DNA from: Variovorax sp. PBL-E5
GTDB taxonomy: Bacteria > Pseudomonadota > Gammaproteobacteria > Burkholderiales > Burkholderiaceae_C
Reading direction: 5' to 3'
NCBI RefSeq assembly: GCF_901827185.1
Contig: NZ_LR594671.1
Coordinates: forward strand, 1,488,001 to 1,552,000
DNA length: 64,000 nucleotides
The notes beneath the pieces are model-generated. The model made no database searches. It saw nothing but the letters and a program-made list of their open reading frames with translations, and had not been told where the DNA came from. Position numbers and translations under genes: made by a program. Below are positions 1-64,000 of this stretch, piece by piece. Within the stretch, counting starts at the first letter, position 1, and every line of letters starts with the position of its first letter.

Positions 1-885
1 TGGCGCCATGACGGCGAGCCCTTCACCGGCGAGCGCCTGATCCGCATGCTGGACGGGCCCTACACCATCAACGGCAAGCCGCGGCGCATCGACCGCGCCT
101 TCATCCAGCCGCCGCAGGGCAACACCATCTACACCTGGACCGACGGCGAGCAGACCGGCCGTGAGGCGATCGACGCCTACATGGCCTACACGCTGGAGAT
201 GGTGCAGAAGTACCCCGAGCGCTTCATCGGCTGCTTCGTCTACAACCCGCGCTGCGGCGTGCAGAACGGCGTCGAGGCGATCGAGCGCTATGCCACCGAG
301 CACGGCTTCAAGATGGTCCAGCTGCAGGCCAACATGCATGCCTACCGGCCCGACCGCGCGCTCGACTGGGTGCGGCCCGCGCTGCAGAAATGCGCCGAGC
401 TCGGCCTGCTGGTCAAGCTGCACATCGGCGACGGGCCCTACAGCATCCCGACCGAATGGGTGCCGATGATCAAGGAGTTTCCGAGCGTCAACTTCATCAT
501 GGCGCACTTCGGCGTGCAGACCGGCGGCGTGTACTGCTTCGAGCCTTTCCAGTGGGCGCAGGAACTGCCCAACGTGTACTGCGAATCGGGCTGGTGCCTG
601 CAGTCGCGCATCGTCGAGTTCGCCAAGGTGCTGCCCAAGCACAAGATCCTCTACGGCTCGGACACGCCGCCCAACGAACCCGGCATGTGGCTGCGTCTCT
701 TGGAAGTGCTTTGCCACGAGCCGCCGCAGGGCCTGAGCCTCGACGAGGACTCGCTCGAGGACTACCTCGGCAACAACCTGGCGCGAATGATCGGCATCGA
801 ACCGAGCCCGCCGCCGCGCAGCTTCGAGGAGGCTCGCGACCGCCTGGCCGACGCCGCCGAAAAGGCCCCCGTCACCACGCGCTGA
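1..885 (+). CDS. Amidohydrolase-2 family metal-dependent hydrolase/decarboxylase (5' end outside window)
   Basis: TIM-barrel hydrolase of the amidohydrolase-2 (ACMSD / gamma-resorcylate decarboxylase) family, likely to act on an aromatic or ring-opened carboxylic acid. The frame is open from base 1 and base 1 already encodes WRH, which aligns with residues about 17-19 of the next gene, so some 16 codons including the N-terminal HxH metal motif lie outside the window. Visible later metal ligands are the His of KLHIGDG, the His of MAHFG and the Asp of YGSDTPP. It is closely similar to the next gene (by eye about three residues in five identical), 15 bases away. The ATG at 46 is internal, not the start. 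The substrate cannot be read from sequence. Confidence 0.88.
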   Translation, partial: WRHDGEPFTGERLIRMLDGPYTINGKPRRIDRAFIQPPQGNTIYTWTDGEQTGREAIDAYMAYTLEMVQKYPERFIGCFVYNPRCGVQNGVEAIERYATEHGFKMVQLQANMHAYRPDRALDWVRPALQKCAELGLLVKLHIGDGPYSIPTEWVPMIKEFPSVNFIMAHFGVQTGGVYCFEPFQWAQELPNVYCESGWCLQSRIVEFAKVLPKHKILYGSDTPPNEPGMWLRLLEVLCHEPPQGLSLDEDSLEDYLGNNLARMIGIEPSPPPRSFEEARDRLADAAEKAPVTTR

Positions 886-900
886 ACCCGGAGACCCGCA

Positions 901-1815
901 ATGATCATCGACACCCACCTGCATCCCACCAACCTGGTCGACGAGGCCTGGCGCCACACCGGCACGCCCTTCAACGGCGAGCGCATGCTCAAGCTGATGG
1001 ATGGCCCCTACATGATCAACGGCAAGCCGCGCCGCATCGACATGGGCTTCATCCAGCCGCCGCCCGGCAACACCGGCTACCGCGACGGCAACCGGCGCGG
1101 GCGCGAAGGCATCCGCGACTACATGGCCTACATCGCCGAGCTGACGCAGAAGTACCCGGACCGCTTCATCGGCAACTTCACCTTCAACCCGCGCTGGGGT
1201 CCGGAGAACGGCGCCGAGGAACTGGAGTTCCACATCAAGGAGTACGGCTTCAAGATGCTGAAGCTGCACGCCAACATGCACGGCTACCGGCCCGACCGCG
1301 CGCTCGACTGGCTGCGCCCCGCGATGAAGGTCTGCGCCAAGTACAACATCGTGGTGCTGATCCATACCGGCGACGGGCCGTACACGATCCCGACCATGTT
1401 CTATCCGATCATCCGCGAGTTCCCGATGGTGAATTTCATCATCGGCCACTTCGGCATCCAGACCGGCGGCAACTATTCCTTCGAGGCCTTCTGGATGGCG
1501 ATGGACACGCCCAACGTGGTGTGCGAGTCGGGCTGGTGCTTCCAGTCGCGCATCGTCGAGTTCGCGAAGCAACTGCCGCGCCACAAGATCGTGTTCGGCA
1601 CCGACTCGCCGCCCAACGAACCCGGCATGTGGCTGCGCGAACTCGAGGTGCTGTGCTCGCCCGCGCCGCAGGGCATGGACCTCGACGAGGACGGTCTCGA
1701 GGACTACATGGGCAACAACATCGCGCGGCTGTGCGGCATCAAGACGACGCCGCCGCCGAAAGATCTCGACGACGCCAAGCGGCGCATGACGGACACGTAT
1801 GCGGGCGTGAAATAG
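901..1815 (+). CDS. Amidohydrolase-2 family protein, tandem paralogue
   Basis: 304-residue amidohydrolase-2 family protein, complete. The N terminus carries the HxH metal motif (DTHLHP, residues 4-9). Further expected ligands are the His of LIHTGDG, the His of IGHFG and the Asp of FGTDSPP. It is a near-duplicate of the preceding gene along its whole length, so the pair arose by tandem duplication and may form a heteromer or act on successive related substrates. The UbiD-family gene starts 10 bases downstream, which suggests an operon whose products hydrolyse or decarboxylate an aromatic acid. Family members include decarboxylases as well as hydrolases, so the reaction stays open. Confidence 0.88.
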   Translation: MIIDTHLHPTNLVDEAWRHTGTPFNGERMLKLMDGPYMINGKPRRIDMGFIQPPPGNTGYRDGNRRGREGIRDYMAYIAELTQKYPDRFIGNFTFNPRWGPENGAEELEFHIKEYGFKMLKLHANMHGYRPDRALDWLRPAMKVCAKYNIVVLIHTGDGPYTIPTMFYPIIREFPMVNFIIGHFGIQTGGNYSFEAFWMAMDTPNVVCESGWCFQSRIVEFAKQLPRHKIVFGTDSPPNEPGMWLRELEVLCSPAPQGMDLDEDGLEDYMGNNIARLCGIKTTPPPKDLDDAKRRMTDTYAGVK

Positions 1816-1825
1816 GGCCGCTGTC

Positions 1826-3202
1826 GTGACCGCGACGACGGCCGTGTCCGCGCAGGACTTCCAGAGCTGGCTGACCGGCTATCGCGCGGCGCATGCCGAC
1901 GATGTGCTGGTGATCGATCAGGCCGTGAGCGCCGACCAGGAGATCACGGCCGTCGTGCAGGCGCTCGCGCGCGAAGGCCGGCATCCGCTGGTGCTGTTCG
2001 AGCAGGTCGATGGGCTGTCGGTGCCGGTCGCGACCAATGTGTTCGCCTCGCGCGAGCGCGTCGCGCGGCTCTTCGGCGTCGAGCCTGTGCAATTGCACCA
2101 GGCTTATCAGGCGCGAACGCGCAAGCTGCTGGCGCCGCGCGTACTCGCCTCGGGCCCGGTGTGCGACGAGGTGAGCGAAGGCGACATCGATCTGCGCACG
2201 CTGCCCTTGCTCAAACACTTCGAGACCGACCGCGCGCCCTACATCACCAACGCGGTCCTGATCTCGGAGCATCCCGACACGGGCTGCGGCAACATGAGCT
2301 ACCACCGCTCGATGCTGCATTCGCCGACCGAGATTGCGACCAGCCTGCATTCGCGCGGCGACCTGTGGCGCCTGTTGCAGATCGCGATCGAGCGCGGCCG
2401 TCCGATGCCGGTGGCGATGGTGATCGGTGCCCATCCGCTCTTCATGCTGGCCGCGTCGGCGCGCGTGCCCTTCGACGTCGATGAGCGCGAGGTCGCCGGC
2501 GGCCTGCTCGGCGCGCCGCTGGACGTGGTGCGCACGCCGCGTCACGGCATCGCGGTGCCGGCCTCGGCCGAGTTCGTGCTCGAAGGCGTGATCGATCCGA
2601 CGGCCAAGGTCGACGAAGGTCCATTTGGCGAATTCACCGGCTACTCGTCGGACCGCTCGACCAACAACCTCTTGCGCGTCGAGACGATCATGCGCCGGCG
2701 TGCGCCAATGCTGGTCGACGTGGTCGGCGGCAACTCGGCCGAGCACCTGAACCTCGCGCGCATCCCGCGCGAATCGGAGATGGTCGAGAAGCTGATGCAG
2801 CGCTTTCCGAGCGTCACGGCCTTGCACTACCCGAACTCGGGCACCCACTTCCATGCCTACGTGGCGCTGAAGCAGATGCGCGCCGGCGAGGCGCGCCAGG
2901 TGATGCTGGGGCTGCTCGGCTGGGACCCGTACCTCAAGACCGTGATCGCGGTCGACCCCGATGTCGACGTGACGCGCGATGAGGAGGTGCTGTGGGCACT
3001 GGCCACGCACTTCCAGCCGCACCGCGACCTGGTCGTGATCGATGGCTTGCCGGGCAGCGCGCTCGACCCGTCGGCCTCGGGCGTCGGCACCACCTCGCGC
3101 ATGGGGCTCGATGCGACGCGCGGCCCGGATTTCCACGGCGTGCGCGCGCAACTGTCGCCGCAGGCGCTGGAGCGCGCAGCGCAGATCCTGGCGGGCCGGT
3201 AG
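1826..3202 (+). CDS. UbiD family (de)carboxylase
   Basis: 458-residue member of the UbiD family, which reversibly decarboxylates aromatic or alpha,beta-unsaturated acids with prenylated FMN. The GTG at 1826 is used because it lies 10 bases after the preceding stop and the N terminus is full length for the family. The family signature GPFGEFTGY near residue 265 carries the acidic residues of the E-R-E catalytic network. Co-orientation with two amidohydrolase-2 genes points to an aromatic acid pathway rather than ubiquinone synthesis. The prFMN it needs is made by UbiX; a ubiX gene is present at 14015-14635. Substrate unknown; phenolic acid decarboxylase subtypes are possible. Confidence 0.9.
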   Translation: MTATTAVSAQDFQSWLTGYRAAHADDVLVIDQAVSADQEITAVVQALAREGRHPLVLFEQVDGLSVPVATNVFASRERVARLFGVEPVQLHQAYQARTRKLLAPRVLASGPVCDEVSEGDIDLRTLPLLKHFETDRAPYITNAVLISEHPDTGCGNMSYHRSMLHSPTEIATSLHSRGDLWRLLQIAIERGRPMPVAMVIGAHPLFMLAASARVPFDVDEREVAGGLLGAPLDVVRTPRHGIAVPASAEFVLEGVIDPTAKVDEGPFGEFTGYSSDRSTNNLLRVETIMRRRAPMLVDVVGGNSAEHLNLARIPRESEMVEKLMQRFPSVTALHYPNSGTHFHAYVALKQMRAGEARQVMLGLLGWDPYLKTVIAVDPDVDVTRDEEVLWALATHFQPHRDLVVIDGLPGSALDPSASGVGTTSRMGLDATRGPDFHGVRAQLSPQALERAAQILAGR

Positions 3203-3211
3203 GCGAGGGCC

Positions 3212-3526
3212 TCAGCCCACCACCACTTCGCTGATCTGCATCACCGGCTTCAGGTCGGTGTAGTTCGCGATGTCGCCCATGATCTCCTTCATGTGCGGGC
3301 CGAAGGCCGCCTGGAAGGCCTCGACCGAATCGCAGAAGATGTGGCACATGCCGACATAGACCGGCGGCGAGCCCGGCGCGCCGCCGGCCAGGCCGCGGTC
3401 GATCGTGTAGGACTTGCAGGCCTCGCCCATGCGGCTCTTGAGCAAAGGCATGTGCTTGTCGCGGTAGTAGGCGTGGTCGAAACGCGCACCGTCGGTGTGG
3501 GGGTACATCACGCTGACTTTGATCAT
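3212..3526 (-). CDS. EthD family protein
   Basis: 104-residue protein of the EthD family (dimeric alpha/beta ferredoxin-like fold). It starts MIKVSVMYPH and has the family pattern DHAYYRDKHMPLLKSRMG in the first third. Members are small proteins often linked to degradation pathways, with poorly defined biochemical roles. The ATG at 3526 gives the usual 100-105 residue length; an in-frame ATG at 3583 would add 19 atypical residues. It is convergent with the UbiD gene (9 bases between stops) and divergent from the EVE gene. Nothing ties it to a specific pathway. Confidence 0.85.
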   Translation of the reverse strand: MIKVSVMYPHTDGARFDHAYYRDKHMPLLKSRMGEACKSYTIDRGLAGGAPGSPPVYVGMCHIFCDSVEAFQAAFGPHMKEIMGDIANYTDLKPVMQISEVVVG

Positions 3527-3618
3527 GACGGGTTCTCGTAGTGACAGGTCTGCGAGCATAGGGGCACGCACGGCGGGAAACAAGCCGGCTATATTGGCGA
3601 AAAACCCGCGAACCTGCC

Positions 3619-4083
3619 ATGACCCAGTACTGGTTGATGAAATCCGAGCCCGACGAATGCTCGATCGACGATGCGCTGGCCGCGCCCCATGCGACCGTGC
3701 CGTGGACCGGTGTGCGCAGCTACCAGGCGCGCAACTTCATGCGCGATGCGATGAAGGTCGGCGACGGCGTGCTGTTCTATCACTCGAGCTGCCCCGAGCC
3801 CGGCATCGTCGGCATCGCGCGCGTGGCCTCGGGCACGCGGCCCGATCCGACGCAATTCGATCCGAAGTCGCCTTACCACGATGCGGCCTCCAAAGTCGAA
3901 GACCCGCGCTGGCTGCTGCTGGACGTGCAGGCGCTGCGCAAGACCCGCCTGCTGGGCCTGCCCGAGCTGCGCGCGACGCCCGCGCTGGCCGACATGCTGG
4001 TGCTGCGCAGGGGCAATCGCCTGTCGATCACGCCGGTCGATGCGGCGCACTGGCGCTTGATCGTCGAGAAAATGCTGGCCTGA
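3619..4083 (+). CDS. EVE domain-containing protein
   Basis: 154 residues that are essentially one EVE domain (PUA/YTH-like fold), a module thought to bind modified nucleotides in RNA or DNA. The N-terminal pattern YWLMKSEPDE, the WTGVRSYQARNFM block and GVLFYHSSC are characteristic, and the length matches stand-alone bacterial EVE proteins (about 150 residues). It is a single gene divergent from the EthD gene. Free-standing EVE proteins are common in proteobacterial chromosomes and have no established pathway role, so nothing more is claimed. Confidence 0.9.
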   Translation: MTQYWLMKSEPDECSIDDALAAPHATVPWTGVRSYQARNFMRDAMKVGDGVLFYHSSCPEPGIVGIARVASGTRPDPTQFDPKSPYHDAASKVEDPRWLLLDVQALRKTRLLGLPELRATPALADMLVLRRGNRLSITPVDAAHWRLIVEKMLA

Positions 4084-4103
4084 GGCGGCAGCCAAGGCGA
4101 CGG

Positions 4104-5082
4104 TCATGCCTGTTCGGGTGGGTCGATGCGCAGGTGGCCGCGGTAGCTCGTGACGGTGCCGACGAGCGGCAATGACGCTCGAACGCGAAAATGCAACCGA
4201 TCGCCGTCGCCGGTCTCCTCTGCAACGAGGCGTGGCAGCAGCCAGCGCGGACACGGAACGCCCAGAAAGCGCAATCCTCGCAGATGCATCTCGAGCCTGC
4301 CGCCGGCTTCGCGCAGATCGAAGTCGAGACGGGCAGCACCCAATTGAGTCCTGCGGCGCCATCGCATGCTCGCTCGCTCGCTTGCCACGCCGCATGGCGA
4401 TCGCCGCGCAGACTCGCAGAAAAGGAAAGGCGCACGGCACGGCCCGAGACCCCGGTCGGCAGCAGCCCCATCATTTCCGACGTTCCTCGCAGGCGCTGGC
4501 GCAGCGCCCGCGGTTCGTCCCACGCGGGAACCCAGAACTGGCCCCACAGAGCACCCCATGGGTAGGTCCCCGCGGCGCCTGCAAGGCCGACGCTTTCCCT
4601 CAGGCGCGAAGCCGCGCCGTCGGCAATGGCGAAGAGGTCGAATTCCGCAGTCCCCCGAGGCGTCATCGCCCGCGAGCGTCCTTCGGCCGCTGTCAGCGAT
4701 TCGACCTCGCATCCGAAAGAAAAGCGCACCCCGGCCGCCAACGCTTGGCGGTAGAGAACCTGGGCCAGCGCAGCCCGGCTGACGGCACGCGCCGGCGAGT
4801 CCTGGTAGTTGAATCGACCACGCGCCAGCCGCGGTGGCTGGCGCCGAGGAGCCGCTCGATGGGAACGCTGACGTGGTCGAACGCGCGCCGCACGCCCAGC
4901 GCATCGAGCGCGTGCAGGCCCTGCGGCTGGATGAGGAGCCCGGCGCCGAGCGGCTCGAGCGTGGGATGCTTTTCGAACACCTCGATCCGATGACCGAGGC
5001 GGCTCAACGCGATGGCGGTGGCCAGACCGGCCGGGCCAGCGCCGGCAATGCCGATGTTCAGGGTCGTGGGTGGCTGTTGCAT
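4104..5082 (-). pseudogene. Broken FAD-dependent monooxygenase joined out of frame to a DUF4166-like C-terminal fragment
   Basis: Starting at the ATG at 5082 the product begins MQQPPTTLNIGIAGAGPAGLA, a dinucleotide-binding GxGxxG of an aromatic-ring FAD monooxygenase. The frame breaks at about 4812-4816. Restoring one T there (GATTC to GATTTC on the minus strand) gives the natural continuation WRVVDFNYQDSPARAVSR, and the next frame continues through the DG motif (FAIADGAASRLRES) to about 4380. The last part, about 4343 to 4104, is open in the third frame and reads GGRLEMHLRGLRFLG and SLPLVGTVTSYRGHL, which resembles the C-terminal end of DUF4166 proteins. At least one frameshift and one deletion that removed the monooxygenase C terminus and the DUF4166 N terminus are needed, so no functional product is expected. 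Confidence 0.75.
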
Positions 5083-5107
5083 GCGGCGATGAATCCGGCC
5101 AGCCGCA

Positions 5108-5530
5108 TCACCGCCGGACATTGACGATGGTGGCCTGCATGAGGGCCACCACCTTGTGGGCATCCCCGGTTCCAGAGAAGGCTCGGACTTCGCCCACGCA
5201 GACCGTGAGGAGCTTGCCGGAATTCTGCACCCGCCCGATGGCCAGGAAGCGCTCCCCGAGGGCCGGCCGCAGGAAGTTGATCTTGAACTCCGCGGTGACA
5301 ACCTCGAATTCGGATGGCGCCTTCGTCAACGCGGCATAGCCGCATGCGCTGTCGACGATGCTGGTGATCGCGCCCGCATGCACATAGCCGAGTTGCTGTG
5401 AAAGCCCGGTGGCGAACGGCATCTCGATGTGGACCTCGCCATCCGCGACCCGTGCGAGCCTTGCACCAAGGGTCGTCATCAGCCCTTGTGCATCGAAGCT
5501 GTCCGTGATTCTTCTCTGTATTTCGTTCAT
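5108..5530 (-). CDS. PaaI family hotdog-fold thioesterase
   Basis: 140-residue hotdog-fold acyl-CoA thioesterase of the PaaI/YdiI type. The family core is visible: GYVHAGAITSIVDSACGYAA (residues about 48-67) holds the HxG segment and the catalytic acidic residue of the central helix, followed by FKINFLRPA. Such enzymes release free acids from aryl- or acyl-CoA esters. It lies 25 bases upstream of the broken monooxygenase on the same strand, so the two may once have been an operon. Substrate not predictable. Confidence 0.88.
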   Translation of the reverse strand: MNEIQRRITDSFDAQGLMTTLGARLARVADGEVHIEMPFATGLSQQLGYVHAGAITSIVDSACGYAALTKAPSEFEVVTAEFKINFLRPALGERFLAIGRVQNSGKLLTVCVGEVRAFSGTGDAHKVVALMQATIVNVRR

Positions 5531-5679
5531 CGGGGTATGAAGTGCATCGGGCTGGATGGTGTTTCGTCGAAGGCCGGCCGTGGACCGGATTCACGACGAC
5601 ATTGTTACTCCCCGCGGCGCTGCCACCTGGTTAGAGTGACTGGACGGCGCCGTCCCTGGTGTGCCGCAAGGAGCCAGCG

Positions 5680-6357
5680 ATGACAGGCAAGACGAGCAGG
5701 AACAGACCCCAGCCATCGGTGCATGCGGCCGAGATCGTGCGCGAATACGGCCCCTTCGCCGGCGCCGCCCAGGTCCACGGCGTCAGCCACGACGGCTTCA
5801 ACGTGTGGGCCGCGACCGGCGCCCAGCTGGTTGCCTTCGATCCCGCGAGTGGCGAGCCCACGCGCACGCTGGCCCATGCCGGAGATGCCGGCACCGCCTT
5901 CGACGGCACCTACCTCTATCAGATCGCCGAGGCGCGCATCGACAAGATCGATCCGGCCACCGGCGAGGTGCTGGCGTCGATCCCGGCGCCCGGCCACGGC
6001 TATGACTCGGGGCTCGCATGGGCCGAGGGCAGCCTGTGGGTGGGCCAGTACCGCGATCGCAAGATCCACCAGATCGATCCGGCGACCGGTGCCGTCGTGC
6101 GCACCATCGAGTCCAACCGCTTCGTCACCGGCGTGACCTGGGTCGACGGCGAGCTGTGGCACGGCACATGGGAAGGCGACGAGAGCGAGATCCGCCGCCT
6201 CGATCCGCAGAGCGGCGCCGTGCTCGATCGGCTGGAGATGCCGCGCGGCACTGGCGTCAGCGGCCTCGAGTCCGATGGGGCGGAGCTCTTCTATTGCGGC
6301 GGCGGCGCGAGCGGCAAGGTTCGCGCCGTGCGGCGTCCGAAGCGAGTCGCCTCGTGA
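5680..6357 (+). CDS. Beta-propeller protein (glutamine cyclotransferase / Vgb-like repeats)
   Basis: 225 residues made of repeating strands with the pattern IDxIDPATGxVxxxI (for example IDKIDPATGEVLASI and IHQIDPATGAVVRTI), typical of small cytosolic beta-propellers related to glutamine cyclotransferase or streptogramin lyase-like proteins. The ATG at 5680 is preferred over an upstream alternative because AAGGAG lies 6 bases before it. No signal peptide. Function unknown; catalytic residues of glutaminyl cyclases cannot be assigned by eye. Confidence 0.75.
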   Translation: MTGKTSRNRPQPSVHAAEIVREYGPFAGAAQVHGVSHDGFNVWAATGAQLVAFDPASGEPTRTLAHAGDAGTAFDGTYLYQIAEARIDKIDPATGEVLASIPAPGHGYDSGLAWAEGSLWVGQYRDRKIHQIDPATGAVVRTIESNRFVTGVTWVDGELWHGTWEGDESEIRRLDPQSGAVLDRLEMPRGTGVSGLESDGAELFYCGGGASGKVRAVRRPKRVAS

Positions 6358-6410
6358 GCGCCTGCCACGCGGATGCCCGACGCCGGGCAGCCTGACATCG
6401 GACGCGCATC

Positions 6411-6977
6411 ATGGCAAGCCTCTGGCCCTGGCTCGCGGTCGCAGGGGTCGGCGCTCTGCACGGGCTGAATCCCGCCACCGGCTGGATGGCCGCCGCGGCC
6501 TGGGGCGTGCGTTCGCGCGATCGGATGCAGGCGCTGCGGGCGCTGATGCCGATCGCGGCCGGGCATGCCGTCTCGGTCGCGCTGGTGGCCGGCGCGGTGG
6601 CGCTCGGCTTGTCGATGGACCGTGTCGTGATGCAGGCGGTGGCGGGCGGGCTGCTGGTCGTCGTGGTGGCGCTTCATCTGTCGGGCCGCAGGGTCCGGCT
6701 GCCGGGGGCGCCGGCAGGGCGTGCGGGGCTGGCGCTCTGGTCCTTCATGATGTCCACCGCGCACGGTGCCGGTCTGATGCTGGTGCCGGCGCTGATCCCG
6801 CTGTGCATGAGCGGGACGCCGGCCCGCGAGATCACCGCATCGGGCTCGCTGCTGCTGGCGCTCGCGGCGGTCGGTCTTCACACGGCGGCGATGCTCGCCG
6901 TCACCGGCGTGATGGCTGCCGCGGCCTGCCGCGGCTTTGACGCGGGCGCTCGCCTGCTTCGACGCCACCGGCGATAG
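6411..6977 (+). CDS. Predicted polytopic membrane protein
   Basis: 188 residues with about five hydrophobic segments (residues about 5-25, 45-65, 72-88, 105-130, 145-170), so an inner membrane protein. GALHGLNPATGW near the N terminus and TAHGAGLMLVPAL in the middle resemble the paired HxxxPxx and AHGxG segments seen in small metal/sulfite-exporter-like membrane families (NicO/TauE-like), but I cannot assign it to one. It starts 53 bases after the beta-propeller gene. No transport function is asserted. Confidence 0.75.
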   Translation: MASLWPWLAVAGVGALHGLNPATGWMAAAAWGVRSRDRMQALRALMPIAAGHAVSVALVAGAVALGLSMDRVVMQAVAGGLLVVVVALHLSGRRVRLPGAPAGRAGLALWSFMMSTAHGAGLMLVPALIPLCMSGTPAREITASGSLLLALAAVGLHTAAMLAVTGVMAAAACRGFDAGARLLRRHRR

Positions 6978-7126
6978 CCGCCAGGCTTTCTCATCCTTGC
7001 TGGCGTGGCGCTCCGCCATGGAGCGATTCAGGAAATCGCCCCATTTCCGCCAATTTGTTCCACCGCTTTCTCGCCAATTGTCGCGCGCGTCAGGTGCTCG
7101 ATCCGGGCGATGCCTAAGCTCGCGTC

Positions 7127-7143
7127 GCCTCATCCAATGAGGC
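7127..7143. repeat. Perfect 7-bp inverted repeat in the gap before fimT
   Basis: GCCTCAT-CCA-ATGAGGC is a perfect hairpin with a 3-base loop in the roughly 220-base gap between the membrane protein gene and fimT. No T-tract follows, so it is either a weak terminator for the upstream gene or part of the pilin-cluster control region. The rest of the gap shows no site I can name. Confidence 0.35.
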
Positions 7144-7199
7144 ATGAGGTCCGCCCGCACAGAACGAACGACGAACACTGACTGATCCTTCAATTGCCG

Positions 7200-7823
7200 A
7201 TGCCAATGCAGATGTATTCGCTCCATTGCCACACTGGCTGCGCTTCTCGCGCCTTCGGCATCCGTGGGCCGAAGGTCAAGGCCGCGTCGAAAGCCGCGCT
7301 CGCGGGCTTCACGTTGATCGAATTGCTGATCACGACCACCATCGTGGTCATTCTTCTGTCTCTCGCGGCACCGGCGTTTCAAGTCATGGTGATGAACAAT
7401 CGTCTCACCGGACTGGCCGACAGCCTCGTCAACGCACTCAACTACGCACGCGGCTCGGCGCTGAAGGCGACCGTTCCGGCGCGCGTCTGCCCTGTCGGAG
7501 CACCCGGGTCCACCGCTTGCGGAACCGATTGGAGCGCAGGCTGGATGCTGGTCAGCGATCCGGATGGTTCGCCCTCGCTGCTCCAGCGATCGAGTGCGCC
7601 CGTGGCCGGCCCCGCGCTGTCCGCCACGGATGTCAACGGTCATTCGCTGGCCAGCGTGAGCTTCGACTCGCACGGACTGGCCAGCACGGCCGCGCATTTC
7701 AAGATCTGCGACGCCCGCGGCGCTGCCTATGCGCGATCGGTGCAGACAGTTGCCACCGGCTTCGTGCAGGTGGGCTCGACACCCGGCCAGGCGGCCTGGG
7801 GCGGCGCATTGACCTGCCCTTGA
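7200..7823 (+). CDS. fimT: GspH/FimT family type IV minor pseudopilin
   Basis: First gene of the minor pilin cluster. The type III prepilin signal is clear: a basic leader ends at Gly (about residue 36) before FTLIELLIT, with Glu at position +5, then a hydrophobic helix and a GspH-like C-terminal domain. PilD is expected to cleave after the Gly and methylate the Phe. FimT/FimU proteins prime pilus assembly and several bind DNA for uptake. The leader is unusually long. ATG at 7200 is chosen over a TTG at 7194; ATGs at 7206 and 7212 are also possible and no clear ribosome site decides. Its stop lies 16 bases before pilV. Confidence 0.85.
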   Translation: MPMQMYSLHCHTGCASRAFGIRGPKVKAASKAALAGFTLIELLITTTIVVILLSLAAPAFQVMVMNNRLTGLADSLVNALNYARGSALKATVPARVCPVGAPGSTACGTDWSAGWMLVSDPDGSPSLLQRSSAPVAGPALSATDVNGHSLASVSFDSHGLASTAAHFKICDARGAAYARSVQTVATGFVQVGSTPGQAAWGGALTCP

Positions 7824-7839
7824 ATGAACGGAGATCGCC

Positions 7840-8373
7840 ATGGTTTCCCACCCGCATCAAAAAGGCTTTGCGCTGCTCGAAGTGCTCATCGCACTTCTGG
7901 TGTTGTCGTTCGGCCTGCTGGGCATTGCGGGCCTGCTGCTCGTGACGATGAAAGCCAACACGTCGAGCATCATGAAGCAGCAGGCAGTGCAACTGGCCTA
8001 TGACGCCGTCGACCGTGCCCGTGCAAATCGGCAAGCGGCCCTGACCGGAAACTACGATGTCAACAACCTCGTCACGAGCGGAACGCCGACCTATCCGTCC
8101 GCGCCCGCGACGGACTGCGGCAGCGTCAGTTGCACGCCGGAGCAACTGGCGGCGTACGACACGTGGTACTGGCTGGGCAAGGACATCAAGGACATCGCCC
8201 GACTGCCCATGGGCAGCGGCTCCATCGTGACCCAGGCCTCGGGAAGCGACACGCTGGTGACGGTCACCGTGCAGTGGGACGACTCGCCGGCCTACCGGAA
8301 GCTCGGCGCTGCGTCGCCCAGCGCGGCAGGGCATCCGAGCATCGCGAACTTCGTGGTCACGACCTTGCTATGA
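7840..8373 (+). CDS. pilV: Type IV pilus modification protein PilV
   Basis: 177-residue minor pilin. The prepilin cleavage site is HQKG-FALLEVL (Gly at residue 9, Glu at +5), followed by a 20-residue hydrophobic helix and the LLLVTMKANTSS segment typical of PilV. Position after fimT and before pilW matches the conserved fimT/fimU-pilV-pilW-pilX-pilY1-pilE order. Its stop codon overlaps the start of pilW by four bases (ATGA), which implies translational coupling. In known systems PilV joins FimU, PilW and PilX in the initiation complex at the pilus tip. Confidence 0.9.
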   Translation: MVSHPHQKGFALLEVLIALLVLSFGLLGIAGLLLVTMKANTSSIMKQQAVQLAYDAVDRARANRQAALTGNYDVNNLVTSGTPTYPSAPATDCGSVSCTPEQLAAYDTWYWLGKDIKDIARLPMGSGSIVTQASGSDTLVTVTVQWDDSPAYRKLGAASPSAAGHPSIANFVVTTLL

Positions 8374-9458
8374 AGAGCGCCTCGCATTCACAAAAGGGCC
8401 TTTCGCTCATCGAGATGATGATCGCCATCAGCCTCGGCATCCTGCTCGTCGGCGTCGTGGTCAGCGCCTATGTCGCGCAGTCGCAGGTCTACAAGGCTTC
8501 ACAGGGACAAGCCGCCATTCAGGATGCAGACAACGCGATTGCCGGCCTCGTGGGTCCGACCGTGCGCGCGGCAGGATTCGCCGGATGCTCGTCGATCAGC
8601 GGCGCAGCCTCCAACCTGGTGCCCGGTGGGTCGCCGCCCTTGGGCAATCTGGCCAACGTATCCACGGGCGTGATGGGCTACGACGCCTCGAACACGGCGG
8701 GCGATGGCAGCACCCTGAGCATCGCGACGGACAACGCCAACAACGATGCCGACCCGTCCCACTGGTCGCCCTCGCTGGACGTGCAATTGGCAGGCCATGT
8801 GCTGCCGGGCAGCGACGTGCTGGTCGTTCTGGGCGCGGTCGCCGGCAGTGCCCCGACCGCGCTCACCAGCGGCGCCGGAGTTGCCGCAGGTCCGCTGCAG
8901 GTCAAGGATGCCAGCGCCATTGCGCCCGGCCAGTTCGCCGCGATATCCGACTGCGGCAAATCGACGATCTTTCTGAACACCGGCGCCGCCATCTCCCAGA
9001 CCACCATCGCGCGCGACGCGGGTGCGGCCGCGTTGACCAACGCGGCTGCGACTTTCCCCGTGAACTATGGAGTGGGGGCACAAGTGATCCCGCTGAGTCA
9101 GACCGCCTTTTTCGTTTCGCACACCGACGCGGACCAAAGCGCGTTGATGCGCGCAACGCTCACCACCACCGGCTGGAATATCGAGCAATTGGTACCCGGC
9201 GTCGAGAGCATGCAGGTGCTCTACGGAAGCAATGCGAACTTCGTGATTGCGCAATACGTGCCAGCCGGCGCCGTGACCGATTGGACGGCGGTGTCCAGCG
9301 TGCGCTTGTCTTTCCTGATCGAAGGAAGGGCCGGCTCGGGGACAGGCGCCGCCGCGTCGCCCTACACGCTGCTGGGCACTGCCGTCACGCCGCCCGCCGA
9401 CACGCGGCTTCGCCACGTGTACGAGATGACGATCAATCTGCGCAACGCCACGTCGTGA
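8370..9458 (+). CDS. pilW: Type IV pilus minor pilin PilW
   Basis: 362-residue PilW-family pseudopilin. The leader ends SQKG-LSLIEMMIA (Gly at residue 10, Glu at +5), with a hydrophobic N-terminal helix and a large beta-rich C-terminal region, the usual PilW size. ATG at 8370 overlaps the pilV stop, and its own stop TGA at 9456-9458 shares a base with the pilX ATG, so pilV-pilW-pilX are translationally coupled. Expected at the inner membrane and in the pilus tip complex with PilX and PilY1. Confidence 0.9.
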   Translation: MKSASHSQKGLSLIEMMIAISLGILLVGVVVSAYVAQSQVYKASQGQAAIQDADNAIAGLVGPTVRAAGFAGCSSISGAASNLVPGGSPPLGNLANVSTGVMGYDASNTAGDGSTLSIATDNANNDADPSHWSPSLDVQLAGHVLPGSDVLVVLGAVAGSAPTALTSGAGVAAGPLQVKDASAIAPGQFAAISDCGKSTIFLNTGAAISQTTIARDAGAAALTNAAATFPVNYGVGAQVIPLSQTAFFVSHTDADQSALMRATLTTTGWNIEQLVPGVESMQVLYGSNANFVIAQYVPAGAVTDWTAVSSVRLSFLIEGRAGSGTGAAASPYTLLGTAVTPPADTRLRHVYEMTINLRNATS

Positions 9459-9958
9459 TGAACGCCACGACGTCATCTTCACAGCGCGGTGCGGTGCTGC
9501 TGAGCACCGTGATGTTGCTCGTCATGCTCACCATTCTCGCTCTTGCAGCGTTTTCGCTGAACACGACGCAAACGCGTGTCGCCACGAATTCCGCGGACAG
9601 CATGGTGGCATTCCAGACGGCCGAGGGCACGCTCGCCCAGGTCGAGAACGCGTTGATCGGCGGAACCTATTCCGACAGCAGTTTTGCGGCAAACCAGAAC
9701 GGGCTCTACATCCTCGACCCCACAGCCGATCCGGTTTGGAAGAACCCGGCCATCTGGACATCGACGAGCGCGGTGCTGCAAGGCTTTCAAGGCGGCTCGA
9801 ATGCACCGTCAGCCTATGTGATCGAGAAGCTGCCGCCCGTGCCCAAGCCGGGCATCAGCACGAAGACAGCGATACGGGTGTACCGCATCACCGTGCGGGC
9901 GACCGGCAAGAGCGGAGGGTCTCCCGTGATGCTTCAAAGCACGGTGTCGCTTCAATAG
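9458..9958 (+). CDS. pilX: Type IV pilus assembly protein PilX
   Basis: 166 residues. The N terminus SSQRG-AVLLSTVMLLVML is a prepilin-like helix without the usual Glu at +5, as is typical of PilX, followed by the PilX_N-like stretch with FQTAEGTLAQVE near residue 50. Start and stop contacts with pilW (TGATG) and a 13-base gap to pilY1 place it in the same transcript. PilX is thought to anchor PilY1 to the minor pilin complex. Confidence 0.86.
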   Translation: MNATTSSSQRGAVLLSTVMLLVMLTILALAAFSLNTTQTRVATNSADSMVAFQTAEGTLAQVENALIGGTYSDSSFAANQNGLYILDPTADPVWKNPAIWTSTSAVLQGFQGGSNAPSAYVIEKLPPVPKPGISTKTAIRVYRITVRATGKSGGSPVMLQSTVSLQ

Positions 9959-9971
9959 GTGGACCAAGACC

Positions 9972-12900
9972 ATGAAAACAATGCGCCGCGTTCGCTCGTG
10001 GGTACCCGGAATCCGCTGGTGGGGCATTCCCCTGGCGGTGCTGCTGTCGATGGGAGGAGGCCTGTTGGAGGCCATGGCTTCCAATCCGACATTGCTCATT
10101 TCGCAAGTGCCTCTCGCATTGACGACGCCTGGGCGTCCGCAGGTCGTCTTCGCCCTCGCCAATTCATCGTCGATGGACGGCATCCTGAGCGGCGCGATCA
10201 TGACCGGATCGGGCATGCGAAGCATCCCGATCTATGCCGACTACGGTCTGGTATTCCCGATCGATGAGCTGGGCGGTTCGAGTTCGCCGGTGAACTATGC
10301 GGTACCCGCCGGCTTCACACCACCGCGGCAGCCTGCCGATTCCACCGGCATGGCGCCTTACACGGCCGTCGATGCCCAGGGTTGGCCAGTAGACAACGGG
10401 CCGAGCCGGTTGAACGTCGCCAAGGCCGGCATCATGGCGACCTTGCAGAGCTACTTGCAAAACACCGATTTCGGGTTGATGGACTACCAATCCGAGGCCG
10501 ATGGGGTGTACCTGACATATGCCTACTACATGTCGCCGGACACCGGAGGCTTCGTCTACACCAACACCCAGGAACCAGGGAAGCGATACATCACCAACCC
10601 GTGCGCCAACTACAAGAGCAGCGCGACAACGCTGGTCGGCACCACTTGCGATTCCATCGCCAACAGCGGACTGGTGGACTCGGCGACGCTGTCAGGCAGC
10701 GCGTACGTGCAAATCGGGGCGTCGAGCGACGACCCGAATATCAACGATGTGTATTACCTGGGAACAGGGCTTGCGCCGGTCTTCTACAAATACGGAGAGC
10801 CGACGCCCAAGTCACCCTATCCGCCCTACTTCAAGCTGTCTGATTTCAACGCACGGCGAACCCTGATCAGCTATCCCAACACTGCGCCCGCTGGACAGCC
10901 CAATACATCGGTGCCTTCCAACGCAGGCTATGCCGCATACTCGTCGCAAATCCTGTATGCCCAGCGTGGCTTCGGGTTCAGTAAATATGCCTCTCCCGGA
11001 GATGGCCACGTCGTCGTTGACATGACCAAGCTCGGCGCCAATCCGGCGGCGACCGACGTCACGGCTGCACTCAACACCTTCTTGCCTTCTCTTCAGTCCG
11101 AATCCATGGACATCGACGCTCCGGATATCAAATCGGTAGCCAGCCAGTCCCCGATCGCGGGCCTGCTGACCGGCGTCAAATCGTATTTCGGCCGCGTGGC
11201 CCCGAACAGCGTCGGAGGATGTGCGCCCCAGCAATATGTGGTCCTGCTCTCGGACGGTCTTCCGACCATGGATCTGAGCGGCGGTGCATGGCCGCCATTG
11301 GGCAGTGCCGCGGCCGCTGGCTTCGGCATCACGGCCAACTTCAATGACGACGGTTCCCTGGCATCCACCAACAATCAGGCGGTGCACGACGCCATTGAAA
11401 GCACCAAGGCGCTTCGCAGCGTGGGCATCAAGACCTATGTCGTGGGTCTGGGAGCCGGTGTCGACCCGACGCTCAATCCACAAGCGGCCGCCACGCTGAA
11501 GGCGATCGCCGTCGCAGGTGGAACCGCCAACTACTATCCCGCGACGAGCCCTGCTGCTCTTGTCGACGACCTGAACGGCATTCTCGTCGCGGTGCAGAAC
11601 GCAGCAGCGAGTTTGACCGCCTCTTCCGTGAACTCCAGCCATCTGCAAAGCGGCAGCGTCGAATACCAGGCGAATCTCGTTTCCAGCGATACGCCCTACC
11701 AGGATTGGACCGGCGATCTGTTCGCCAAGGCATTGGATCCGGCGACCGGCGCGCCGACCGGCGGACCGATCTGGTCGGCCCGGACCTTGCTCGATGCCCA
11801 GGCCGCAGGCACCGGCTGGTCTTCATCACGCCTGATCGCGACCTGGAACCCGGTGCTCAATGCCGGGGTGCCGTTCGAATGGCCGGGTAGCGCGGCCTCT
11901 TCGGGGATCAGTCCGGCCCAGCAGTCGCTGCTGCAGCCTTCCGACACTGCGGGCCAAAGTCGACTGGCCTATCTGCGCGGCGATACCTCCGGCGAAGCTC
12001 GCAATGGTGGAACATTCCGGAATCGATCCCACTTGCTGGGCGACATCGTCGACAGCCAGGCCGCGTATGTGGGTGCACCGAACGGAACCTATTTCTCGAC
12101 CAGTTATTTCACCTTCCAATCCAGGCATGCCAACCGAGCCCCCATGCTCTATGTCGGCGCCAACGACGGCATGCTGCATGGGATCAATGCGAGCAACGGC
12201 AGCGAGCAGTTCGCGTTCGTTCCCAATGGCGTGTTCTCCAATCTCTACCAACTCAGCGCGCCGTTCTACAACCAGAGTCATCTGTTCTTCGTGGACGGGT
12301 CGCCGCAATCCGGCGACGTTCAATTCTCCGACGGCAGTTGGCACACGATGCTCGTCGGTGGCGAGAATGGCGGGGGACGCACGGTCTACGCGCTGGATGT
12401 GACCGACCCGTCGACGCTGACCAGCGAGACGGCTGTGGCAAACGCCGTGAAGTGGGAATTCAGCGACAGCGACATGGGGCTTTCCTACAGCCAGCCGACC
12501 ATCGCAGCGATTGCGGCGTCGCCCAACTATGCGGTCTTCTTCGGCAATGGCTACAACAGCCCGTCCAATCACGCGATTCTCTTTGCGGTGAATCCGCAGA
12601 CGGGCGAGACCATCGCCAAGATCGATCTGTGTTCCGCGTCAGGCGTCCCGTCGAATGCGTGCTCGGCGACCGCGCCCGAAGGGCTTTCCACGGTGAGTGT
12701 GGCCAACTCGGACGGGCTTCAGTCCGCGGCCATCACGAAGGTCTACGCGGGCGACCTGCAGGGCAATCTGTGGGCCATCGACGTGAGCAGTGCCACGCCC
12801 AGCGCATGGTCGGTCAAGCTGCTGTTCCAGGCGCGGGATGCAGCCGGAGCCGCGCAACCTATCACCACCGCGCCTGTCGTCACCTTGAATCCCCAGTATC

Positions 12901-13547
12901 CGCACATCGCCGGGCTTTTCGTGATGTTCGGTACCGGGCAGTTTCTGACGGCCAGCGACCTCTCGGGTACGCAGGTTCAATCCGTCTACGGGATATTGGA
13001 CAGCCCGACGGGAAGCGGCTACCCCTACCAACGCAGCAATCTTCAATCGCAGACGCTGACCCTGGTCACGGCCGCGCAGTCCGGGCTGCCGCAGGACATT
13101 CTCACGGCCACGAATTCGAGAGTGGATTTCAGTAGCAAGGTGGGCTGGCATGACGATCTTCCCATTGCCGGACAGAGAGTCATGACGGACCCGCAATTGC
13201 TCAACGGTGCCTTCATCACCACCCTCAATACACCGCCTTCGACCAGTTGCGGAATTCGGGCGGCACCGGTGCTGCTGGAACTCAATTACGCCACTGGCGG
13301 CGCGTTCTCCCAGCCGCAGCTGGATGTCAACGGGAATCTCGTCATCGATCTGAACGACGCCTACAACGGTAGCAATCCTGTGGGCGTGGGCTTGGGCACT
13401 GCGGGATATGGCAGTTCACCGACGATTCTCGGGCCGAACAAGTCGAATCAGATGGTCAAGAACATCACGCTGTCGAATGGAACGCAGCCATCGATCCTCA
13501 ACCCGAACAACAACACGCATTCCATCGCGTGGTGGCAGATCCAGTGA
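9972..13547 (+). CDS. pilY1: Type IV pilus tip adhesin/assembly protein PilY1
   Basis: 1191-residue secreted protein with an N-terminal hydrophobic signal (residues about 14-36, ending near AMASN), a von Willebrand A-like half and a C-terminal beta-propeller. The vWA part shows VVLLSDGLPTMDL near residue 425, but the MIDAS-like first strand reads VFALANSSSMDG, so the usual first Asp of DxSxS is Ala. The propeller holds AVFFGNGYNSPSNH and YAGDLQGNLWAIDV. Near residue 1117, DVNGNLVID is an EF-hand-like calcium loop comparable to the one controlling pilus retraction in characterised PilY1 proteins. It serves pilus biogenesis, adhesion and surface sensing. Confidence 0.92.
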   Translation: MKTMRRVRSWVPGIRWWGIPLAVLLSMGGGLLEAMASNPTLLISQVPLALTTPGRPQVVFALANSSSMDGILSGAIMTGSGMRSIPIYADYGLVFPIDELGGSSSPVNYAVPAGFTPPRQPADSTGMAPYTAVDAQGWPVDNGPSRLNVAKAGIMATLQSYLQNTDFGLMDYQSEADGVYLTYAYYMSPDTGGFVYTNTQEPGKRYITNPCANYKSSATTLVGTTCDSIANSGLVDSATLSGSAYVQIGASSDDPNINDVYYLGTGLAPVFYKYGEPTPKSPYPPYFKLSDFNARRTLISYPNTAPAGQPNTSVPSNAGYAAYSSQILYAQRGFGFSKYASPGDGHVVVDMTKLGANPAATDVTAALNTFLPSLQSESMDIDAPDIKSVASQSPIAGLLTGVKSYFGRVAPNSVGGCAPQQYVVLLSDGLPTMDLSGGAWPPLGSAAAAGFGITANFNDDGSLASTNNQAVHDAIESTKALRSVGIKTYVVGLGAGVDPTLNPQAAATLKAIAVAGGTANYYPATSPAALVDDLNGILVAVQNAAASLTASSVNSSHLQSGSVEYQANLVSSDTPYQDWTGDLFAKALDPATGAPTGGPIWSARTLLDAQAAGTGWSSSRLIATWNPVLNAGVPFEWPGSAASSGISPAQQSLLQPSDTAGQSRLAYLRGDTSGEARNGGTFRNRSHLLGDIVDSQAAYVGAPNGTYFSTSYFTFQSRHANRAPMLYVGANDGMLHGINASNGSEQFAFVPNGVFSNLYQLSAPFYNQSHLFFVDGSPQSGDVQFSDGSWHTMLVGGENGGGRTVYALDVTDPSTLTSETAVANAVKWEFSDSDMGLSYSQPTIAAIAASPNYAVFFGNGYNSPSNHAILFAVNPQTGETIAKIDLCSASGVPSNACSATAPEGLSTVSVANSDGLQSAAITKVYAGDLQGNLWAIDVSSATPSAWSVKLLFQARDAAGAAQPITTAPVVTLNPQYPHIAGLFVMFGTGQFLTASDLSGTQVQSVYGILDSPTGSGYPYQRSNLQSQTLTLVTAAQSGLPQDILTATNSRVDFSSKVGWHDDLPIAGQRVMTDPQLLNGAFITTLNTPPSTSCGIRAAPVLLELNYATGGAFSQPQLDVNGNLVIDLNDAYNGSNPVGVGLGTAGYGSSPTILGPNKSNQMVKNITLSNGTQPSILNPNNNTHSIAWWQIQ

Positions 13548-13554
13548 CGATGCC

Positions 13555-14004
13555 ATGAACGATTCATTTGCTTTCTCGAACACGCGCCCACGCCGCACGG
13601 CCATCTCCGGCTTCACGTTGCTGGAACTGATGATCACGCTCGCCATCGTGGCGCTGCTGACCGTCATCGCAATGCCTTCCTATCGCAGCTATGTATTGCG
13701 ATCGCACCGCTCCGATGCCTACGCGGCCCTGACGCAGGATCAGGCGATTCTCGAACGTTGCTATGCGCAGAACTATTCGTACAGCCAGGCATGCGCCGCT
13801 TTGCCGGCCTTTCCGCAGACATCAGCGCAGAACTTCTACACCGTGGTGCTGACGCAAAGCGCGACCTCATACCTGCTTACCGCGACCCCGTCGGGATCTC
13901 AACTGGCCGATACCGCGTGCGCATCCCTCTCCATCGACCAGACGAACAGCAAGACGGCGCTCGACAGTCAAGGCGTGGCCAGCGCTTCATGCTGGGGACA
14001 ATGA
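13555..14004 (+). CDS. pilE: Type IV pilin / PilE-like minor pilin
   Basis: 149 residues. The prepilin signal ends AISG-FTLLELMIT (Gly at residue 19, Glu at +5), followed by the N-terminal helix and a short globular domain with Cys residues (ERCYAQ, QACAAL, DTACAS, ASCWG) able to form the pilin disulfides. Eight bases after pilY1, it closes the cluster as pilE does elsewhere. At this size and place it is more likely the PilE minor pilin than the major subunit PilA, but the sequence alone does not exclude the latter. It is convergent with ubiX. Confidence 0.87.
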   Translation: MNDSFAFSNTRPRRTAISGFTLLELMITLAIVALLTVIAMPSYRSYVLRSHRSDAYAALTQDQAILERCYAQNYSYSQACAALPAFPQTSAQNFYTVVLTQSATSYLLTATPSGSQLADTACASLSIDQTNSKTALDSQGVASASCWGQ

Positions 14005-14014
14005 AACCCCCGAC

Positions 14015-14635
14015 TCAGGCGTCGCCGTCTTCATTGGCCGGCGGCAACTGCGCATGCCGGCTGCTGCCCGACCAGCGCTTGACGCCCCCGGTGTCGATGT
14101 CGAACAGGTCGAGCACGCGGCCGAGCGTGTGGTCGATCATCTGTTCGAGATTCACCGGGCGCGCATAGAAGGCCGGCACCGGCGGCGCAACGATCGCGCC
14201 CATCTCGGTGACGGCCAGCATGTTGCGGATGTGGGCCAGGTTGAGCGGTGTCTCGCGCGCCAGCAGCACCAGGCGCTTGCGCTCCTTCAGCACCACGTCG
14301 GCCGCACGCGTGAGCAGCGAGGATGAATTCGCACTCGCGATCTCGGCCAGCGTCCGCATCGAGCAGGGCGCGATCACCATGCCGAGCGTGCGGTACGAGC
14401 CGCTGGAAATGCAGGCCGCCATGTCGTCGCTGCGATAGCAGTGGTCGGCAAGATCCGTCACGTCCTTGAGCTTCAGGTCGGTCTCGTAGGCCAGCGTGAC
14501 CTGCGCCGACTTGCTGACGATCAGGTGGCTTTCGACATCGAGTTCTCGCAGCAGTTCGAGCAGCCGCACGCCGAGGATCGCGCCCGAGGCACCGCTGATG
14601 CCGACGATGATCCGACGCGGTGCCGTTTCATGCAT
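14015..14635 (-). CDS. ubiX: UbiX/Pad1 family flavin prenyltransferase
   Basis: 206-residue flavin prenyltransferase. It joins dimethylallyl phosphate to FMN to make prenyl-FMN, the cofactor of UbiD enzymes. RIIVGISGASGAILGVRLLELL at the N terminus forms the FMN/phosphate pocket; ACISSGSYRTLGMVIAPCSM and RKRLVLLARETPLNLAH are family hallmarks. It is the last gene of the molybdenum hydroxylase run, 17 bases after the GTPase gene. That context and a UbiD homologue at 1826 suggest it serves catabolic decarboxylation, although it could equally supply ubiquinone synthesis. Confidence 0.92.
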   Translation of the reverse strand: MHETAPRRIIVGISGASGAILGVRLLELLRELDVESHLIVSKSAQVTLAYETDLKLKDVTDLADHCYRSDDMAACISSGSYRTLGMVIAPCSMRTLAEIASANSSSLLTRAADVVLKERKRLVLLARETPLNLAHIRNMLAVTEMGAIVAPPVPAFYARPVNLEQMIDHTLGRVLDLFDIDTGGVKRWSGSSRHAQLPPANEDGDA

Positions 14636-14652
14636 GGCGAGTTCGTCGTGCC

Positions 14653-15714
14653 TCAGGCGGCAACGCTCATGGCATCGGTCTGCAGGCAGGCCTGCAGCAC
14701 GAGGCGCAGCCGAAGCGGATCGAGCGCGCGTCCGATGAAGACGAACTTGCTCTCGGGCGCGGCTTCGCCCCAGCTCTCGGCCGGCCGCAGGTCGAGCACG
14801 CGGTGCACGCCCTGCAGCACATGGCGGCGCGGATGGCCGGCGATGGCGACGATGCCCTTCAGGCGGAAGATGTTCTCGCCATCGGCATCGAGCAGCTCGC
14901 GCAGCGCCTCTTCGAGCGCTTCGCGGCGGAAGGGTGCGTCGAACACCAGCGACACCGAGGCCACCGAAGGATCGTGTCGATGCCCACCGAGATCGAGAAA
15001 GTCGGCCTCGGTGACGAGTTGCGAGGCCGAGTCGAAACCGCTGATGCCGAGGATCTGCGTCAGGTCGACCTGCGCATGGTTGGAGCGCATCACCTGGCCG
15101 CCTTCGTTGAGTGTGCAGAGGCGCCGCTCGACGCGCTGCAGCGTCGCCTCGTCCACCAGGTCGGTCTTGTTGACGATGATGCGGTCGGCCGAGACGATCT
15201 GGTCGATCGCCTGGTTGTCGTGATCGCGCAATTGCGGATCGTCGAGATGGCTCTCGATGTGCAGCGCGTCGACCAGCGTCACGATGCCGTCGAGCCGCAC
15301 GCGGCGCGCGACCTCGTTGTCCATGAAGAAGGTCGCGGCCACCGGCGTCGGATCGGCCAGGCCGCTGGTCTCGACCAGGATGTGATCGAAGGGCTCGGGC
15401 CGTGCGAGCAGCGTCTGCAGGATGCGCACGAGGTCGGTGCGCACATCGACCACGCAGCAGATGCAGCCGTTGGTCATCTGGAAGATTTCTTCCTCCGAGG
15501 TCATCACCAGGTCGGAATCGACATCGACCTCGCCGAACTCGTTCTCGATCACGGCGATGCGCAGGCCGTGCTTCTCGGTCAGGATGTGGTTGAGCAGCGT
15601 GGTCTTGCCGGCGCCGAGGAAGCCGGTGAGGATGGTCACCGGGACGGGTTGCGCGATGTCGACGGGCGCTGTATCGGTCGGCGCGTCGGCGCGTTGGGCA
15701 TCGGGGAATCGCAT
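14653..15714 (-). CDS. COG0523 (CobW/P47K) family GTP-binding protein
   Basis: 353-residue G3E GTPase of the CobW/YeiR/Nha3 group. Walker A is GFLGAGKTTLLNHIL (residues about 32-46), the metal motif GCICCVV follows near residue 81, the Mg-binding ETSGLADP near residue 115 and the base-recognition motif NKTDLVD near residue 180; a CobW C-terminal domain closes the protein. These proteins deliver metals (Zn, Co, Fe) to client proteins or act as P47K activators of nitrile hydratase. AAGGAG precedes the start, and it sits 14 bases after the molybdenum-hydroxylase large subunit gene, so an accessory role for that enzyme or a neighbouring metalloenzyme is plausible but not shown. Confidence 0.9.
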   Translation of the reverse strand: MRFPDAQRADAPTDTAPVDIAQPVPVTILTGFLGAGKTTLLNHILTEKHGLRIAVIENEFGEVDVDSDLVMTSEEEIFQMTNGCICCVVDVRTDLVRILQTLLARPEPFDHILVETSGLADPTPVAATFFMDNEVARRVRLDGIVTLVDALHIESHLDDPQLRDHDNQAIDQIVSADRIIVNKTDLVDEATLQRVERRLCTLNEGGQVMRSNHAQVDLTQILGISGFDSASQLVTEADFLDLGGHRHDPSVASVSLVFDAPFRREALEEALRELLDADGENIFRLKGIVAIAGHPRRHVLQGVHRVLDLRPAESWGEAAPESKFVFIGRALDPLRLRLVLQACLQTDAMSVAA

Positions 15715-15728
15715 GATGGTTTGCTCCT

Positions 15729-18023
15729 TCACTGCTGGGCCGCGAGGGCCTGCAGCACTTTCTCTGGCGTGATCGGGTAGCAGCGGAAGCGAACGCCGAT
15801 GGCGTCGTAGATCGCGCTCGCGATCGCCGGGCCGATGGCCACGATCGGATCCTCGCCGACGCCCTTGGCGCCGAAGGGACCGCCGGGGTCGGGCGCGGTC
15901 TCCAGCATCACGGTGCGGATCGGCGGCATGTCCATCGACAGCGGCATCTTGTAGTCGACCAGGCTCGCGTTCAGCGAACGGCCGGTCGTCGTGTCGACCA
16001 GGTAGTCCTCGGTCAGCGTGTGGCCGATGCCCTGCTGGATGCCGCCCTCGATCTGTCCCGATGCAGCGACCGGATGGATCACCTTGCCGAACTCGTGCAC
16101 CGGCACGACCTGCAGCACGTGCACCTGGCCGGTCTCGATGTCGACCGCGACCTCGACGAAATGCGCCGCGAAGGAATAGGACTTGGTCGGCATGTAGCTG
16201 CCGTGGCCGATGATGTGGGCCGACGGAATGCCGCGCGTCGGCGACACCGCTTCGCGCACCGTCAGGCCGCGCAGCGGATCCTCGCGCAGCACGATGCGGC
16301 CGTCGAGCCAGGTCAGCGCATTGGGTTCGGCTTCGAGCCGGATGGCCGCTTGTTGCATCACCTGCTGCCGCACTTCGGCGGCCGCCATCTGCGCGGCCCG
16401 GCCCACGAGGTAGGTGGTGTGGCTGGCGAAGGCGCCGATGTCCCAGGGCACGACGTCGGTGTCGCCATGCACCACGCTGACGTCCTCGAAGGGCAGGTGC
16501 AATTCCTCGGCGACGATCTGCGCCAGCGCGGTGTGCGCGCCGGTGCCGAGGCCGGCCGCGCCGGTGAGCAGGGTGGCGGTGCCGTCCTCGTTCATCTTGA
16601 CGATCGCGTTGCCCTGTTCCTTGATGCCGGGGTAGGCGCTGGAGCCGTGCATCTCGCAGCCGATGCCCCAGCCGCGCCGCAGTGGACCGCTGGTGTCGCG
16701 CGGGCGGCGGCGCTGGGCTTCCCAGTCCACCTCGGCCATGCCGCGCACGACGCAGTCGGGCAAGCCGTGGCCGACGACCGGATGGCCCGAGGGCGCGATG
16801 TCGCCTTCGCGCACCACGTTCTGCAGCTTGAGTTGGGCCGGGTCCATGCCCAGGCGCGCGGCCGCCTCGTCCATCTGGATGTCGAGCGCGTAGTAGGTCT
16901 GCACCACGCCGTAGCCGCGGAAGGCGCCGGCAATCGGGTTGTTGGTGTAGACGCACAGGCCTTCGAGCTCGACGTTGTCGCAGCGGTAGAGCGAGCTCAG
17001 CGCGTTGGTGCCGACGGTGGTGACGCCCGGGCCGTGCGAACCGTAGGCGCCCGAGTTGTAGATCACGCGCGCCTGGCGCGCGGTGATGGTGCCGTCGTTC
17101 CTGAACCCCTGCTTGAGCCAGATGCTGGCCGGGTGCCGCGAGCGGCCGCCGAGGAAGGTCTCCTTGCGCGTGAATTCCATGCGCACCGGCTTGCGCGTCT
17201 CGCGCGCCAGCAGCGCGCAGAGGAACTCGTGCTGGAAAAGATCCTGCTTGGCGCCGAAGCCGCCGCCCATGTGATCGACCAGCACACGCACCCGGTGCAG
17301 CGGCACGCCGAGCACCTCGGCCAATGCGCCGCGCACCATGAAGGCAGTCTGCGTCGAGACCCAGCAGGTCAGCTTGTCGTTGCTGTCCCACTGGCAGACG
17401 CAGATGTTGGGTTCCATGTACGACGCGGTCGGGCGGCCGAGCTCGAACTCGCCCTCGATCACGAAGTCGGCCTCGGCGAAACCGCGCGCGATGTCGCCGC
17501 GTTTCACGATCACCGGCGGCAGCACCAGGTTGCCGCCGGGGCCGACGTCGTGCAGCAGCGGCGCGCCGGGCTGCATCGCGTCCTGTACCGTGAAGACGGC
17601 GGGCAGCGGCTCGTACTCGACCTCGATCAGGTCCAGCGCCTCTTCGGCGATCTCCTCGCTGATGGCCGCGACCACCGCGACGCCTTCGCCCCAGTAGCGC
17701 ACCTTGGTGTCGAAGATGTACTGGTCCTTGGTGCACGAGGCCGAGCGCGGATGCGGCGAGCCATAGTGCAGCACGCGCGGCACGTTCTCGTGCGTCAGCA
17801 CCGCCTTGACGCCGGGCAGCGCCAGCGCCTTGCTCGTATCGATGCGCACGACGCGCGCATGCGCGATCTTGCTGCGCAGCATCTTGCCGTGCAGCATGCC
17901 CGGCAGCGTGAGGTCGCCCGCGTACACGGCCTGGCCGGTGACCTTGTCGAGCAGGTCGCGCCGCTTGACGCTGTGGCCGATGACCTTGTGCGCCGGCTCG
18001 GCGAGATCGATGTCGCGCTTCAT
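15729..18023 (-). CDS. Xanthine dehydrogenase family, molybdopterin-binding large subunit
   Basis: 764-residue molybdenum-binding subunit of a three-subunit hydroxylase (xanthine dehydrogenase / 4-hydroxybenzoyl-CoA reductase / nicotinate-type family). An aldehyde oxidase a/b hammerhead domain is followed by the Mo-cofactor domain with GGGFGAKQD near residue 253 and, near residue 720, GAKGVGEDPIV with the expected active-site Glu. Its start overlaps the stop of the [2Fe-2S] gene by four bases. The length is close to HcrA-type subunits. An adjacent purine-type permease sharing its promoter motif argues for an N-heterocycle or purine-like substrate; an aromatic CoA ester is the alternative. Confidence 0.92.
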   Translation of the reverse strand: MKRDIDLAEPAHKVIGHSVKRRDLLDKVTGQAVYAGDLTLPGMLHGKMLRSKIAHARVVRIDTSKALALPGVKAVLTHENVPRVLHYGSPHPRSASCTKDQYIFDTKVRYWGEGVAVVAAISEEIAEEALDLIEVEYEPLPAVFTVQDAMQPGAPLLHDVGPGGNLVLPPVIVKRGDIARGFAEADFVIEGEFELGRPTASYMEPNICVCQWDSNDKLTCWVSTQTAFMVRGALAEVLGVPLHRVRVLVDHMGGGFGAKQDLFQHEFLCALLARETRKPVRMEFTRKETFLGGRSRHPASIWLKQGFRNDGTITARQARVIYNSGAYGSHGPGVTTVGTNALSSLYRCDNVELEGLCVYTNNPIAGAFRGYGVVQTYYALDIQMDEAAARLGMDPAQLKLQNVVREGDIAPSGHPVVGHGLPDCVVRGMAEVDWEAQRRRPRDTSGPLRRGWGIGCEMHGSSAYPGIKEQGNAIVKMNEDGTATLLTGAAGLGTGAHTALAQIVAEELHLPFEDVSVVHGDTDVVPWDIGAFASHTTYLVGRAAQMAAAEVRQQVMQQAAIRLEAEPNALTWLDGRIVLREDPLRGLTVREAVSPTRGIPSAHIIGHGSYMPTKSYSFAAHFVEVAVDIETGQVHVLQVVPVHEFGKVIHPVAASGQIEGGIQQGIGHTLTEDYLVDTTTGRSLNASLVDYKMPLSMDMPPIRTVMLETAPDPGGPFGAKGVGEDPIVAIGPAIASAIYDAIGVRFRCYPITPEKVLQALAAQQ

Positions 18024-18502
18024 TGCACTTCCTCCTTGTGCGCGCAGGCGGTCTGCGAGATCGCCTCGATGATCTTGGTGTAGCCGGTACAGCGGCAGAT
18101 GTTGCCGGCGAGCGCGAAGCGGATCTCGTCGGTGCTCGGGTTCGGGTTGTGGTCGAGCAGGGACTTGCCCATCATCAGGATGCCCGGCGTGCAGAAGCCG
18201 CACTGCGCCGCGCCGCAGCGCATGAAGTTGTCCTGCAGCGCATGCACATGGTCCGGCGCATGCTGCAGGCCCTCGATGGTCTCGACGCTGCGGCCCGCGA
18301 CTTCGACGGCCAGCACCAGGCAGGCGTTGACCGGGTTGCCGTCGAGGATCACGGTGCAGGCGCCGCAGTCGCCGACATCGCAGCCTTTCTTGGTGCCGGT
18401 CAGCGTGGCCTCGTTGCGCAGCGTGTCGAGCAGGCTGCGGTAGGGCTCGACCACCAGCTCGCGCTCCTCGCCGTTGATGCGGACTTGAATCACTCGCTTC
18501 AT
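18020..18502 (-). CDS. Xanthine dehydrogenase family, [2Fe-2S] small subunit
   Basis: 160-residue iron-sulfur subunit. The plant-ferredoxin-type cluster ligands are in KKGCDVGDCGACTVILDG (about residues 37-54), and the second cluster ligands in CGAAQCGFCTPGILM (about 99-113) and GNICRCTGY (about 136-144). It passes electrons from the Mo centre to the FAD subunit. Four-base overlaps with both neighbours mean that the three subunits are translated in a coupled way at similar rates. No signal peptide, hence a cytoplasmic enzyme, unlike periplasmic aldehyde oxidases of the family. Confidence 0.94.
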   Translation of the reverse strand: MKRVIQVRINGEERELVVEPYRSLLDTLRNEATLTGTKKGCDVGDCGACTVILDGNPVNACLVLAVEVAGRSVETIEGLQHAPDHVHALQDNFMRCGAAQCGFCTPGILMMGKSLLDHNPNPSTDEIRFALAGNICRCTGYTKIIEAISQTACAHKEEVQ

Positions 18503-19362
18503 TGCACGGCCTCCAGGGCCTGTGTCAGGGCCCGATGTGTGAGCACGCCGACCATGCGGCGCCGATAGTCGGCGCTGGCGCGCACGTCGGTGATGGGGCG
18601 CGATTCCTCGAGCGCCGCCTGCGCCGCCGCGGCGAACACGGCGTCGTTCGGCTTCTCGCCCATCAGCAATGCTTCGGCGCGCAGTGCGCGCAGCGGCGTC
18701 GGCGCGACGGCGCCGAGCACGATGCGCGCATGGCTCACGCGGCCCTCGTGCAGGCTCAGCGTGACGGCCACGCCCACGGTCGCCAGCTCCATCGCCTTGC
18801 GCCGGCCGTGCTTCAGGTAGGACTTGCCGGTGTGCGGCAGCGGCGCGGGGATCTGGAACTCGACCAGGATCTCGTCGCTCTGCAGCAGCGTGCGTCCCGG
18901 GCCGGTGAAGAAGTCCTCCAGCGCCACGTTGCGCCGGCCCTCGGCGCCTTCGAGCGTGGCGCGCGCGCCGTCGGCCACCAGCGGCGGCAGCGTGTCGGCC
19001 GAGGGCGAGGCGCGGCAGACATTGCCGCCGAGCGTCGCGCGGTTGCGCACCTGGATCGAGCCGAGCTCGCGCGCCGCGCTCATCAGGCCGCGGTAGTGCT
19101 GGCGCACGATGGGCGAGGTCTCGATCCTGCGTACCGTGACCAGCGCGCCGCAGCGCAGGCCGCTCTCGGCATCGAACGCGAGCCCGTCGAGGCCTGCGAT
19201 CTTCTTCAGGTCGATCAGATGGGCCGGCCGGCGGATGTGTTCGCGGATCTCGACCAGCAGGTCGGTGCCGCCGGCGAACAGGCTCTTGGCGCCTTCGAGC
19301 CGGGCCATCAGCGCGATCGCTTCGGGGATCGTCTGCGGGTCGTTGTATTCGAATCGTCTCAT
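18499..19362 (-). CDS. Xanthine dehydrogenase family, FAD-binding medium subunit
   Basis: 287-residue FAD subunit (FAD_binding_5 plus CO dehydrogenase flavoprotein C-terminal domain). FAD contacts are SLFAGGTDLLVEI near residue 30 and TLGGNVCRASPSADTLPPL near residue 110. The ATG at 19362 is preferred because it gives MRRFEYNDP, the normal family start; an in-frame ATG at 19461 would run through the shared promoter motif. It is shorter than HcrB proteins, and I see no room for their extra [4Fe-4S] insertion. First gene of the minus-strand operon, divergent from the LysR gene 201 bases away. Confidence 0.92.
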   Translation of the reverse strand: MRRFEYNDPQTIPEAIALMARLEGAKSLFAGGTDLLVEIREHIRRPAHLIDLKKIAGLDGLAFDAESGLRCGALVTVRRIETSPIVRQHYRGLMSAARELGSIQVRNRATLGGNVCRASPSADTLPPLVADGARATLEGAEGRRNVALEDFFTGPGRTLLQSDEILVEFQIPAPLPHTGKSYLKHGRRKAMELATVGVAVTLSLHEGRVSHARIVLGAVAPTPLRALRAEALLMGEKPNDAVFAAAAQAALEESRPITDVRASADYRRRMVGVLTHRALTQALEAVQ

Positions 19363-19419
19363 CGTCTTTTGCCCCTGCGTACGTGGGTCGGTGATGACAA
19401 TGGTGGCGATTGGCAGTTC

Positions 19420-19466
19420 ATCGGTAAATATGCTTAAACGGATAAATTCATCGGCATTCACGATGA
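19420..19466. promoter_or_regulatory. Bipartite 47-bp regulatory motif, copy A (LysR / molybdenum hydroxylase intergenic region)
   Basis: Blocks ATCGGTAAAT (19420-19429), ATAAATTCATCGG (19442-19454) and GATGA (19462-19466), separated by 12 and 7 bases. The same blocks with the same spacing occur at 21889-21935 before the NCS2 permease gene, in the same orientation relative to the gene. The near-palindrome ATAAATTCAT would fit the distal recognition site of a LysR regulator and the other block its proximal site. TTCATCGG also occurs directly before the first block (19417-19424). Confidence 0.7.
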
Positions 19467-19563
19467 GCCACTCCAGACTTTCCCGAGTCGATCATTTCGA
19501 GGTCGCGTGCGGCCGCAGCTGTGGCTACCATCGGCTCAGCCATTCAAACCGGGGCATTGATCG

Positions 19564-20475
19564 ATGAACAAGATGAACGTGACCCTGCGTCAGCTGCGCG
19601 CCTTCGTCGAGGTCGCGGAGGCCAAGCACTTCACGCGCGCGGCCGACAAGCTGGAGCTGTCGCAGTCCACGGTCAGCTCGCTGGTGCGCGAACTCGAGGC
19701 CAACCTGGACCTGCGGCTGTTCGACCGCCACACGCGCATGCTCAGCCTCACGCAGGCCGGCGCCGAGATCCTGCCGCTGGCGCGCAAGGCGCTGGCCGAC
19801 CTCGACAGCGTGCTCGGCAGTTCGAGCGACCTGAAGACGCTGGGGCGCGGGCGCGTGTCGATCGCCGCGTCCTCGCTGCAGGCCGCGCTGATGCTGCCGC
19901 GCATGATCCGCGAGTTCGGCGTGGCGCATCCGGGCGTCACCGTGGACCTGCACGACGTGGCGCAGCCCGACGTGCCGGAGATGGTGCGCTCGGGCGCCGT
20001 CGACTTCGGCATCGGCACCGAGTCCGGCCTGCGCCAGGACGTGGCGTCGCGCCTGCTGACCACCGACACCTACGCGGTGATGATGCCGGCCGGCCATGCG
20101 CTGTCGCGCAAGAAGGAGCTCACCTGGCGCGACCTGGAAGGCTATCCGCTGATCGGATCGCCGGCCGGCAATCCGCTGCGCGAGCAGATCGACATGACGC
20201 TGGCGCGCCACGGCATCACGCTGACGCGCTCCTACGAAGTGGCGCTGCCGCTGACGATCATCGGCATGGTCGAGGGCGGCCTGGGCATCGCGGTGCTGAC
20301 GACCACCGCCACGCGGCTCGCGCTGGCGCTGGGGCTGGTCGTCAAGCCGGTGGTGAATCCGGTCATCACGCGCAAGATCGCGCTGCTGTTCCATGCCGAC
20401 CGCTCGCTCTCGCCGGCGGCGCAGAATTTCAGCGATCTGCTCTTCAAGCGTCGAGCGCAGCTACTGACCGTGTGA
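19564..20475 (+). CDS. LysR family transcriptional regulator
   Basis: 303 residues: winged HTH at residues about 5-65 (LRQLRAFVEVAEAKHFTRAA, then a recognition helix in LSQSTVSSLVRELE) and a periplasmic-binding-protein-like effector domain. The start at 19564 is followed by a second ATG three codons later, either usable. Divergent from the molybdenum hydroxylase operon, with the 47-bp motif between them, so it is the obvious regulator of that operon and, by the second motif copy, of the NCS2 permease. Its 3' end overlaps the permease 3' end by 32 bases on the other strand. Confidence 0.93.
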   Translation: MNKMNVTLRQLRAFVEVAEAKHFTRAADKLELSQSTVSSLVRELEANLDLRLFDRHTRMLSLTQAGAEILPLARKALADLDSVLGSSSDLKTLGRGRVSIAASSLQAALMLPRMIREFGVAHPGVTVDLHDVAQPDVPEMVRSGAVDFGIGTESGLRQDVASRLLTTDTYAVMMPAGHALSRKKELTWRDLEGYPLIGSPAGNPLREQIDMTLARHGITLTRSYEVALPLTIIGMVEGGLGIAVLTTTATRLALALGLVVKPVVNPVITRKIALLFHADRSLSPAAQNFSDLLFKRRAQLLTV

Positions 20476-21814
20476 GCACCGGCCGGCGGACGTTGAACAG
20501 CAGGTTCAGCAATACCGCGGTGAGCGTGCCGATCAGGATGCCGTTCTGGAAGAAGCGCACCGCCAGGTCCGGCAACTGGGTGAAGAAGCGGTCGGCCACC
20601 ACCGGAATCAGACCGACGCCGACGCCCAGCGCGACGATGTAGAGATTGCGCCGGTCGCCGGTGAAGTCGACCTTGGCCAGGATCTTCACCCCGGTGGCCG
20701 CGACCATGCCGAACATCACCAGCGCCGCGCCGCCGAGCACCGCATTCGGGATCGCGGCCACCAGCACCGACAGTTTCGGCAGGCAACTCAGCACGATCAG
20801 GATCACGCTGGCCGCGGCCACCACCCAGCGGCTGCGCACGCCGGTCACCTGCACCAGGCCGACGTTCTGCGCATAGGAGGTGTAAGTGAAGGTGCCGAAG
20901 ATTCCGCCGATGATGTTGCCGATGCCGTCGGCGCGCAGGCCGCGCGCCAGGTCGCTCTGCGTCAGCGGGCGCTCGTTGATTTCCGCGATCGCGAGAAAGA
21001 GGCCGGTGGACTCGATCATCATCACGATCATCACCAGGCACAGGGTGAGGATCGACAGCGCATCGAAGGTCGGGAGGCCGAAGTGGAAGGGCAGCACGAC
21101 GCGCAGCCAGCCGGCCTCCGCGATGCCGCCGAAGTGCACCTGGCCCATTGCGGCCGCGACGACGAATCCGAGCGTCATGCCCAGCAGAACCGCGATGTTC
21201 GCCATGAAGCCCTTCAGGAAGGCGGTCAGCAGCAGGATCGTCACCAGCACGAAGGCGGCCAGCCCCAGATTGACGGGCGCGCCGTACTGCGGGTTCGGCA
21301 CCATGCCGCCCGGCCCATGGATCATCGGCACGCCGCCGGCCGCCCAGTTGATGCCGATCTTCATCAGCGAAACGCCGATCAGCAGCACCACGGTGCCGGT
21401 CACTACCGGCGGAAAGAAGCGCACCATGCGACTCATGTACGGCGCGGCGAAATAAGTGAAGACGCCCGAGGCGATGACCGCGCCGAAGACCGCCGGCACG
21501 CCCAGCCGCGGATCGGAGCCGGTCGCGATGATCGGTGCGACCGCGGTGAAGGCCACGCCCATCATGATGGGCAGACGCACGCCCACGTTCCAGAGGCCGA
21601 CGCACTGGATCAGGCTGACCAGGCCGCAGCACAGCAGGTCGGCGCTGATCAGGAACGCGATCTCCTCGCGCGACATCTTCAGCGCGCCGCCGATGATCAG
21701 CGGTACCGCGACCGCGCCTGCGTACATCACCAGCACGTGCTGCAGGCCGAGCGTGGCCAGCTTCGGCAGGGGCAGCATTTCGTTGACCGGATCGCTCACT
21801 GCATTCGTCGTCAT
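20444..21814 (-). CDS. NCS2 family nucleobase:cation symporter (purine/pyrimidine permease)
   Basis: 456-residue inner-membrane transporter of the nucleobase-cation symporter-2 family (UraA/XanQ/PbuX group) with about 12-14 hydrophobic segments. Family features are GLQHVLVMYAGAVAVPLIIGGAL at the start (residues about 22-44), a TM8-like ESTGLFLAIAEI segment near residue 270 and TYTSYAQNVGLVQVTGV near residue 315, close to the NCS2 motif. It starts behind TAGGAGA. Xanthine, uracil or urate are family substrates; pairing with a molybdenum hydroxylase favours an oxidisable purine or related heterocycle. Confidence 0.9.
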   Translation of the reverse strand: MTTNAVSDPVNEMLPLPKLATLGLQHVLVMYAGAVAVPLIIGGALKMSREEIAFLISADLLCCGLVSLIQCVGLWNVGVRLPIMMGVAFTAVAPIIATGSDPRLGVPAVFGAVIASGVFTYFAAPYMSRMVRFFPPVVTGTVVLLIGVSLMKIGINWAAGGVPMIHGPGGMVPNPQYGAPVNLGLAAFVLVTILLLTAFLKGFMANIAVLLGMTLGFVVAAAMGQVHFGGIAEAGWLRVVLPFHFGLPTFDALSILTLCLVMIVMMIESTGLFLAIAEINERPLTQSDLARGLRADGIGNIIGGIFGTFTYTSYAQNVGLVQVTGVRSRWVVAAASVILIVLSCLPKLSVLVAAIPNAVLGGAALVMFGMVAATGVKILAKVDFTGDRRNLYIVALGVGVGLIPVVADRFFTQLPDLAVRFFQNGILIGTLTAVLLNLLFNVRRPVLTRSVAALDA

Positions 21815-21888
21815 GGATGTCTCCTACGTGGATGTCTTGCGCACGGCGGCTTCTTCGAGCCCTGGCGCATGTTTGCATCGCGGATCCG

Positions 21889-21935
21889 ATCGGTAAATGA
21901 CGCAGTTGCTATAAATTCATCGGGAACGGTGATGA
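21889..21935. promoter_or_regulatory. Bipartite 47-bp regulatory motif, copy B (upstream of NCS2 permease)
   Basis: ATCGGTAAAT (21889-21898), 12 bases, ATAAATTCATCGG (21911-21923), 7 bases, GATGA (21931-21935). It begins 75 bases before the permease ATG, against 58 bases for copy A before the molybdenum hydroxylase operon. The spacer sequences of the two copies differ, which argues for conserved protein contacts rather than a recent duplication. Confidence 0.7.
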
Positions 21936-21946
21936 AAGCCCGCCAA

Positions 21947-21982
21947 CAAAAACGCCCCGACGCGGGCATCGCGGCGGGGCGT
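21947..21982 (-). terminator. Rho-independent terminator of maeB
   Basis: On the minus strand ACGCCCCG at 21982-21975 pairs with CGGGGCGT at 21959-21952, with an inner CGCG:CGCG stem, followed directly by a T-tract (AAAAA on the plus strand, 21947-21951). It lies 20 bases after the maeB stop and separates that transcript from the NCS2 permease promoter. Confidence 0.88.
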
Positions 21983-22001
21983 CATTCAAGGGCTCGAACG
22001 C

Positions 22002-24302
<2,301 letters not shown>

Positions 24303-24390
24303 CGGGTCTCCTTGCTTCTTGGCTCAGGAGAGAGGCTACCCCAAACTGATGTCCGCGGTGGTCGGTGAAAGCACTTGGCGCTGGTTTGTT

Positions 24391-25293
24391 CTAGACCGCG
24401 TCCGGCGCCACCGGATGCTGCGCCAGCGCTTCGAGCGCGCGCACCAGCGCCGAGTGATCGTCCTGCCCATGGCCCAGGGCCGCGCAGGCGTTCATCAGCT
24501 GTGCCGCGCCCGCGGTCTGCGGCAGCGCGACGCCGATCGAACGCGCGCTCTGCATCGCGAGGTTGAGGTCCTTCTGATGCAGCGCGATGCGAAAGCCCGG
24601 CGCGAAAGTGCGCTTGATCATGCGCTCGCCATGCACCTCCAGGATGCGCGATGATGCGAAGCCGCCCATCAAGGCCTGCCGCACCTTGGCCGGATCGGCG
24701 CCGGCCTTCGATGCGAACACCAGCGCCTCGCCGACCGCCGCGATGTTGAGCGCCACGATGATCTGGTTCGCCACCTTGCACACCTGGCCGTCGCCCACGC
24801 CGCCGACCAGTGTCACGTTCTTGCCCATCTTCTCGAGCAGCGGCCGCACGCGGCCGAAAGTGCCTTCGTCGCCGCCGCACATGATCGTGAGGCTCGCGGC
24901 CTTGGCGCCCACTTCGCCGCCCGAGACCGGCGCGTCGACATAGCCGCAGCCCAGCCCGGCGATCCGCTTGGCGAAGTCCTTGGTCGCGATCGGATCGATC
25001 GAGCTGCAGTCCACCACCGTCTTGCCCTTGGCGAGGCCCGCGGCGACGCCGCCTTCGCCGAACAGCACCTTCTCCACGTCCGGCGTGTCGGGCACCATGA
25101 TGAAGACGACATCGGCCTGTTGTGCGACCTCGGTGGCTGATGCGCACACGTTGGCGCGCGAGGCTAAGGGCTCGGGCGTCTTGCCGCGCGTGTGGACGAA
25201 GAGCGTGTGGCCGGCGTCGAGCAGGTGGCCCGCCATCGGCGCGCCCATGATGCCGAGGCCGATGAAGCCGATCTTTTGTGCGTTGCTGGACAT
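24391..25293 (-). CDS. glxR: 2-hydroxy-3-oxopropionate (tartronate semialdehyde) reductase
   Basis: 300-residue beta-hydroxyacid dehydrogenase that reduces tartronate semialdehyde to D-glycerate. Rossmann motif GFIGLGIMGAPMAGH (residues about 9-23), substrate loop DAPVSGGEVGAKAASLTIM (about 121-139), and KVANQII near residue 170 with the catalytic Lys. The ATG at 25293 gives a standard N terminus. It is third in gcl-hyi-glxR, whose order matches the glycerate pathway and supports this over 3-hydroxyisobutyrate dehydrogenase. Confidence 0.92.
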   Translation of the reverse strand: MSSNAQKIGFIGLGIMGAPMAGHLLDAGHTLFVHTRGKTPEPLASRANVCASATEVAQQADVVFIMVPDTPDVEKVLFGEGGVAAGLAKGKTVVDCSSIDPIATKDFAKRIAGLGCGYVDAPVSGGEVGAKAASLTIMCGGDEGTFGRVRPLLEKMGKNVTLVGGVGDGQVCKVANQIIVALNIAAVGEALVFASKAGADPAKVRQALMGGFASSRILEVHGERMIKRTFAPGFRIALHQKDLNLAMQSARSIGVALPQTAGAAQLMNACAALGHGQDDHSALVRALEALAQHPVAPDAV

Positions 25294-25325
25294 GAAGTCG
25301 TTTCCTTGGTCGTCGTGTTCTGTGC

Positions 25326-26105
25326 TTATTGCGCGAGTGCGGTGCGCCATCCGAGGCCTTCCGCCGTGGTCGCACGCGGCTTGTATTCGCAGCCGATCCA
25401 GCCCGCATAGCCGATCGAATCGATGTGCCTGAACAGCCACGGGTAGTTGATCTCGCCCGTGCCGGGCTCGCCGCGGCCGGGGTTGTCGGCCAGCTGGATG
25501 TGGCCGATGCGCGCGATGTTCTTCGACAGCGTGGCGCCGAGTTCGCCTTCCATGCGCTGCGCGTGGTAAATGTCGTACTGCAGCAGCAGGTTGGTCGAGC
25601 CGACCTCGTCGATCAGCGACAGTGCCTGGTCGGTGCGCGTCAGGTAGAAGCCGGGGATGTCGAAGCTGTTGACCGGCTCGATCAGCAATCGGATGCCCGC
25701 GGCCTGCAGCTCCTTCGCGGCAAAGCGCAGGTTGTCGACCACCACCTTGCGGGCATCGGCCGCGGTCACGCCCTGCGGCAGCTTGCCGAGCAGGCAGTTG
25801 AGCTGCGGGCAGCCGAGCGCGCTCGCATAGTCGATCGCGCGGGCCACGCCCTCGCGGAATTCCGCCGTGCGGTCCGGATGGCAGCCGATGCCGCGCTCGC
25901 CGGCATCCCAGTCGCCCGCGGGCAGGTTGTGCAGCACCTGCGCCAGGCCGTTGTCGCGCAGCGCGGCGGCCAGCTCCTTCTTGTCGAAGGCATAGGGGAA
26001 CAGGTATTCCACCGCCTTGAAGTCGGCCTTGGCGGCCGCCTCGAAGCGCTGCATGAAGGGCAGCTCGGTGAAGAGCATCGTGAGGTTGGCTGCGAACTTG
26101 GGCAT
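25326..26105 (-). CDS. hyi: Hydroxypyruvate isomerase
   Basis: 259-residue TIM-barrel isomerase of the Hyi/xylose isomerase-like family, interconverting hydroxypyruvate and tartronate semialdehyde. Typical landmarks are NLTMLFTELPFMQRF at the start, LIEPVNSFDIPGFYL near residue 143 (metal-binding Glu) and LQYDIYHAQRMEG near residue 180, with HIQLADNPGRGEPGTGEI near residue 205. Length equals known Hyi (258). GAGGAG precedes the start. It lies between gcl and glxR with gaps of 16 and 32 bases. Confidence 0.94.
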   Translation of the reverse strand: MPKFAANLTMLFTELPFMQRFEAAAKADFKAVEYLFPYAFDKKELAAALRDNGLAQVLHNLPAGDWDAGERGIGCHPDRTAEFREGVARAIDYASALGCPQLNCLLGKLPQGVTAADARKVVVDNLRFAAKELQAAGIRLLIEPVNSFDIPGFYLTRTDQALSLIDEVGSTNLLLQYDIYHAQRMEGELGATLSKNIARIGHIQLADNPGRGEPGTGEINYPWLFRHIDSIGYAGWIGCEYKPRATTAEGLGWRTALAQ

Positions 26106-26121
26106 ATCTTGTCTCCTCGGA

Positions 26122-27915
<1,794 letters not shown>

Positions 27916-27990
27916 GTCGAGTCTCCTTGGGTTGGCTCGACTGTAGGAATTCCGCGCCTTCGGCAGAAGGTGGCGCCGGACCATAAAGCC

Positions 27991-28007
27991 TATTCCATGG
28001 CGGAATA
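27991..28007. promoter_or_regulatory. LysR-type palindrome between gcl and its regulator gene
   Basis: TATTCC-ATGGC-GGAATA is a perfect 6-bp inverted repeat with a 5-base centre; its core TTCC-N5-GGAA fits the T-N11-A LysR rule. It ends 19 bases before the LysR ATG and starts 76 bases upstream of the gcl ATG, so one bound regulator could both repress itself and control gcl-hyi-glxR. Confidence 0.65.
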
Positions 28008-28025
28008 ACTGGCTACGATCCGGGG

Positions 28026-28955
28026 ATGGACCGATTGCTCGCGATGGAGATGTTCGTTCGTGTGGTGGAGACCGGCAGCTTCTCCAAGGCCGCGCGCGAA
28101 TTCAACACCACCCAGCCCACCGTGACCAAGCAGGTCGCGGCCACCGAGGCGCGGCTGAAGGCGCGCCTGCTCAACCGCAACACGCGCGGCGTGAGCCTGA
28201 CCGAATCGGGCGCGCTCTACTACGAGAAATGCAAGGCCATCGTGCGCGATGCCGAGGAGGCCGAGAGCATGGTCAAGCTGCGGCAATCGCAGGCGCAGGG
28301 CTTGCTGCGCATCGGCACCTCGACCGCCTTCGGCCGCCGCGTGGTGGTGCCGCTGGCACTCGAATTCATGGGGCGGCACCCGCAGGTGCAGGTCGACCTC
28401 AGCTTCGAGGACCGCTACGTCGATCTGGTGGCGCAGGGCGTCGACGTCGCGATCCGCATGGGCAAGCTGGCCGATTCCTCGCTCGGCGCGCGCTTCCTCG
28501 GCATGAACCCGTGGGTGATGGTGGCTGCGCCGGCCTATCTCAGGAAGCACGGCACGCCGAAGAAGGCGCAGGACCTGAGCGCGCACGTGGCGTTGATCTA
28601 CAGCAGCGTGGTGGGCGACGACGTCTGGCAGCTGCAGACGCCGAAGGGCGATCCGGTCACGGTGCCGGTGTCGGGCCGGCTGCGCTCGAACAACGTGTCG
28701 GCAGTGTTGGCCGCCGCGCGCGCCGGGCTCGGCATCGCGCTGATGCCGCGCTACGTGGCCAGCGATTCGCTCGCCACCGGCCACGTGGTGGAAGTGCTGG
28801 CCGACCACGCGCTGGCGGCGCAGGAAATCCATGCGGTGTTCCCTTCGCCCAAGCTGGTGCCGGGCAAGGTGTCGAGCTTCATCGCCTTCCTGCAGGGGCG
28901 CTTCGGGGAGCGGTGGTGGGCCTCGACAGGCCCTGAAGTTGTCACGAAATCTTGA
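28026..28955 (+). CDS. LysR family transcriptional regulator (likely regulator of gcl-hyi-glxR)
   Basis: 309 residues: N-terminal winged HTH ([20 protein letters not shown], recognition helix in [17 protein letters not shown]), then a substrate-binding domain, here of the subgroup with [21 protein letters not shown]. Divergent from gcl across a 110-base region holding a LysR-type palindrome. Control of the glyoxylate operon is inferred from that arrangement; in enterobacteria the same genes are controlled by an IclR-type repressor (AllR), so the regulator class differs. Confidence 0.92.
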
Positions 28956-29012
28956 ATCCTGCAGAGGCCCGGCGTGCGTACCATGAAGACGGCATCGAAA
29001 GGAGATTCCCGC

Positions 29013-29513
29013 ATGCACCCGCGCAGACGATTCCTCAACACCCTTGCAGCCACCGGGCTCGGCACGCTGTCCGGCCTGCTGCTGAGTCCCGTGGCCCGCG
29101 CCGCGAAGGCCTACGAGTTCACGCTGTCCGACGAAGAATGGAAGAAGCGCCTGACACCCGATCAGTACGCCGTGCTGCGGCACGCCGGGACGGAGCGGCC
29201 GTTCTCCAGCCCGCTCGACCATGAGAAGCGCGCTGGCGTGTTCGCCTGTGCCGGTTGCCAGCTGCCGCTGTTCACCTCGGCCACCAAGTTCGACAGCGGC
29301 ACGGGCTGGCCCAGCTTCTGGAAGCCGATGGCCAATGCGGTCGAGAAGGCCTCCGACAAGAGCTTCGGCATGACGCGCGACGAAGTGCTGTGCCGGCGCT
29401 GCGGCGGCCATCTGGGCCATGTGTTCGACGACGGACCGCCGCCGACCGGACTGCGCTACTGCATGAACGGGCTGGCATTGACCTTCACGCCCGGCGCAGC
29501 GCCGGCGGCCTGA
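29013..29513 (+). CDS. msrB: Peptide-methionine (R)-S-oxide reductase with twin-arginine signal
   Basis: 166-residue MsrB that reduces methionine-R-sulfoxide in proteins. The N terminus RRRFLNTLAATGLGTLSGLLL ends near ARAA, a Tat-type signal, so the enzyme is probably periplasmic. Zinc Cys pairs are CAGC (near residue 78) and CRRC (near residue 126), and the catalytic Cys is in GLRYCMNG near residue 150. The ATG at 29013 is chosen because AAAGGAG lies 8 bases before it; two earlier in-frame ATGs lack such a site and would bury the Arg pair. Single gene after the LysR gene. Confidence 0.92.
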   Translation: MHPRRRFLNTLAATGLGTLSGLLLSPVARAAKAYEFTLSDEEWKKRLTPDQYAVLRHAGTERPFSSPLDHEKRAGVFACAGCQLPLFTSATKFDSGTGWPSFWKPMANAVEKASDKSFGMTRDEVLCRRCGGHLGHVFDDGPPPTGLRYCMNGLALTFTPGAAPAA

Positions 29514-29607
29514 AGGGAGCATGCAGGTCGGTTCGTCGGCCGAGGCCGGAACCTGTTTCGTCGCGAGGTTGCCGAGAGCTTGAGCGGGCTTGCCGCGCGG
29601 CGCGGCT

Positions 29608-30411
29608 TCAGCTGCGCGAACTCTTGCGCCGCGCGAGTTCCGCGGCCTGCGTGCCGATCAGCGCCGCGCGTTCCTGCATGGTTGCGACGACCGCGGCGAC
29701 GCGGGCATCGGGCAGCCGTTCCGTGATGGTGGCGATCGCGAGGCCGGCGACGGTGCGGCCGTCGGTGAGCCGCACCGGCACTGCCACTGCACGCGAACCC
29801 TGGACCACGCCGACCGGTGCATAGGCATAGCCCCGGGCGCGCGTGAGGCCGGCCTGCGCGATCAAGGTGCCGGGATCGATGTGCAGCGCCTTCAGCCGGG
29901 GCCTGTTGCGCCGCACGATGTCGGCCATTTCGTCCACCGGCAGCGAGGCCAGCAGGACCAGGCCGCTCACGCCCACGCCCAGCGGCCGGCGCGCACCGAC
30001 TTCGATGGACAGCACCTTGACCGGAAAGCTGCCCGGACGGCGATCGATGCACACCGAGTCGGCGCCGTTGCGGATGGTGAGGAACGCGGTGTCGCCCAGC
30101 ACCTCGCTGAGGTGGCGCAGGTGCGGCTCGGCGATGGCACGCAGCGGGAAACGCGAGGAGCGCGCCAGGCCCAGCAGCGACACTTCGCCGCCGATCAGGT
30201 AGCGGCGCGTGGCCGGGTCCTGCTCCACCGCGCCTTCCTCGACCAGCACGCGCAGGATGCGGTGCGCGGTCGGCCGGCTCAGGTCCGAATGGCTGGCGAC
30301 ATCGGTCAGGCGCACGCCGCGTTCCTGGCCGGTCGCGACGATGCGCAGCACCGCGAGCGCGCGACGGACACTTTGCGCGCCGACGGTCTGGCTCGCGTCG
30401 CGCTCGGTCAC
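29608..30411 (-). CDS. IclR family transcriptional regulator
   Basis: 267 residues: N-terminal winged HTH (residues about 12-75: SVRRALAVLRIVATG, with SRPTAHRILRVLVEEG as recognition region) and an IclR effector domain. The start is GTG at 30411. It is 55 bases downstream of the flavin reductase gene on the same strand, and both are divergent from the Bug/RidA/FAH operon at 31293, so it is the best candidate regulator of that operon. Effector unknown; many IclR proteins in this setting sense ring-cleavage intermediates. Confidence 0.9.
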   Translation of the reverse strand: MTERDASQTVGAQSVRRALAVLRIVATGQERGVRLTDVASHSDLSRPTAHRILRVLVEEGAVEQDPATRRYLIGGEVSLLGLARSSRFPLRAIAEPHLRHLSEVLGDTAFLTIRNGADSVCIDRRPGSFPVKVLSIEVGARRPLGVGVSGLVLLASLPVDEMADIVRRNRPRLKALHIDPGTLIAQAGLTRARGYAYAPVGVVQGSRAVAVPVRLTDGRTVAGLAIATITERLPDARVAAVVATMQERAALIGTQAAELARRKSSRS

Positions 30412-30466
30412 TGGAGTACCTTCGCGCAGCAGCGCTTCGGTATTCGCCTTCGGAACGGCCGGCGGC

Positions 30467-31096
30467 TCATGGCGGCGAGTCCAGCACCGATTTCGGCGTC
30501 TGCTGCATGCCGCGCAGCGTCACGATCCGGCCCAGCGTCGCGTAGTTCGGGCCGCCGATGCGGCAGACCGGGTCGAGCGCGCGGGTGTCGACCTTGCCGT
30601 CGCGCATCAGCCCGTCGCGCACGTGGAAGACGATCACCTCGCCGACCACGAATTCGGCACCGGTCTCGCCGAAGGGAATCACGCGTTCCAGCCGGCATTC
30701 CATGCTCACCGGCACATCGGCCAGGCGCGGCACGCGCACCATGGTCGAGGGCAGGGTGGCCAGGCCCAGCAGCTCGGCCTCGCTGACCTCCGGCGCATGC
30801 TCGGCGCTGCTCTCGTGGATCGCGCTCATCTGCGACGCGCTGCCGATGTTGACGACGAACTCGCCCAGCGCATGGATGTGCGCGCCTGTGTCCTTGCGCC
30901 GGCCGGCCTTGCGGCCGATGTTGATGCCGAGCAGCGGCGGCTTGTTCGATACGAAGGTGAAGCACGAAAAGGGCGCGAGGTTCACCACGCCGGTGTCCGA
31001 GAGCGTGGTGATCCATGCGATGGGGCGGGGCACCACGATGCCGCTCATCAGGCGGTAGGTGGCTTCGGGGCTGAGGGTGCTGGCGATCAGGGACAT
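30467..31096 (-). CDS. Flavin reductase family (FMN-binding split-barrel) protein
   Basis: 209-residue FMN-binding split-barrel protein of the flavin reductase-like family. The start MSLIASTLSPEATYRLMSG leads into VPRPIAWITTLSDTGVVNLAPFSCF (residues about 22-46), the typical flavin-binding block, then NIGRKAGRRKDTGAHI. The ATG at 31096 gives the usual 200-210 residues; the frame is open further upstream but that part is not family-like. Such proteins supply reduced flavin to two-component oxygenases or act as oxidoreductases; no oxygenase partner is nearby. Divergent from the Bug operon. Confidence 0.88.
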   Translation of the reverse strand: MSLIASTLSPEATYRLMSGIVVPRPIAWITTLSDTGVVNLAPFSCFTFVSNKPPLLGINIGRKAGRRKDTGAHIHALGEFVVNIGSASQMSAIHESSAEHAPEVSEAELLGLATLPSTMVRVPRLADVPVSMECRLERVIPFGETGAEFVVGEVIVFHVRDGLMRDGKVDTRALDPVCRIGGPNYATLGRIVTLRGMQQTPKSVLDSPP

Positions 31097-31292
31097 GGCG
31101 GCGTGGAGGAGCTGCGAGGGATGCCGCCATTGTGGACAGCGGCGCGATCCGGGCACGGCCAGCATCTCATAAAAGTCCACATGCTGGAACAAATGAGGCT
31201 TATTGCTTTGCAGCATTCCGGCCTGTCTCCTTAGAGTGGGCGGATGCGGCCAGGGTGCGTCTTGCGCGCGCTCCCGCTCACTCAGGAGACCT

Positions 31293-32264
31293 ATGTTGAA
31301 AGCATTCCGCGTTGCCTGCGCCGTCGTTGCGGTGGCGCTTCCCGTTCTGGCCTGCGCACAGCCGGCATGGCCCACCAAGCCGGTGCGGCTGGTTCTTCCG
31401 TACCCGCCCGGCGGCAACGTCGACGGCGCCGCGCGCATCATCAGCGAACGCCTGCAGGCCGAGCTCGGCCAGCCCTTCCTGGTCGACAACCGGCCCGGCG
31501 CGGGTGGCCTGATCGCAGGCGAGTTCGTCGCCAGGTCGGCGCCCGACGGCTACACCTTCTTCATGGGTGCCAATGGTCCGATCCTGTTCTCGCCGGTGAT
31601 CTTCAAGCGCAACGTCTACAACTGGAAGAAGGACTTCACGCCCATCGGCTCGGTCTCGTTCACGCCGCTGGTGCTGCAGGTGCATCCGTCGACGCCCTAC
31701 AAGACGATCGGCGAGCTGATGGCGGCCGCCAAAAAGCCCGACAACCACCTGACCATGGCGTCCCCCGGCGCCGGCACCACCAACCATCTGGTGAGCGAGT
31801 ACCTGCAGCGCGAAAGCGGCGGCCACTGGGTCACCGTGCACTACAAGGGCAACGCGCCGGCCACCACCGACCTGCTGGGCGGGCAGGTGCAGTTCAACTT
31901 CGATCAGCTGTCGGTGTCGCAGCCCTTCATCCAGCAGGGCAAGACGCGCGCGCTGGCGGTGACCTCCGCCAGGCGCGTGCCGCAGCTGCCGGACGTGCCG
32001 ACGCTGCAGGAGGCCGGCTTCAAGGGCTTCGAGGCGGAGACCTTCACCGGCATCCTGGCGCCCGTCGGCACGCCCGCGGACATCGTGGCGCGCTTCTCGA
32101 CCGCGCTGCGAAAGATCCTGGCCGAGAAGACGGTGCAGGACCGGTTCCAGGGCCTGGGCGCCGAAGCACGCGGCATGACGCCCGAGCAGTTCACCCAATA
32201 CCTCACCAAGGAAGACGCGCGATGGATCCCCATCATCAAGCAGGCCAACATCACGGCGGAATGA
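31293..32264 (+). CDS. Bug family tripartite tricarboxylate transporter substrate-binding protein
   Basis: 323-residue periplasmic solute-binding protein of the Bug/TctC family. A signal peptide covers residues about 1-22 (LKAFRVACAVVAVALPVLACAQ), followed by the family start WPTKPVRLVLPYPPGGNVDG and DNRPGAGGLIAGEFVA near residue 65. AGGAG lies 4 bases before the ATG at 31293. No TctA/TctB membrane genes are in the window, as is common for orphan Bug proteins. First gene of the ring-fission operon, so the ligand is probably an aromatic or dicarboxylic acid. Confidence 0.92.
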   Translation: MLKAFRVACAVVAVALPVLACAQPAWPTKPVRLVLPYPPGGNVDGAARIISERLQAELGQPFLVDNRPGAGGLIAGEFVARSAPDGYTFFMGANGPILFSPVIFKRNVYNWKKDFTPIGSVSFTPLVLQVHPSTPYKTIGELMAAAKKPDNHLTMASPGAGTTNHLVSEYLQRESGGHWVTVHYKGNAPATTDLLGGQVQFNFDQLSVSQPFIQQGKTRALAVTSARRVPQLPDVPTLQEAGFKGFEAETFTGILAPVGTPADIVARFSTALRKILAEKTVQDRFQGLGAEARGMTPEQFTQYLTKEDARWIPIIKQANITAE

Positions 32265-32668
32265 AGCTCGACCGCAGCGCACCCGCGGCGCGCACCAGCG
32301 TGTACGTCGAGGGCTTCGGCCACAAGAACCCGATTCCCGCCGCATGCCGCGTCGGCCCGCTGGTGGAAAGCGGCAGCATCCAGGGCAACGATCCCGCGAC
32401 CGGCAAGCCGGCCGAGTCGATCGAGGCCCAGTGCCGCCACATGCTGGACAACGTGCGCCGCATCGTCGAGGCGGCCGGCGGCCGGACCACCGACATCGTG
32501 AAGCTCACGGTCTGGATGAAGGACCGCACGCAGCGGCCCGCCCTCAACGCGCCGTGGCTCGAGATGTTCCCCGACCCCGCATCGCGCCCGGCCCGCCATT
32601 CGATGACGGCGCCCGAGCTCGACATGGGCAAGCTCATCGAATGCAGTTTCACCGCCTGGATCGCCTGA
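32261..32668 (+). CDS. RidA family protein (enamine/imine or 2-aminomuconate deaminase-like)
   Basis: 135-residue YjgF/YER057c/UK114 (RidA) protein. Conserved RidA features are AGGRTTDIVKLTVWMKD (residues about 68-84), the Arg of RPARHSM near residue 112 and the Glu of LIECSFTAW near residue 126. Start and stop overlap both neighbours (ATGA at 32261, TGATG at 32666-32670), so it is made in step with them. In aminophenol/aminobenzoate pathways a RidA-fold 2-aminomuconate deaminase precedes the decarboxylase and hydratase steps; the same order of families here supports such a role, though general 2-aminoacrylate detoxification remains possible. Confidence 0.88.
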   Translation: MKLDRSAPAARTSVYVEGFGHKNPIPAACRVGPLVESGSIQGNDPATGKPAESIEAQCRHMLDNVRRIVEAAGGRTTDIVKLTVWMKDRTQRPALNAPWLEMFPDPASRPARHSMTAPELDMGKLIECSFTAWIA

Positions 32669-33555
32669 TGCCCGACTACCTTCCTTTCGATCCGCGGCCG
32701 CGCGCACCCGTGCCGCTGCCGCCGCCGCTGTCCTGCGACAGCCAGTTCCATGTGTTCGGTCCGCGCGAGGTCTACCCGGTGCGGCCCGACGCCGCCTACG
32801 AGATGCCGAGCGCCACCTGGCAGGTCGCGCAGAAGCTGCATGCGACGCTCGGCATCCAGCGCGGCGTGATCGTGCAGGCGACCACGTACGGCGCCGACCA
32901 CACGGTGGTGCTCGATGCGCTCGCGGGCCTGAACGCCGATGGCCCGCGGCGCTACCTCGCCTGTGCCAACGCGGCCGTGCTGACCGAGCGCGACGATGCT
33001 TACCTGCACAAGCTGCACGACGCCGGCGTGCGCGGCGCGCGCTTCACGCGCGGCGGCCTGGGCATCAGCTTCTCGCCGGCCGAGCAGGCGCGTGCCTTCG
33101 CCCGCGCGAAGGAGCTGGGCTGGTACGTCAAGGTGCAGCCGGAGCCCGGCGGCATGGCCGCGCAGCTCGACGCCTTCGAGGCGCTCGACGTGCCGGTGCT
33201 GCTCGACCACATGGGCCGGGCCGATCCTGCGCGGGGCGAGGCCGACCCGAGCCTGGTCCGCATCCTCGAGCTGTTCCAGCGCGGCAACTTCTGGGTGATG
33301 CTGTCGCTGTCCGAGAAGATCTCGAAGACCGGCGCGCCCTGGAACGACGTCGTGCCGCTCGCACAGCGGCTGATCGAGGCGGCGCCCGAGCGCTGCGTGT
33401 GGGGCAGCGACTGGCCGCATCCCGTCTCGGTCAAGCAGCCGCCCAACGAAGGCGAACTGCTCGAACTGCTGTACCGCTTCGCGCCCGACGCCGGCACGCG
33501 CCGCAAGATCCTGGTCGACAACCCCGCCCGCTTTTTTGGATTCGAGTCCGCATGA
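32668..33555 (+). CDS. Amidohydrolase (2-pyrone-4,6-dicarboxylate hydrolase LigI-like)
   Basis: 295-residue amidohydrolase-2 family TIM barrel closest in pattern to PDC lactonase LigI and related dicarboxylate hydrolases: CDSQFHVFGP (residues about 23-32) replaces the usual HxH with SQFHVFG, then VPVLLDHMGRAD near residue 175 and CVWGSDWPHPV near residue 245 with the metal/catalytic Asp. It belongs to a different subgroup from the tandem pair at the window start. Translationally coupled to RidA and to the FAH gene, so it hydrolyses or decarboxylates an intermediate of this operon. Confidence 0.87.
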   Translation: MPDYLPFDPRPRAPVPLPPPLSCDSQFHVFGPREVYPVRPDAAYEMPSATWQVAQKLHATLGIQRGVIVQATTYGADHTVVLDALAGLNADGPRRYLACANAAVLTERDDAYLHKLHDAGVRGARFTRGGLGISFSPAEQARAFARAKELGWYVKVQPEPGGMAAQLDAFEALDVPVLLDHMGRADPARGEADPSLVRILELFQRGNFWVMLSLSEKISKTGAPWNDVVPLAQRLIEAAPERCVWGSDWPHPVSVKQPPNEGELLELLYRFAPDAGTRRKILVDNPARFFGFESA

Positions 33556-34427
33556 AACTTCTCAGCTATCGCCATGGCGGCACGGTCCATTGGGGTGCGG
33601 CCAAAGGCGAGGGCGTGGTCGACCTGGGCCGGCGCCTGCCGGACATCGCCTCTGTCCTCGCGCTGCTCGAGGGCGGCGAGCCGGCATTGCAACGCGCCCG
33701 CGCCGCGCTCGCCGACGCCGCGCCCGACCATGCGCTCGCCGATGTGCGCCTCGAACTGCCGGTGCCCCAGCCGCGCAAGATCTTCTGCATCGGCGTCAAC
33801 TACGCGCACCGCAATGCCGAGTACAAGGACGGCAGCGACCTGCCCAAGTACCCGAGCATCTTCATGCGCGTGCCCGACTCCTTCGTCGGCCACGGCGGCG
33901 CGCTGCTGCAGCCGCCGGAATCGCGGCAGCTCGACTACGAAGGCGAGATCGGCATCGTGATCGGCCGCGGCGGGCGGCGCATCGCGCGGGAGAAGGCCAG
34001 CGCGCACATCGCCGGGCTGACCTGCATCAACGAAGGCACCATTCGCGACTGGGTGCATCACGCCAAGTTCAACGTCACCCAGGGCAAGAACTTCCACGCG
34101 TCGGGCGCCATCGGTCCGTGGATCGCGACGGCCGACGAGTTTCCCGGGGGCTATGCCGGCCTGCGCGTGCGCACGCGCGTCAACGGCGAGCCCCGGCAGG
34201 ACGACACCACGGCGCACCTGATGTTCGACTTCGCGTATTTGATCTCGTACCTGTCGACCTTCACGACGCTGGAGCCCGGCGACGTGATCGCGACCGGCAC
34301 GCCGATCGGCGCGGGCATCCGTTTCGACCCGCCGAAGTACCTGCAGCCGGGCGACGTGGTCGAAGTCGAGGTGACGGGCGTCGGCGTGCTGCGCAACGTC
34401 GTCGAAGCCGAAGGGCGGCCCGCATGA
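33552..34427 (+). CDS. Fumarylacetoacetate hydrolase (FAH) family protein
   Basis: 291-residue FAH-family enzyme. The metal-binding region reads IFCIGVNYAHRNAEYKD (residues about 78-94), LDYEGEIGIVIGRGGRRI (about 129-146, metal-binding Glu residues) and DTTAHLMFDFAYLISYLS near residue 220, ending GDVIATGTPIGAG near residue 245. Family reactions are C-C hydrolysis, decarboxylation of 4-oxalocrotonate-like acids and tautomerisation. Next to a hydratase of the HpaH/4-oxalocrotonate decarboxylase superfamily it probably acts on a ring-cleavage dicarboxylate. Four-base overlaps on both sides. Confidence 0.92.
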   Translation: MKLLSYRHGGTVHWGAAKGEGVVDLGRRLPDIASVLALLEGGEPALQRARAALADAAPDHALADVRLELPVPQPRKIFCIGVNYAHRNAEYKDGSDLPKYPSIFMRVPDSFVGHGGALLQPPESRQLDYEGEIGIVIGRGGRRIAREKASAHIAGLTCINEGTIRDWVHHAKFNVTQGKNFHASGAIGPWIATADEFPGGYAGLRVRTRVNGEPRQDDTTAHLMFDFAYLISYLSTFTTLEPGDVIATGTPIGAGIRFDPPKYLQPGDVVEVEVTGVGVLRNVVEAEGRPA

Positions 34428-35236
34428 GCCTCGATGCCGCGACCTTGCAGCGCGCGGCCGAGCGTCTCGAAGAAGCCGCGCGCACGCGCACGCCGTGCCG
34501 GCAGTTCTCGCTCGACTACCCCGACATGACGATCGAGGATTCGTATGCGATCCAGCATGCGTGGATGCAGCACAAGCAAGCCCAGGGCCGAACCGTCAAG
34601 GGCCACAAGATCGGGCTCACGTCCAAGGCCATGCAGCGCGCGGTCCAGATCGCCGAGCCGGATTTCGGCGTGCTGCTCGACGACATGTTCCATCGTGACG
34701 GCGCGGTGATTCCCGCCGATCGCTTCCTGCAGCTGAAGATCGAGGCCGAGCTGGCCTTCGTGCTGGCCCGGCCCCTGTCCGGCCCCGACTGCACGCTGTT
34801 CGACGTGCTGGACGCGACGGCCTACGTCACGCCCGCGCTGGAGATCCTGGACGCGCGCATCCAGCGCGTGGACCCGGAGACGAAGCGCACGCGGACCGTG
34901 CTGGACACCATCGCCGACAACGCCGCGAACGCGGCGCTGGTGCTGGGCGGGCGCCCGTTCCGGCCCGCCACGAGCGATGCCGACATGCGCCGCATCGGCG
35001 CCATCGTCAGCCGCAACGGCGAGGTCGAGGAGACCGGACTGGCCGCGGGCGTGCTCAATCATCCGGGCTATGGCGTGGCCTGGCTGGCCAACCGGCTGCA
35101 TCGGCATGGCGTCGTGCTGCAGGCCGGCGAGGTTGTGCTGGCGGGCTCCTTCATCCGGCCCATCGATGTCGCGAAGGGCGATACCGTGGTGGCGGACTAC
35201 GGCGAGTTCGGAACTGTCTCGTGCCACTTCGGCTGA
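34424..35236 (+). CDS. 2-keto-4-pentenoate / 2-oxohept-4-ene-1,7-dioate hydratase family protein
   Basis: 270-residue hydratase of the MhpD/HpaH family, which adds water to 2-hydroxydienoates to give 4-hydroxy-2-oxo acids. Landmarks are [16 protein letters not shown] (residues about 55-70), [14 protein letters not shown] near residue 105 (metal-binding Glu), and [10 protein letters not shown] near residue 140. Similarity by pattern is greatest to HpaH (length 267). It is the last gene of the Bug-RidA-amidohydrolase-FAH set. No aldolase or aldehyde dehydrogenase follows here, so the lower meta-cleavage steps must be encoded elsewhere. Confidence 0.9.
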
Positions 35237-35261
35237 GTTGCACTGCGGTAGGCTTGCGCGC

Positions 35262-35903
35262 ATGGACAACAGCCCGCACCGCCCCCGCATCCTGCACATC
35301 GAGAACCTGAGTTTTGCGCATCCGGATCAGCCGGCGCTGGCGTCCGGCTGGACCGGATCCATCGAGGCCGGCGTGACCCTTCTGTACGGCGACACCGGCA
35401 GCGGGAAGTCGACGCTGCTGCGTGTGATGGCCGGCCTGTTGCCCGGCGGCGGCCGGCTGACGCTGGGCGGCGTTCATCTCGACGAAAACCCCGAGGCCTA
35501 TCGGCGGGACCTGTTCTTCTGCGACCCGACCGCCGATCAATTCGACCGGATGACCGCACGCGAGTGCACGACGTCGCTGGTCGCGGACGACCCTCGTTTC
35601 GACGCGGCCGGCTGGCAGGCACTGGTCGACGGCTTCGCGCTGACACCACATCTCGACAAGCAGATGTTCATGCTGTCGACCGGCTCGAAACGCAAAGTCG
35701 GGTTGGCCGCGGCATTGGCATCGGGACGCGCGCTGACCTTGCTCGACGAACCGGCGGCGGCCCTCGATGGTGCATCGATCCGGTGTCTGCGCAATGCGCT
35801 GGCCGATGCGGCGCGGCGGTCCGAACGGGCGATCGTCGTCGCCAGCTCGGAGCGGCTCGACGGACTGGCGCTCGCCGCGTCGATCGACGTGCCGATGCGT
35901 TGA
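35262..35903 (+). CDS. Orphan ABC-type ATP-binding protein
   Basis: 213-residue ABC ATPase: Walker A GDTGSGKSTLLRVMAGL (residues about 43-59), signature LSTGSKRKVGLAAALASG (about 138-155) and Walker B ALTLLDEPAAALDG (about 157-170). The domain is short and the Q-loop region reads FFCDPTADQFDRM. No permease gene is adjacent; it lies 25 bases after the hydratase and convergent with the TMEM175-like gene. Small ATPases of this kind pair with unlinked permeases or act in membrane-protein export such as CcmA, but neither can be shown. Confidence 0.82.
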   Translation: MDNSPHRPRILHIENLSFAHPDQPALASGWTGSIEAGVTLLYGDTGSGKSTLLRVMAGLLPGGGRLTLGGVHLDENPEAYRRDLFFCDPTADQFDRMTARECTTSLVADDPRFDAAGWQALVDGFALTPHLDKQMFMLSTGSKRKVGLAAALASGRALTLLDEPAAALDGASIRCLRNALADAARRSERAIVVASSERLDGLALAASIDVPMR

Positions 35904-35924
35904 CGCAAAGGCCGCCGACTGCGT

Positions 35925-36515
35925 TCAGCTGCGCGTTTCAAGGCGGCGATACCAGCGCGCCGCCGTGCCCGCGCCGAGATTGAGCGCCAGCGCCCACAAC
36001 GCCTGCGCAGGAATCAGAAAGCTCAGCGCAATCGTCAGCAGGCACGAGACCAGCAGCACCACGAGCGACACCCGGCGATCCAGCCAGTGCTCGTCCTTCA
36101 CGGGCGCGGGCAGCAGCGACATCAGCCTGTAGCCGACGCCCGCGCTGAGGCCGATGTTGGCGGCGTAGATCGCGGTCGCCGCCGCGTAGGCGGTGAAGCG
36201 TCCCATCACCAGGGTCGAGAACGGCAGCAGGGTCACGAGCAGCAGGTAGAGAAGGCACCACTTCGCATAGGCGGAGCCCACCATCTCGCTGCGCGACTTG
36301 ACCTTGATCAGCGACAGCCAGCTGATACCGAGCACGTAGAAGGTCAGCAGGTACGGAAGGAATTTCGGCGCCAGCGCGAGCAGGGCCCGGACCAGCGAGG
36401 CCTCGTCCGTGGGCCGGCCCGCGTCGTCGGGGATGCGCAGATCCAGAACCAGCAGCGTCATGGCGACGGCGAAGATGCCATCGGTCAGGGCTTCGAGACG
36501 GTTCCTGGGATACAT
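35925..36515 (-). CDS. TMEM175 / DUF1211 family membrane protein
   Basis: 196-residue integral membrane protein with about six hydrophobic segments. The N-terminal RLEALTDGIFAVAMTLLVLDLRIP is the TMEM175 signature, with LTDG where the family has FSDG. Bacterial TMEM175 proteins are potassium-selective channels built as tetramers. The ATG at 36515 places this motif at residues 5-28, as in the family. Single gene, convergent with the ABC ATPase gene (21 bases between stops). Channel function is by family only. Confidence 0.88.
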   Translation of the reverse strand: MYPRNRLEALTDGIFAVAMTLLVLDLRIPDDAGRPTDEASLVRALLALAPKFLPYLLTFYVLGISWLSLIKVKSRSEMVGSAYAKWCLLYLLLVTLLPFSTLVMGRFTAYAAATAIYAANIGLSAGVGYRLMSLLPAPVKDEHWLDRRVSLVVLLVSCLLTIALSFLIPAQALWALALNLGAGTAARWYRRLETRS

Positions 36516-36700
36516 CGATGTCCTCCGTTGGGGCGTGCAGGCGGGTTGCGCCCGGATTGTCGATCGCAAGGCCGTCCTGCCAGTGCACCAATTCCTGCGC
36601 GCCGCGACGCTGAAATTCTGTTCAATTGTCGCAATCCTGCCTGAGAGGGCGCGCCGCTGGCCATCATTTCGTATTGCTTTTCCGGTGGAGCGCGAGCGTC

Positions 36701-37054
36701 ATGAATACCTTCAGGTCAGCATTCAAAACCGCGCCCGTCTGCGACGCCTCGATGATGCTGCTGGCGTGCCTCGTGATGGTCGGCTGTCAGTCCGAGCGTC
36801 CGAGGCCGATGTCTCCGAATCTTCCACCGCCGCCGGAATTCGTCGCTGCGCCGGGGGTGTGTATGTCGTCGCGCATCCACTTCGCGCTGAGGCAACGCAT
36901 CAGCCTGCCGCTCCTGGAGGAAATGCGCATGCGAGCCGGCGCTTACATGGCCCGCGCGGTCCTGCCGGACGATCCGCCGCTGCCTTTCAGGGCCGACCGC
37001 CTGCTCGTCGACGTCGAGCCGAACGGGCGGGTGGTGGCCGCGCGCTGCGGATAA
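36701..37054 (+). CDS. Small lipoprotein, peptidase inhibitor I78-like
   Basis: 117 residues with a lipoprotein signal (hydrophobic LLACLVMV followed by GC near residue 29), so an outer- or inner-membrane-anchored periplasmic protein. The mature part has LLEEMRMRAGA near residue 72 and ends FRADRLLVDVEPNGRVVAARCG, closely matching the C-terminal strand pair of I78 family serine-peptidase inhibitors (pattern FRPDRLNVxxDxxGRVxRVxCG). Two Cys could form the family disulfide. Single gene followed by a strong hairpin. The inhibitor role is by family resemblance only. Confidence 0.72.
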   Translation: MNTFRSAFKTAPVCDASMMLLACLVMVGCQSERPRPMSPNLPPPPEFVAAPGVCMSSRIHFALRQRISLPLLEEMRMRAGAYMARAVLPDDPPLPFRADRLLVDVEPNGRVVAARCG

Positions 37055-37058
37055 GTCC

Positions 37059-37095
37059 GCTGGACATGGCGGTCGCCTTGCCCGTCATGTCCAGC
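37059..37095 (+). terminator. Hairpin after the I78-like lipoprotein gene
   Basis: GCTGGACATG (37059-37068) and CATGTCCAGC (37086-37095) form a perfect 10-bp stem 4 bases after the stop codon, followed by TTGCTTTG. The tail is only moderately T-rich, so termination is likely but not certain. Confidence 0.6.
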
Positions 37096-37127
37096 TTGCT
37101 TTGCGCTGCATCTCCGCCATGGTTTTC

Positions 37128-37154
37128 GGCCGCGACCTGCATGGGTTCGCGGCC
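37128..37154. terminator. Second hairpin, possible bidirectional terminator
   Basis: GGCCGCGA (37128-37135) pairs with TCGCGGCC (37147-37154); the plus strand continues TTCGGGTTTT and the minus strand reads GAAAACC. It lies between the lipoprotein gene and the Liv-type operon, insulating the two. Confidence 0.45.
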
Positions 37155-37191
37155 TTCGGGTTTTCCTCCATCGCCTCTCTTTGAAATTATC

Positions 37192-37215
37192 TTGACATGC
37201 GATATCTGAAATATC
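37192..37215 (+). promoter_or_regulatory. TTGACA box and GATAT-N5-ATATC palindrome upstream of the Liv-type operon
   Basis: TTGACA at 37192-37197 is a consensus -35 element, followed at 37201-37215 by the inverted repeat GATAT-CTGAA-ATATC, in an AT-rich island unlike the surrounding sequence. I cannot fix a good -10 at 16-18 bases. The palindrome would overlap the promoter and suits an operator. A small hairpin CGGCCG-TCGTC-CGGCCG (37243-37259) sits in the presumed leader before the ATG at 37288. Confidence 0.5.
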
Positions 37216-37287
37216 AACAATGCATACTCAACTCAAGCGACGCGGCCGTCGTCCGGCCGAAGCAATCAAGACCGACAGGAGACAACC

Positions 37288-38487
37288 ATGATCGATCCGC
37301 ACCACTCGAAGGCTCCCCCTGTATGCCTGGCCCGCACCGCCATCGCGACCACCCTGGCCATGCTGCTCGCCGCCGCCTCGTTCGGCGCCGCCGCCGATGA
37401 CGGCGTGAGCCCCGGCGAAATCCACATCGGCACTTCGCTCGCGGTGACCGGCCCCATCGCCGTGTGCGCGGGCGTCGGCGACGGAGCGAACGCCTATTTC
37501 AAGAAGGTCAACGACGCGGGTGGCGTCAACGGCCGCAAGATCAAGTTCACCGTGCTCGACGACGCGTACTCGACGCAGCGCGCCATCGGCAACGTGCGAC
37601 GCCTGATGAGCCAGGACAAGGTGTTCGCCATCTTCTCCGGCTGCGGTACGGCCACCGGCGCGGCCGTTCTCTCGGTGGTCGAGAAGGATTCGATTCCCTA
37701 TCTCTTTCCGCAGGTGGGCCTTGATTCGCTCGTGCAGCCGGTGAAGAAGAACGTCTATTCGATCCTGCCGCTTTATGGCCAGCAGCTCGCCACCGCGATC
37801 GACTACGCCGCCAAGAGCCGGCAACCCAAGACGGCTGCGATCTCGATGATCAATATCGCCGGCCATGAGGGCTGGACGACCGTCATCAAGGACAAGCTCA
37901 AGGCGCTCAACATCCAGGTCGTCGACGAGCAACTGATCGAAGTGACCTCGCCCGAGAAAGCGACCTTCGTGACGCAAATGAAAGCCAAGAACCCCGACAT
38001 GGTGGTAATGGTCGACTCCGCGCCCGGCGCCGCGCGCTACGTGCTCGAGATGCAGCGTCAAGGCTGGAAGCCCAAGGTCATCACCGGCATCAACACCCTT
38101 ACCGACGAGGCGTTCCTGCGTGCCGCCGGCAACGCGGCCGACGACCTCGTAATCGCACCCGCCGCGACGCTGCCGCCCACTGAGCCCAACGCCAAGGAGT
38201 GCGTGGATGCGCTCGCTGCCTATGACAAGTCGCTGCAGCCCTCGGGCTTCACGATGTTCGGCTGCCTCGGCGCGAAGATGTTCGTCGATGCGCTCAAGCG
38301 CGTCGGCCCCGAGCCCACGCGCGCCGGGCTGATCGCCGAGCTGGACAAGACCAAGGGCTTCGAGTCCGGCTTCAGCGGACCGATCAGCTTCAGCCCCACG
38401 GTGCACCAGGGCCTCACGGCCATGTACCCGATCGCCGTGCAGAACGGCCAGTTCAAGGTGATCGGCGCACCCGTGCCGCTGCAGTAG
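37288..38487 (+). CDS. Liv/HAAT-type ABC transporter substrate-binding protein
   Basis: 399-residue periplasmic binding protein of the branched-chain amino acid (HAAT) class (Peripla_BP_6). Signal peptide at residues about 15-35 (ATTLAMLLAAASFGAAAD), then IHIGTSLAVTGPIAVCAG, YFKKVNDAGGVNGRKI near residue 70 and a closing GFESGFSGPISFSPT. First of five transporter genes and of a long catabolic run, so the ligand is more likely the aromatic or alicyclic acid degraded by that run than an amino acid. A spaced AGGAG precedes the ATG. Confidence 0.92.
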   Translation: MIDPHHSKAPPVCLARTAIATTLAMLLAAASFGAAADDGVSPGEIHIGTSLAVTGPIAVCAGVGDGANAYFKKVNDAGGVNGRKIKFTVLDDAYSTQRAIGNVRRLMSQDKVFAIFSGCGTATGAAVLSVVEKDSIPYLFPQVGLDSLVQPVKKNVYSILPLYGQQLATAIDYAAKSRQPKTAAISMINIAGHEGWTTVIKDKLKALNIQVVDEQLIEVTSPEKATFVTQMKAKNPDMVVMVDSAPGAARYVLEMQRQGWKPKVITGINTLTDEAFLRAAGNAADDLVIAPAATLPPTEPNAKECVDALAAYDKSLQPSGFTMFGCLGAKMFVDALKRVGPEPTRAGLIAELDKTKGFESGFSGPISFSPTVHQGLTAMYPIAVQNGQFKVIGAPVPLQ

Positions 38488-38496
38488 GGCCGAGGC

Positions 38497-39384
38497 ATGA
38501 CCTTCGACATCCTCGTGGCTGCGGTCGTGAGCGGCGCCGTCAACGGCGGCCTCTATGCGCTCCTGGGCATCGCCATCGTGCTGATCTTCAGCACGACCGG
38601 CGTGGCCAACTTCGCGCAGGGCGAACTGGCCACCTTCGGCGCCTTCGCGATGTTCATGATCGTGCTGCCCATGGGCCTTTCGCTCGTGGCGGCCTGGCTG
38701 TCGACCGTCGTTCTTCTGGGCATTCTGGGCGCGGTGGTGTACTTCGTCCTCATCCGTCCTCGCCCGGAGGCGGATCACCTCAACCTCGTGGTGCGCACGC
38801 TCGGCTTCTCGGGCCTGCTGCACGCGATCGACGTGCTCAAGTGGGGCCCGAACGAGCCCTACAAGTTCCCGAGCCTGTTCGGTTCGGGCTCCATCTCCTT
38901 CGGTGCCGTGGTGCTGAGCAACGACCAGCTCGGCACGCTTGCGGTTGCTGCGGCGATGGCAGCACTCTTCTTCGTGTTCTTCAACCACACGCGCACCGGC
39001 CTTGCGATGCGCGCCGTCGCGCTCAACCGCGAGGTCGCGGCACTGCAGGGCGTGGACGTGCAGCGTACCAACGTGCTCGTGTGGATCGTCGCCACGGCGA
39101 TCAGCGCGGTGGTGGGCCTGCTCGTCGCGCCGATCTCCTTCCTCGACACCGGCCTCATGCAGCCGTACCTGCTCAAGGCCTTCACCGCCGCGATCATCGG
39201 CGGCATGTACAGCTTCCCCGGCGTGGTCGCGGGCGGGCTGATCCTCGGCATCGCCGAAACGGTCGCCGCCGCGGCGACCTCGATCCACGTGCGCGAGCCG
39301 CTCGCCTTCGCGGTGCTGCTGCTGGTCCTGCTGTTGCGGCCCGCGGGGCTGTTCGCCTCCCATCGCGCACAAAGGAGAGTCTGA
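38497..39384 (+). CDS. Liv/HAAT-type ABC transporter permease (LivH-like)
   Basis: 295-residue inner-membrane permease, about eight hydrophobic segments. The N terminus AVVSGAVNGGLYALLGIAIVL and the cytoplasmic loop TRTGLAMRAVALNREVAALQGVD, which contacts the ATPase, are typical of LivH. It follows the binding protein by 9 bases and precedes the LivM-like gene by one base. Confidence 0.92.
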   Translation: MTFDILVAAVVSGAVNGGLYALLGIAIVLIFSTTGVANFAQGELATFGAFAMFMIVLPMGLSLVAAWLSTVVLLGILGAVVYFVLIRPRPEADHLNLVVRTLGFSGLLHAIDVLKWGPNEPYKFPSLFGSGSISFGAVVLSNDQLGTLAVAAAMAALFFVFFNHTRTGLAMRAVALNREVAALQGVDVQRTNVLVWIVATAISAVVGLLVAPISFLDTGLMQPYLLKAFTAAIIGGMYSFPGVVAGGLILGIAETVAAAATSIHVREPLAFAVLLLVLLLRPAGLFASHRAQRRV

Positions 39385-39385
39385 G

Positions 39386-40354
39386 ATGCACGACCCTGTC
39401 CTTGGCTTTCAGGAGGCCGGCCGCGCTTCGCGCCGGTCGGCCCTGGTGTCGGCAGTGGCAGTGCTCGTGCTGCTCGCGCCGCTCTTCGCGACCGGGTACG
39501 TCCGCTACGTCGCTACGCTCTGGATGATCTACGCGATTGCCGCCGTGGGCCTGCAGATCCCCATCGGTCTCGCGGCCATCTATTCCTTCGGCCACAGCGC
39601 CTTCATGCTGATCGGCGCCTACGCGATGGCGCTCGCGATCACGCTCGGCGGCTGGCCGGTGCCGCTGGCGATCCTCGCGGCGCTCATGCTCGCGGGCATC
39701 GTCGGCGCGCTGCTCGCGCTGCCGTCGCTGCGCCTGTCGGGCTTCGCGCTCGCGATCGTCACGATGGGCGCCTCGTCGCTCTTCTTCCAGTCGGTCAAGG
39801 TGTTCACGGTCACGGGAGGACCACAGGGTCTGTTCCTGCCGGAGATCGCGTTCGTGAAAGCGATGGATGGCCGCGTGTTCTACGCGATCTGCGCTTTGCT
39901 GATGGTGCTGGGCCTCGTGGTCGCCCGCTGCGTAGAGGGCGGCCGCATCGGTCGCGCGCTCCGGGCATCGGCCGCCAATCCACTTATGGCGCAGAGCTTC
40001 GGCGTGCACCTGAGGCGCACACGAACGCTCTCGTTCGTGATCAGTGCCGTCTACGGCTCGATCGCAGGCAGCCTGCTCGGTCTCGTGAGCGGCTACATCG
40101 CGCCCGAAGCGTATTCGCCCGAGCTGTCGATCCAGGTCTTCGCGGCCGTGATGATCGGCGGCATGGCACGCTTCTGGGGACCCGTGCTCGGTGCGCTTTT
40201 CATCGTGCTGATTCCCGAGCTCACGCAGTCGGTGCAGAACCTGGGCGCCATCGTCTATGCGCTGCTCTTCATCGCGGTGAGCACCGTGTACCCCGGGGGC
40301 CTGCAGCAGATGCTTTCGAGGCTCGTCGGGCAGCCGACGCGGAGGTCGCCGTGA
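39386..40354 (+). CDS. Liv/HAAT-type ABC transporter permease (LivM-like)
   Basis: 322-residue second permease with about nine hydrophobic segments. AIAAVGLQIPIGLAAIYSFGHSAF and the coupling loop GRIGRALRASAANPLMAQSFGVH are LivM landmarks. Its stop codon overlaps the GTG of the next gene, so permease and ATPase synthesis is coupled. Confidence 0.92.
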   Translation: MHDPVLGFQEAGRASRRSALVSAVAVLVLLAPLFATGYVRYVATLWMIYAIAAVGLQIPIGLAAIYSFGHSAFMLIGAYAMALAITLGGWPVPLAILAALMLAGIVGALLALPSLRLSGFALAIVTMGASSLFFQSVKVFTVTGGPQGLFLPEIAFVKAMDGRVFYAICALLMVLGLVVARCVEGGRIGRALRASAANPLMAQSFGVHLRRTRTLSFVISAVYGSIAGSLLGLVSGYIAPEAYSPELSIQVFAAVMIGGMARFWGPVLGALFIVLIPELTQSVQNLGAIVYALLFIAVSTVYPGGLQQMLSRLVGQPTRRSP

Positions 40355-41115
40355 CGGCTCTGCTCGAAGTGAGCGGCATCACGGTGCGCTTCGGCGGCGT
40401 CCGCGCGCTCGGCGGCGTGGACATGCAGGTGGCCGAAGGCTCGGTGCACGGGCTCATCGGGCCCAACGGCGCGGGCAAGACCACGCTGCTCAATTGCATC
40501 GGGCGCGTGATCGAGCCCGCGGAAGGGCGGCTCGCGTTCGGGGGAGAGAACCTGCGCGCACGGCCGGCACACGACCTCGCCAGCCTGGGCATCTCGCGCA
40601 CCTTCCAGAACCTGGCACTGATGGACGATGCCACGGTGCTCGACAACGTGCTCGTCGGGCTGCGGCGGCAGGGCGGCTTCACGCTCCACGACTTCCTGCC
40701 CACGCCACGGCGCCTCGCGCTCGAGGCCGAGGACCGCGCGACGGCGCTGGCCGCGTTGGCCCAGGTGGACCTGCAGCAGTATGCGCACGACAGGATCGGC
40801 AAGCTGCCCTACGGCTTTCGCAAGTCGATCGAGATCGCGCGTGCGCTGTGCACGCGTCCGCGCCTGCTCATGCTCGACGAGCCGACGGCGGGCCTCAACC
40901 CGACGGAGATGGACCAGCTCGGCATCGCCGTGCGCCGCATGCGCGAGACGCTGGGCCTGACGGTGCTGCTCATCACGCACCACATCGAATTCCTGCTCGA
41001 AGTCGCCGATCGCGTCACCGTGCTGGACCTCGGCTGCGTGATCGCCGACGGCACGCCGGACCTCGTGCACACCGATGCGCGCGTGCGCGCGGCGTATCTG
41101 GGAGTGGACGAATGA
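40351..41115 (+). CDS. Liv/HAAT-type ABC transporter ATP-binding protein (LivG-like)
   Basis: 254-residue ATPase. Walker A GPNGAGKTT near residue 37, the LivG-type signature LPYGFRKSIEIARAL near residue 152, Walker B LLMLDEPTAGLNP near residue 171 and the switch His in LLITHHIEFL. GTG start at 40351 inside the LivM-like stop, giving a full-length N terminus. It energises uptake with the LivF-like partner. Confidence 0.94.
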   Translation: MTALLEVSGITVRFGGVRALGGVDMQVAEGSVHGLIGPNGAGKTTLLNCIGRVIEPAEGRLAFGGENLRARPAHDLASLGISRTFQNLALMDDATVLDNVLVGLRRQGGFTLHDFLPTPRRLALEAEDRATALAALAQVDLQQYAHDRIGKLPYGFRKSIEIARALCTRPRLLMLDEPTAGLNPTEMDQLGIAVRRMRETLGLTVLLITHHIEFLLEVADRVTVLDLGCVIADGTPDLVHTDARVRAAYLGVDE

Positions 41116-41861
41116 GCACCGCGAACGCGCCGCTGCTCGAAGTCGTCAATCTCGTCGTGCGCTACGGCAGTGCCCAGGCGCTGCACGGCATCTCGCTGAC
41201 CGTCGCGCCGCAGCAGATCGTCGCCGTGGTCGGCGCCAACGGCGCGGGCAAGACCACGCTGCTGCGCACGCTCTCGGGTCTCGTGCGACCCGCCGACGGT
41301 CACGTGCGCTTCAACGGCGAGAGCATTGCCGGACTCGCGGTGCACCGCATCGTGCAGCGCGGCATCTCGCACATCCCCGAAGGCCGCGGCATCCTGCCGA
41401 CGCTGTCGGTGAAGGAGAACCTGCGCCTGGGCGCCTACGTGCACGGCCGGCCCGACCCCGGACTCATGGCGAAGTTGGAGCAATGGTTCCCCGTGCTCTT
41501 CCGCCGCCACGATCAGCTGGCGGGGATGCTGTCCGGCGGCGAGCAGCAGATGCTCGCGATCTCGCGCGCGGTGCTGGCGCGCCCGCGCCTCGTGCTGATC
41601 GACGAACTCTCGCTCGGGCTCTCGCCCAAGGTCACCTCCGAGCTGGTGCCGCGCCTGCGCGACCTGCGCGACGCCGGTGCGAGCGTGCTGCTCGTGGACC
41701 AGAACATCCAGCAGGCACTGCGCGTGGCCGATCGCGTCTACGTCCTCGCCAACGGGCGCATCGCCTACAGCGGAACGCCCGACGAACTGCGCGCCGCCCC
41801 CGACCTCATGAGCACCTACCTGGGCGTGGAACTCGCGCCCCAGCCAAAGACCCCCGCATGA
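41112..41861 (+). CDS. Liv/HAAT-type ABC transporter ATP-binding protein (LivF-like)
   Basis: 249-residue ATPase. Walker A GANGAGKTT near residue 40, PEGRGILPTLSVKENL near residue 92, signature LSGGEQQMLAISRAV near residue 139 and Walker B RLVLIDELSLGLSP near residue 159 (Leu after DE where Pro is usual). Starts by a four-base overlap with the LivG-like gene and overlaps the SMP-30 gene the same way, tying transport to catabolism in one transcript. Confidence 0.94.
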   Translation: MSTANAPLLEVVNLVVRYGSAQALHGISLTVAPQQIVAVVGANGAGKTTLLRTLSGLVRPADGHVRFNGESIAGLAVHRIVQRGISHIPEGRGILPTLSVKENLRLGAYVHGRPDPGLMAKLEQWFPVLFRRHDQLAGMLSGGEQQMLAISRAVLARPRLVLIDELSLGLSPKVTSELVPRLRDLRDAGASVLLVDQNIQQALRVADRVYVLANGRIAYSGTPDELRAAPDLMSTYLGVELAPQPKTPA

Positions 41862-42802
41862 CAACCACTTCCGTCACCGTGCTGGCCAGCGGCCTGCAGT
41901 TCCCCGAAGGTCCGATCGCGATGCCGGACGGCAGCCTGCTGTTCGTCGAACTGCAGCGCGGGACGCTGAGCCGCATCTCTGCCGAAGGCGCATTCAGCGT
42001 CGTCGCCGAGCTCGGCGGCTCGCCGAACGGCGCGGCCATCGGCCCCGATGGCCGCTGCTATGTCTGCAACAACGGCGGCCTCACGTTCACCGAGCGTGAC
42101 GGTCACACCTATGCGGGCCTCGCGACCGACGACTACGAGGGCGGCTGGATCGACGTCGTCGACCACAGGACCGGCAAGCACGAACGCCTCTACACCGCCT
42201 GCGGCGACATCCCGCTGCGAGCGCCCAACGACATCGTGTTCGACCGCCACGGCGGCTTCTGGTTCACGGACATCGGCAAGGCCTTCAAGGGCAGGACCGA
42301 GCGCGACCGCGGCGCCGTCTACTACGCCAGGGCCGACGGCAGCATGATCCGCCGCGCCATCTTTCCGTTGGAAGGACCCAACGGCATCGGCCTTTCGCCG
42401 GACGAGCAGACGGTCTACGTGGCGGAGTCGCACACCGGCCGCGTCTGGGCCTTCCAGGTCGGCGAGCCGGGACACGTCGTGCGCCACCCGCATGCGAGCG
42501 TGTTCTGGGAGAAGGGCCACATGCTCTGGGCGCCCGACTACTACGCCATCCTCGACTCGCTCGCCATCGACGGCGACGGCAACGTCTGCGTGGCCGACAT
42601 TCCCACCGGAGGCATCACCGTCATCTCACCCGAAGGCCAGCGCATCGCGCAGTACCCGATGCCGGACCCGTTCACGACCAACATCTGCTTCGGCGGCGCG
42701 GACCGGCGCACGGCCTATATCACGCTTTCCTCAATGGGGCAGATCGTCTCGATGCCATGGCCGCGCGCGGGCCTCGCGCTCAACCATGCGGAGGCGGCAT
42801 GA
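41858..42802 (+). CDS. SMP-30/gluconolactonase family protein
   Basis: 314-residue six-bladed beta-propeller of the SMP-30/gluconolaconase/LRE family: calcium- or zinc-dependent lactone hydrolases. LQFPEGPI near residue 14 has the metal-binding Glu, CNNGG near residue 68, RAPNDIVFDRHGGFWFTD near residue 124 the Asn ligand, and ILDSLAIDGDGNVCVAD near residue 228 the catalytic Asp. Overlapped by its neighbours at both ends. A close paralogue lies at 50016 in the same run, suggesting two related lactone intermediates or one redundant step. Confidence 0.9.
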   Translation: MTTTSVTVLASGLQFPEGPIAMPDGSLLFVELQRGTLSRISAEGAFSVVAELGGSPNGAAIGPDGRCYVCNNGGLTFTERDGHTYAGLATDDYEGGWIDVVDHRTGKHERLYTACGDIPLRAPNDIVFDRHGGFWFTDIGKAFKGRTERDRGAVYYARADGSMIRRAIFPLEGPNGIGLSPDEQTVYVAESHTGRVWAFQVGEPGHVVRHPHASVFWEKGHMLWAPDYYAILDSLAIDGDGNVCVADIPTGGITVISPEGQRIAQYPMPDPFTTNICFGGADRRTAYITLSSMGQIVSMPWPRAGLALNHAEAA

Positions 42803-44124
42803 ACTTCCAGGCCGAACTCACCGCCAGGCGCGTGAGCGACGAGGGTCTGGGCTTCGTGCACGACGGTGCGCTCGTGTACCTGAACGGCGCGAGTGGCTTT
42901 CCGAACCGCTTCGCGCAGCGCCTCGCGGCCGAAGGCCGGCGTTTTCGCGACGTGCAGCTCTTCCACCCGATGCGCCGCGAGGTGCTGCCGCTGACGCCCG
43001 ATCTCGTGTCGGCCGATCTGGCCGGCCACCTGTTTCATGTCTCGGACTTCACCTACGACGAGAACGTGCGCACGGCCATCCGCGAAGGCCGCGCGAGCTA
43101 CCGCCCCAACCACGGCAGCGAATCGGGGCGGCGCTTTCCCTACGACATCGACGTCTTCGTCGCGGGCGCGACGCCGATGGACGAGCACGGCTATTTCAAT
43201 CTCGGCTCCTGGGGCGGGTGGGTGCCCGATTTCCTGCCGCGCGTGAAGAAGCTCGTGCTCGAGGTCAACCCGGCGCAGCCGCGCGTGCATGGCGACGTCA
43301 ATGTGCACATCAGCCAGGTGGCCGGCTTCTACGAAGCGGACTATCCGCTCGTGGAACTGCCGCAGGCCGGCGCCGCGCCGAGCGAGACGGAAAAGCGCAT
43401 CGCGACGCACATCGCGGCGCTGATCGAGGACGGCTCGACGCTGCAGGTCGGCGCGGGCAACCTGCCCGAAGCCGTGGTGCAGCTGCTCGTGACGGGCGGT
43501 GCGAAAGACCTTGGCGTGCATACCGAGGCCTACTTCGACTGGGTCGTGAGGCTCACCGAAGCGGGCGTCATCACCAACGCACGCAAGAGCCTCGACCGCG
43601 GCAGGATGATGGCCGCGATGGCGATCGGATCGAGCCGGCTGCACCGTTTTGTCGATCGCAATCCTTTCGCATGGTTTCGCGCCTTCTCCTATGTGAACGA
43701 CGTGCGCACCATCGCGGCCGGCTACCGGCCGGTGTCGATCAACGCCACGCTCGAGGTGGACCTGATGGGACAGTGCGCGTCCGAAGGCTTCGGCCACCTG
43801 CACCACAGCGGCGTCGGCGGCCAATGGAACTTCCACTACGGCGCGGCGCTTGCCGACGAGGGCAAGGGCATCATCGCCTTGTCCTCCACGGCGCGCGGCG
43901 GCACGGTGTCGCGCATCGTGCCCATGCTCGCCGCGGGCACGGCCGTGACCATTCCGCGCAACGACATCCACTGGGTCGTGACCGAATACGGCGCGGTCGA
44001 CCTGCGGGGCAAGTCGCTGCGCGACCGCGCGCGCCTGCTCATTTCCATCGCACATCCCCAATTCCGCGAATCCCTGGAGCGGGCCGCACGCAACGAAATG
44101 CACCTGCTGCCCGGGACGGCTTGA
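42799..44124 (+). CDS. Acetyl-CoA hydrolase/transferase family CoA-transferase
   Basis: 441-residue family I CoA-transferase of the acetyl-CoA hydrolase / 4-hydroxybutyrate CoA-transferase group. Key parts are GASGFPNRF near residue 31, LQVGAGNLPEAVV near residue 215, LGVHTEAYFDWVVRLTEAG near residue 238 with the probable catalytic Glu of HTE, and the C-terminal GGTVSRIVPML and DIHWVVTEYGAVDLRG. It would move CoA from a donor such as acetyl- or succinyl-CoA to the acid substrate, or recover CoA. Coupled to the lactonase gene; the ligase gene follows 14 bases later. Confidence 0.9.
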   Translation: MNFQAELTARRVSDEGLGFVHDGALVYLNGASGFPNRFAQRLAAEGRRFRDVQLFHPMRREVLPLTPDLVSADLAGHLFHVSDFTYDENVRTAIREGRASYRPNHGSESGRRFPYDIDVFVAGATPMDEHGYFNLGSWGGWVPDFLPRVKKLVLEVNPAQPRVHGDVNVHISQVAGFYEADYPLVELPQAGAAPSETEKRIATHIAALIEDGSTLQVGAGNLPEAVVQLLVTGGAKDLGVHTEAYFDWVVRLTEAGVITNARKSLDRGRMMAAMAIGSSRLHRFVDRNPFAWFRAFSYVNDVRTIAAGYRPVSINATLEVDLMGQCASEGFGHLHHSGVGGQWNFHYGAALADEGKGIIALSSTARGGTVSRIVPMLAAGTAVTIPRNDIHWVVTEYGAVDLRGKSLRDRARLLISIAHPQFRESLERAARNEMHLLPGTA

Positions 44125-44138
44125 GAACAGCACACGAC

Positions 44139-45761
44139 ATGCAGATCAACGGCAAGAACATTCCCTGGAAGACCCTCGGCGAGTTGCTCGAGGACAAGGC
44201 GGCGCGGCACGGCGGCAAGATGTTCGCCGAGATCGACGGCGTGCGCGTGAGCTACGTCGAGCTCGAGCGGCGATCGCGCCATGTCGCGGGCGGCCTGCTC
44301 GCGCTCGGCCTCGCACCGGGCGATCGTGTCGCAACCTTCATGCTCAATGCCCTCGAGCAATTGCTGGTGTGGTTCGGCACCGTGCGCGCAGGACTCGTGT
44401 GGGTGCCGCTCAACGCAGGCCTCGTGGGGCAGGACCTGCGCTACACGCTCACCAACTCGGGTGCGCGCGTACTCGTGGCAGACACCGAGAGTCTGCCGCA
44501 CTTTCTCGAAGTTGCGGCCCAGACGCAAATGCTCTCGCTCTACGTCGTCGCCGACGCAAAGACGGCCGCCGCCAGCGGCGCGCAACCGTATGCGGCGCTC
44601 GAAGCCGGCCCCCTGCCGACGACGCTCCCCGCCACGCGCGCCGAAGACCCGGGCGCCATCCTCTACACCGGCGGCACGACCGGGCTGCCCAAAGGCGTGG
44701 TGCTGCCGCAGTTCTCCTTCATCCTCTCGGGCGTGCGCTACGGCGAGTCCTTCTCCGTGCGCGCGGGCGAGCGTCATTACTCGACGATGCCGCTCTTCCA
44801 TGCGGGCGCACTCCAGTGGGGTTTGATGGGGCCGCTCGTGTGCGACATGAGCACGGTGATCGACCGCCGCTTCAGCGCCAGCCGCTACTTCGAGCGCGTG
44901 CGCGAAGTCGAGGCCAACGTGATCGACCCGCTCGGCGTGGTGCTGACCATGCTGTGCCGGCGGCCGCCGAGCCCGCAGGATCGCGAGCACAAGGTGCGTA
45001 TCAGCCTCGGCGCGACGCAGGGCCTGCCGTCGCACATCCCCGACGAATTCACCCGGCGCTTCGGCATTCCGCTCGTGATGGTCTACGGCCTCACCGAGGG
45101 CGGCGGCGCCATGCTCACCACCAATCGCGATCGCAAGGATGACTCCAATGGCAGCCCGCACGGCTGGGTGGAGTTGCGCATCCTCGACGAGGACGGCTTT
45201 CCGCTGCCGGATGGCGAAACCGGCAAGCTGGTGCTGCGCTCGAACTTCCCGTTCATGTTCATGACCGGCTACTGGAACGATCCCGCGCGCACGGCCCAGG
45301 TGCTCAAGGACGGTTGGCTGCACTCGGGCGACCTCGGTTGGCTGCAGGCGGATGGAAGGCTGCGCTTCATCGGCCGCGAAGCGCACTGGCTGCGCCGGCG
45401 CGGCGAGAACATCTCGGCCGTCGAAGTGGAGACCGTGCTGGCCAAGTGCCCGGGCGTGAAGGAAGTGGCCGTCGTCGCCGGCCCGTCGGAGATCGGCGAG
45501 GACGAGGTCAAGGCCTTCGTCGTGGCGGAGGAGGGCGCACAGCTCGCGCCGGCCGAACTTGTCGCATGGTGCGAAGACAAGCTGGCACCCTTCAAGGTAC
45601 CGCGCTTCGTGGAATTCATCGCGCTGCTGCCGCGTTCGGTGGCCAAGATGGAAATCGATCGCGCCGCCCTGCGCAAACGTCCCAACGACGCGGCCTGGGA
45701 TCGCGAACGGGAACAGCCGCGCGCCGCGCGCGGGAAGTCGTCACCGCCGGCCCAACAATAG
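44139..45761 (+). CDS. AMP-forming acyl-CoA ligase (CaiC-like)
   Basis: 540-residue ANL superfamily adenylating enzyme. The P-loop reads ILYTGGTTGLPKGVV near residue 175; VYGLTEGGG near residue 312 and HSGDLGWLQADGRLRFIGR near residue 396 hold the ATP and hinge motifs. The C terminus has LRRRGENISAVEVE and the catalytic Lys in RSVAKMEID, where Ala-Lys replaces Gly-Lys. The pattern is nearest to crotonobetaine/carnitine-CoA ligases. It activates the imported acid; having a CoA-transferase next door suggests two ways of thioesterification or two different acids. Confidence 0.92.
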   Translation: MQINGKNIPWKTLGELLEDKAARHGGKMFAEIDGVRVSYVELERRSRHVAGGLLALGLAPGDRVATFMLNALEQLLVWFGTVRAGLVWVPLNAGLVGQDLRYTLTNSGARVLVADTESLPHFLEVAAQTQMLSLYVVADAKTAAASGAQPYAALEAGPLPTTLPATRAEDPGAILYTGGTTGLPKGVVLPQFSFILSGVRYGESFSVRAGERHYSTMPLFHAGALQWGLMGPLVCDMSTVIDRRFSASRYFERVREVEANVIDPLGVVLTMLCRRPPSPQDREHKVRISLGATQGLPSHIPDEFTRRFGIPLVMVYGLTEGGGAMLTTNRDRKDDSNGSPHGWVELRILDEDGFPLPDGETGKLVLRSNFPFMFMTGYWNDPARTAQVLKDGWLHSGDLGWLQADGRLRFIGREAHWLRRRGENISAVEVETVLAKCPGVKEVAVVAGPSEIGEDEVKAFVVAEEGAQLAPAELVAWCEDKLAPFKVPRFVEFIALLPRSVAKMEIDRAALRKRPNDAAWDREREQPRAARGKSSPPAQQ

Positions 45762-45790
45762 GCGCTTGTCCACTTTTCCCCCGCACGAAC

Positions 45791-46804
45791 GTGAAAAAGA
45801 AATCCCCCCAGGACGCCGACTCCGCCGACAGCCGCCCACCGGGCAAGGCCAAGAGCCGCGTCGCCGAAGGCACCGCGCAGCACGTGATCGACTCGCGACG
45901 GCTCTTCTACTTCTATCACGTGGCGCGCCTGGGCAGTCTCACCACGGCGGAGGCGTACCTCGACATCGCGCAGTCGGCGATCAGCCGGCAGCTGCAGCAG
46001 CTCGAGTCCGACCTCGGCGTGCAATTGCTCGAACGCACCGGCCGCGGCGTCTCGCTCACCGACGTGGGCCGCGTGGTGTTCGAGAAGGCCAAGGGCATCC
46101 TCGACGAGATGTCCAACACCCGCAGCGAGATCGAGCTCTCGCAACGCCGGCCCAAGGGGCAGATCAGCTTCGCGGCACCCTCGATGTTCGTGCGCGGCTT
46201 CATGGGCCAGGTGGTCAGGCGCTTCGCGCAGCACTATCCCGACGTGCGCCTGCGCGTGATCGAAGCGGCGACCGGCCAGGTGGCCGAACTCGTGGCCGCG
46301 TCGGTGGTCGACCTGGGCATCGTCGTGCACGCGCCCAATTCGCCCAAGGTCGAGACCGAAGCGCTGTTGGTCGAGCACATGGACCTGGCCATGCGCGCGA
46401 GCGATCCGCTGGCCACGCGCAAGTCGATGGACCGCCACGAACTCAACGGCCTGCCTTTCATCCTGCCAGTCAATCCGCATGGCGCGCGCCTTCTGATGGA
46501 GCGCTACTTCGCGGCCGGCGGCATCGTGGTGGACACGCGGATCGAGATCGACTCGATGACGCTCCAGAAGGACACGGTCGCGAGCCTGTCGTACTACACG
46601 CTGCTCGCGCGCGGCGACTGCCGCCCCGAGGACGGCATCGCGAACGTGCCGCTGGTGCCGCCGCTGGAGCGTACCTCCTATCTCGCGCGCCTGCGCGACC
46701 GTGGTGACCAGCCGATGCTCGAGCCCTTCATCGAAGAACTGCGCAAGGCCGTGAAGGACTTGCACCCCGACAAGCGCAGCCGCGCCCGGCCCCACCAACG
46801 TTGA
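45791..46804 (+). CDS. LysR family transcriptional regulator inside the catabolic run
   Basis: 337 residues with a 37-residue charged N-terminal extension before the HTH (RRLFYFYHVARLGSLTTAEAYL, recognition helix in IAQSAISRQLQQLESD), then an effector domain of the CysB/Nac-like subgroup (FAAPSMFVRGFMGQVVRRF). The GTG at 45791 is taken as the start; there is no ATG before the HTH and no clear ribosome site. It lies 29 bases after the ligase gene in the same direction, so it is probably cotranscribed and regulates the whole run, perhaps through the palindrome at 37201-37215. Confidence 0.88.
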   Translation: MKKKSPQDADSADSRPPGKAKSRVAEGTAQHVIDSRRLFYFYHVARLGSLTTAEAYLDIAQSAISRQLQQLESDLGVQLLERTGRGVSLTDVGRVVFEKAKGILDEMSNTRSEIELSQRRPKGQISFAAPSMFVRGFMGQVVRRFAQHYPDVRLRVIEAATGQVAELVAASVVDLGIVVHAPNSPKVETEALLVEHMDLAMRASDPLATRKSMDRHELNGLPFILPVNPHGARLLMERYFAAGGIVVDTRIEIDSMTLQKDTVASLSYYTLLARGDCRPEDGIANVPLVPPLERTSYLARLRDRGDQPMLEPFIEELRKAVKDLHPDKRSRARPHQR

Positions 46805-46828
46805 ACCCGCATCTCAAGGAGACAGCAA

Positions 46829-48004
46829 TTGACCCGAGGCAACCGCAGCCCATGCATCGTCGGCATCGGCCAGAGTGAATTCAAGAAGTGGGGCGGCATC
46901 ATGGACCGCTCGCAGTTCCAGGTGACGGCGGAGGCGGTTCGCGCGGCCCTGGCCGATGCCGGCATCGCCGCGCGCGAGGTCGACGGCTTCACCTCGTTCT
47001 CCAACGACGCCAATGAGGCGCCCATGATGCACGTCTCCATCGGCGGCGAGGTGCTGCGCTTCTCGGGCATGGTCTGGGGCGGCGGCGGCGGCGGCAGCGC
47101 GGGCGGCGTCTCGATGGCGTACGCAGCGGTGGCGAGCGGGCAGGCCGACGTGGTGGTGGTCTACCGGGGCCTGTGCCAGGGCCAGTCGCGCCGCTTCGGC
47201 CGGTTCAACCATGCACGCGTGCAGGGCAACTTCGTCGCGCCCTACGGTCTGTTCGCGCCTTCGATGATGCTGGCGATGGTGATGCAGCGCTTCATGCACG
47301 ATCACGGCATCGGCCACGAGGCGATGGCGGAGATCGCGCTGAGCAACCGCGCGAATGCCAACCGCAATCCGAACGCGATCATGTACGACAAGCCGCTCAC
47401 GCGCGAGCAGTACTTCGCGGCGCGCTGGATCGCGGAACCCTTTCGCCTCTACGACTGCTGCCTGGAAAGCGACGGTGCCTGCGCGGTCGTGGTGACGACG
47501 AAGGAGCGCGCACGCGACCTCGACGTGAAGGCGGTGGACATCCTCTCGGCCGCGATGGGCAGCGGCCCCGGATGGGGCCAGGGCCCGCTCGCGAGCCACA
47601 ACATGCCGGCCGAAGACTACGCCTCCACCAACAGCCGTCGCCTCGCCAGGGAACTGTTCGCCAAGGCCGGCCTGGACCCCAAGGACATCGACGTGGCGCA
47701 GATCTACGACCACTTCTCCGGCCTCGTGCTGATGGCGCTGGAGGACTACGGCTTCTGCGCGCCGGGCGAGAGCGGCGAGTTCGTCGCGAGCGGCGCCATC
47801 CGCTGGCCCGACGGCAAGCTGCCGCTGAACACTTCGGGCGGCCAGCTCTCGGAAGCCTACGTGCATGGCATGAACCTCGTCATCGAAGGCGTGCGCCAGT
47901 TGCGCGGCACCTCCACTTCGCAGGTCGCGGACGCGCGCACCTGTCTCGTGACCGGTGGTCTCGGCGTGTCGCCGACCAGCGGCCTCATCCTCGGAGTTCA
48001 CTGA
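46829..48004 (+). CDS. Thiolase-fold protein lacking the nucleophilic Cys (SCP2/Ltp2-like, putative retro-aldolase)
   Basis: 391-residue thiolase-superfamily protein. Where thiolases carry the acyl-accepting Cys, this protein has a Gly stretch (GGGGGGSAGG, residues about 84-93), and the C terminus lacks the GGxxxGHPxG/Cys motif, reading NTSGGQLSEAYVHGM instead. IYDHFSGLVLMALEDYGFC near residue 292 is typical of Ltp2-like proteins that pair with DUF35 partners. TTG at 46829 is the start: AAGGAG lies 7 bases before it. The DUF35 gene follows by a TGATG overlap. A retro-aldol or acyl-CoA binding role is more likely than thiolysis. Confidence 0.88.
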   Translation: MTRGNRSPCIVGIGQSEFKKWGGIMDRSQFQVTAEAVRAALADAGIAAREVDGFTSFSNDANEAPMMHVSIGGEVLRFSGMVWGGGGGGSAGGVSMAYAAVASGQADVVVVYRGLCQGQSRRFGRFNHARVQGNFVAPYGLFAPSMMLAMVMQRFMHDHGIGHEAMAEIALSNRANANRNPNAIMYDKPLTREQYFAARWIAEPFRLYDCCLESDGACAVVVTTKERARDLDVKAVDILSAAMGSGPGWGQGPLASHNMPAEDYASTNSRRLARELFAKAGLDPKDIDVAQIYDHFSGLVLMALEDYGFCAPGESGEFVASGAIRWPDGKLPLNTSGGQLSEAYVHGMNLVIEGVRQLRGTSTSQVADARTCLVTGGLGVSPTSGLILGVH

Positions 48005-48432
48005 TGGCCTACTTTCCCCCCGAGATGCCGCGCGCCGAGCCGGACTTCAACGACCGCGACTACTGGGCCCGCCTCGGCAAGCGCGAACTGTGCTTCCAGG
48101 CCTGCGCGCAGTGCGGAACGCTGCGCCACCCGCCCGGTCCGATGTGCCCGACATGCCTTTCCACCGAGGTGAAATGGATCGAGGCGCCGCCGTCGGCCAC
48201 GCTCTTTTCCTTCACGGTCGTGCACCACGCAAGCCACCCGGCCGTCAGCGAAAAGCTCCCGTACGTCGTCGCGCTCGTCGAGTTCGACGGCATGCCGGGC
48301 GTGCGCCTGATCAGCAACCTCACCGACATCGATCCGAAGGCGGTGCGCATCGGCATGCCGCTTTCGCTCTGGTGGGACGACACGGGCGATGGCCAGATCG
48401 TTCCGCGCTTCCGGCCGGGGAGCGCGCCATGA
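48004..48432 (+). CDS. DUF35 OB-fold protein with zinc ribbon (partner of the thiolase-fold protein)
   Basis: 142 residues: an N-terminal rubredoxin-like zinc ribbon (CAQC near residue 36 and CPTC near residue 49) and a C-terminal OB fold (SFTVVHHASH onward). Such proteins form tight complexes with thiolase-superfamily proteins, for example the aldolase partners in steroid side-chain degradation and BbsA in benzoylsuccinyl-CoA cleavage. Coupled to the thiolase-fold gene by TGATG and to the aldehyde dehydrogenase gene by a four-base overlap, so aldolase and aldehyde oxidation are probably successive. Confidence 0.92.
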   Translation: MAYFPPEMPRAEPDFNDRDYWARLGKRELCFQACAQCGTLRHPPGPMCPTCLSTEVKWIEAPPSATLFSFTVVHHASHPAVSEKLPYVVALVEFDGMPGVRLISNLTDIDPKAVRIGMPLSLWWDDTGDGQIVPRFRPGSAP

Positions 48433-49931
48433 GCGAAGTGCAGGAGCGGTCCGAAGACCCCGTCTACCAGAACCACATCGACGGCCAGCCGTGCGCGGGC
48501 GCGGAGGGCCGCCAGTTCAAGGCAGTGAATCCGAGCACGGGCCGGCCCTGGGGCAGCTTCGTCGAGTCGGGCGCAGCGGACGTCGACGCCGCGGTGCATG
48601 CGGCCCGTCGCGCGCTCGACGGTCCCTGGGGCCGGCTTTCGCCCACGCGGCGCGGGCGCCTCATGATGGCCTGGGGCGACAAGATAGCGGCCCATGCCGA
48701 GACCATCGCTCGGCTCGAGTCGACGCAGAACGGCAAGCTCATCGGCGAGATGCTTGCGCAGGCGCGCGTGGTGTGCGACTGGCTCTACTATTTCGGCGGC
48801 CTGGCGGACAAGATCGAAGGCCGCACCATCCCGCTCGAGCGCCGCAGCGTCCTCAACTACACGCTGCGCGAGCCGCTGGGCGTGGTGGGCGTCATCGTGC
48901 CCTGGAACTCGCCGACCTTCCTCACCCTGATGAGCTGTGCGCCCGCGCTCGCGGCAGGCAACACCATCGTTCTCAAGCCCTCGGAGGTGACTTCGGCCTC
49001 GGCCTTCGAACTCGTGCGGCTGGCCGAGGCGGCAGGATTTCCGCCCGGCGTGATCAATGTCGTGACCGGCGCGCGCGCCGCCGGTGAAGCGCTCGTGGAC
49101 CATCCGATGGTGGCCAAGATCTGCTTCACCGGCAGCGACGGCGCGGGCCGCGCGATCGCCGCGCGCGCAGGGGCGCGCCTTGCCAGCTGCACCCTGGAGC
49201 TGGGCGGCAAGAGCCCGAACATCGTGTTCGAGGACGCGCCGGTCGACAACGCCGTGGCGGGCATCCTGTCGGGCATCTTCGCGGCGGCCGGCCAGACCTG
49301 CATCGCCGGCTCGCGCGCCTACGTGCACGAACGCATCTACGACCAGGTGATGGAGCGCCTGGTCACGCGGGCCAGGGCGATCCGGATCGGCGACCCGCTC
49401 GCGGCAGGCACGCAGATGGGTCCGGCCGCGAGCGCGGCACAGCTCCACAAGAACGAGACCATGGTGGCAAGGGCGCTCGAGCATGGCGCAGCACTCGCCT
49501 GCGGCGGCGAGCGCGCGAAAGTCCCCGGCTTCGAGGGCGGCTACTTCTACCAGCCCACCATCCTGCATCGGATCCCCGAGGGCAATCCGATCCTGCAGGA
49601 AGAGGTGTTCGGGCCGGTGCTCGCGATCACGCCCTTCTCCAGCGACGACGAGGCGGTAGCGCTCGCCAACGGCACGCGCTTCGGCCTCGCGGCCGGCGTA
49701 TGGACTTCGAACTTCGCGCGTGCCCACACGATGGCCAGGCGCTTGCAGGCCGGCACCGTGTGGATCAACACCTACCGCGCGCTTGCCTTCAACTCGCCCT
49801 TCGGCGGCTACAAGGACAGTGGCCTCGGCCGCGTCAACGGCATCGAGTCGATCGACCAGTTCCTGCAGACCAAGAGCGTGTGGTGCGAGACCAGCGACGA
49901 AATCCAGGATCCCTTCGTGATGAAGGTCTGA
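48429..49931 (+). CDS. NAD(P)-dependent aldehyde dehydrogenase
   Basis: 500-residue aldehyde dehydrogenase. Catalytic Cys in AAAGQTCIAGSR near residue 292, general-base Glu in LELGGKSPN near residue 257, cofactor motif FTGSDGAGRAI near residue 235 and EEVFGPV near residue 393. Overlaps the DUF35 gene. If the thiolase-fold/DUF35 pair releases an aldehyde by retro-aldol cleavage, this enzyme would oxidise it to the acid; that link is inference. An 84-base gap follows. Confidence 0.94.
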   Translation: MSEVQERSEDPVYQNHIDGQPCAGAEGRQFKAVNPSTGRPWGSFVESGAADVDAAVHAARRALDGPWGRLSPTRRGRLMMAWGDKIAAHAETIARLESTQNGKLIGEMLAQARVVCDWLYYFGGLADKIEGRTIPLERRSVLNYTLREPLGVVGVIVPWNSPTFLTLMSCAPALAAGNTIVLKPSEVTSASAFELVRLAEAAGFPPGVINVVTGARAAGEALVDHPMVAKICFTGSDGAGRAIAARAGARLASCTLELGGKSPNIVFEDAPVDNAVAGILSGIFAAAGQTCIAGSRAYVHERIYDQVMERLVTRARAIRIGDPLAAGTQMGPAASAAQLHKNETMVARALEHGAALACGGERAKVPGFEGGYFYQPTILHRIPEGNPILQEEVFGPVLAITPFSSDDEAVALANGTRFGLAAGVWTSNFARAHTMARRLQAGTVWINTYRALAFNSPFGGYKDSGLGRVNGIESIDQFLQTKSVWCETSDEIQDPFVMKV

Positions 49932-50015
49932 TCCCGAGCGCAGAAGACCTTCCATCCGCGCGACCTCCGCTGCCGGACAGCGAGACGTGCACGTATTCCA
50001 ACAAGGAGTCCTTTC

Positions 50016-50972
50016 GTGAAACAAACATTGGTCCATGAAGTTCCCGGCCTGCGCAGAGTCACCTCCGGCCTGCGCTTTCCCGAGGGTCCGGTCGCGCTGG
50101 ACGACGGCAGCGTCCTCGTGGTCGAGATCGAAGGCAAGGCGCTGACCCGCGTGCTGCCGAACGGCAGCAAGGACGTCGTGGCGCAGCTCAGCGGCGGACC
50201 GAACGGCGCAGCGATCGGTCCGGACGGCCGCTGCTACATCTGCAACAACGGTGGCTTTTCGTTCCACAAGCGCGGCGACAAGACGCTGCCCGGGATCGCG
50301 CCCGACGACTACAGCGGGGGCTGGATCGAGGCGGTCGACCTGAAGACGGGCAAGAGCGAAGTGCTCTATCGCAACTGCGGCGACATTCAACTTCGCGGTC
50401 CCAACGACCTGGTATTCGACCAGCACGGCGGCTTCTGGTTCACCGACACCGGCAAGGTGATGGCGCGTCAGCGCGACCGCGGTGCGGTGTTCTATGCGCG
50501 CACCGACGGCTCGTTCATCAAGCAGGTCGTGTTCCCGCTCGATGGGCCGAACGGCGTCGGGCTCTCGCCGGACGACAGCACGCTGTACGTCGCGGAGTCA
50601 TGGTCGGGCCGCGTCTGGTCCTACCAGATCGCCGGCCCCGGCGAGATCAAGAAGGCGGTCGGGCCGGTGCCCTGGGAGCGCGGGCATCTGCTGCTCGGCA
50701 TCGGCGGCTACTCGGTCCTCGATTCGCTGGCGATCGACAGCGCGGGCAACGTGTGCGTGGCCGACATTCCTTATGGCGGCATCACGGTGATCTCGCCCGA
50801 GGGCGCGATCGTCGAGCAGTACGCGATGCCCGACATCTTCGTCACCAACATCTGCTTCGGCGGCAAGGACCTGCGGACGGCCTATATCACGCTGTCGTCG
50901 AGCGGGGAGCTGATGGCCATGGACTGGCCGCGCCCCGGGCTCGCGCTGCACTGGTTGAACCGCAGGGGCTGA
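50016..50972 (+). CDS. SMP-30/gluconolactonase family protein, second copy
   Basis: 318-residue beta-propeller lactonase, a clear paralogue of the protein encoded at 41858 (by eye well over half identical). LRFPEGPV near residue 17, CNNGG near residue 76, RGPNDLVFDQHGGFWFTD near residue 128 and VLDSLAIDSAGNVCVAD near residue 236 keep the metal ligands. GTG at 50016 is set by AAGGAG 7 bases before it. It starts a sub-block with the enoyl-CoA hydratase 16 bases downstream. Confidence 0.9.
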   Translation: MKQTLVHEVPGLRRVTSGLRFPEGPVALDDGSVLVVEIEGKALTRVLPNGSKDVVAQLSGGPNGAAIGPDGRCYICNNGGFSFHKRGDKTLPGIAPDDYSGGWIEAVDLKTGKSEVLYRNCGDIQLRGPNDLVFDQHGGFWFTDTGKVMARQRDRGAVFYARTDGSFIKQVVFPLDGPNGVGLSPDDSTLYVAESWSGRVWSYQIAGPGEIKKAVGPVPWERGHLLLGIGGYSVLDSLAIDSAGNVCVADIPYGGITVISPEGAIVEQYAMPDIFVTNICFGGKDLRTAYITLSSSGELMAMDWPRPGLALHWLNRRG

Positions 50973-50988
50973 ACCGCGAGGAGACTCG

Positions 50989-51765
50989 ATGACGATGTTG
51001 ACGCTGGAAACGCGCGCCAATGTTCTGGTCGCGACGCTGAATCGCAATCTCCAGAACACGATCGACGGCGCGCTGGCCGATGCGATCGAGCATGCACTGA
51101 CGGAGTCGGAGCGGCTCGGTGCCGCCGCGCTGCACCTGCGGACCGCGACGGCGCATTTCTGCGGGGGGGCCGATCCGGCACGCGTCGCACAGTGGCTGGG
51201 CGAGCGGGGCGGCGAGGCCCTGCGTGGCGACGGCGACCGGTGGGATCGGCTGTTCCGGCGCATCGAGCGAAGCCCGACCATCGCCTTCGCGGAAGTGAAA
51301 GGCAATGCACTGGGCGCCGGTCTCGGGCTGGCGCTGGCCTGCGACCTGCGCATGCTGTCCGCGAGCTCGCGCATCGGCGCGCCGGAAGTCAGGGTGGGCC
51401 TGCTGCCCGCCGGCAGGACGGTCGATCGGCTGGTCGGCCTGGCCGGCACGGTGGTCGCGCAAAGGCTGCTGCTCGGCGGCGACCTCGTCGATGGCCTGGA
51501 AGCCCATCGTCTCGGCCTGGCCCATTGGATCGCACCTGACAATGAACTGGAAGATCGCGCCGCTGCAACCGTCGCGCGCATTGCGGAGCAGTCGCCGATC
51601 GCATTGCGCGAAGCAAAGCGGCTTTTGGCCGCGGTACACCGGCGCGGCGCAGACGATTCTGCCGATGTCGAGATCGCGGCATTCGATCACCTTATTCACA
51701 GCCACGAAGCACGCGAGAGAATCCGCGCGCTGCTCGAACGACTTGCCAAGCGCGAGCCGAAATAG
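50989..51765 (+). CDS. Enoyl-CoA hydratase/isomerase family protein
   Basis: 258-residue crotonase. The oxyanion hole is formed by HFCGGADPAR near residue 62 and GNALGAGLGLALACDLR near residue 104; PEVRVGLLPAGRTVDRL near residue 130 holds the usual catalytic Glu region. It hydrates or isomerises an unsaturated acyl-CoA of the pathway. Last gene of the plus-strand run; a 214-base gap to the convergent LacI gene has no strong hairpin that I can see. Confidence 0.9.
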   Translation: MTMLTLETRANVLVATLNRNLQNTIDGALADAIEHALTESERLGAAALHLRTATAHFCGGADPARVAQWLGERGGEALRGDGDRWDRLFRRIERSPTIAFAEVKGNALGAGLGLALACDLRMLSASSRIGAPEVRVGLLPAGRTVDRLVGLAGTVVAQRLLLGGDLVDGLEAHRLGLAHWIAPDNELEDRAAATVARIAEQSPIALREAKRLLAAVHRRGADDSADVEIAAFDHLIHSHEARERIRALLERLAKREPK

Positions 51766-51979
51766 CAGCAATTGAAAGCGGTGGCGACAGCGGGGTCTGC
51801 GGGTGATCGGAATTGCCAGATCGAGCGCGGCCGGGCTCCACAATCCGGATGGCGCGTTGGCATCGAACCGGAAAGCGAAGGGATCGGCTCGATCGACTGA
51901 CCAGAACGGCCCGGCGAGGCGCATCCTGCTGACCGACGAGCCCGAGAAGGAGCGCGCTTCACCGCGCTGCTGCTCGCGC

Positions 51980-52990
51980 TCAACGCGCCCGCGCGCAGGA
52001 CCGGCCGAGGATCAAGTCCGAGGGAATGAGCACCGTGCGGGGTTCCTTCGGCGCGCGCTTCTCCACGCGTTCCAGCATGAGTTTCATCGCCGCCGCCGCG
52101 CTCTGGTGGTAGTTGGCGCGAAGCGCGGTCACGGGCGGGTACATCAGCTCCAGCGTCTCGAGCGTACCGATTCCGACAACGGAAACATCGCCGGGAATGT
52201 CGAGGCCCGCTTCGCGGATCACGTGCACCGCGCCCGAGAGCAGTTGGGTTCCGACTGCGATGATCGCCGTCGGCGGCGCGTCGAGCTTCAACATGTGCTG
52301 CATCGGCACGCGCGACGACTCGAGCCACGAATCGCCGATGTGGACGAGTCGCTCGTCATGCGCGAGCCCGGCCGATTCGAGCGCCGCGCGATAACCCCGC
52401 AGCTTCTCGCGGCCGGGCCGCATGCCGCGGCCCGAAGCGAACAACGCAACGCGCCGGTGACCGAGCGACAGCAGGTATTCCATCACCTGTCGGATGCCGG
52501 CGCAGTGGTCGATCAGCACGCTGTCGAAGCCGGGGCCCAGGTCGCGGTCGACGATCACGCAAGGCAACGGCGTCACGGCGAACGGCGACCCCGCCGGGTC
52601 CGTGTATTCGTTCGAAGGCGACGCGATGATGCCTTCGAGCCGCCGGTTCTCGAAGAAGGCGACGAGTTCCTTGTCCCGCTCCGGCCGCTCGGAGCTGCCG
52701 ACCAGCAGCGAATAGCCCGCGGCCTGCGCAAGTCGCTCAACTTCGCTCAGGTGGATCGCCAGGTAGGGGTTGGCTATGTTGGGCAGCAGGTAGCCGATCG
52801 TTCGACTGCGGCCGCCGCGCAAGTGACGGGCCGTGAAGTCGGGCTGGTAGCCCAGGCGCGCGGCCGCCTGCTGCACGCGCAGACGCACATCCGCGCTCGC
52901 ATAACCGCTGCTGTTCAACACGCGCGAGACGGTACCGATCGAGACGCCGGCTTCCGCCGCCACCTCCCGCACAGAGATCCGCTGCGTCAT
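51980..52990 (-). CDS. LacI family transcriptional regulator
   Basis: 336 residues: N-terminal LacI HTH (ISVREVAAEAGVSIGTVSRV, residues about 4-23) with the hinge helix near residues 48-57 (TARHLRGGRS), then a periplasmic-binding-like effector domain beginning IGYLLPNIANPYLA. Divergent from the acyl-CoA ligase module with two TGGAAACGTTTTCA-type palindromes in the gap, so it very probably represses that module and itself. The effector is unknown; it may be an acid or a CoA ester rather than a sugar. Confidence 0.93.
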   Translation of the reverse strand: MTQRISVREVAAEAGVSIGTVSRVLNSSGYASADVRLRVQQAAARLGYQPDFTARHLRGGRSRTIGYLLPNIANPYLAIHLSEVERLAQAAGYSLLVGSSERPERDKELVAFFENRRLEGIIASPSNEYTDPAGSPFAVTPLPCVIVDRDLGPGFDSVLIDHCAGIRQVMEYLLSLGHRRVALFASGRGMRPGREKLRGYRAALESAGLAHDERLVHIGDSWLESSRVPMQHMLKLDAPPTAIIAVGTQLLSGAVHVIREAGLDIPGDVSVVGIGTLETLELMYPPVTALRANYHQSAAAAMKLMLERVEKRAPKEPRTVLIPSDLILGRSCARAR

Positions 52991-53002
52991 GGTTTACCCG
53001 GA

Positions 53003-53015
53003 TGAAAACGTTCCA
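53003..53015. promoter_or_regulatory. LacI-type operator O1
   Basis: TGAAAACGTTCCA, the inverse of the second site less one base (its reverse complement is TGGAACGTTTTCA). The CG centre at 53009-53010 is typical of LacI-family operators. It lies 13 bases upstream of the lacI-type start codon, fitting autorepression. Confidence 0.75.
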
Positions 53016-53057
53016 CAGGATTGCCGCTTCTTTGCAGTTTCCCTATCGTAGTGCATC

Positions 53058-53071
53058 TGGAAACGTTTTCA
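53058..53071. promoter_or_regulatory. LacI-type operator O2
   Basis: TGGAAACGTTTTCA, a near-perfect palindrome around CG, 55 bases centre to centre from O1. It ends 7 bases before the ATG of the small ORF and about 150 bases before the acyl-CoA ligase, so occupancy would block the module promoter; two sites allow looping. Confidence 0.8.
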
Positions 53072-53078
53072 CAAATCG

Positions 53079-53222
53079 ATGAGCGACATCTCCTTCTCCC
53101 CCCGCCACTTCCTGCAGGCGCTCGGCGCCTTCGCCGCCGCGCAGGCCCTGCTTTCTTTGGCCGGCGAATGGCCCGAGCGCGGCGTCGTCTTCGTGCGAGC
53201 CAGCGGCGCCGCGGGGGAATAG
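53079..53222 (+). CDS. Possible 47-residue leader ORF before the acyl-CoA ligase
   Basis: ATG at 53079, TAG at 53220-53222, product beginning MSDISFSPRHFLQALGAFAA. It has a hydrophobic middle and no recognisable family. GGGGGA inside its last codons is the ribosome site for the ligase GTG at 53224, one base after its stop, so translation of the two may be coupled. No ribosome site of its own is seen. It may be a leader peptide or a chance frame in the untranslated leader. Confidence 0.3.
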   Translation: MSDISFSPRHFLQALGAFAAAQALLSLAGEWPERGVVFVRASGAAGE

Positions 53223-53223
53223 C

Positions 53224-54780
53224 GTGCAATTGATCGACATGTTCGACCGTGGCGCGGGATACGGTCTCGAGGCTCCTTGCCTCACCGAGCCCGGCGGCCG
53301 CACGCTCAATTACGGCGAGGTGCAGCAACTCTCGCATCGCATCGCCAACGGCCTGCATTCCGCGGGCATCGGACGCGGGAGCAAGGTGGGCCTGCTGAGT
53401 GCCAACCATCTGCTCACCTTTGCAGCCATTCTCGGCATCGTGCGCTCCAACGGCATCTGGCTGCCGGTGAACGCACGCAACGCGCCGGAAGAAAACGCGA
53501 ACATCCTCGCGCGCGGCGGCTGCGAGTTCCTGTTCGTGCACAGCCAGTTCGCGGCACAGTTGCCGCTGCTGCGCGAAGCGATGCCGAACCTCAAGGGCAT
53601 CGTGTGCATCGACGGCGAACTGCCGGGCGTGCCGCCGCTCGAAGCCTGGGCCGGGCGGCACCCGGCGACACCTGTGCGCAGCGATGCGCGGCCGGACGAC
53701 GTCATCGCGATCCGCGGCACCGGCGGTACGACAGGCCTGCCCAAGGGCGTGCTCATCACGCATCGCAACTACGCGATGCTGTTCGCCAACTGGTATGCCG
53801 CGATGCCGATCACCGAGCGGCCGGTGCACCTCGTGGTCGCACCGCTGACGCATGCGGCGGGCTCGGTTGCGTTCGCCGCCTGCGGCTACGGCGGCGCCAA
53901 TGTGATCCTGCCATCCGCCGATCCGGCCGCGATCGTCGACGCGATCTCCCGCTATCGCGTGACGCAACTCTTCCTGCCGCCGACGGCGATCTACAAGCTC
54001 CTCGCGCATGACGGCGTGCGCAAGGGCGACTACGCCTCGCTCAAGTACTTCGTGTACTCCGCCGCGCCGATGTCGGTGGACAAGCTGCGCGAAGCGCTCG
54101 ACCTGTTCGGGCCGGTGATGGTGCAGGCGTACGGTCAGGCCGAAGCGCCCTTCGTCTGCACGGTGATGAACGCGGACGACCATGCGCGCGTGCTGCGCGA
54201 CCCGGCGCTCGCGCATCGCCTCTCGAGTTGCGGAAGACCCTCGCCCTTTGTACGCATCGGCGTGATGGACAGCGATGGCAGGCTGCTGACCGCGGGCGAG
54301 CGCGGCGAAATCGTGGTCCAGGGCGACCTCGTCATGAAGGGCTACTACCAGGACCCGGAGAAGACGGCCGAGGCGATGAAGCACGGCTGGCTGCACACGG
54401 GCGATGCCGGCTACCAGGATGCCGACGGCTATTTCTACATCGTCGACCGTCTGAAGGACCTGATCGTCTCCGGCGGCTTCAACATCTCGCCCGGTGAAGT
54501 CGAGCAGGTGCTGTGGTCGCTGCCCGCCGTGGGCGACTGCGCGGTGGTCGGCGTGCCGGATGCGCATTGGGGCGAGGCGGTCAAGGCGATCGTGGAGCTG
54601 AAGCCCGGCGCCGCGTGGGACGGCGAGGCGGCATTGAGCTTCTGCCGCGACAAGCTGGGCGCCATGAAGGCGCCGAAGACCATCGAGGTGTGGGAGCAGT
54701 TGCCGCGCAGCGCCGTGGGCAAGGTGCTCAAGCGCGAGATCCGGGAACGCTACTGGGCTGGCCAGTCGCGCCGCGTCTGA
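53224..54780 (+). CDS. AMP-forming acyl-CoA ligase
   Basis: 518-residue ANL enzyme. P-loop GTGGTTGLPKGVLITH near residue 163, QAYGQAEAPF near residue 301, HTGDAGYQDADGYFYIVDR near residue 392, KDLIVSGGFNISPGEVE and the catalytic Lys in SAVGKVLKREI near residue 502. It activates an acid to its CoA ester at the head of the LacI-controlled module. It is a more canonical enzyme than the ligase at 44139 and the two are not close duplicates. GTG start at 53224 behind GGGGGA. Confidence 0.92.
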   Translation: MQLIDMFDRGAGYGLEAPCLTEPGGRTLNYGEVQQLSHRIANGLHSAGIGRGSKVGLLSANHLLTFAAILGIVRSNGIWLPVNARNAPEENANILARGGCEFLFVHSQFAAQLPLLREAMPNLKGIVCIDGELPGVPPLEAWAGRHPATPVRSDARPDDVIAIRGTGGTTGLPKGVLITHRNYAMLFANWYAAMPITERPVHLVVAPLTHAAGSVAFAACGYGGANVILPSADPAAIVDAISRYRVTQLFLPPTAIYKLLAHDGVRKGDYASLKYFVYSAAPMSVDKLREALDLFGPVMVQAYGQAEAPFVCTVMNADDHARVLRDPALAHRLSSCGRPSPFVRIGVMDSDGRLLTAGERGEIVVQGDLVMKGYYQDPEKTAEAMKHGWLHTGDAGYQDADGYFYIVDRLKDLIVSGGFNISPGEVEQVLWSLPAVGDCAVVGVPDAHWGEAVKAIVELKPGAAWDGEAALSFCRDKLGAMKAPKTIEVWEQLPRSAVGKVLKREIRERYWAGQSRRV

Positions 54781-54796
54781 AACCAAGGAAACGAAT

Positions 54797-55597
54797 ATGG
54801 CCGATCGGCTGAAGGGCAAGACCGTGCTGGTGCTGGGCGCCGGCTGCGTGGGCGAAGGTTGGGGCAACGGCAACGCCGCCGCCGCGACCTTCGCGCGCCA
54901 AGGCGCGAACGTGGTGTGCGCCGACATGAACGAGGAGGCGGCCGCCAGCACGGCGGAACTCGTGCGCAAGGAGGGCCGCGAGGCGCTGCACCTGCGCACC
55001 GACGTCTGCGTGGCCGACGACGTCAACCGTGCCGTCGCGCTCACGGTCGAGAAGTTCGGCCGCATCGACGTGCTGCACAACAACGCGGGCATCAGCGACC
55101 GTGCCGGCCCCGTGGACGGCACCGAGGAAAACTGGGACCGCGTGTTCGACGTCAACGCCAAGGGCGCGTTCCTCGCCTGCAAGGCCGCGATTCCGTACAT
55201 GCAGCGCCAAGGCGGCGGCTCGATCGTGCACATCTCGTCGATCGCGTCGATCGGCTGGACAGGCCATCCGATGCTCTCCTACCAGGCATCGAAGGCGGCG
55301 CTCAACCAGCTCACGCGCATGGTGGCCGTGCAGCACGCGGCGCAGAACATCCGCTGCAACTGCATCCTGCCCGGGCTGATCGATTCGCCGCGCATCTACT
55401 CGACGATCCTGCCGGTGTTCGGCGGCGATGTGGAAGAGATGCGCGCCTCGCGCGCCAAAGCCGTTCCGATGCAGCGTATGGGCGACGTATGGGACGTGGC
55501 GAACGCCGCGCTCTTCTTCGCGTCCGACGAAGCGAAGTACGTCACCGGCGTGGTGATGGCCGTGGACGGCGGCATCACCTGCTCGCTGCCGCACTGA
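54797..55597 (+). CDS. SDR family oxidoreductase
   Basis: 266-residue short-chain dehydrogenase. The nucleotide site is a variant, LGAGCVGEGWGNG (residues about 12-24), in place of TGxxxGxG; NNAGISDRAG near residue 94, catalytic Ser in HISSIASIG near residue 149 and Tyr-Lys in YQASKAAL near residue 163. ADMNEEAA after strand 2 (Asp) favours NAD. It would oxidise a hydroxyacyl-CoA before cleavage by the thiolase-fold protein encoded next. Confidence 0.92.
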   Translation: MADRLKGKTVLVLGAGCVGEGWGNGNAAAATFARQGANVVCADMNEEAAASTAELVRKEGREALHLRTDVCVADDVNRAVALTVEKFGRIDVLHNNAGISDRAGPVDGTEENWDRVFDVNAKGAFLACKAAIPYMQRQGGGSIVHISSIASIGWTGHPMLSYQASKAALNQLTRMVAVQHAAQNIRCNCILPGLIDSPRIYSTILPVFGGDVEEMRASRAKAVPMQRMGDVWDVANAALFFASDEAKYVTGVVMAVDGGITCSLPH

Positions 55598-55602
55598 AAC
55601 CT

Positions 55603-56775
55603 ATGACGCAGCGTCATCCCGCCTTCATCGCGGGCGCGTTCGAGCACCCGACGCGCTTCGCGCCCGACAAGTCCATCGCCCAGTTGCACGCCGAGTGCGC
55701 GCGCGGCGCACTCGCCGATGCGGGCCTCAGCTTCGACGATGTCGACGGCTACTTCTGTGCGGCCGACGCGCCCGGCGGCATCCCCGCGCTGATGGCCGAC
55801 TACCTGAACCTCACGAAGCTGACGCACGTGAACGGCACGGAGTCGGGCGGCTGCTCGTACATCGCGCATGTGGGCCACGCGGCCGACGCCATCGCGCGGG
55901 GCAGGTGCTCGGTGGCACTCGTCACGCTCGCGGGCAAGCCGCGGAGCAGCGGCCAGGCCACCGGCACCGAGATCCGCCAGATCCCGGCCGAGCGGCCCGC
56001 GGCGCCGTTCGAGCAGCCCTGCGCGTGGAGCGTCGCCGGCATGTACGGCCTGCTCGCGCGCCGGCATATGTACGAATACGGCACGACCATGGAGCAACTC
56101 GCCTGGGTGAAGGTCGCGGCCTCGCACCATGCGCAGCACAACCCGCATGCGCAACTGCGCAAGGTGTTCACGACCGAGGACGTGCTTGCCTCGCCGCTCG
56201 TGGCCGACCCGCTGCGACGCGGCGACTGCTGCGTGATCACCGACGGCGGCGGCGCGCTCGTGATCGTCAAACCGGAGATCGCGAAGGCGCTGAAGCGCCC
56301 GCGGGTGGGCGTGCGCGGCTTCGCCGAGACGATCCGCACCAACGAAGCCGGGCGCCTCGACCTGCTGCAGACCGGCGCCGCCGTGACCGGCCCGCGTGCC
56401 TTCGCGGACGCCGGCCTCACGCCCGCCGACGTGAAGTACGCGTCCGTCTACGACAACTTCACCATCATGGTCGCGATGCAACTCGAGGACCTCGGCTTCT
56501 GCGCCAAAGGCGAGGGCGGTCGCTTCGTCGCCGACGGCAACCTGATTTCCGGCAGCGGCAAGCTGCCATGGAACACCGACGGTGGCGGCATGTGCAACAA
56601 CCATCCGCAGAACCGCGGCGGACTCACCAAGGTGATCGAGGCCGTGCGCCAGCTGCGTGGCGAGGCGCATCCCGCCGTGCAGGTGCCGAACTGCGACATC
56701 GCCCTCGCGAGCGGTCCGGGCCTCGTGATGGGCGCGGGCCATGCGCACGCCACCGTCCTGCTGGAGCGTTTGTGA
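55603..56775 (+). CDS. Thiolase-fold protein, second copy (pairs with DUF35 protein)
   Basis: 390-residue thiolase-superfamily protein related to but clearly divergent from the one at 46829. Here the active-site loop reads NGTESGGCSYIAHVG, with Cys 84 at or next to the thiolase nucleophile position, so thiolysis is not excluded. SVYDNFTIMVAMQLEDLGFC near residue 287 and NTDGGGMCNNHPQNRGG near residue 325 are family traits. Five bases after the SDR gene, and TGATG-coupled to the DUF35 gene. Probably cleaves a 3-keto- or 3-hydroxyacyl-CoA. Confidence 0.88.
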   Translation: MTQRHPAFIAGAFEHPTRFAPDKSIAQLHAECARGALADAGLSFDDVDGYFCAADAPGGIPALMADYLNLTKLTHVNGTESGGCSYIAHVGHAADAIARGRCSVALVTLAGKPRSSGQATGTEIRQIPAERPAAPFEQPCAWSVAGMYGLLARRHMYEYGTTMEQLAWVKVAASHHAQHNPHAQLRKVFTTEDVLASPLVADPLRRGDCCVITDGGGALVIVKPEIAKALKRPRVGVRGFAETIRTNEAGRLDLLQTGAAVTGPRAFADAGLTPADVKYASVYDNFTIMVAMQLEDLGFCAKGEGGRFVADGNLISGSGKLPWNTDGGGMCNNHPQNRGGLTKVIEAVRQLRGEAHPAVQVPNCDIALASGPGLVMGAGHAHATVLLERL

Positions 56776-57170
56776 TGAGCGATTCGACATTGCAATCCGA
56801 TCCCTATGTCGCCGCCTTTCCCGAGCTGCTGCCGTTCTGGGAAGCCACCGCGCGCGGCGTGCTGCTGCTGCCACGCTGCCGCGCCTGTGGGCAGGTGCAC
56901 TGGCATCCGCGCGCGCAGTGCCCCGAGTGCCGCAGCGACGACCTCGAGTGGATCGAGGCCAGGGGCCGCGGCGTGCTGCACACCTTCACGCTCGTGCGCC
57001 GCCCGAGCGAGAACACGCTGCTTGCGTACGTGCGCATCGACGAAGGCCCGTTGCTGATGACGAACATCGTGGGCGCGGAGCCCGACGCCCTTCGCATCGG
57101 CATGCCGATGCAGGTGGACTTCCGCGCCACGCCGGAGGGCCGCATCGCGCCGGTGTTCCGCCCCGCTTGA
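56775..57170 (+). CDS. DUF35 OB-fold protein with zinc ribbon, second copy
   Basis: 131 residues: zinc ribbon with CRAC near residue 35 and CPEC near residue 49, then an OB fold (GVLHTFTLVRRPSEN onward). Its ATG shares a base with the thiolase-fold stop, so the two are made in equal amounts, as expected for a complex. Same domain order as the copy at 48004 but low similarity outside the ribbon, so the two modules diverged long ago. Confidence 0.92.
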   Translation: MSDSTLQSDPYVAAFPELLPFWEATARGVLLLPRCRACGQVHWHPRAQCPECRSDDLEWIEARGRGVLHTFTLVRRPSENTLLAYVRIDEGPLLMTNIVGAEPDALRIGMPMQVDFRATPEGRIAPVFRPA

Positions 57171-57192
57171 ACCGATATCAACAGGAGACGAC

Positions 57193-58176
57193 ATGAATTT
57201 CACGACTCGCACCTTGTCGCGCCGCCGCGTGCTGCTCGGCGCGGCCGCGGCCACCCTCGCCGCCCCCGCGTTCAGCCAAGGCACGTACCCGAACAAGCCG
57301 ATCCGCCTCATCGTGCCTGCGGCCGCGGGCGGCGCTACCGACATCATCGGCCGCCTCATCGCGCAGAAGGTCAGCCAATCCTGGCCGCAACCGATGATCG
57401 TGGAAAACCATGCGGGCGCCGCCGGCGTGATCGGCACGCAGATCGTCGCGCGCGCCCCGGCCGACGGCTACACGATCCTGATGGGCGCGATCAACCACAC
57501 CATCAATGCGAGTCTGATGGAGAAGCTGCCCTACGACTCAGTCAAGGACTTCACCTTCATCTCGCACGTGGTGTCGATTCCGAACGTACTCGTGGTGAAT
57601 CCGGAGAAGGTGCCGTCGAAGACGGTCGCCGAGTTCATCGCGTACGCGAAGTCGAACGACAAGCTGGTGTTCGGATCCTCCGGCAACGGCACCTCGCAGC
57701 ACCTCGCGGCCGAGATGTTCCGGATGGACACCGGCGCGAAGTACCTGCACGTGCCGTACAAGGGCGCGGCCCTGGCGATCAACGACCTGCTCGGCGGCCA
57801 CGTGGACCTGATGTTCGACAACCTGCCTTCGGCGGCGGAGAACATCCGCGCGGGCAAGTTGCGCGCGCTCGGCGTGACCAGCGCCACGCGCAGCCCCGCC
57901 TTCCCCGACTTGCCTGCGATCGCCGAGACCGTGCCGGGCTTCGACGTGCGTTCCTGGTTCGGTCTGATCGGCCCGGCGAACCTGCCGAAGGACGTCGTGG
58001 ACAAGCTGTACGCCGAGATGGTGAAGATCTTCGCGATGCCCGACGTGAAGGAGCGGCTCGCCACGCTCGGCGCCGATGCGCAGGTGACCTCGCCCGTGCA
58101 GTTCGACACCTACGTGCACCAGGAAATGGGCCGCTGGGCGAAGGTGGTCAAGGCCTCGGGCGCCAAGGTGCAGTAG
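57193..58176 (+). CDS. Bug family tripartite tricarboxylate transporter substrate-binding protein
   Basis: 327-residue periplasmic solute-binding protein. The signal has twin Arg (SRRRVLLGAAAATLAAPAFSQ), which hints at Tat export. Then YPNKPIRLIVPAAAGGATDIIG and VENHAGAAGVIGTQIVARAP, the two Bug loops that hold carboxylate ligands. Last gene of the LacI-controlled module, 22 bases after the DUF35 gene; presumably it captures the acid that the ligase activates. No TctA/TctB genes nearby. Confidence 0.92.
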   Translation: MNFTTRTLSRRRVLLGAAAATLAAPAFSQGTYPNKPIRLIVPAAAGGATDIIGRLIAQKVSQSWPQPMIVENHAGAAGVIGTQIVARAPADGYTILMGAINHTINASLMEKLPYDSVKDFTFISHVVSIPNVLVVNPEKVPSKTVAEFIAYAKSNDKLVFGSSGNGTSQHLAAEMFRMDTGAKYLHVPYKGAALAINDLLGGHVDLMFDNLPSAAENIRAGKLRALGVTSATRSPAFPDLPAIAETVPGFDVRSWFGLIGPANLPKDVVDKLYAEMVKIFAMPDVKERLATLGADAQVTSPVQFDTYVHQEMGRWAKVVKASGAKVQ

Positions 58177-58458
58177 CGCACCTCATCGGGGGACGCGAGG
58201 GATTGACACCAGCACATCGCCGCTTCGTGAACGCGCTGATGCTCGGTTGTGGAACCAATGACGCCGCGGGTGAGCACACTCTCGGTCTGCCGCGTTCGCA
58301 AAAGCTTTGAGCTGCGGGCGGTGATTCTTTCTTGACGCTCCCCCCTCAGCCCGTCGGGCCGACATAGTCAACGGCCGCAGCAAGTTCGCGCAAGAACAAC
58401 GGCATGCAAGGCCCTAGCATGGCAGACGATCGAAACACCGGACGCCTCTTCTCTCCAC
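58177..58458. other. 282-base gap without a recognisable gene
   Basis: Between the Bug gene and the TIGR03084-like gene. It holds a TTGACG at 58333-58338 without a convincing -10 and an inverted repeat GGCCG-N10-CGGCC around 58359-58378. No clear terminator T-tract is present. It probably contains the promoter of the downstream carboxylase run. Confidence 0.4.
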
Positions 58459-59283
58459 ATGAACGACCTCTGCGATGATCTGGCCGCTGAATATGGCGAA
58501 CTCGCAGAGCGTTGCCACGCACTCAGCGTCAACGACTGGACCCGCGCCACCCCCTTCTACCGCTGGACGCCCAGGGACGAGATCGCGCATCTCTGCTACT
58601 TTGAGCAGTGCGCTGCGCAGGCGCTGGCCAATCCGCCAGCCTTCCGCATTGACGAGTCTGCGTTGAAGAAGCGCCTGAGCACGGGCGAGGAGATCAGCGC
58701 CATCGCGCGTGCGCAATACGCCCATCTGGACGATTCGAGCTTGCTGACTCTCTGGCAACGCCGCTGCGAATCCGTGATTGCGTCGCTCCGGCAAAGGAAT
58801 TCCAAGGACCGGATTCCCTGGTTCGGACCCGACATGAGCGCGCGCTCCTTCGCGACCGCGCGCCTGATGGAGACTTGGGCGCATGGCCAGGACATCTGGG
58901 ATGCCCTGTCGGAGCGGCGGCCCGCGTCCGATCGCATCCGCCATATCGCACACCTCGGCGTGACGACGCTGGCCTGGAGTTTCAGCAATCGAGGCATGAA
59001 GCCTCCGGCCGAAACGCCGTTTGTGCGACTCGACGCGCCGAGCGGCGCGATCTGGACCTGGGGCGACTCGGCGACGGGCTCGTGGGTGCGCGGGCCCGCC
59101 GAAGATTTTTGTCTGGTCGTGACCCAGCGTCGTCACGCCGCAGACACGGCGCTCGAGATCCATGGAGAGCCCGCGACGACTTGGCTCGCGATCGCCCAGT
59201 GCTTCGCGGGGCCACCGGCACAGGGCCCGGAGCCAGGTCGCCGCAATGTGAACCATGTGTCCCGCTCCCATCTCGAGCGGTGA
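58459..59283 (+). CDS. TIGR03084-like protein (DinB / maleylpyruvate isomerase-like fold)
   Basis: 274 residues. The N-terminal half matches the mycothiol-dependent maleylpyruvate isomerase-like/DinB helical bundle: WTRATPFYRWTPRDEIAHL near residue 27 (metal-type His), then FATARLMETWAHGQDIWDAL near residue 134 with the second His. A beta-rich C-terminal part follows (GAIWTWGDSATGSW). I recognise the TIGR03084 type from memory of the family. Function is unknown, and mycothiol is not made by proteobacteria. It overlaps the next gene by 29 bases. Confidence 0.75.
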   Translation: MNDLCDDLAAEYGELAERCHALSVNDWTRATPFYRWTPRDEIAHLCYFEQCAAQALANPPAFRIDESALKKRLSTGEEISAIARAQYAHLDDSSLLTLWQRRCESVIASLRQRNSKDRIPWFGPDMSARSFATARLMETWAHGQDIWDALSERRPASDRIRHIAHLGVTTLAWSFSNRGMKPPAETPFVRLDAPSGAIWTWGDSATGSWVRGPAEDFCLVVTQRRHAADTALEIHGEPATTWLAIAQCFAGPPAQGPEPGRRNVNHVSRSHLER

Positions 59284-60142
59284 GCCCCTCGGACTGCGGC
59301 ATCAGGCCCGTCTCGACGCGCTGCTGCGGGAGCGTTTCGCAGATAGGGGGGGCTTCTGCCTGTCGGACCCCTGGTTCGCCAACCTGTACCTATTTCGCGA
59401 GGCTCACGCCTACCGATTCGTCGATGGCGCACTGCCCTATGTCAGCGGTCTGACCTACGACGGGGTACGGCATATTCTTCCGCTCTTCGAGCCGGCGACC
59501 GCATCGTCCGACGAGCTCGACGCGCTGTTCCACCGCGCGGACTGTCTCTTTCCCTTGAGCCAATCGCAGGTCGACCGGTTGGATCCTCGGCGCTTCGATT
59601 GGGCTTCGTCACGAGCGGACGAGGACTATCTCTACCTCGCGCAGGACATTCGCGACTATGGTGGCCGGCTGCGAGCCAAGAAACTCAACCTGGTGCGGCA
59701 GCTTCTGGCGGCCCACGAAGTTCAATGCCGGACCTATGGCATCGACGATCTCGGCACGTGCACGTTCATCGTGCAGGAGTGGATGGCTGCCAAGGGCAAG
59801 CGCCAAGGCGAAGCGGACGAGCGGGCCTGTCTGGAGGCGCTTGCAATGGCTCCTCAACTGGGGCTGACGGGGTTCGTGTATTTCGTCGGGCATCGACCGG
59901 CGGGCTTCGTTCTCCTGCAGCTGCTGCGCGACGACTACGCAGTGGTGCGATTCGCCAAGGGCTCGGAAGCCTTCAAGGGAATCTACCAGTACATGTTTCG
60001 GCACGCAGCCACTGCATTTCGCTCGGTCAATTGGCTCAACTTCGAGCAGGACATGGGTCTTCCGAATTTCAGGCAGACCAAGATGTCCTATGGGCCGGCA
60101 GCCTTGGTTCCGAAGTTCAGGGTGCGCGTGCGTTCGCGCTGA
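59255..60142 (+). CDS. DUF2156 / phosphatidylglycerol lysyltransferase C-terminal domain protein
   Basis: 295-residue GNAT-like protein of the DUF2156 group, related to the soluble catalytic half of aminoacyl-phosphatidylglycerol synthases (MprF), here without membrane segments. Typical blocks are FADRGGFCLSDPWFANLYLF at the start, DYLYLAQDIRDYGGRLRAKKLN near residue 127 and a closing WLNFEQDMGLPNFRQTKMSY near residue 260. The start overlaps the preceding gene by 29 bases in another frame; a shorter start is possible. Why it sits with a carboxylase is unclear. Confidence 0.82.
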   Translation: MCPAPISSGEPLGLRHQARLDALLRERFADRGGFCLSDPWFANLYLFREAHAYRFVDGALPYVSGLTYDGVRHILPLFEPATASSDELDALFHRADCLFPLSQSQVDRLDPRRFDWASSRADEDYLYLAQDIRDYGGRLRAKKLNLVRQLLAAHEVQCRTYGIDDLGTCTFIVQEWMAAKGKRQGEADERACLEALAMAPQLGLTGFVYFVGHRPAGFVLLQLLRDDYAVVRFAKGSEAFKGIYQYMFRHAATAFRSVNWLNFEQDMGLPNFRQTKMSYGPAALVPKFRVRVRSR

Positions 60143-60223
60143 CGAGTTGCCGAGGTACAGCCAATTGGCACAAGACCCGCGTGCATGACATCCCTACGCT
60201 TCGTCTCATAGCTTCACACCGGC

Positions 60224-61843
60224 ATGGCATCTATCCAAACCACCCTCTCTGCTTCGTCCGAACGCTTCGTGGCAAACCGGGCAGGGATGCTGACGCTTCT
60301 GGAGCAGGTGCGCGAACACCAGGCCCGCACCGTGCGCAAGTCGGCCGCCGCGAAGGCGCGCTTCGAGGCGCGCGGGCAACTCATGCCGCGCGAACGCCTG
60401 TCCCTGCTTCTGGACCCGCAGACTCCCTTTGTCGAGCTCTCCACACTCGCAGGTCTGGGCATGGACAAGCCGGATCTCACCCAAAGCGTGTCGGGCGGCG
60501 GCGTGATTGCAGGCATCGGGTTCGTCTCGGGTATCCGCTGCATGGTGAGTGCGTCCGACTCCGGCATCGACGCTGGTGCGCTGCAGCCGATGGGCCTGGA
60601 CAAGCAGTTGCGCATGCAGGAAATCGCGCTGGAGAACCGCCTGCCGTACGTGCAGCTCGTCGAGAGCGCCGGAGCCAATCTGATGAGCTACCGGGTGGAG
60701 GAGTTCGTTCGCGGCGGCCACCTGTTTCGCAACTTGGCGCGCATGTCCGCCGCCGGGCTGCCGGTGCTGACCGTGACGCACGGATCGTCCACCGCCGGCG
60801 GCGCCTATCAAACCGGACTCTCGGACTATGTCGTCATGGTCCGGGGAAGATCGCGCGCCTTCCTCGCGGGGCCGCCGCTCCTGATGGCTGCCACCGGCGA
60901 GGTGGCGAGCGAGGAAGAACTCGGCGGCGCCGAGATGCATACGACGGTGTCGGGCCTGGGCGACTACCTGGCTGAAGACGACCGCGACGCGATCCGCATC
61001 GCGCGCGAGATCCTCGCCCAGATCGACTGGCGCCAGGAGCCCGCCGAGACGCGGCGCGACTTCAGACCACCGCGCTACGACCGCGAGGAACTGCTGGGCA
61101 TCATGCCCATGGACCACAGGCAGCCCGTGGACATGCGGGAGGTCATCGCACGCATTGCCGACGACTCGGACTTTCTCGAGTTCAGCGCCGGCTATGGCAG
61201 CGAGACCGTCTGCGGGCACTTCAAGATCGAAGGCTGGCCCATCGGCGTGATCACCAACAACGGGCCGATCGACCCCGCCGGCGCCGCCAAGGCCACGCAT
61301 TTCATCCAGGCCTGCTGCCAGGCCCGGACACCGCTTCTCTACCTCAACAACACGACCGGATTCATCGTCGGGCGCCGCTACGAAGAGGCCGGCATCATCA
61401 AGAGCGGATCCCAGATGATCCAGGCGGTCACCAACGCCACGGTGCCGCAGATCACGCTGTACTGCGGCGCTTCCTTCGGGGCCGGCAACTACGGCATGTG
61501 CGGCCGCGGCTTCCATCCGCGTTTCTGCTTTTCATGGCCGAATGCCAAGACCGCCGTCATGGGCGCGGAGCAGGCCGCTCGCACGATGGCGATCGTCACC
61601 GAGGGCGCCATGAGACGCAAGACCGGCAATGTGGACCACGCGGCCCTCGACGCGCAGCAGCGGCGGATCGTCGAACTCTTCGAGTCGCAGACGAGCGTAT
61701 TCACGACCAGTGCCCTCATGCTGGACGATGGGGTCATTGATCCTCGCGATACGCGAGAGCTTCTCGCCATGGTCATGGCGGTGTGCCGCGAGGCCGACGC
61801 GAGGACCCCGCGCCCGATGCAGTTCTCGGTGGCCCGGCCCTGA
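60224..61843 (+). CDS. Acyl-CoA carboxylase, carboxyltransferase (beta) subunit, MccB/AtuC-like
   Basis: 539-residue carboxyltransferase subunit of a biotin-dependent acyl-CoA carboxylase. The N-terminal CT half has YVQLVESAGANLMSYRVE and VTHGSSTAGGAYQTGLSDY near residue 185; the C-terminal half has GVITNNGPIDPAGAAKATHF near residue 343 and CGASFGAGNYGMCGRGF near residue 414, the pattern of methylcrotonyl-CoA and geranyl-CoA carboxylases rather than propionyl-CoA carboxylase. It carboxylates an unsaturated branched acyl-CoA. Followed after 15 bases by the biotin subunit. Confidence 0.9.
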   Translation: MASIQTTLSASSERFVANRAGMLTLLEQVREHQARTVRKSAAAKARFEARGQLMPRERLSLLLDPQTPFVELSTLAGLGMDKPDLTQSVSGGGVIAGIGFVSGIRCMVSASDSGIDAGALQPMGLDKQLRMQEIALENRLPYVQLVESAGANLMSYRVEEFVRGGHLFRNLARMSAAGLPVLTVTHGSSTAGGAYQTGLSDYVVMVRGRSRAFLAGPPLLMAATGEVASEEELGGAEMHTTVSGLGDYLAEDDRDAIRIAREILAQIDWRQEPAETRRDFRPPRYDREELLGIMPMDHRQPVDMREVIARIADDSDFLEFSAGYGSETVCGHFKIEGWPIGVITNNGPIDPAGAAKATHFIQACCQARTPLLYLNNTTGFIVGRRYEEAGIIKSGSQMIQAVTNATVPQITLYCGASFGAGNYGMCGRGFHPRFCFSWPNAKTAVMGAEQAARTMAIVTEGAMRRKTGNVDHAALDAQQRRIVELFESQTSVFTTSALMLDDGVIDPRDTRELLAMVMAVCREADARTPRPMQFSVARP

Positions 61844-61858
61844 CAAGGATTGAATTCG

Positions 61859-63859
61859 ATGAGTTCGCCAACCCCCTTCAGCAAGATCCTGATCGCCAAC
61901 CGCGGAGAGATCGCCTTGCGCATCATGCGGACCGCGCGGCAGCTCGGCTATCGCTGCGTCGCGGTGTATTCGCATGCCGACGCGGATGCACGTCATGTGC
62001 GCGAGGCAGACCAGGCGGTGTGCGTGGGCGATTCGCTGCCCGCTCAGTCCTATCTGAACATCCCCGCCCTGATCGACGCGGCCCGCCTGACCGGCGCGGA
62101 CGCGGTGCATCCCGGCTACGGCTTCCTGGCCGAGAACGAGGCGTTCGCGCAGGCCTGCGTCGATGCCGGGCTGGTCTTCATCGGTCCGTCTGCGGAGGCG
62201 ATCCGCGCGATGGGCAGCAAGGCCCGCGCCAAATTGCTGATGGAGCAGGCGGGCGTGCCTTGCATTCCGGGCTACCAGGGAGAGGATCAGAGCGAACGGC
62301 AGTTGATGGCCGAAGCGCAACGCGTCGGCTTCCCCGTCATGATCAAGGCCAGTGCGGGCGGTGGCGGACGAGGCATGCGGCTGGTGCAGACGCCGGGCGA
62401 TTTCCCCGAGTTGCTGCGAAGCGCGCAGTCCGAAGCGAAGAATGCCTTCGGCGATGCCCAGGTCATTCTCGAGCGCGCCATCGTGCAGCCGCGCCACATC
62501 GAGATTCAGATCCTCGCCGACCGTTTCGGCCACGCCATTCATCTGGGCGAACGCGACTGTTCGGTGCAGCGCCGTCACCAGAAGCTCATCGAGGAAGCGC
62601 CTTCGCCCGCGGTCGATGCCGAACTGCGCCAGCGCATGGGGGAGGTGGCGGTCAAGGCAGTGCAGGCCATCCGTTACGAAGGCGCGGGCACGCTCGAGTT
62701 CCTGCTCGACCCGTCGGGCGCGTTCTACTTCATGGAGATGAACACGCGGCTTCAGGTGGAGCATCCGGTGACCGAGGCGATCACCGGTCTGGACCTGGTC
62801 GAACTGCAGCTTCGCATTGCCGCCGGCGAAGCGCTGCCGCTTTCGCAGGCGCAGGTGCAGTTCAAAGGTCACGCGATGGAGGTGCGGATCTGCACCGAGG
62901 ATCCGTCGCGCGCCTTCATGCCGCAGAGCGGAACGATGTCGCTCTGGGAGCCCACACGGCGTTTGCGCGTCGATCACGCGCTGGCATCCGGATGTGCCAT
63001 ACCGCCTTTCTACGATTCGATGATCGCCAAGGTGGTCAGCCATGGCATCGACCGCGACGAGGCGCGCCGCAAGCTCGCCACCGGCCTGGAAGATTGCGTC
63101 GCACTGGGCGTGCAGACCAACAAGGCTTTTCTCGGCCGCTGTCTGACCCATCCGGTATTCGCGGCCGGGAGGGCGAGCACGGCCTTCATTGCCGAGCATC
63201 TGGATGCGCTGCTCGTGTCGACGGACGACGAACTGGCACGGGCGCAGGCGGTGGGTGCGCTGCTGATGCTGGAGACCAGCGCCGGCGCCTCGCGACGCGC
63301 CGGAACTCGCCAGCTCGGAAGTTCGCTTCCCATCGAGCTCCGCCTGGATTTCGGCGGCCGCGCGGCCGGCGCGCTTTTCCATGCGACAGGCGAGCACGCG
63401 TACGAGCTGCAGATCGATGGGCGCTCGCACAAGATGTCGGTCAACGAAATCGAAGAGCATTCGCTGCAGGTGCTCTGCGATGGCATCCTCGAGCGCGTCT
63501 TCTTTCATCGCGATGGCGCAAGGCTGCTGTTCGAGTATCGCGGTCAGGCGCACGAAGTGTTGGACGCCACGCGTGCCGCCACGATTCGCAAGGAAGATGA
63601 AGCGGGGACCGACGGTGGCTTGCGCGCCTCGATGAACGGGCGCGTGATCGCCGTGCTGGCCCAGGTGGGAGACAAGGTCCGGGCCGGCCAGCCGATCATC
63701 ACCCTGGAGGCGATGAAGATGGAACACGCGCATGGCGCCCCTGTCGCGGGAACCGTCACGGCAGTGCACGCAGCCGTGGGGGATCATGTCCCGGCCCGGC
63801 GGATGCTGGCGGAAATCACCGCCGATGCGCCCGTCGTCTCGGCGAATGGCAGCCCGTGA
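61859..63859 (+). CDS. Acyl-CoA carboxylase, biotin carboxylase/biotin carrier (alpha) subunit
   Basis: 666-residue alpha subunit: biotin carboxylase N domain (ILIANRGEIALRIMRTARQLG at residues about 10-30), ATP-grasp domain (IKASAGGGGRGMRLV near residue 165, EMNTRLQVEHPVTE near residue 298), a BT linker, and a C-terminal biotinyl domain with biotinylated Lys in LEAMKMEHAH near residue 620. ATG at 61859 is chosen over a TTG three codons earlier because GGA of ACAAGGA is 9 bases away. Forms an MCC/GCC-type complex with the preceding beta subunit; no acyl-CoA dehydrogenase or hydratase for leucine or terpene catabolism is adjacent. Confidence 0.93.
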   Translation: MSSPTPFSKILIANRGEIALRIMRTARQLGYRCVAVYSHADADARHVREADQAVCVGDSLPAQSYLNIPALIDAARLTGADAVHPGYGFLAENEAFAQACVDAGLVFIGPSAEAIRAMGSKARAKLLMEQAGVPCIPGYQGEDQSERQLMAEAQRVGFPVMIKASAGGGGRGMRLVQTPGDFPELLRSAQSEAKNAFGDAQVILERAIVQPRHIEIQILADRFGHAIHLGERDCSVQRRHQKLIEEAPSPAVDAELRQRMGEVAVKAVQAIRYEGAGTLEFLLDPSGAFYFMEMNTRLQVEHPVTEAITGLDLVELQLRIAAGEALPLSQAQVQFKGHAMEVRICTEDPSRAFMPQSGTMSLWEPTRRLRVDHALASGCAIPPFYDSMIAKVVSHGIDRDEARRKLATGLEDCVALGVQTNKAFLGRCLTHPVFAAGRASTAFIAEHLDALLVSTDDELARAQAVGALLMLETSAGASRRAGTRQLGSSLPIELRLDFGGRAAGALFHATGEHAYELQIDGRSHKMSVNEIEEHSLQVLCDGILERVFFHRDGARLLFEYRGQAHEVLDATRAATIRKEDEAGTDGGLRASMNGRVIAVLAQVGDKVRAGQPIITLEAMKMEHAHGAPVAGTVTAVHAAVGDHVPARRMLAEITADAPVVSANGSP

Positions 63860-64000
63860 ATGCCTCGCCGCCCGAGTGCTTGCGCCATTCACGGCGCGGC
63901 GAAGCCAAGAAGAATAAGCAAGTGCCGAACGCGTCGTTGGTGAATGGTGTGGACTCGCCTACGCTTGTCCGTTTGGCCGGACGCAATGATTCAACACAGA
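63860..64000. other. Window end after the carboxylase, nothing identifiable
   Basis: 141 bases. A loose inverted repeat TCGCCGC (63865-63871) and GCGGCGA (63896-63902) follows the carboxylase stop without a T-tract. A reading frame starting near 63941 runs off the window but is too short to judge. Confidence 0.4.

Follow-up and report, generated by a model that had tools for sequence, protein, structure and literature searches.

The window, a stretch of 64,000 nucleotides from Variovorax sp. PBL-E5 (contig NZ_LR594671.1, positions 1,488,001 to 1,552,000), carries two adjacent gene modules, each containing a gene for a thiolase-fold protein (Thl1 or Thl2) followed by a gene for a DUF35 protein (DUF35a or DUF35b) (Table 1). 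According to the DNA, TGATG at 48002-48006 is common to Thl1 and DUF35a, TGATG at 56773-56777 is common to Thl2 and DUF35b, and ATGA overlaps join LivG/LivF, LivF/SMP-30, SMP-30/CoA-transferase, and DUF35a/ALDH. The start codon of Thl1 is TTG, preceded by AAGGAGA. The genes, their order, and the TGATG overlaps given for both pairs in an earlier note agree with the open reading frames, Pfam identities, and DNA junctions, as do an acyl-CoA ligase in each module and an oxidoreductase with each pair (ALDH and SDR, respectively); its span of 41858..58176 omits the start of the first cluster, which lies at the importer (from 37288). Lactonase 2 is 62% identical to lactonase 1 across residues 9-309. 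Counterparts of LivH, LivM, LivG, and LivF in a Rhodoferax MAG (locus L009) are 74-83% identical, and counterparts of the LacI-type regulator in L125 and L126 are 79-80% identical. No paper on the cluster was among those listed in literature searches, in line with the earlier description of the route as undescribed.

Table 1. Features of the two modules (positions in the window)
Feature	Position	Strand	Evidence
ABC importer solute-binding protein, Peripla_BP_6	37288..38487	+	Pfam E 1e-61
LivH, LivM, LivG (40351-41115), LivF (41112-41861), importer permeases and ATPases	38497..41861	+	reading frames and sequence, by recognition
Lactonase 1, SMP-30/gluconolactonase-type	41858..42802	+	PF08450 E 5e-49
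CoA-transferase, acetyl-CoA hydrolase/transferase-type	42799..44124	+	PF13336 E 3e-54
Ligase 1, AMP-forming acyl-CoA ligase	44139..45761	+	PF00501 E 2e-65
LysR-type regulator, start uncertain	45749..46804	+	PF03466, PF00126
Thl1, thiolase-fold, Ltp2-like catalytic set (Gly, Y293-D-H-F, Tyr344)	46829..48004	+	6ok1_A E 2e-82
DUF35a, 142 aa, zinc ribbon (CxxC-x10-CxxC) and OB fold	48004..48432	+	PF01796, PF12172; 6ok1_B E 9e-28
Aldehyde dehydrogenase (ALDH)	48429..49931	+	PF00171 E 2e-163
Lactonase 2, SMP-30-type	50016..50972	+	Pfam; 7ris/8djf E 3e-105
Crotonase-family protein	50989..51765	+	PF00378 E 2e-31
LacI-type regulator, divergent from module 2	51980..52990	-	PF00356, PF13377
Ligase 2, AMP-forming acyl-CoA ligase	53224..54780	+	PF00501 E 6e-71
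Short-chain dehydrogenase/reductase (SDR)	54797..55597	+	PF13561 E 9e-63
Thl2, thiolase-fold, Gly83 at nucleophile, Y283-D-N-F, C331, H334-P	55603..56775	+	4u4e E 2e-72; NF006010
DUF35b, 131 aa, zinc ribbon (CxxC-x10-CxxC) and OB fold	56775..57170	+	Pfam; 6ok1_B E 9e-18
TctC/Bug-type solute receptor	57193..58176	+	PF03401 E 3e-75

The best solved relative of Thl1 was Ltp2 of 6ok1, with a near full-length alignment in which both catalytic Tyr of Ltp2 were matched, by the Tyr of YDHF (Tyr293) and by Tyr344, and the nearest relative of DUF35a was ChsH2-DUF35 of the same structure; because of the E values (2e-82 and 9e-28), neither match is due to chance. Conservation was read from 80 related loci (the best 80 of at least 560 confirmed in the scan) and 120 listed proteins. 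The nucleophile position was Gly and the Tyr344 column was Tyr in 80/80 loci and 120/120 listed proteins, and the first Tyr, within YDxF or YENF, was present in all 200. The Gly at the nucleophile position and the Ltp2-type retro-aldolase site claimed for Thl1 were thus borne out. In the tree, Thl1 was grouped with TcLtp2 at 100/97, the Thl1 family formed a clade (99/97), and TcLtp2, pIBU_ltp, and own_L148 formed a separate one (96/89); the Thl1 family is sister to Ltp2 and lies outside the Ltp2 clade. Thl1 scored 427 bits against NCBIfam PRK07855, short of the cut-off of 469. No copy at E 1e-150 was found among 399 genomes of the order besides the own genome, and the best match besides the own among 299 genomes of the family had 50% identity (E 1.1e-120). 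The model of Thl1 (mean pLDDT 74.7) was left unused because it was weak at the site loops.

Thl2 passed NCBIfam NF006010 (PRK08142, thiolase domain-containing protein) with 689.8 bits against a cut-off of 462, and its nearest relative among solved structures was 4u4e, after which the best matches of its AlphaFold model were the aldolases 6ok1 and 9myr; this model (mean pLDDT 76.2) was used for the fold only because site loops 80-83 and 328-337 were under 50. Gly83 occupies the nucleophile position and is Gly in 120/120 listed relatives, by which Thl2 was ruled out as a Cys thiolase, and Gly stands there in Thl1, Thl2, and all 320 relatives examined (80 loci, 120 and 120 listed). The contrast drawn earlier, in which Thl2 had its Cys at the site or close to it, could not be upheld: Cys84 (numbering from the alignment) lies one residue past Gly83, so that both proteins are without the nucleophile, and the Cys84 column holds Ser, Gly, or Ala in 11 of the 120 listed relatives. 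The site set of Thl2 is unlike that of Thl1 and consists of Tyr/Asn/His plus Cys331, with the first Tyr retained and His at the place of the second Tyr (344) of Ltp2. YDNF was found in 117, and both His334 and Cys331 in all, of the 120 listed relatives, and the His-Pro motif resembles the GHP of thiolases.

A DUF35 gene lies within 1.5 kb of Thl1 in 76/80 loci, and the proposal of a DUF35 partner of the Ltp2 kind beside Thl1 agrees with the ChsH2-DUF35 match of DUF35a. From 151 DUF35 matches in other genomes (89 and 63, one shared), 57 loci were drawn, one per genome with the best DUF35 score; about 52 of the 54 readable thiolase-fold neighbours there were Cys-less.

Both pairs are probably Cys-less thiolase-fold/DUF35 complexes for aldol cleavage or formation of the C-C bond next to a CoA thioester. 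The sequences argue strongly for retro-aldol cleavage of CoA-activated 3-hydroxy acids by Thl1 and moderately for the same reaction by Thl2. We infer complex formation, chemistry, substrates, step order, and a common route as follows. Acids would be imported via the Liv and Bug receptors, the SMP-30 lactonases might open lactones to acids, and the ligases and CoA-transferase would make the CoA thioesters; the CoA activation postulated earlier finds its genes beside both pairs by Pfam. In Thl1, Tyr293 of YDHF would take the 3-hydroxyl proton, His295 would hold the thioester oxygen, and Tyr344 would give the proton back to the enolate to yield acetyl- or propionyl-CoA and a carbonyl compound (catalytic roles of aldolase site residues, accessible text of PMC12329534). 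In Thl2, Tyr283 would act as the same first Tyr, with Asn285 replacing His/Cys and His334 replacing Tyr344. The crotonase, SDR, and ALDH would work before or after the cleavage.

That the two modules are independent neighbouring pathways, alike only through a common protein fold, is a real possibility, if short of an even chance. Module 2 has its own divergent regulator and was found, with LacI, ligase, SDR, and Bug genes, in two genomes (G136 and G295) outside the 6/299 genomes of the family with Thl1 matches at E 1e-100, and Thl2 matches at the same threshold occur in 36/299 (own genome counted in both). A joint route is favoured by L009, in which Thl2-DUF35b immediately precedes the importer-lactonase-CoA-transferase-ligase-Thl1-DUF35a row, and by a Thl2-type neighbour (at least 40% identity) at 6/80 Thl1 loci, namely L009, L024 (after a hydratase gene and an SDR gene), and L042, L043, L049, and L079 (directly behind Thl1-DUF35a). 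The Thl1 of L079, a locus filed under Acidobacteriota, is very close to Acidimicrobiia, and L079 may be misbinned. The single route assumed in the earlier note thus keeps the support of the L009 row and the six loci, and is weakened by the occurrence of module 2 alone with its own LacI and by an ALDH that is not conserved.

It is rather unlikely that Thl2 is a thiolase or another C-C enzyme without the usual nucleophile, acting for example through Cys331 and His334 on a 3-oxoacyl-CoA product of the SDR. The GHP-like His-Pro, Cys331, and the SDR and MaoC neighbours, which count against the aldolase reading, would fit a beta-oxidation step on 3-oxoacyl-CoA as well. In the window the SDR gene immediately precedes Thl2, and in L125 and L126 it is one gene farther upstream; when neighbours at Thl1 and Thl2 loci were classified by best BLAST matches to a small self-made reference set, 13 of 29 Thl2 loci had an SDR and 5 had a MaoC-type hydratase (29 of the 36 matching genomes gave one locus apiece, the own genome being represented by its paralogue), and Cys331 and His334 are invariant as given above. 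Against this reading stand the equally invariant Gly, Ser in the Cys331 column of 4u4e and of tandem relatives from Acidimicrobiia and Acidobacteriota, and the Tyr of known aldolases, which Thl2 keeps and where the Cys thiolases aligned have His.

The ALDH was ruled out as a core part by its absence from L009, the sole other locus seen to carry this gene set. Because an ALDH adjoins a GMC oxidoreductase in a Thl2 cluster of Variovorax, the enzyme may act ahead of CoA activation. Ltp2 and IpfD, which have the same Tyr pair as Thl1, release a ketone and a catechol and no aldehyde, according to the accessible text of PMC12502768 and PMC9195938. The aldehyde oxidation placed after cleavage in the earlier note is therefore weakened. 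Neither an acyl-CoA dehydrogenase nor a MaoC hydratase was found in either module by Pfam annotation of 37288-58176, and this lack of a candidate source for the 3-hydroxyl, like the ALDH that is not conserved, counts against the aldolase reading. No lead to the substrate came from the lactonases: the literature search found no papers on the nearest solved ones (7ris and 8djf), and no recognised thiolase-fold or DUF35 gene was seen in the stretches read around relatives of lactonase 1 (52-56%) in seven other genomes. One such relative (L204) has ALDH and Liv-type importer genes nearby. Ligase 1 had no solved relatives at E 1e-60. NCBIfam names gave no lead either, since among the families listed only Thl2 and the SDR (broad subfamily NF005559, 222 bits, cut-off 215) passed, and the ligases, CoA-transferase, ALDH, lactonases, crotonase, and Thl1 were under the curated cut-offs.

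An ibuprofen-like route, in which Thl1 would split the side chain from a dioxygenated aryl-alkanoyl-CoA to leave a catechol, is improbable: IpfD shares the Gly/Tyr/Tyr pattern, and a Thl1 relative on a Delftia plasmid has a Rieske protein, a CoA transferase, and a protocatechuate dioxygenase as neighbours, but no Rieske oxygenase or ring-cleavage gene is among the annotated genes of 37288-58176, and IpfE is without the zinc Cys pairs that DUF35a keeps. Side-chain degradation of steroids or bile acids by true Ltp2 and Sal is very improbable and steroid substrates are unlikely, since the genome had no KshA_C profile match and the cluster lacks an acyl-CoA dehydrogenase, a MaoC, and a MaoC-DUF35 fusion, and although the fold, Thl1 Tyr pair, DUF35 partner, ligases, and ALDH are as in cholate side-chain degradation, Thl1 lies in a separate clade with 43.7% identity to TcLtp2, against 61-64% between C. 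testosteroni and actinobacterial Ltp2 (accessible text of PMC12502768).

Judged by its residues, Thl1 appears to have a full steroid-aldolase active site in a non-steroid setting, and Thl2 an active site of a third kind. We tentatively suggest, as a possible but doubtful extension, that Thl2 represents a third class of thiolase-fold aldolase (Tyr, Asn/Ser/Ala, His; no Cys), the commonest DUF35-paired type in the sampled Pseudomonadota, and that, both here and at loci of other phyla, it and an Ltp2-like Tyr/Tyr aldolase remove two pieces from a non-steroid acid in turn. If so, most DUF35-paired 'acetyl-CoA acetyltransferases' would be misnamed aldolases; many public records among the matches listed call both families acetyl-CoA acetyltransferase or thiolase (domain-containing) protein. 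Were they aldolases, a widespread catabolic enzyme group would have been misread, and aldolase chemistry would reach far past steroids and ibuprofen. The Tyr/Asn/His site of Thl2 offers a clear test of how the chemistry of the fold changes, and the paired Thl1/Thl2 loci offer a concrete gene set to assay.

Among known systems, SCP2-type and archaeal thiolases (7yvy, 6esq) and BbsAB (7pxp) resemble Thl1 and Thl2 in overall fold, and 6esq and BbsAB likewise have DUF35-type partners. The aligned 7yvy has the nucleophilic Cys, as presumably do 6esq and BbsAB, whereas Thl1 and Thl2 have Gly and neither shows the nucleophilic Cys of SCP2-type thiolases. The putative thiolase 4u4e of Sphaerobacter thermophilus is like Thl2 in Gly at the nucleophile, YDSF, and His-Pro, and unlike it in Ser in the Asn285 and Cys331 columns. 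IpfD-IpfE (pIBU218), whose IpfD step is called a retro-aldolase in the accessible text of PMC9195938, differs from the present pairs in an identity of 30% between IpfD and Thl1, the presence of Rieske oxygenase genes, and a partner without zinc Cys; its cluster likewise has a CoA ligase, and its pattern of Gly, first Tyr (YDAF), and second Tyr is shared by Thl1 but not by Thl2. The bile-acid aldolase Sal-Shy(DUF35) (9myr; accessible text of PMC12329534) shares with Thl1 and Thl2 the fold, Gly, the Tyr of YDxF/Y, and a DUF35 partner, but uses Cys304 (YDCY), with Gln352 at the place of Tyr344, where Thl1 has His (YDHF) and Tyr and Thl2 has Asn (YDNF) and His. From Ltp2-ChsH2(DUF35) (6ok1; accessible text of PMC12329534 and PMC12502768), Thl1 differs in 44% identity, its sister clade, a stand-alone DUF35a without MaoC, and a non-steroid gene setting, and with it Thl1 shares the fold, Gly, YDHF, Tyr344, and a C4 zinc-ribbon DUF35 partner.

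Glycine stands in the nucleophile column of both Thl1 and Thl2, and the two proteins therefore lack the thiolase nucleophile; their residue constellations differ. For Thl1, the glycine noticed in the earlier note was borne out by the site column alignment. Thl1 was aligned with Ltp2 of Thermomonospora curvata (TcLtp2, 6ok1) at E 2e-82 and shares with it YDHF and a second Tyr, number 344 in Thl1's own sequence as well. According to PMC12329534, Tyr294 of YDHF serves as base, Tyr344 as acid and the YDHF His as oxyanion hole in TcLtp2, and Gly occupies the place of the thiolase nucleophile in CtSal. The nucleophile-column Gly and the second Tyr were found in 80/80 Thl1-related loci (the best 80 of at least 560) and, in the Thl1 type, in 120/120 proteins among the matches listed (of 7,809). 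The first Tyr was present in all 200 of these relatives, standing in YDHF in 51/80 loci and 118/120 listed proteins.

The best solved match of Thl2 was 4u4e, a putative thiolase of Sphaerobacter thermophilus. Its nucleophile column is Gly83 (Gly in 120/120 relatives among the matches listed, of 7,998), and the Cys previously placed at or near the site is Cys84, one residue on, which is replaced in 11 of these 120. YDNF was kept in 117/120 listed relatives, and Cys331 and His334 in all 120. With an AlphaFold model of Thl2 (22 sequences, mean pLDDT 76), 4u4e ranked first, followed by the aldolases 6ok1 and 9myr and then by thiolases.

In a 43-row tree of thiolase-fold proteins, the Thl1 family formed a clade (99/97) that was sister, with support of 96/89, to an Ltp2 clade (96/89) consisting of TcLtp2, a pIBU218 protein and a paralogue from the same genome (L148); both were joined with an Aromatoleum plasmid protein at 100/97. 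Thl2 was grouped with 4u4e (97/97), and IpfD and CtSal were long branches of unsettled position. Thl1 is 43.7% identical to TcLtp2; PMC12502768 gives 61-64% between Ltp2 of C. testosteroni and actinobacterial Ltp2. Thl1 scored below the cut-off of the NCBIfam lipid-transfer protein family PRK07855, and Thl2 above that of PRK08142.

DUF35a and DUF35b both carry a CxxC-x10-CxxC zinc ribbon, and the best solved relative of each was the ChsH2 DUF35 chain of 6ok1 (E 9e-28 and 9e-18, respectively). A DUF35 gene was located within 1.5 kb of Thl1 in 76/80 loci (best 80 of at least 560; exceptions L035, L036, L039 and L052) and adjoined Thl2 in 29/29 loci of the bacterial family. In the source genome, all eight DUF35 genes have a thiolase-fold gene at most 0.4 kb away, and in these eight partners the site reads Gly-Gly and YDxF/Y supplies the Tyr; Cys and HDCF were found in the 3/3 thiolase-fold paralogues without DUF35 that were readable at the site (a fourth being too incomplete to read, and two weak matches being left out of the count). 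The sample was widened to other genomes of the family and phylum by taking the best-scoring DUF35 locus of each; 56 of these 57 loci contained a thiolase-fold frame. Among 54 readable loci the nucleophile site was Gly in 52 (including the poorly aligned L252, which may carry Cys), Cys in one and Glu in one, the last probably a shifted alignment; the Thl2 pattern, Tyr in YDxF with His at the 344 column, occurred in 38/54. Exceptions in which Cys and DUF35 occur together are known: BbsAB, PhlABC and archaeal thiolase-HMGCS.

Gene rows and flanking features in the 7.09-Mb, four-contig source genome
Feature	Position	Strand	Content
Rows 1 and 2	37288-58176	+	Two gene rows
Row 1, in order		+	Solute-binding protein, LivHMGF, SMP-30 lactonase, CoA-transferase, acyl-CoA ligase, LysR regulator, Thl1, DUF35a, aldehyde dehydrogenase (ALDH), second SMP-30 lactonase, crotonase
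Thl1	46829-48004	+	TTG start, AAGGAGA immediately upstream
DUF35a	48004-48432	+	
Row 2 (module 2), in order		+	Acyl-CoA ligase, SDR, Thl2, DUF35b, Bug receptor; divergent LacI gene in front
Thl2	55603-56775	+	
DUF35b	56775-57170	+	
Before the rows	35925-36569	-	TMEM175-type potassium channel family protein
Between module 2 and carboxylase genes	58459-60142		Mycothiol maleylpyruvate isomerase N-terminal/DinB-type protein, then phosphatidylglycerol lysyltransferase C-terminal-type protein
After module 2	60224-63859		Genes for acyl-CoA carboxylase carboxyltransferase and for biotin carboxylase/carrier, identified from their sequence

The TGATG start/stop overlaps reported for Thl1/DUF35a and Thl2/DUF35b were seen in the DNA, and ATGA overlaps occur at four further gene joints. 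The next 20 kb past the window (L129) holds branched-chain-type importer genes and one more acyl-CoA ligase; with the carboxylase genes these may form a third catabolic row or assimilate released acyl-CoA.

That both modules serve one shared route is a tentative reading, to which we give somewhat less than an even chance. In its favour, a Rhodoferax MAG contig (L009), which starts inside Thl2, has Thl2 (91%) and DUF35b immediately ahead of importer genes, followed by lactonase, CoA-transferase, ligase, Thl1 (80-81%), DUF35a, lactonase and crotonase, without LysR or ALDH. Of the 80 Thl1 loci (best 80 of at least 560), six contain a Thl2-type gene with 40% identity or more. In L042, L043, L049 (Acidimicrobiia) and L079 (filed under Acidobacteriota) this gene immediately follows Thl1-DUF35a; in L024 (Burkholderiales MAG) it is separated from them by a MaoC-type hydratase and an SDR; L009 is the sixth. 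Against it, two genomes (G136 and G295) have module 2, including LacI, ligase, SDR and Bug genes, on its own, and a Variovorax plasmid carries LacI-ligase-TctC-Thl2-DUF35-ALDH-TctC-GMC-TctC-SDR, with no Thl1-type gene in the 25 kb covered. Within 6 kb of Thl1 in 18 loci (identity at least 65%), CaiB-type CoA-transferase (11), LysR (11), amidohydrolase-2 (6), TctC (6), P450 (4) and ALDH (4) were counted; the neighbours vary, and the window's gene setting is therefore one of several. In a different catabolic region of a congeneric genome (G122, L127 and L128), Thl1-like (48%) and Thl2-like (65%) pairs lie about 18 kb apart.

Site residues, conservation, partners and gene order are directly established. 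As for chemistry, the proposed sequence is import of an acid, its activation by ligase or CoA-transferase, and cleavage of a 3-hydroxyacyl-CoA, which would yield a carbonyl compound and a short acyl-CoA. Aldolase chemistry is quite probable for Thl1 and evenly balanced for Thl2. Ltp2 acts, by measurement, at a tertiary alcohol carbon, as does IpfD by genetic and metabolite evidence (position inferred from the described dihydrodiol); a ketone-type product is therefore predicted, and ALDH is left to an earlier or later step. In line with the earlier proposal of an undescribed retro-aldol route, listings of the openly licensed literature searched contained no paper on this cluster or on the Tyr/Asn/His site; the aldehyde oxidation that the proposal places after cleavage is weakened.

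A steroid pathway is disfavoured: the genome gave no match to the KshA C-terminal domain (a weak control, only one of 14 control genomes giving a match, sub-cut-off), and both rows lack genes for acyl-CoA dehydrogenase and MaoC hydratase. On a Delftia lacustris plasmid (L146), a Thl1 relative and DUF35 adjoin a Rieske protein, CoA transferase and protocatechuate 3,4-dioxygenase, and 13 kb further on the Rieske-CoA transferase-thiolase row starts again in a second copy; the arrangement resembles an Ipf-type route for aryl side chains. Besides the ipf genes, pIBU218 (L147) carries at 2939-4503 another thiolase-fold/DUF35 pair. This one is 59% identical to TcLtp2, is accompanied by CaiB and crotonase-like genes, and lies near an IS6100 element. 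The same chemistry has a non-steroid case in IpfD-IpfE of ibuprofen degradation, whose step is termed retro-aldolase in PMC9195938. IpfD, taken from pIBU218 and recognised by its position between dioxygenase and CoA-ligase genes, resembles Thl1: it has Gly, the first Tyr (in YDAF) and the second Tyr.
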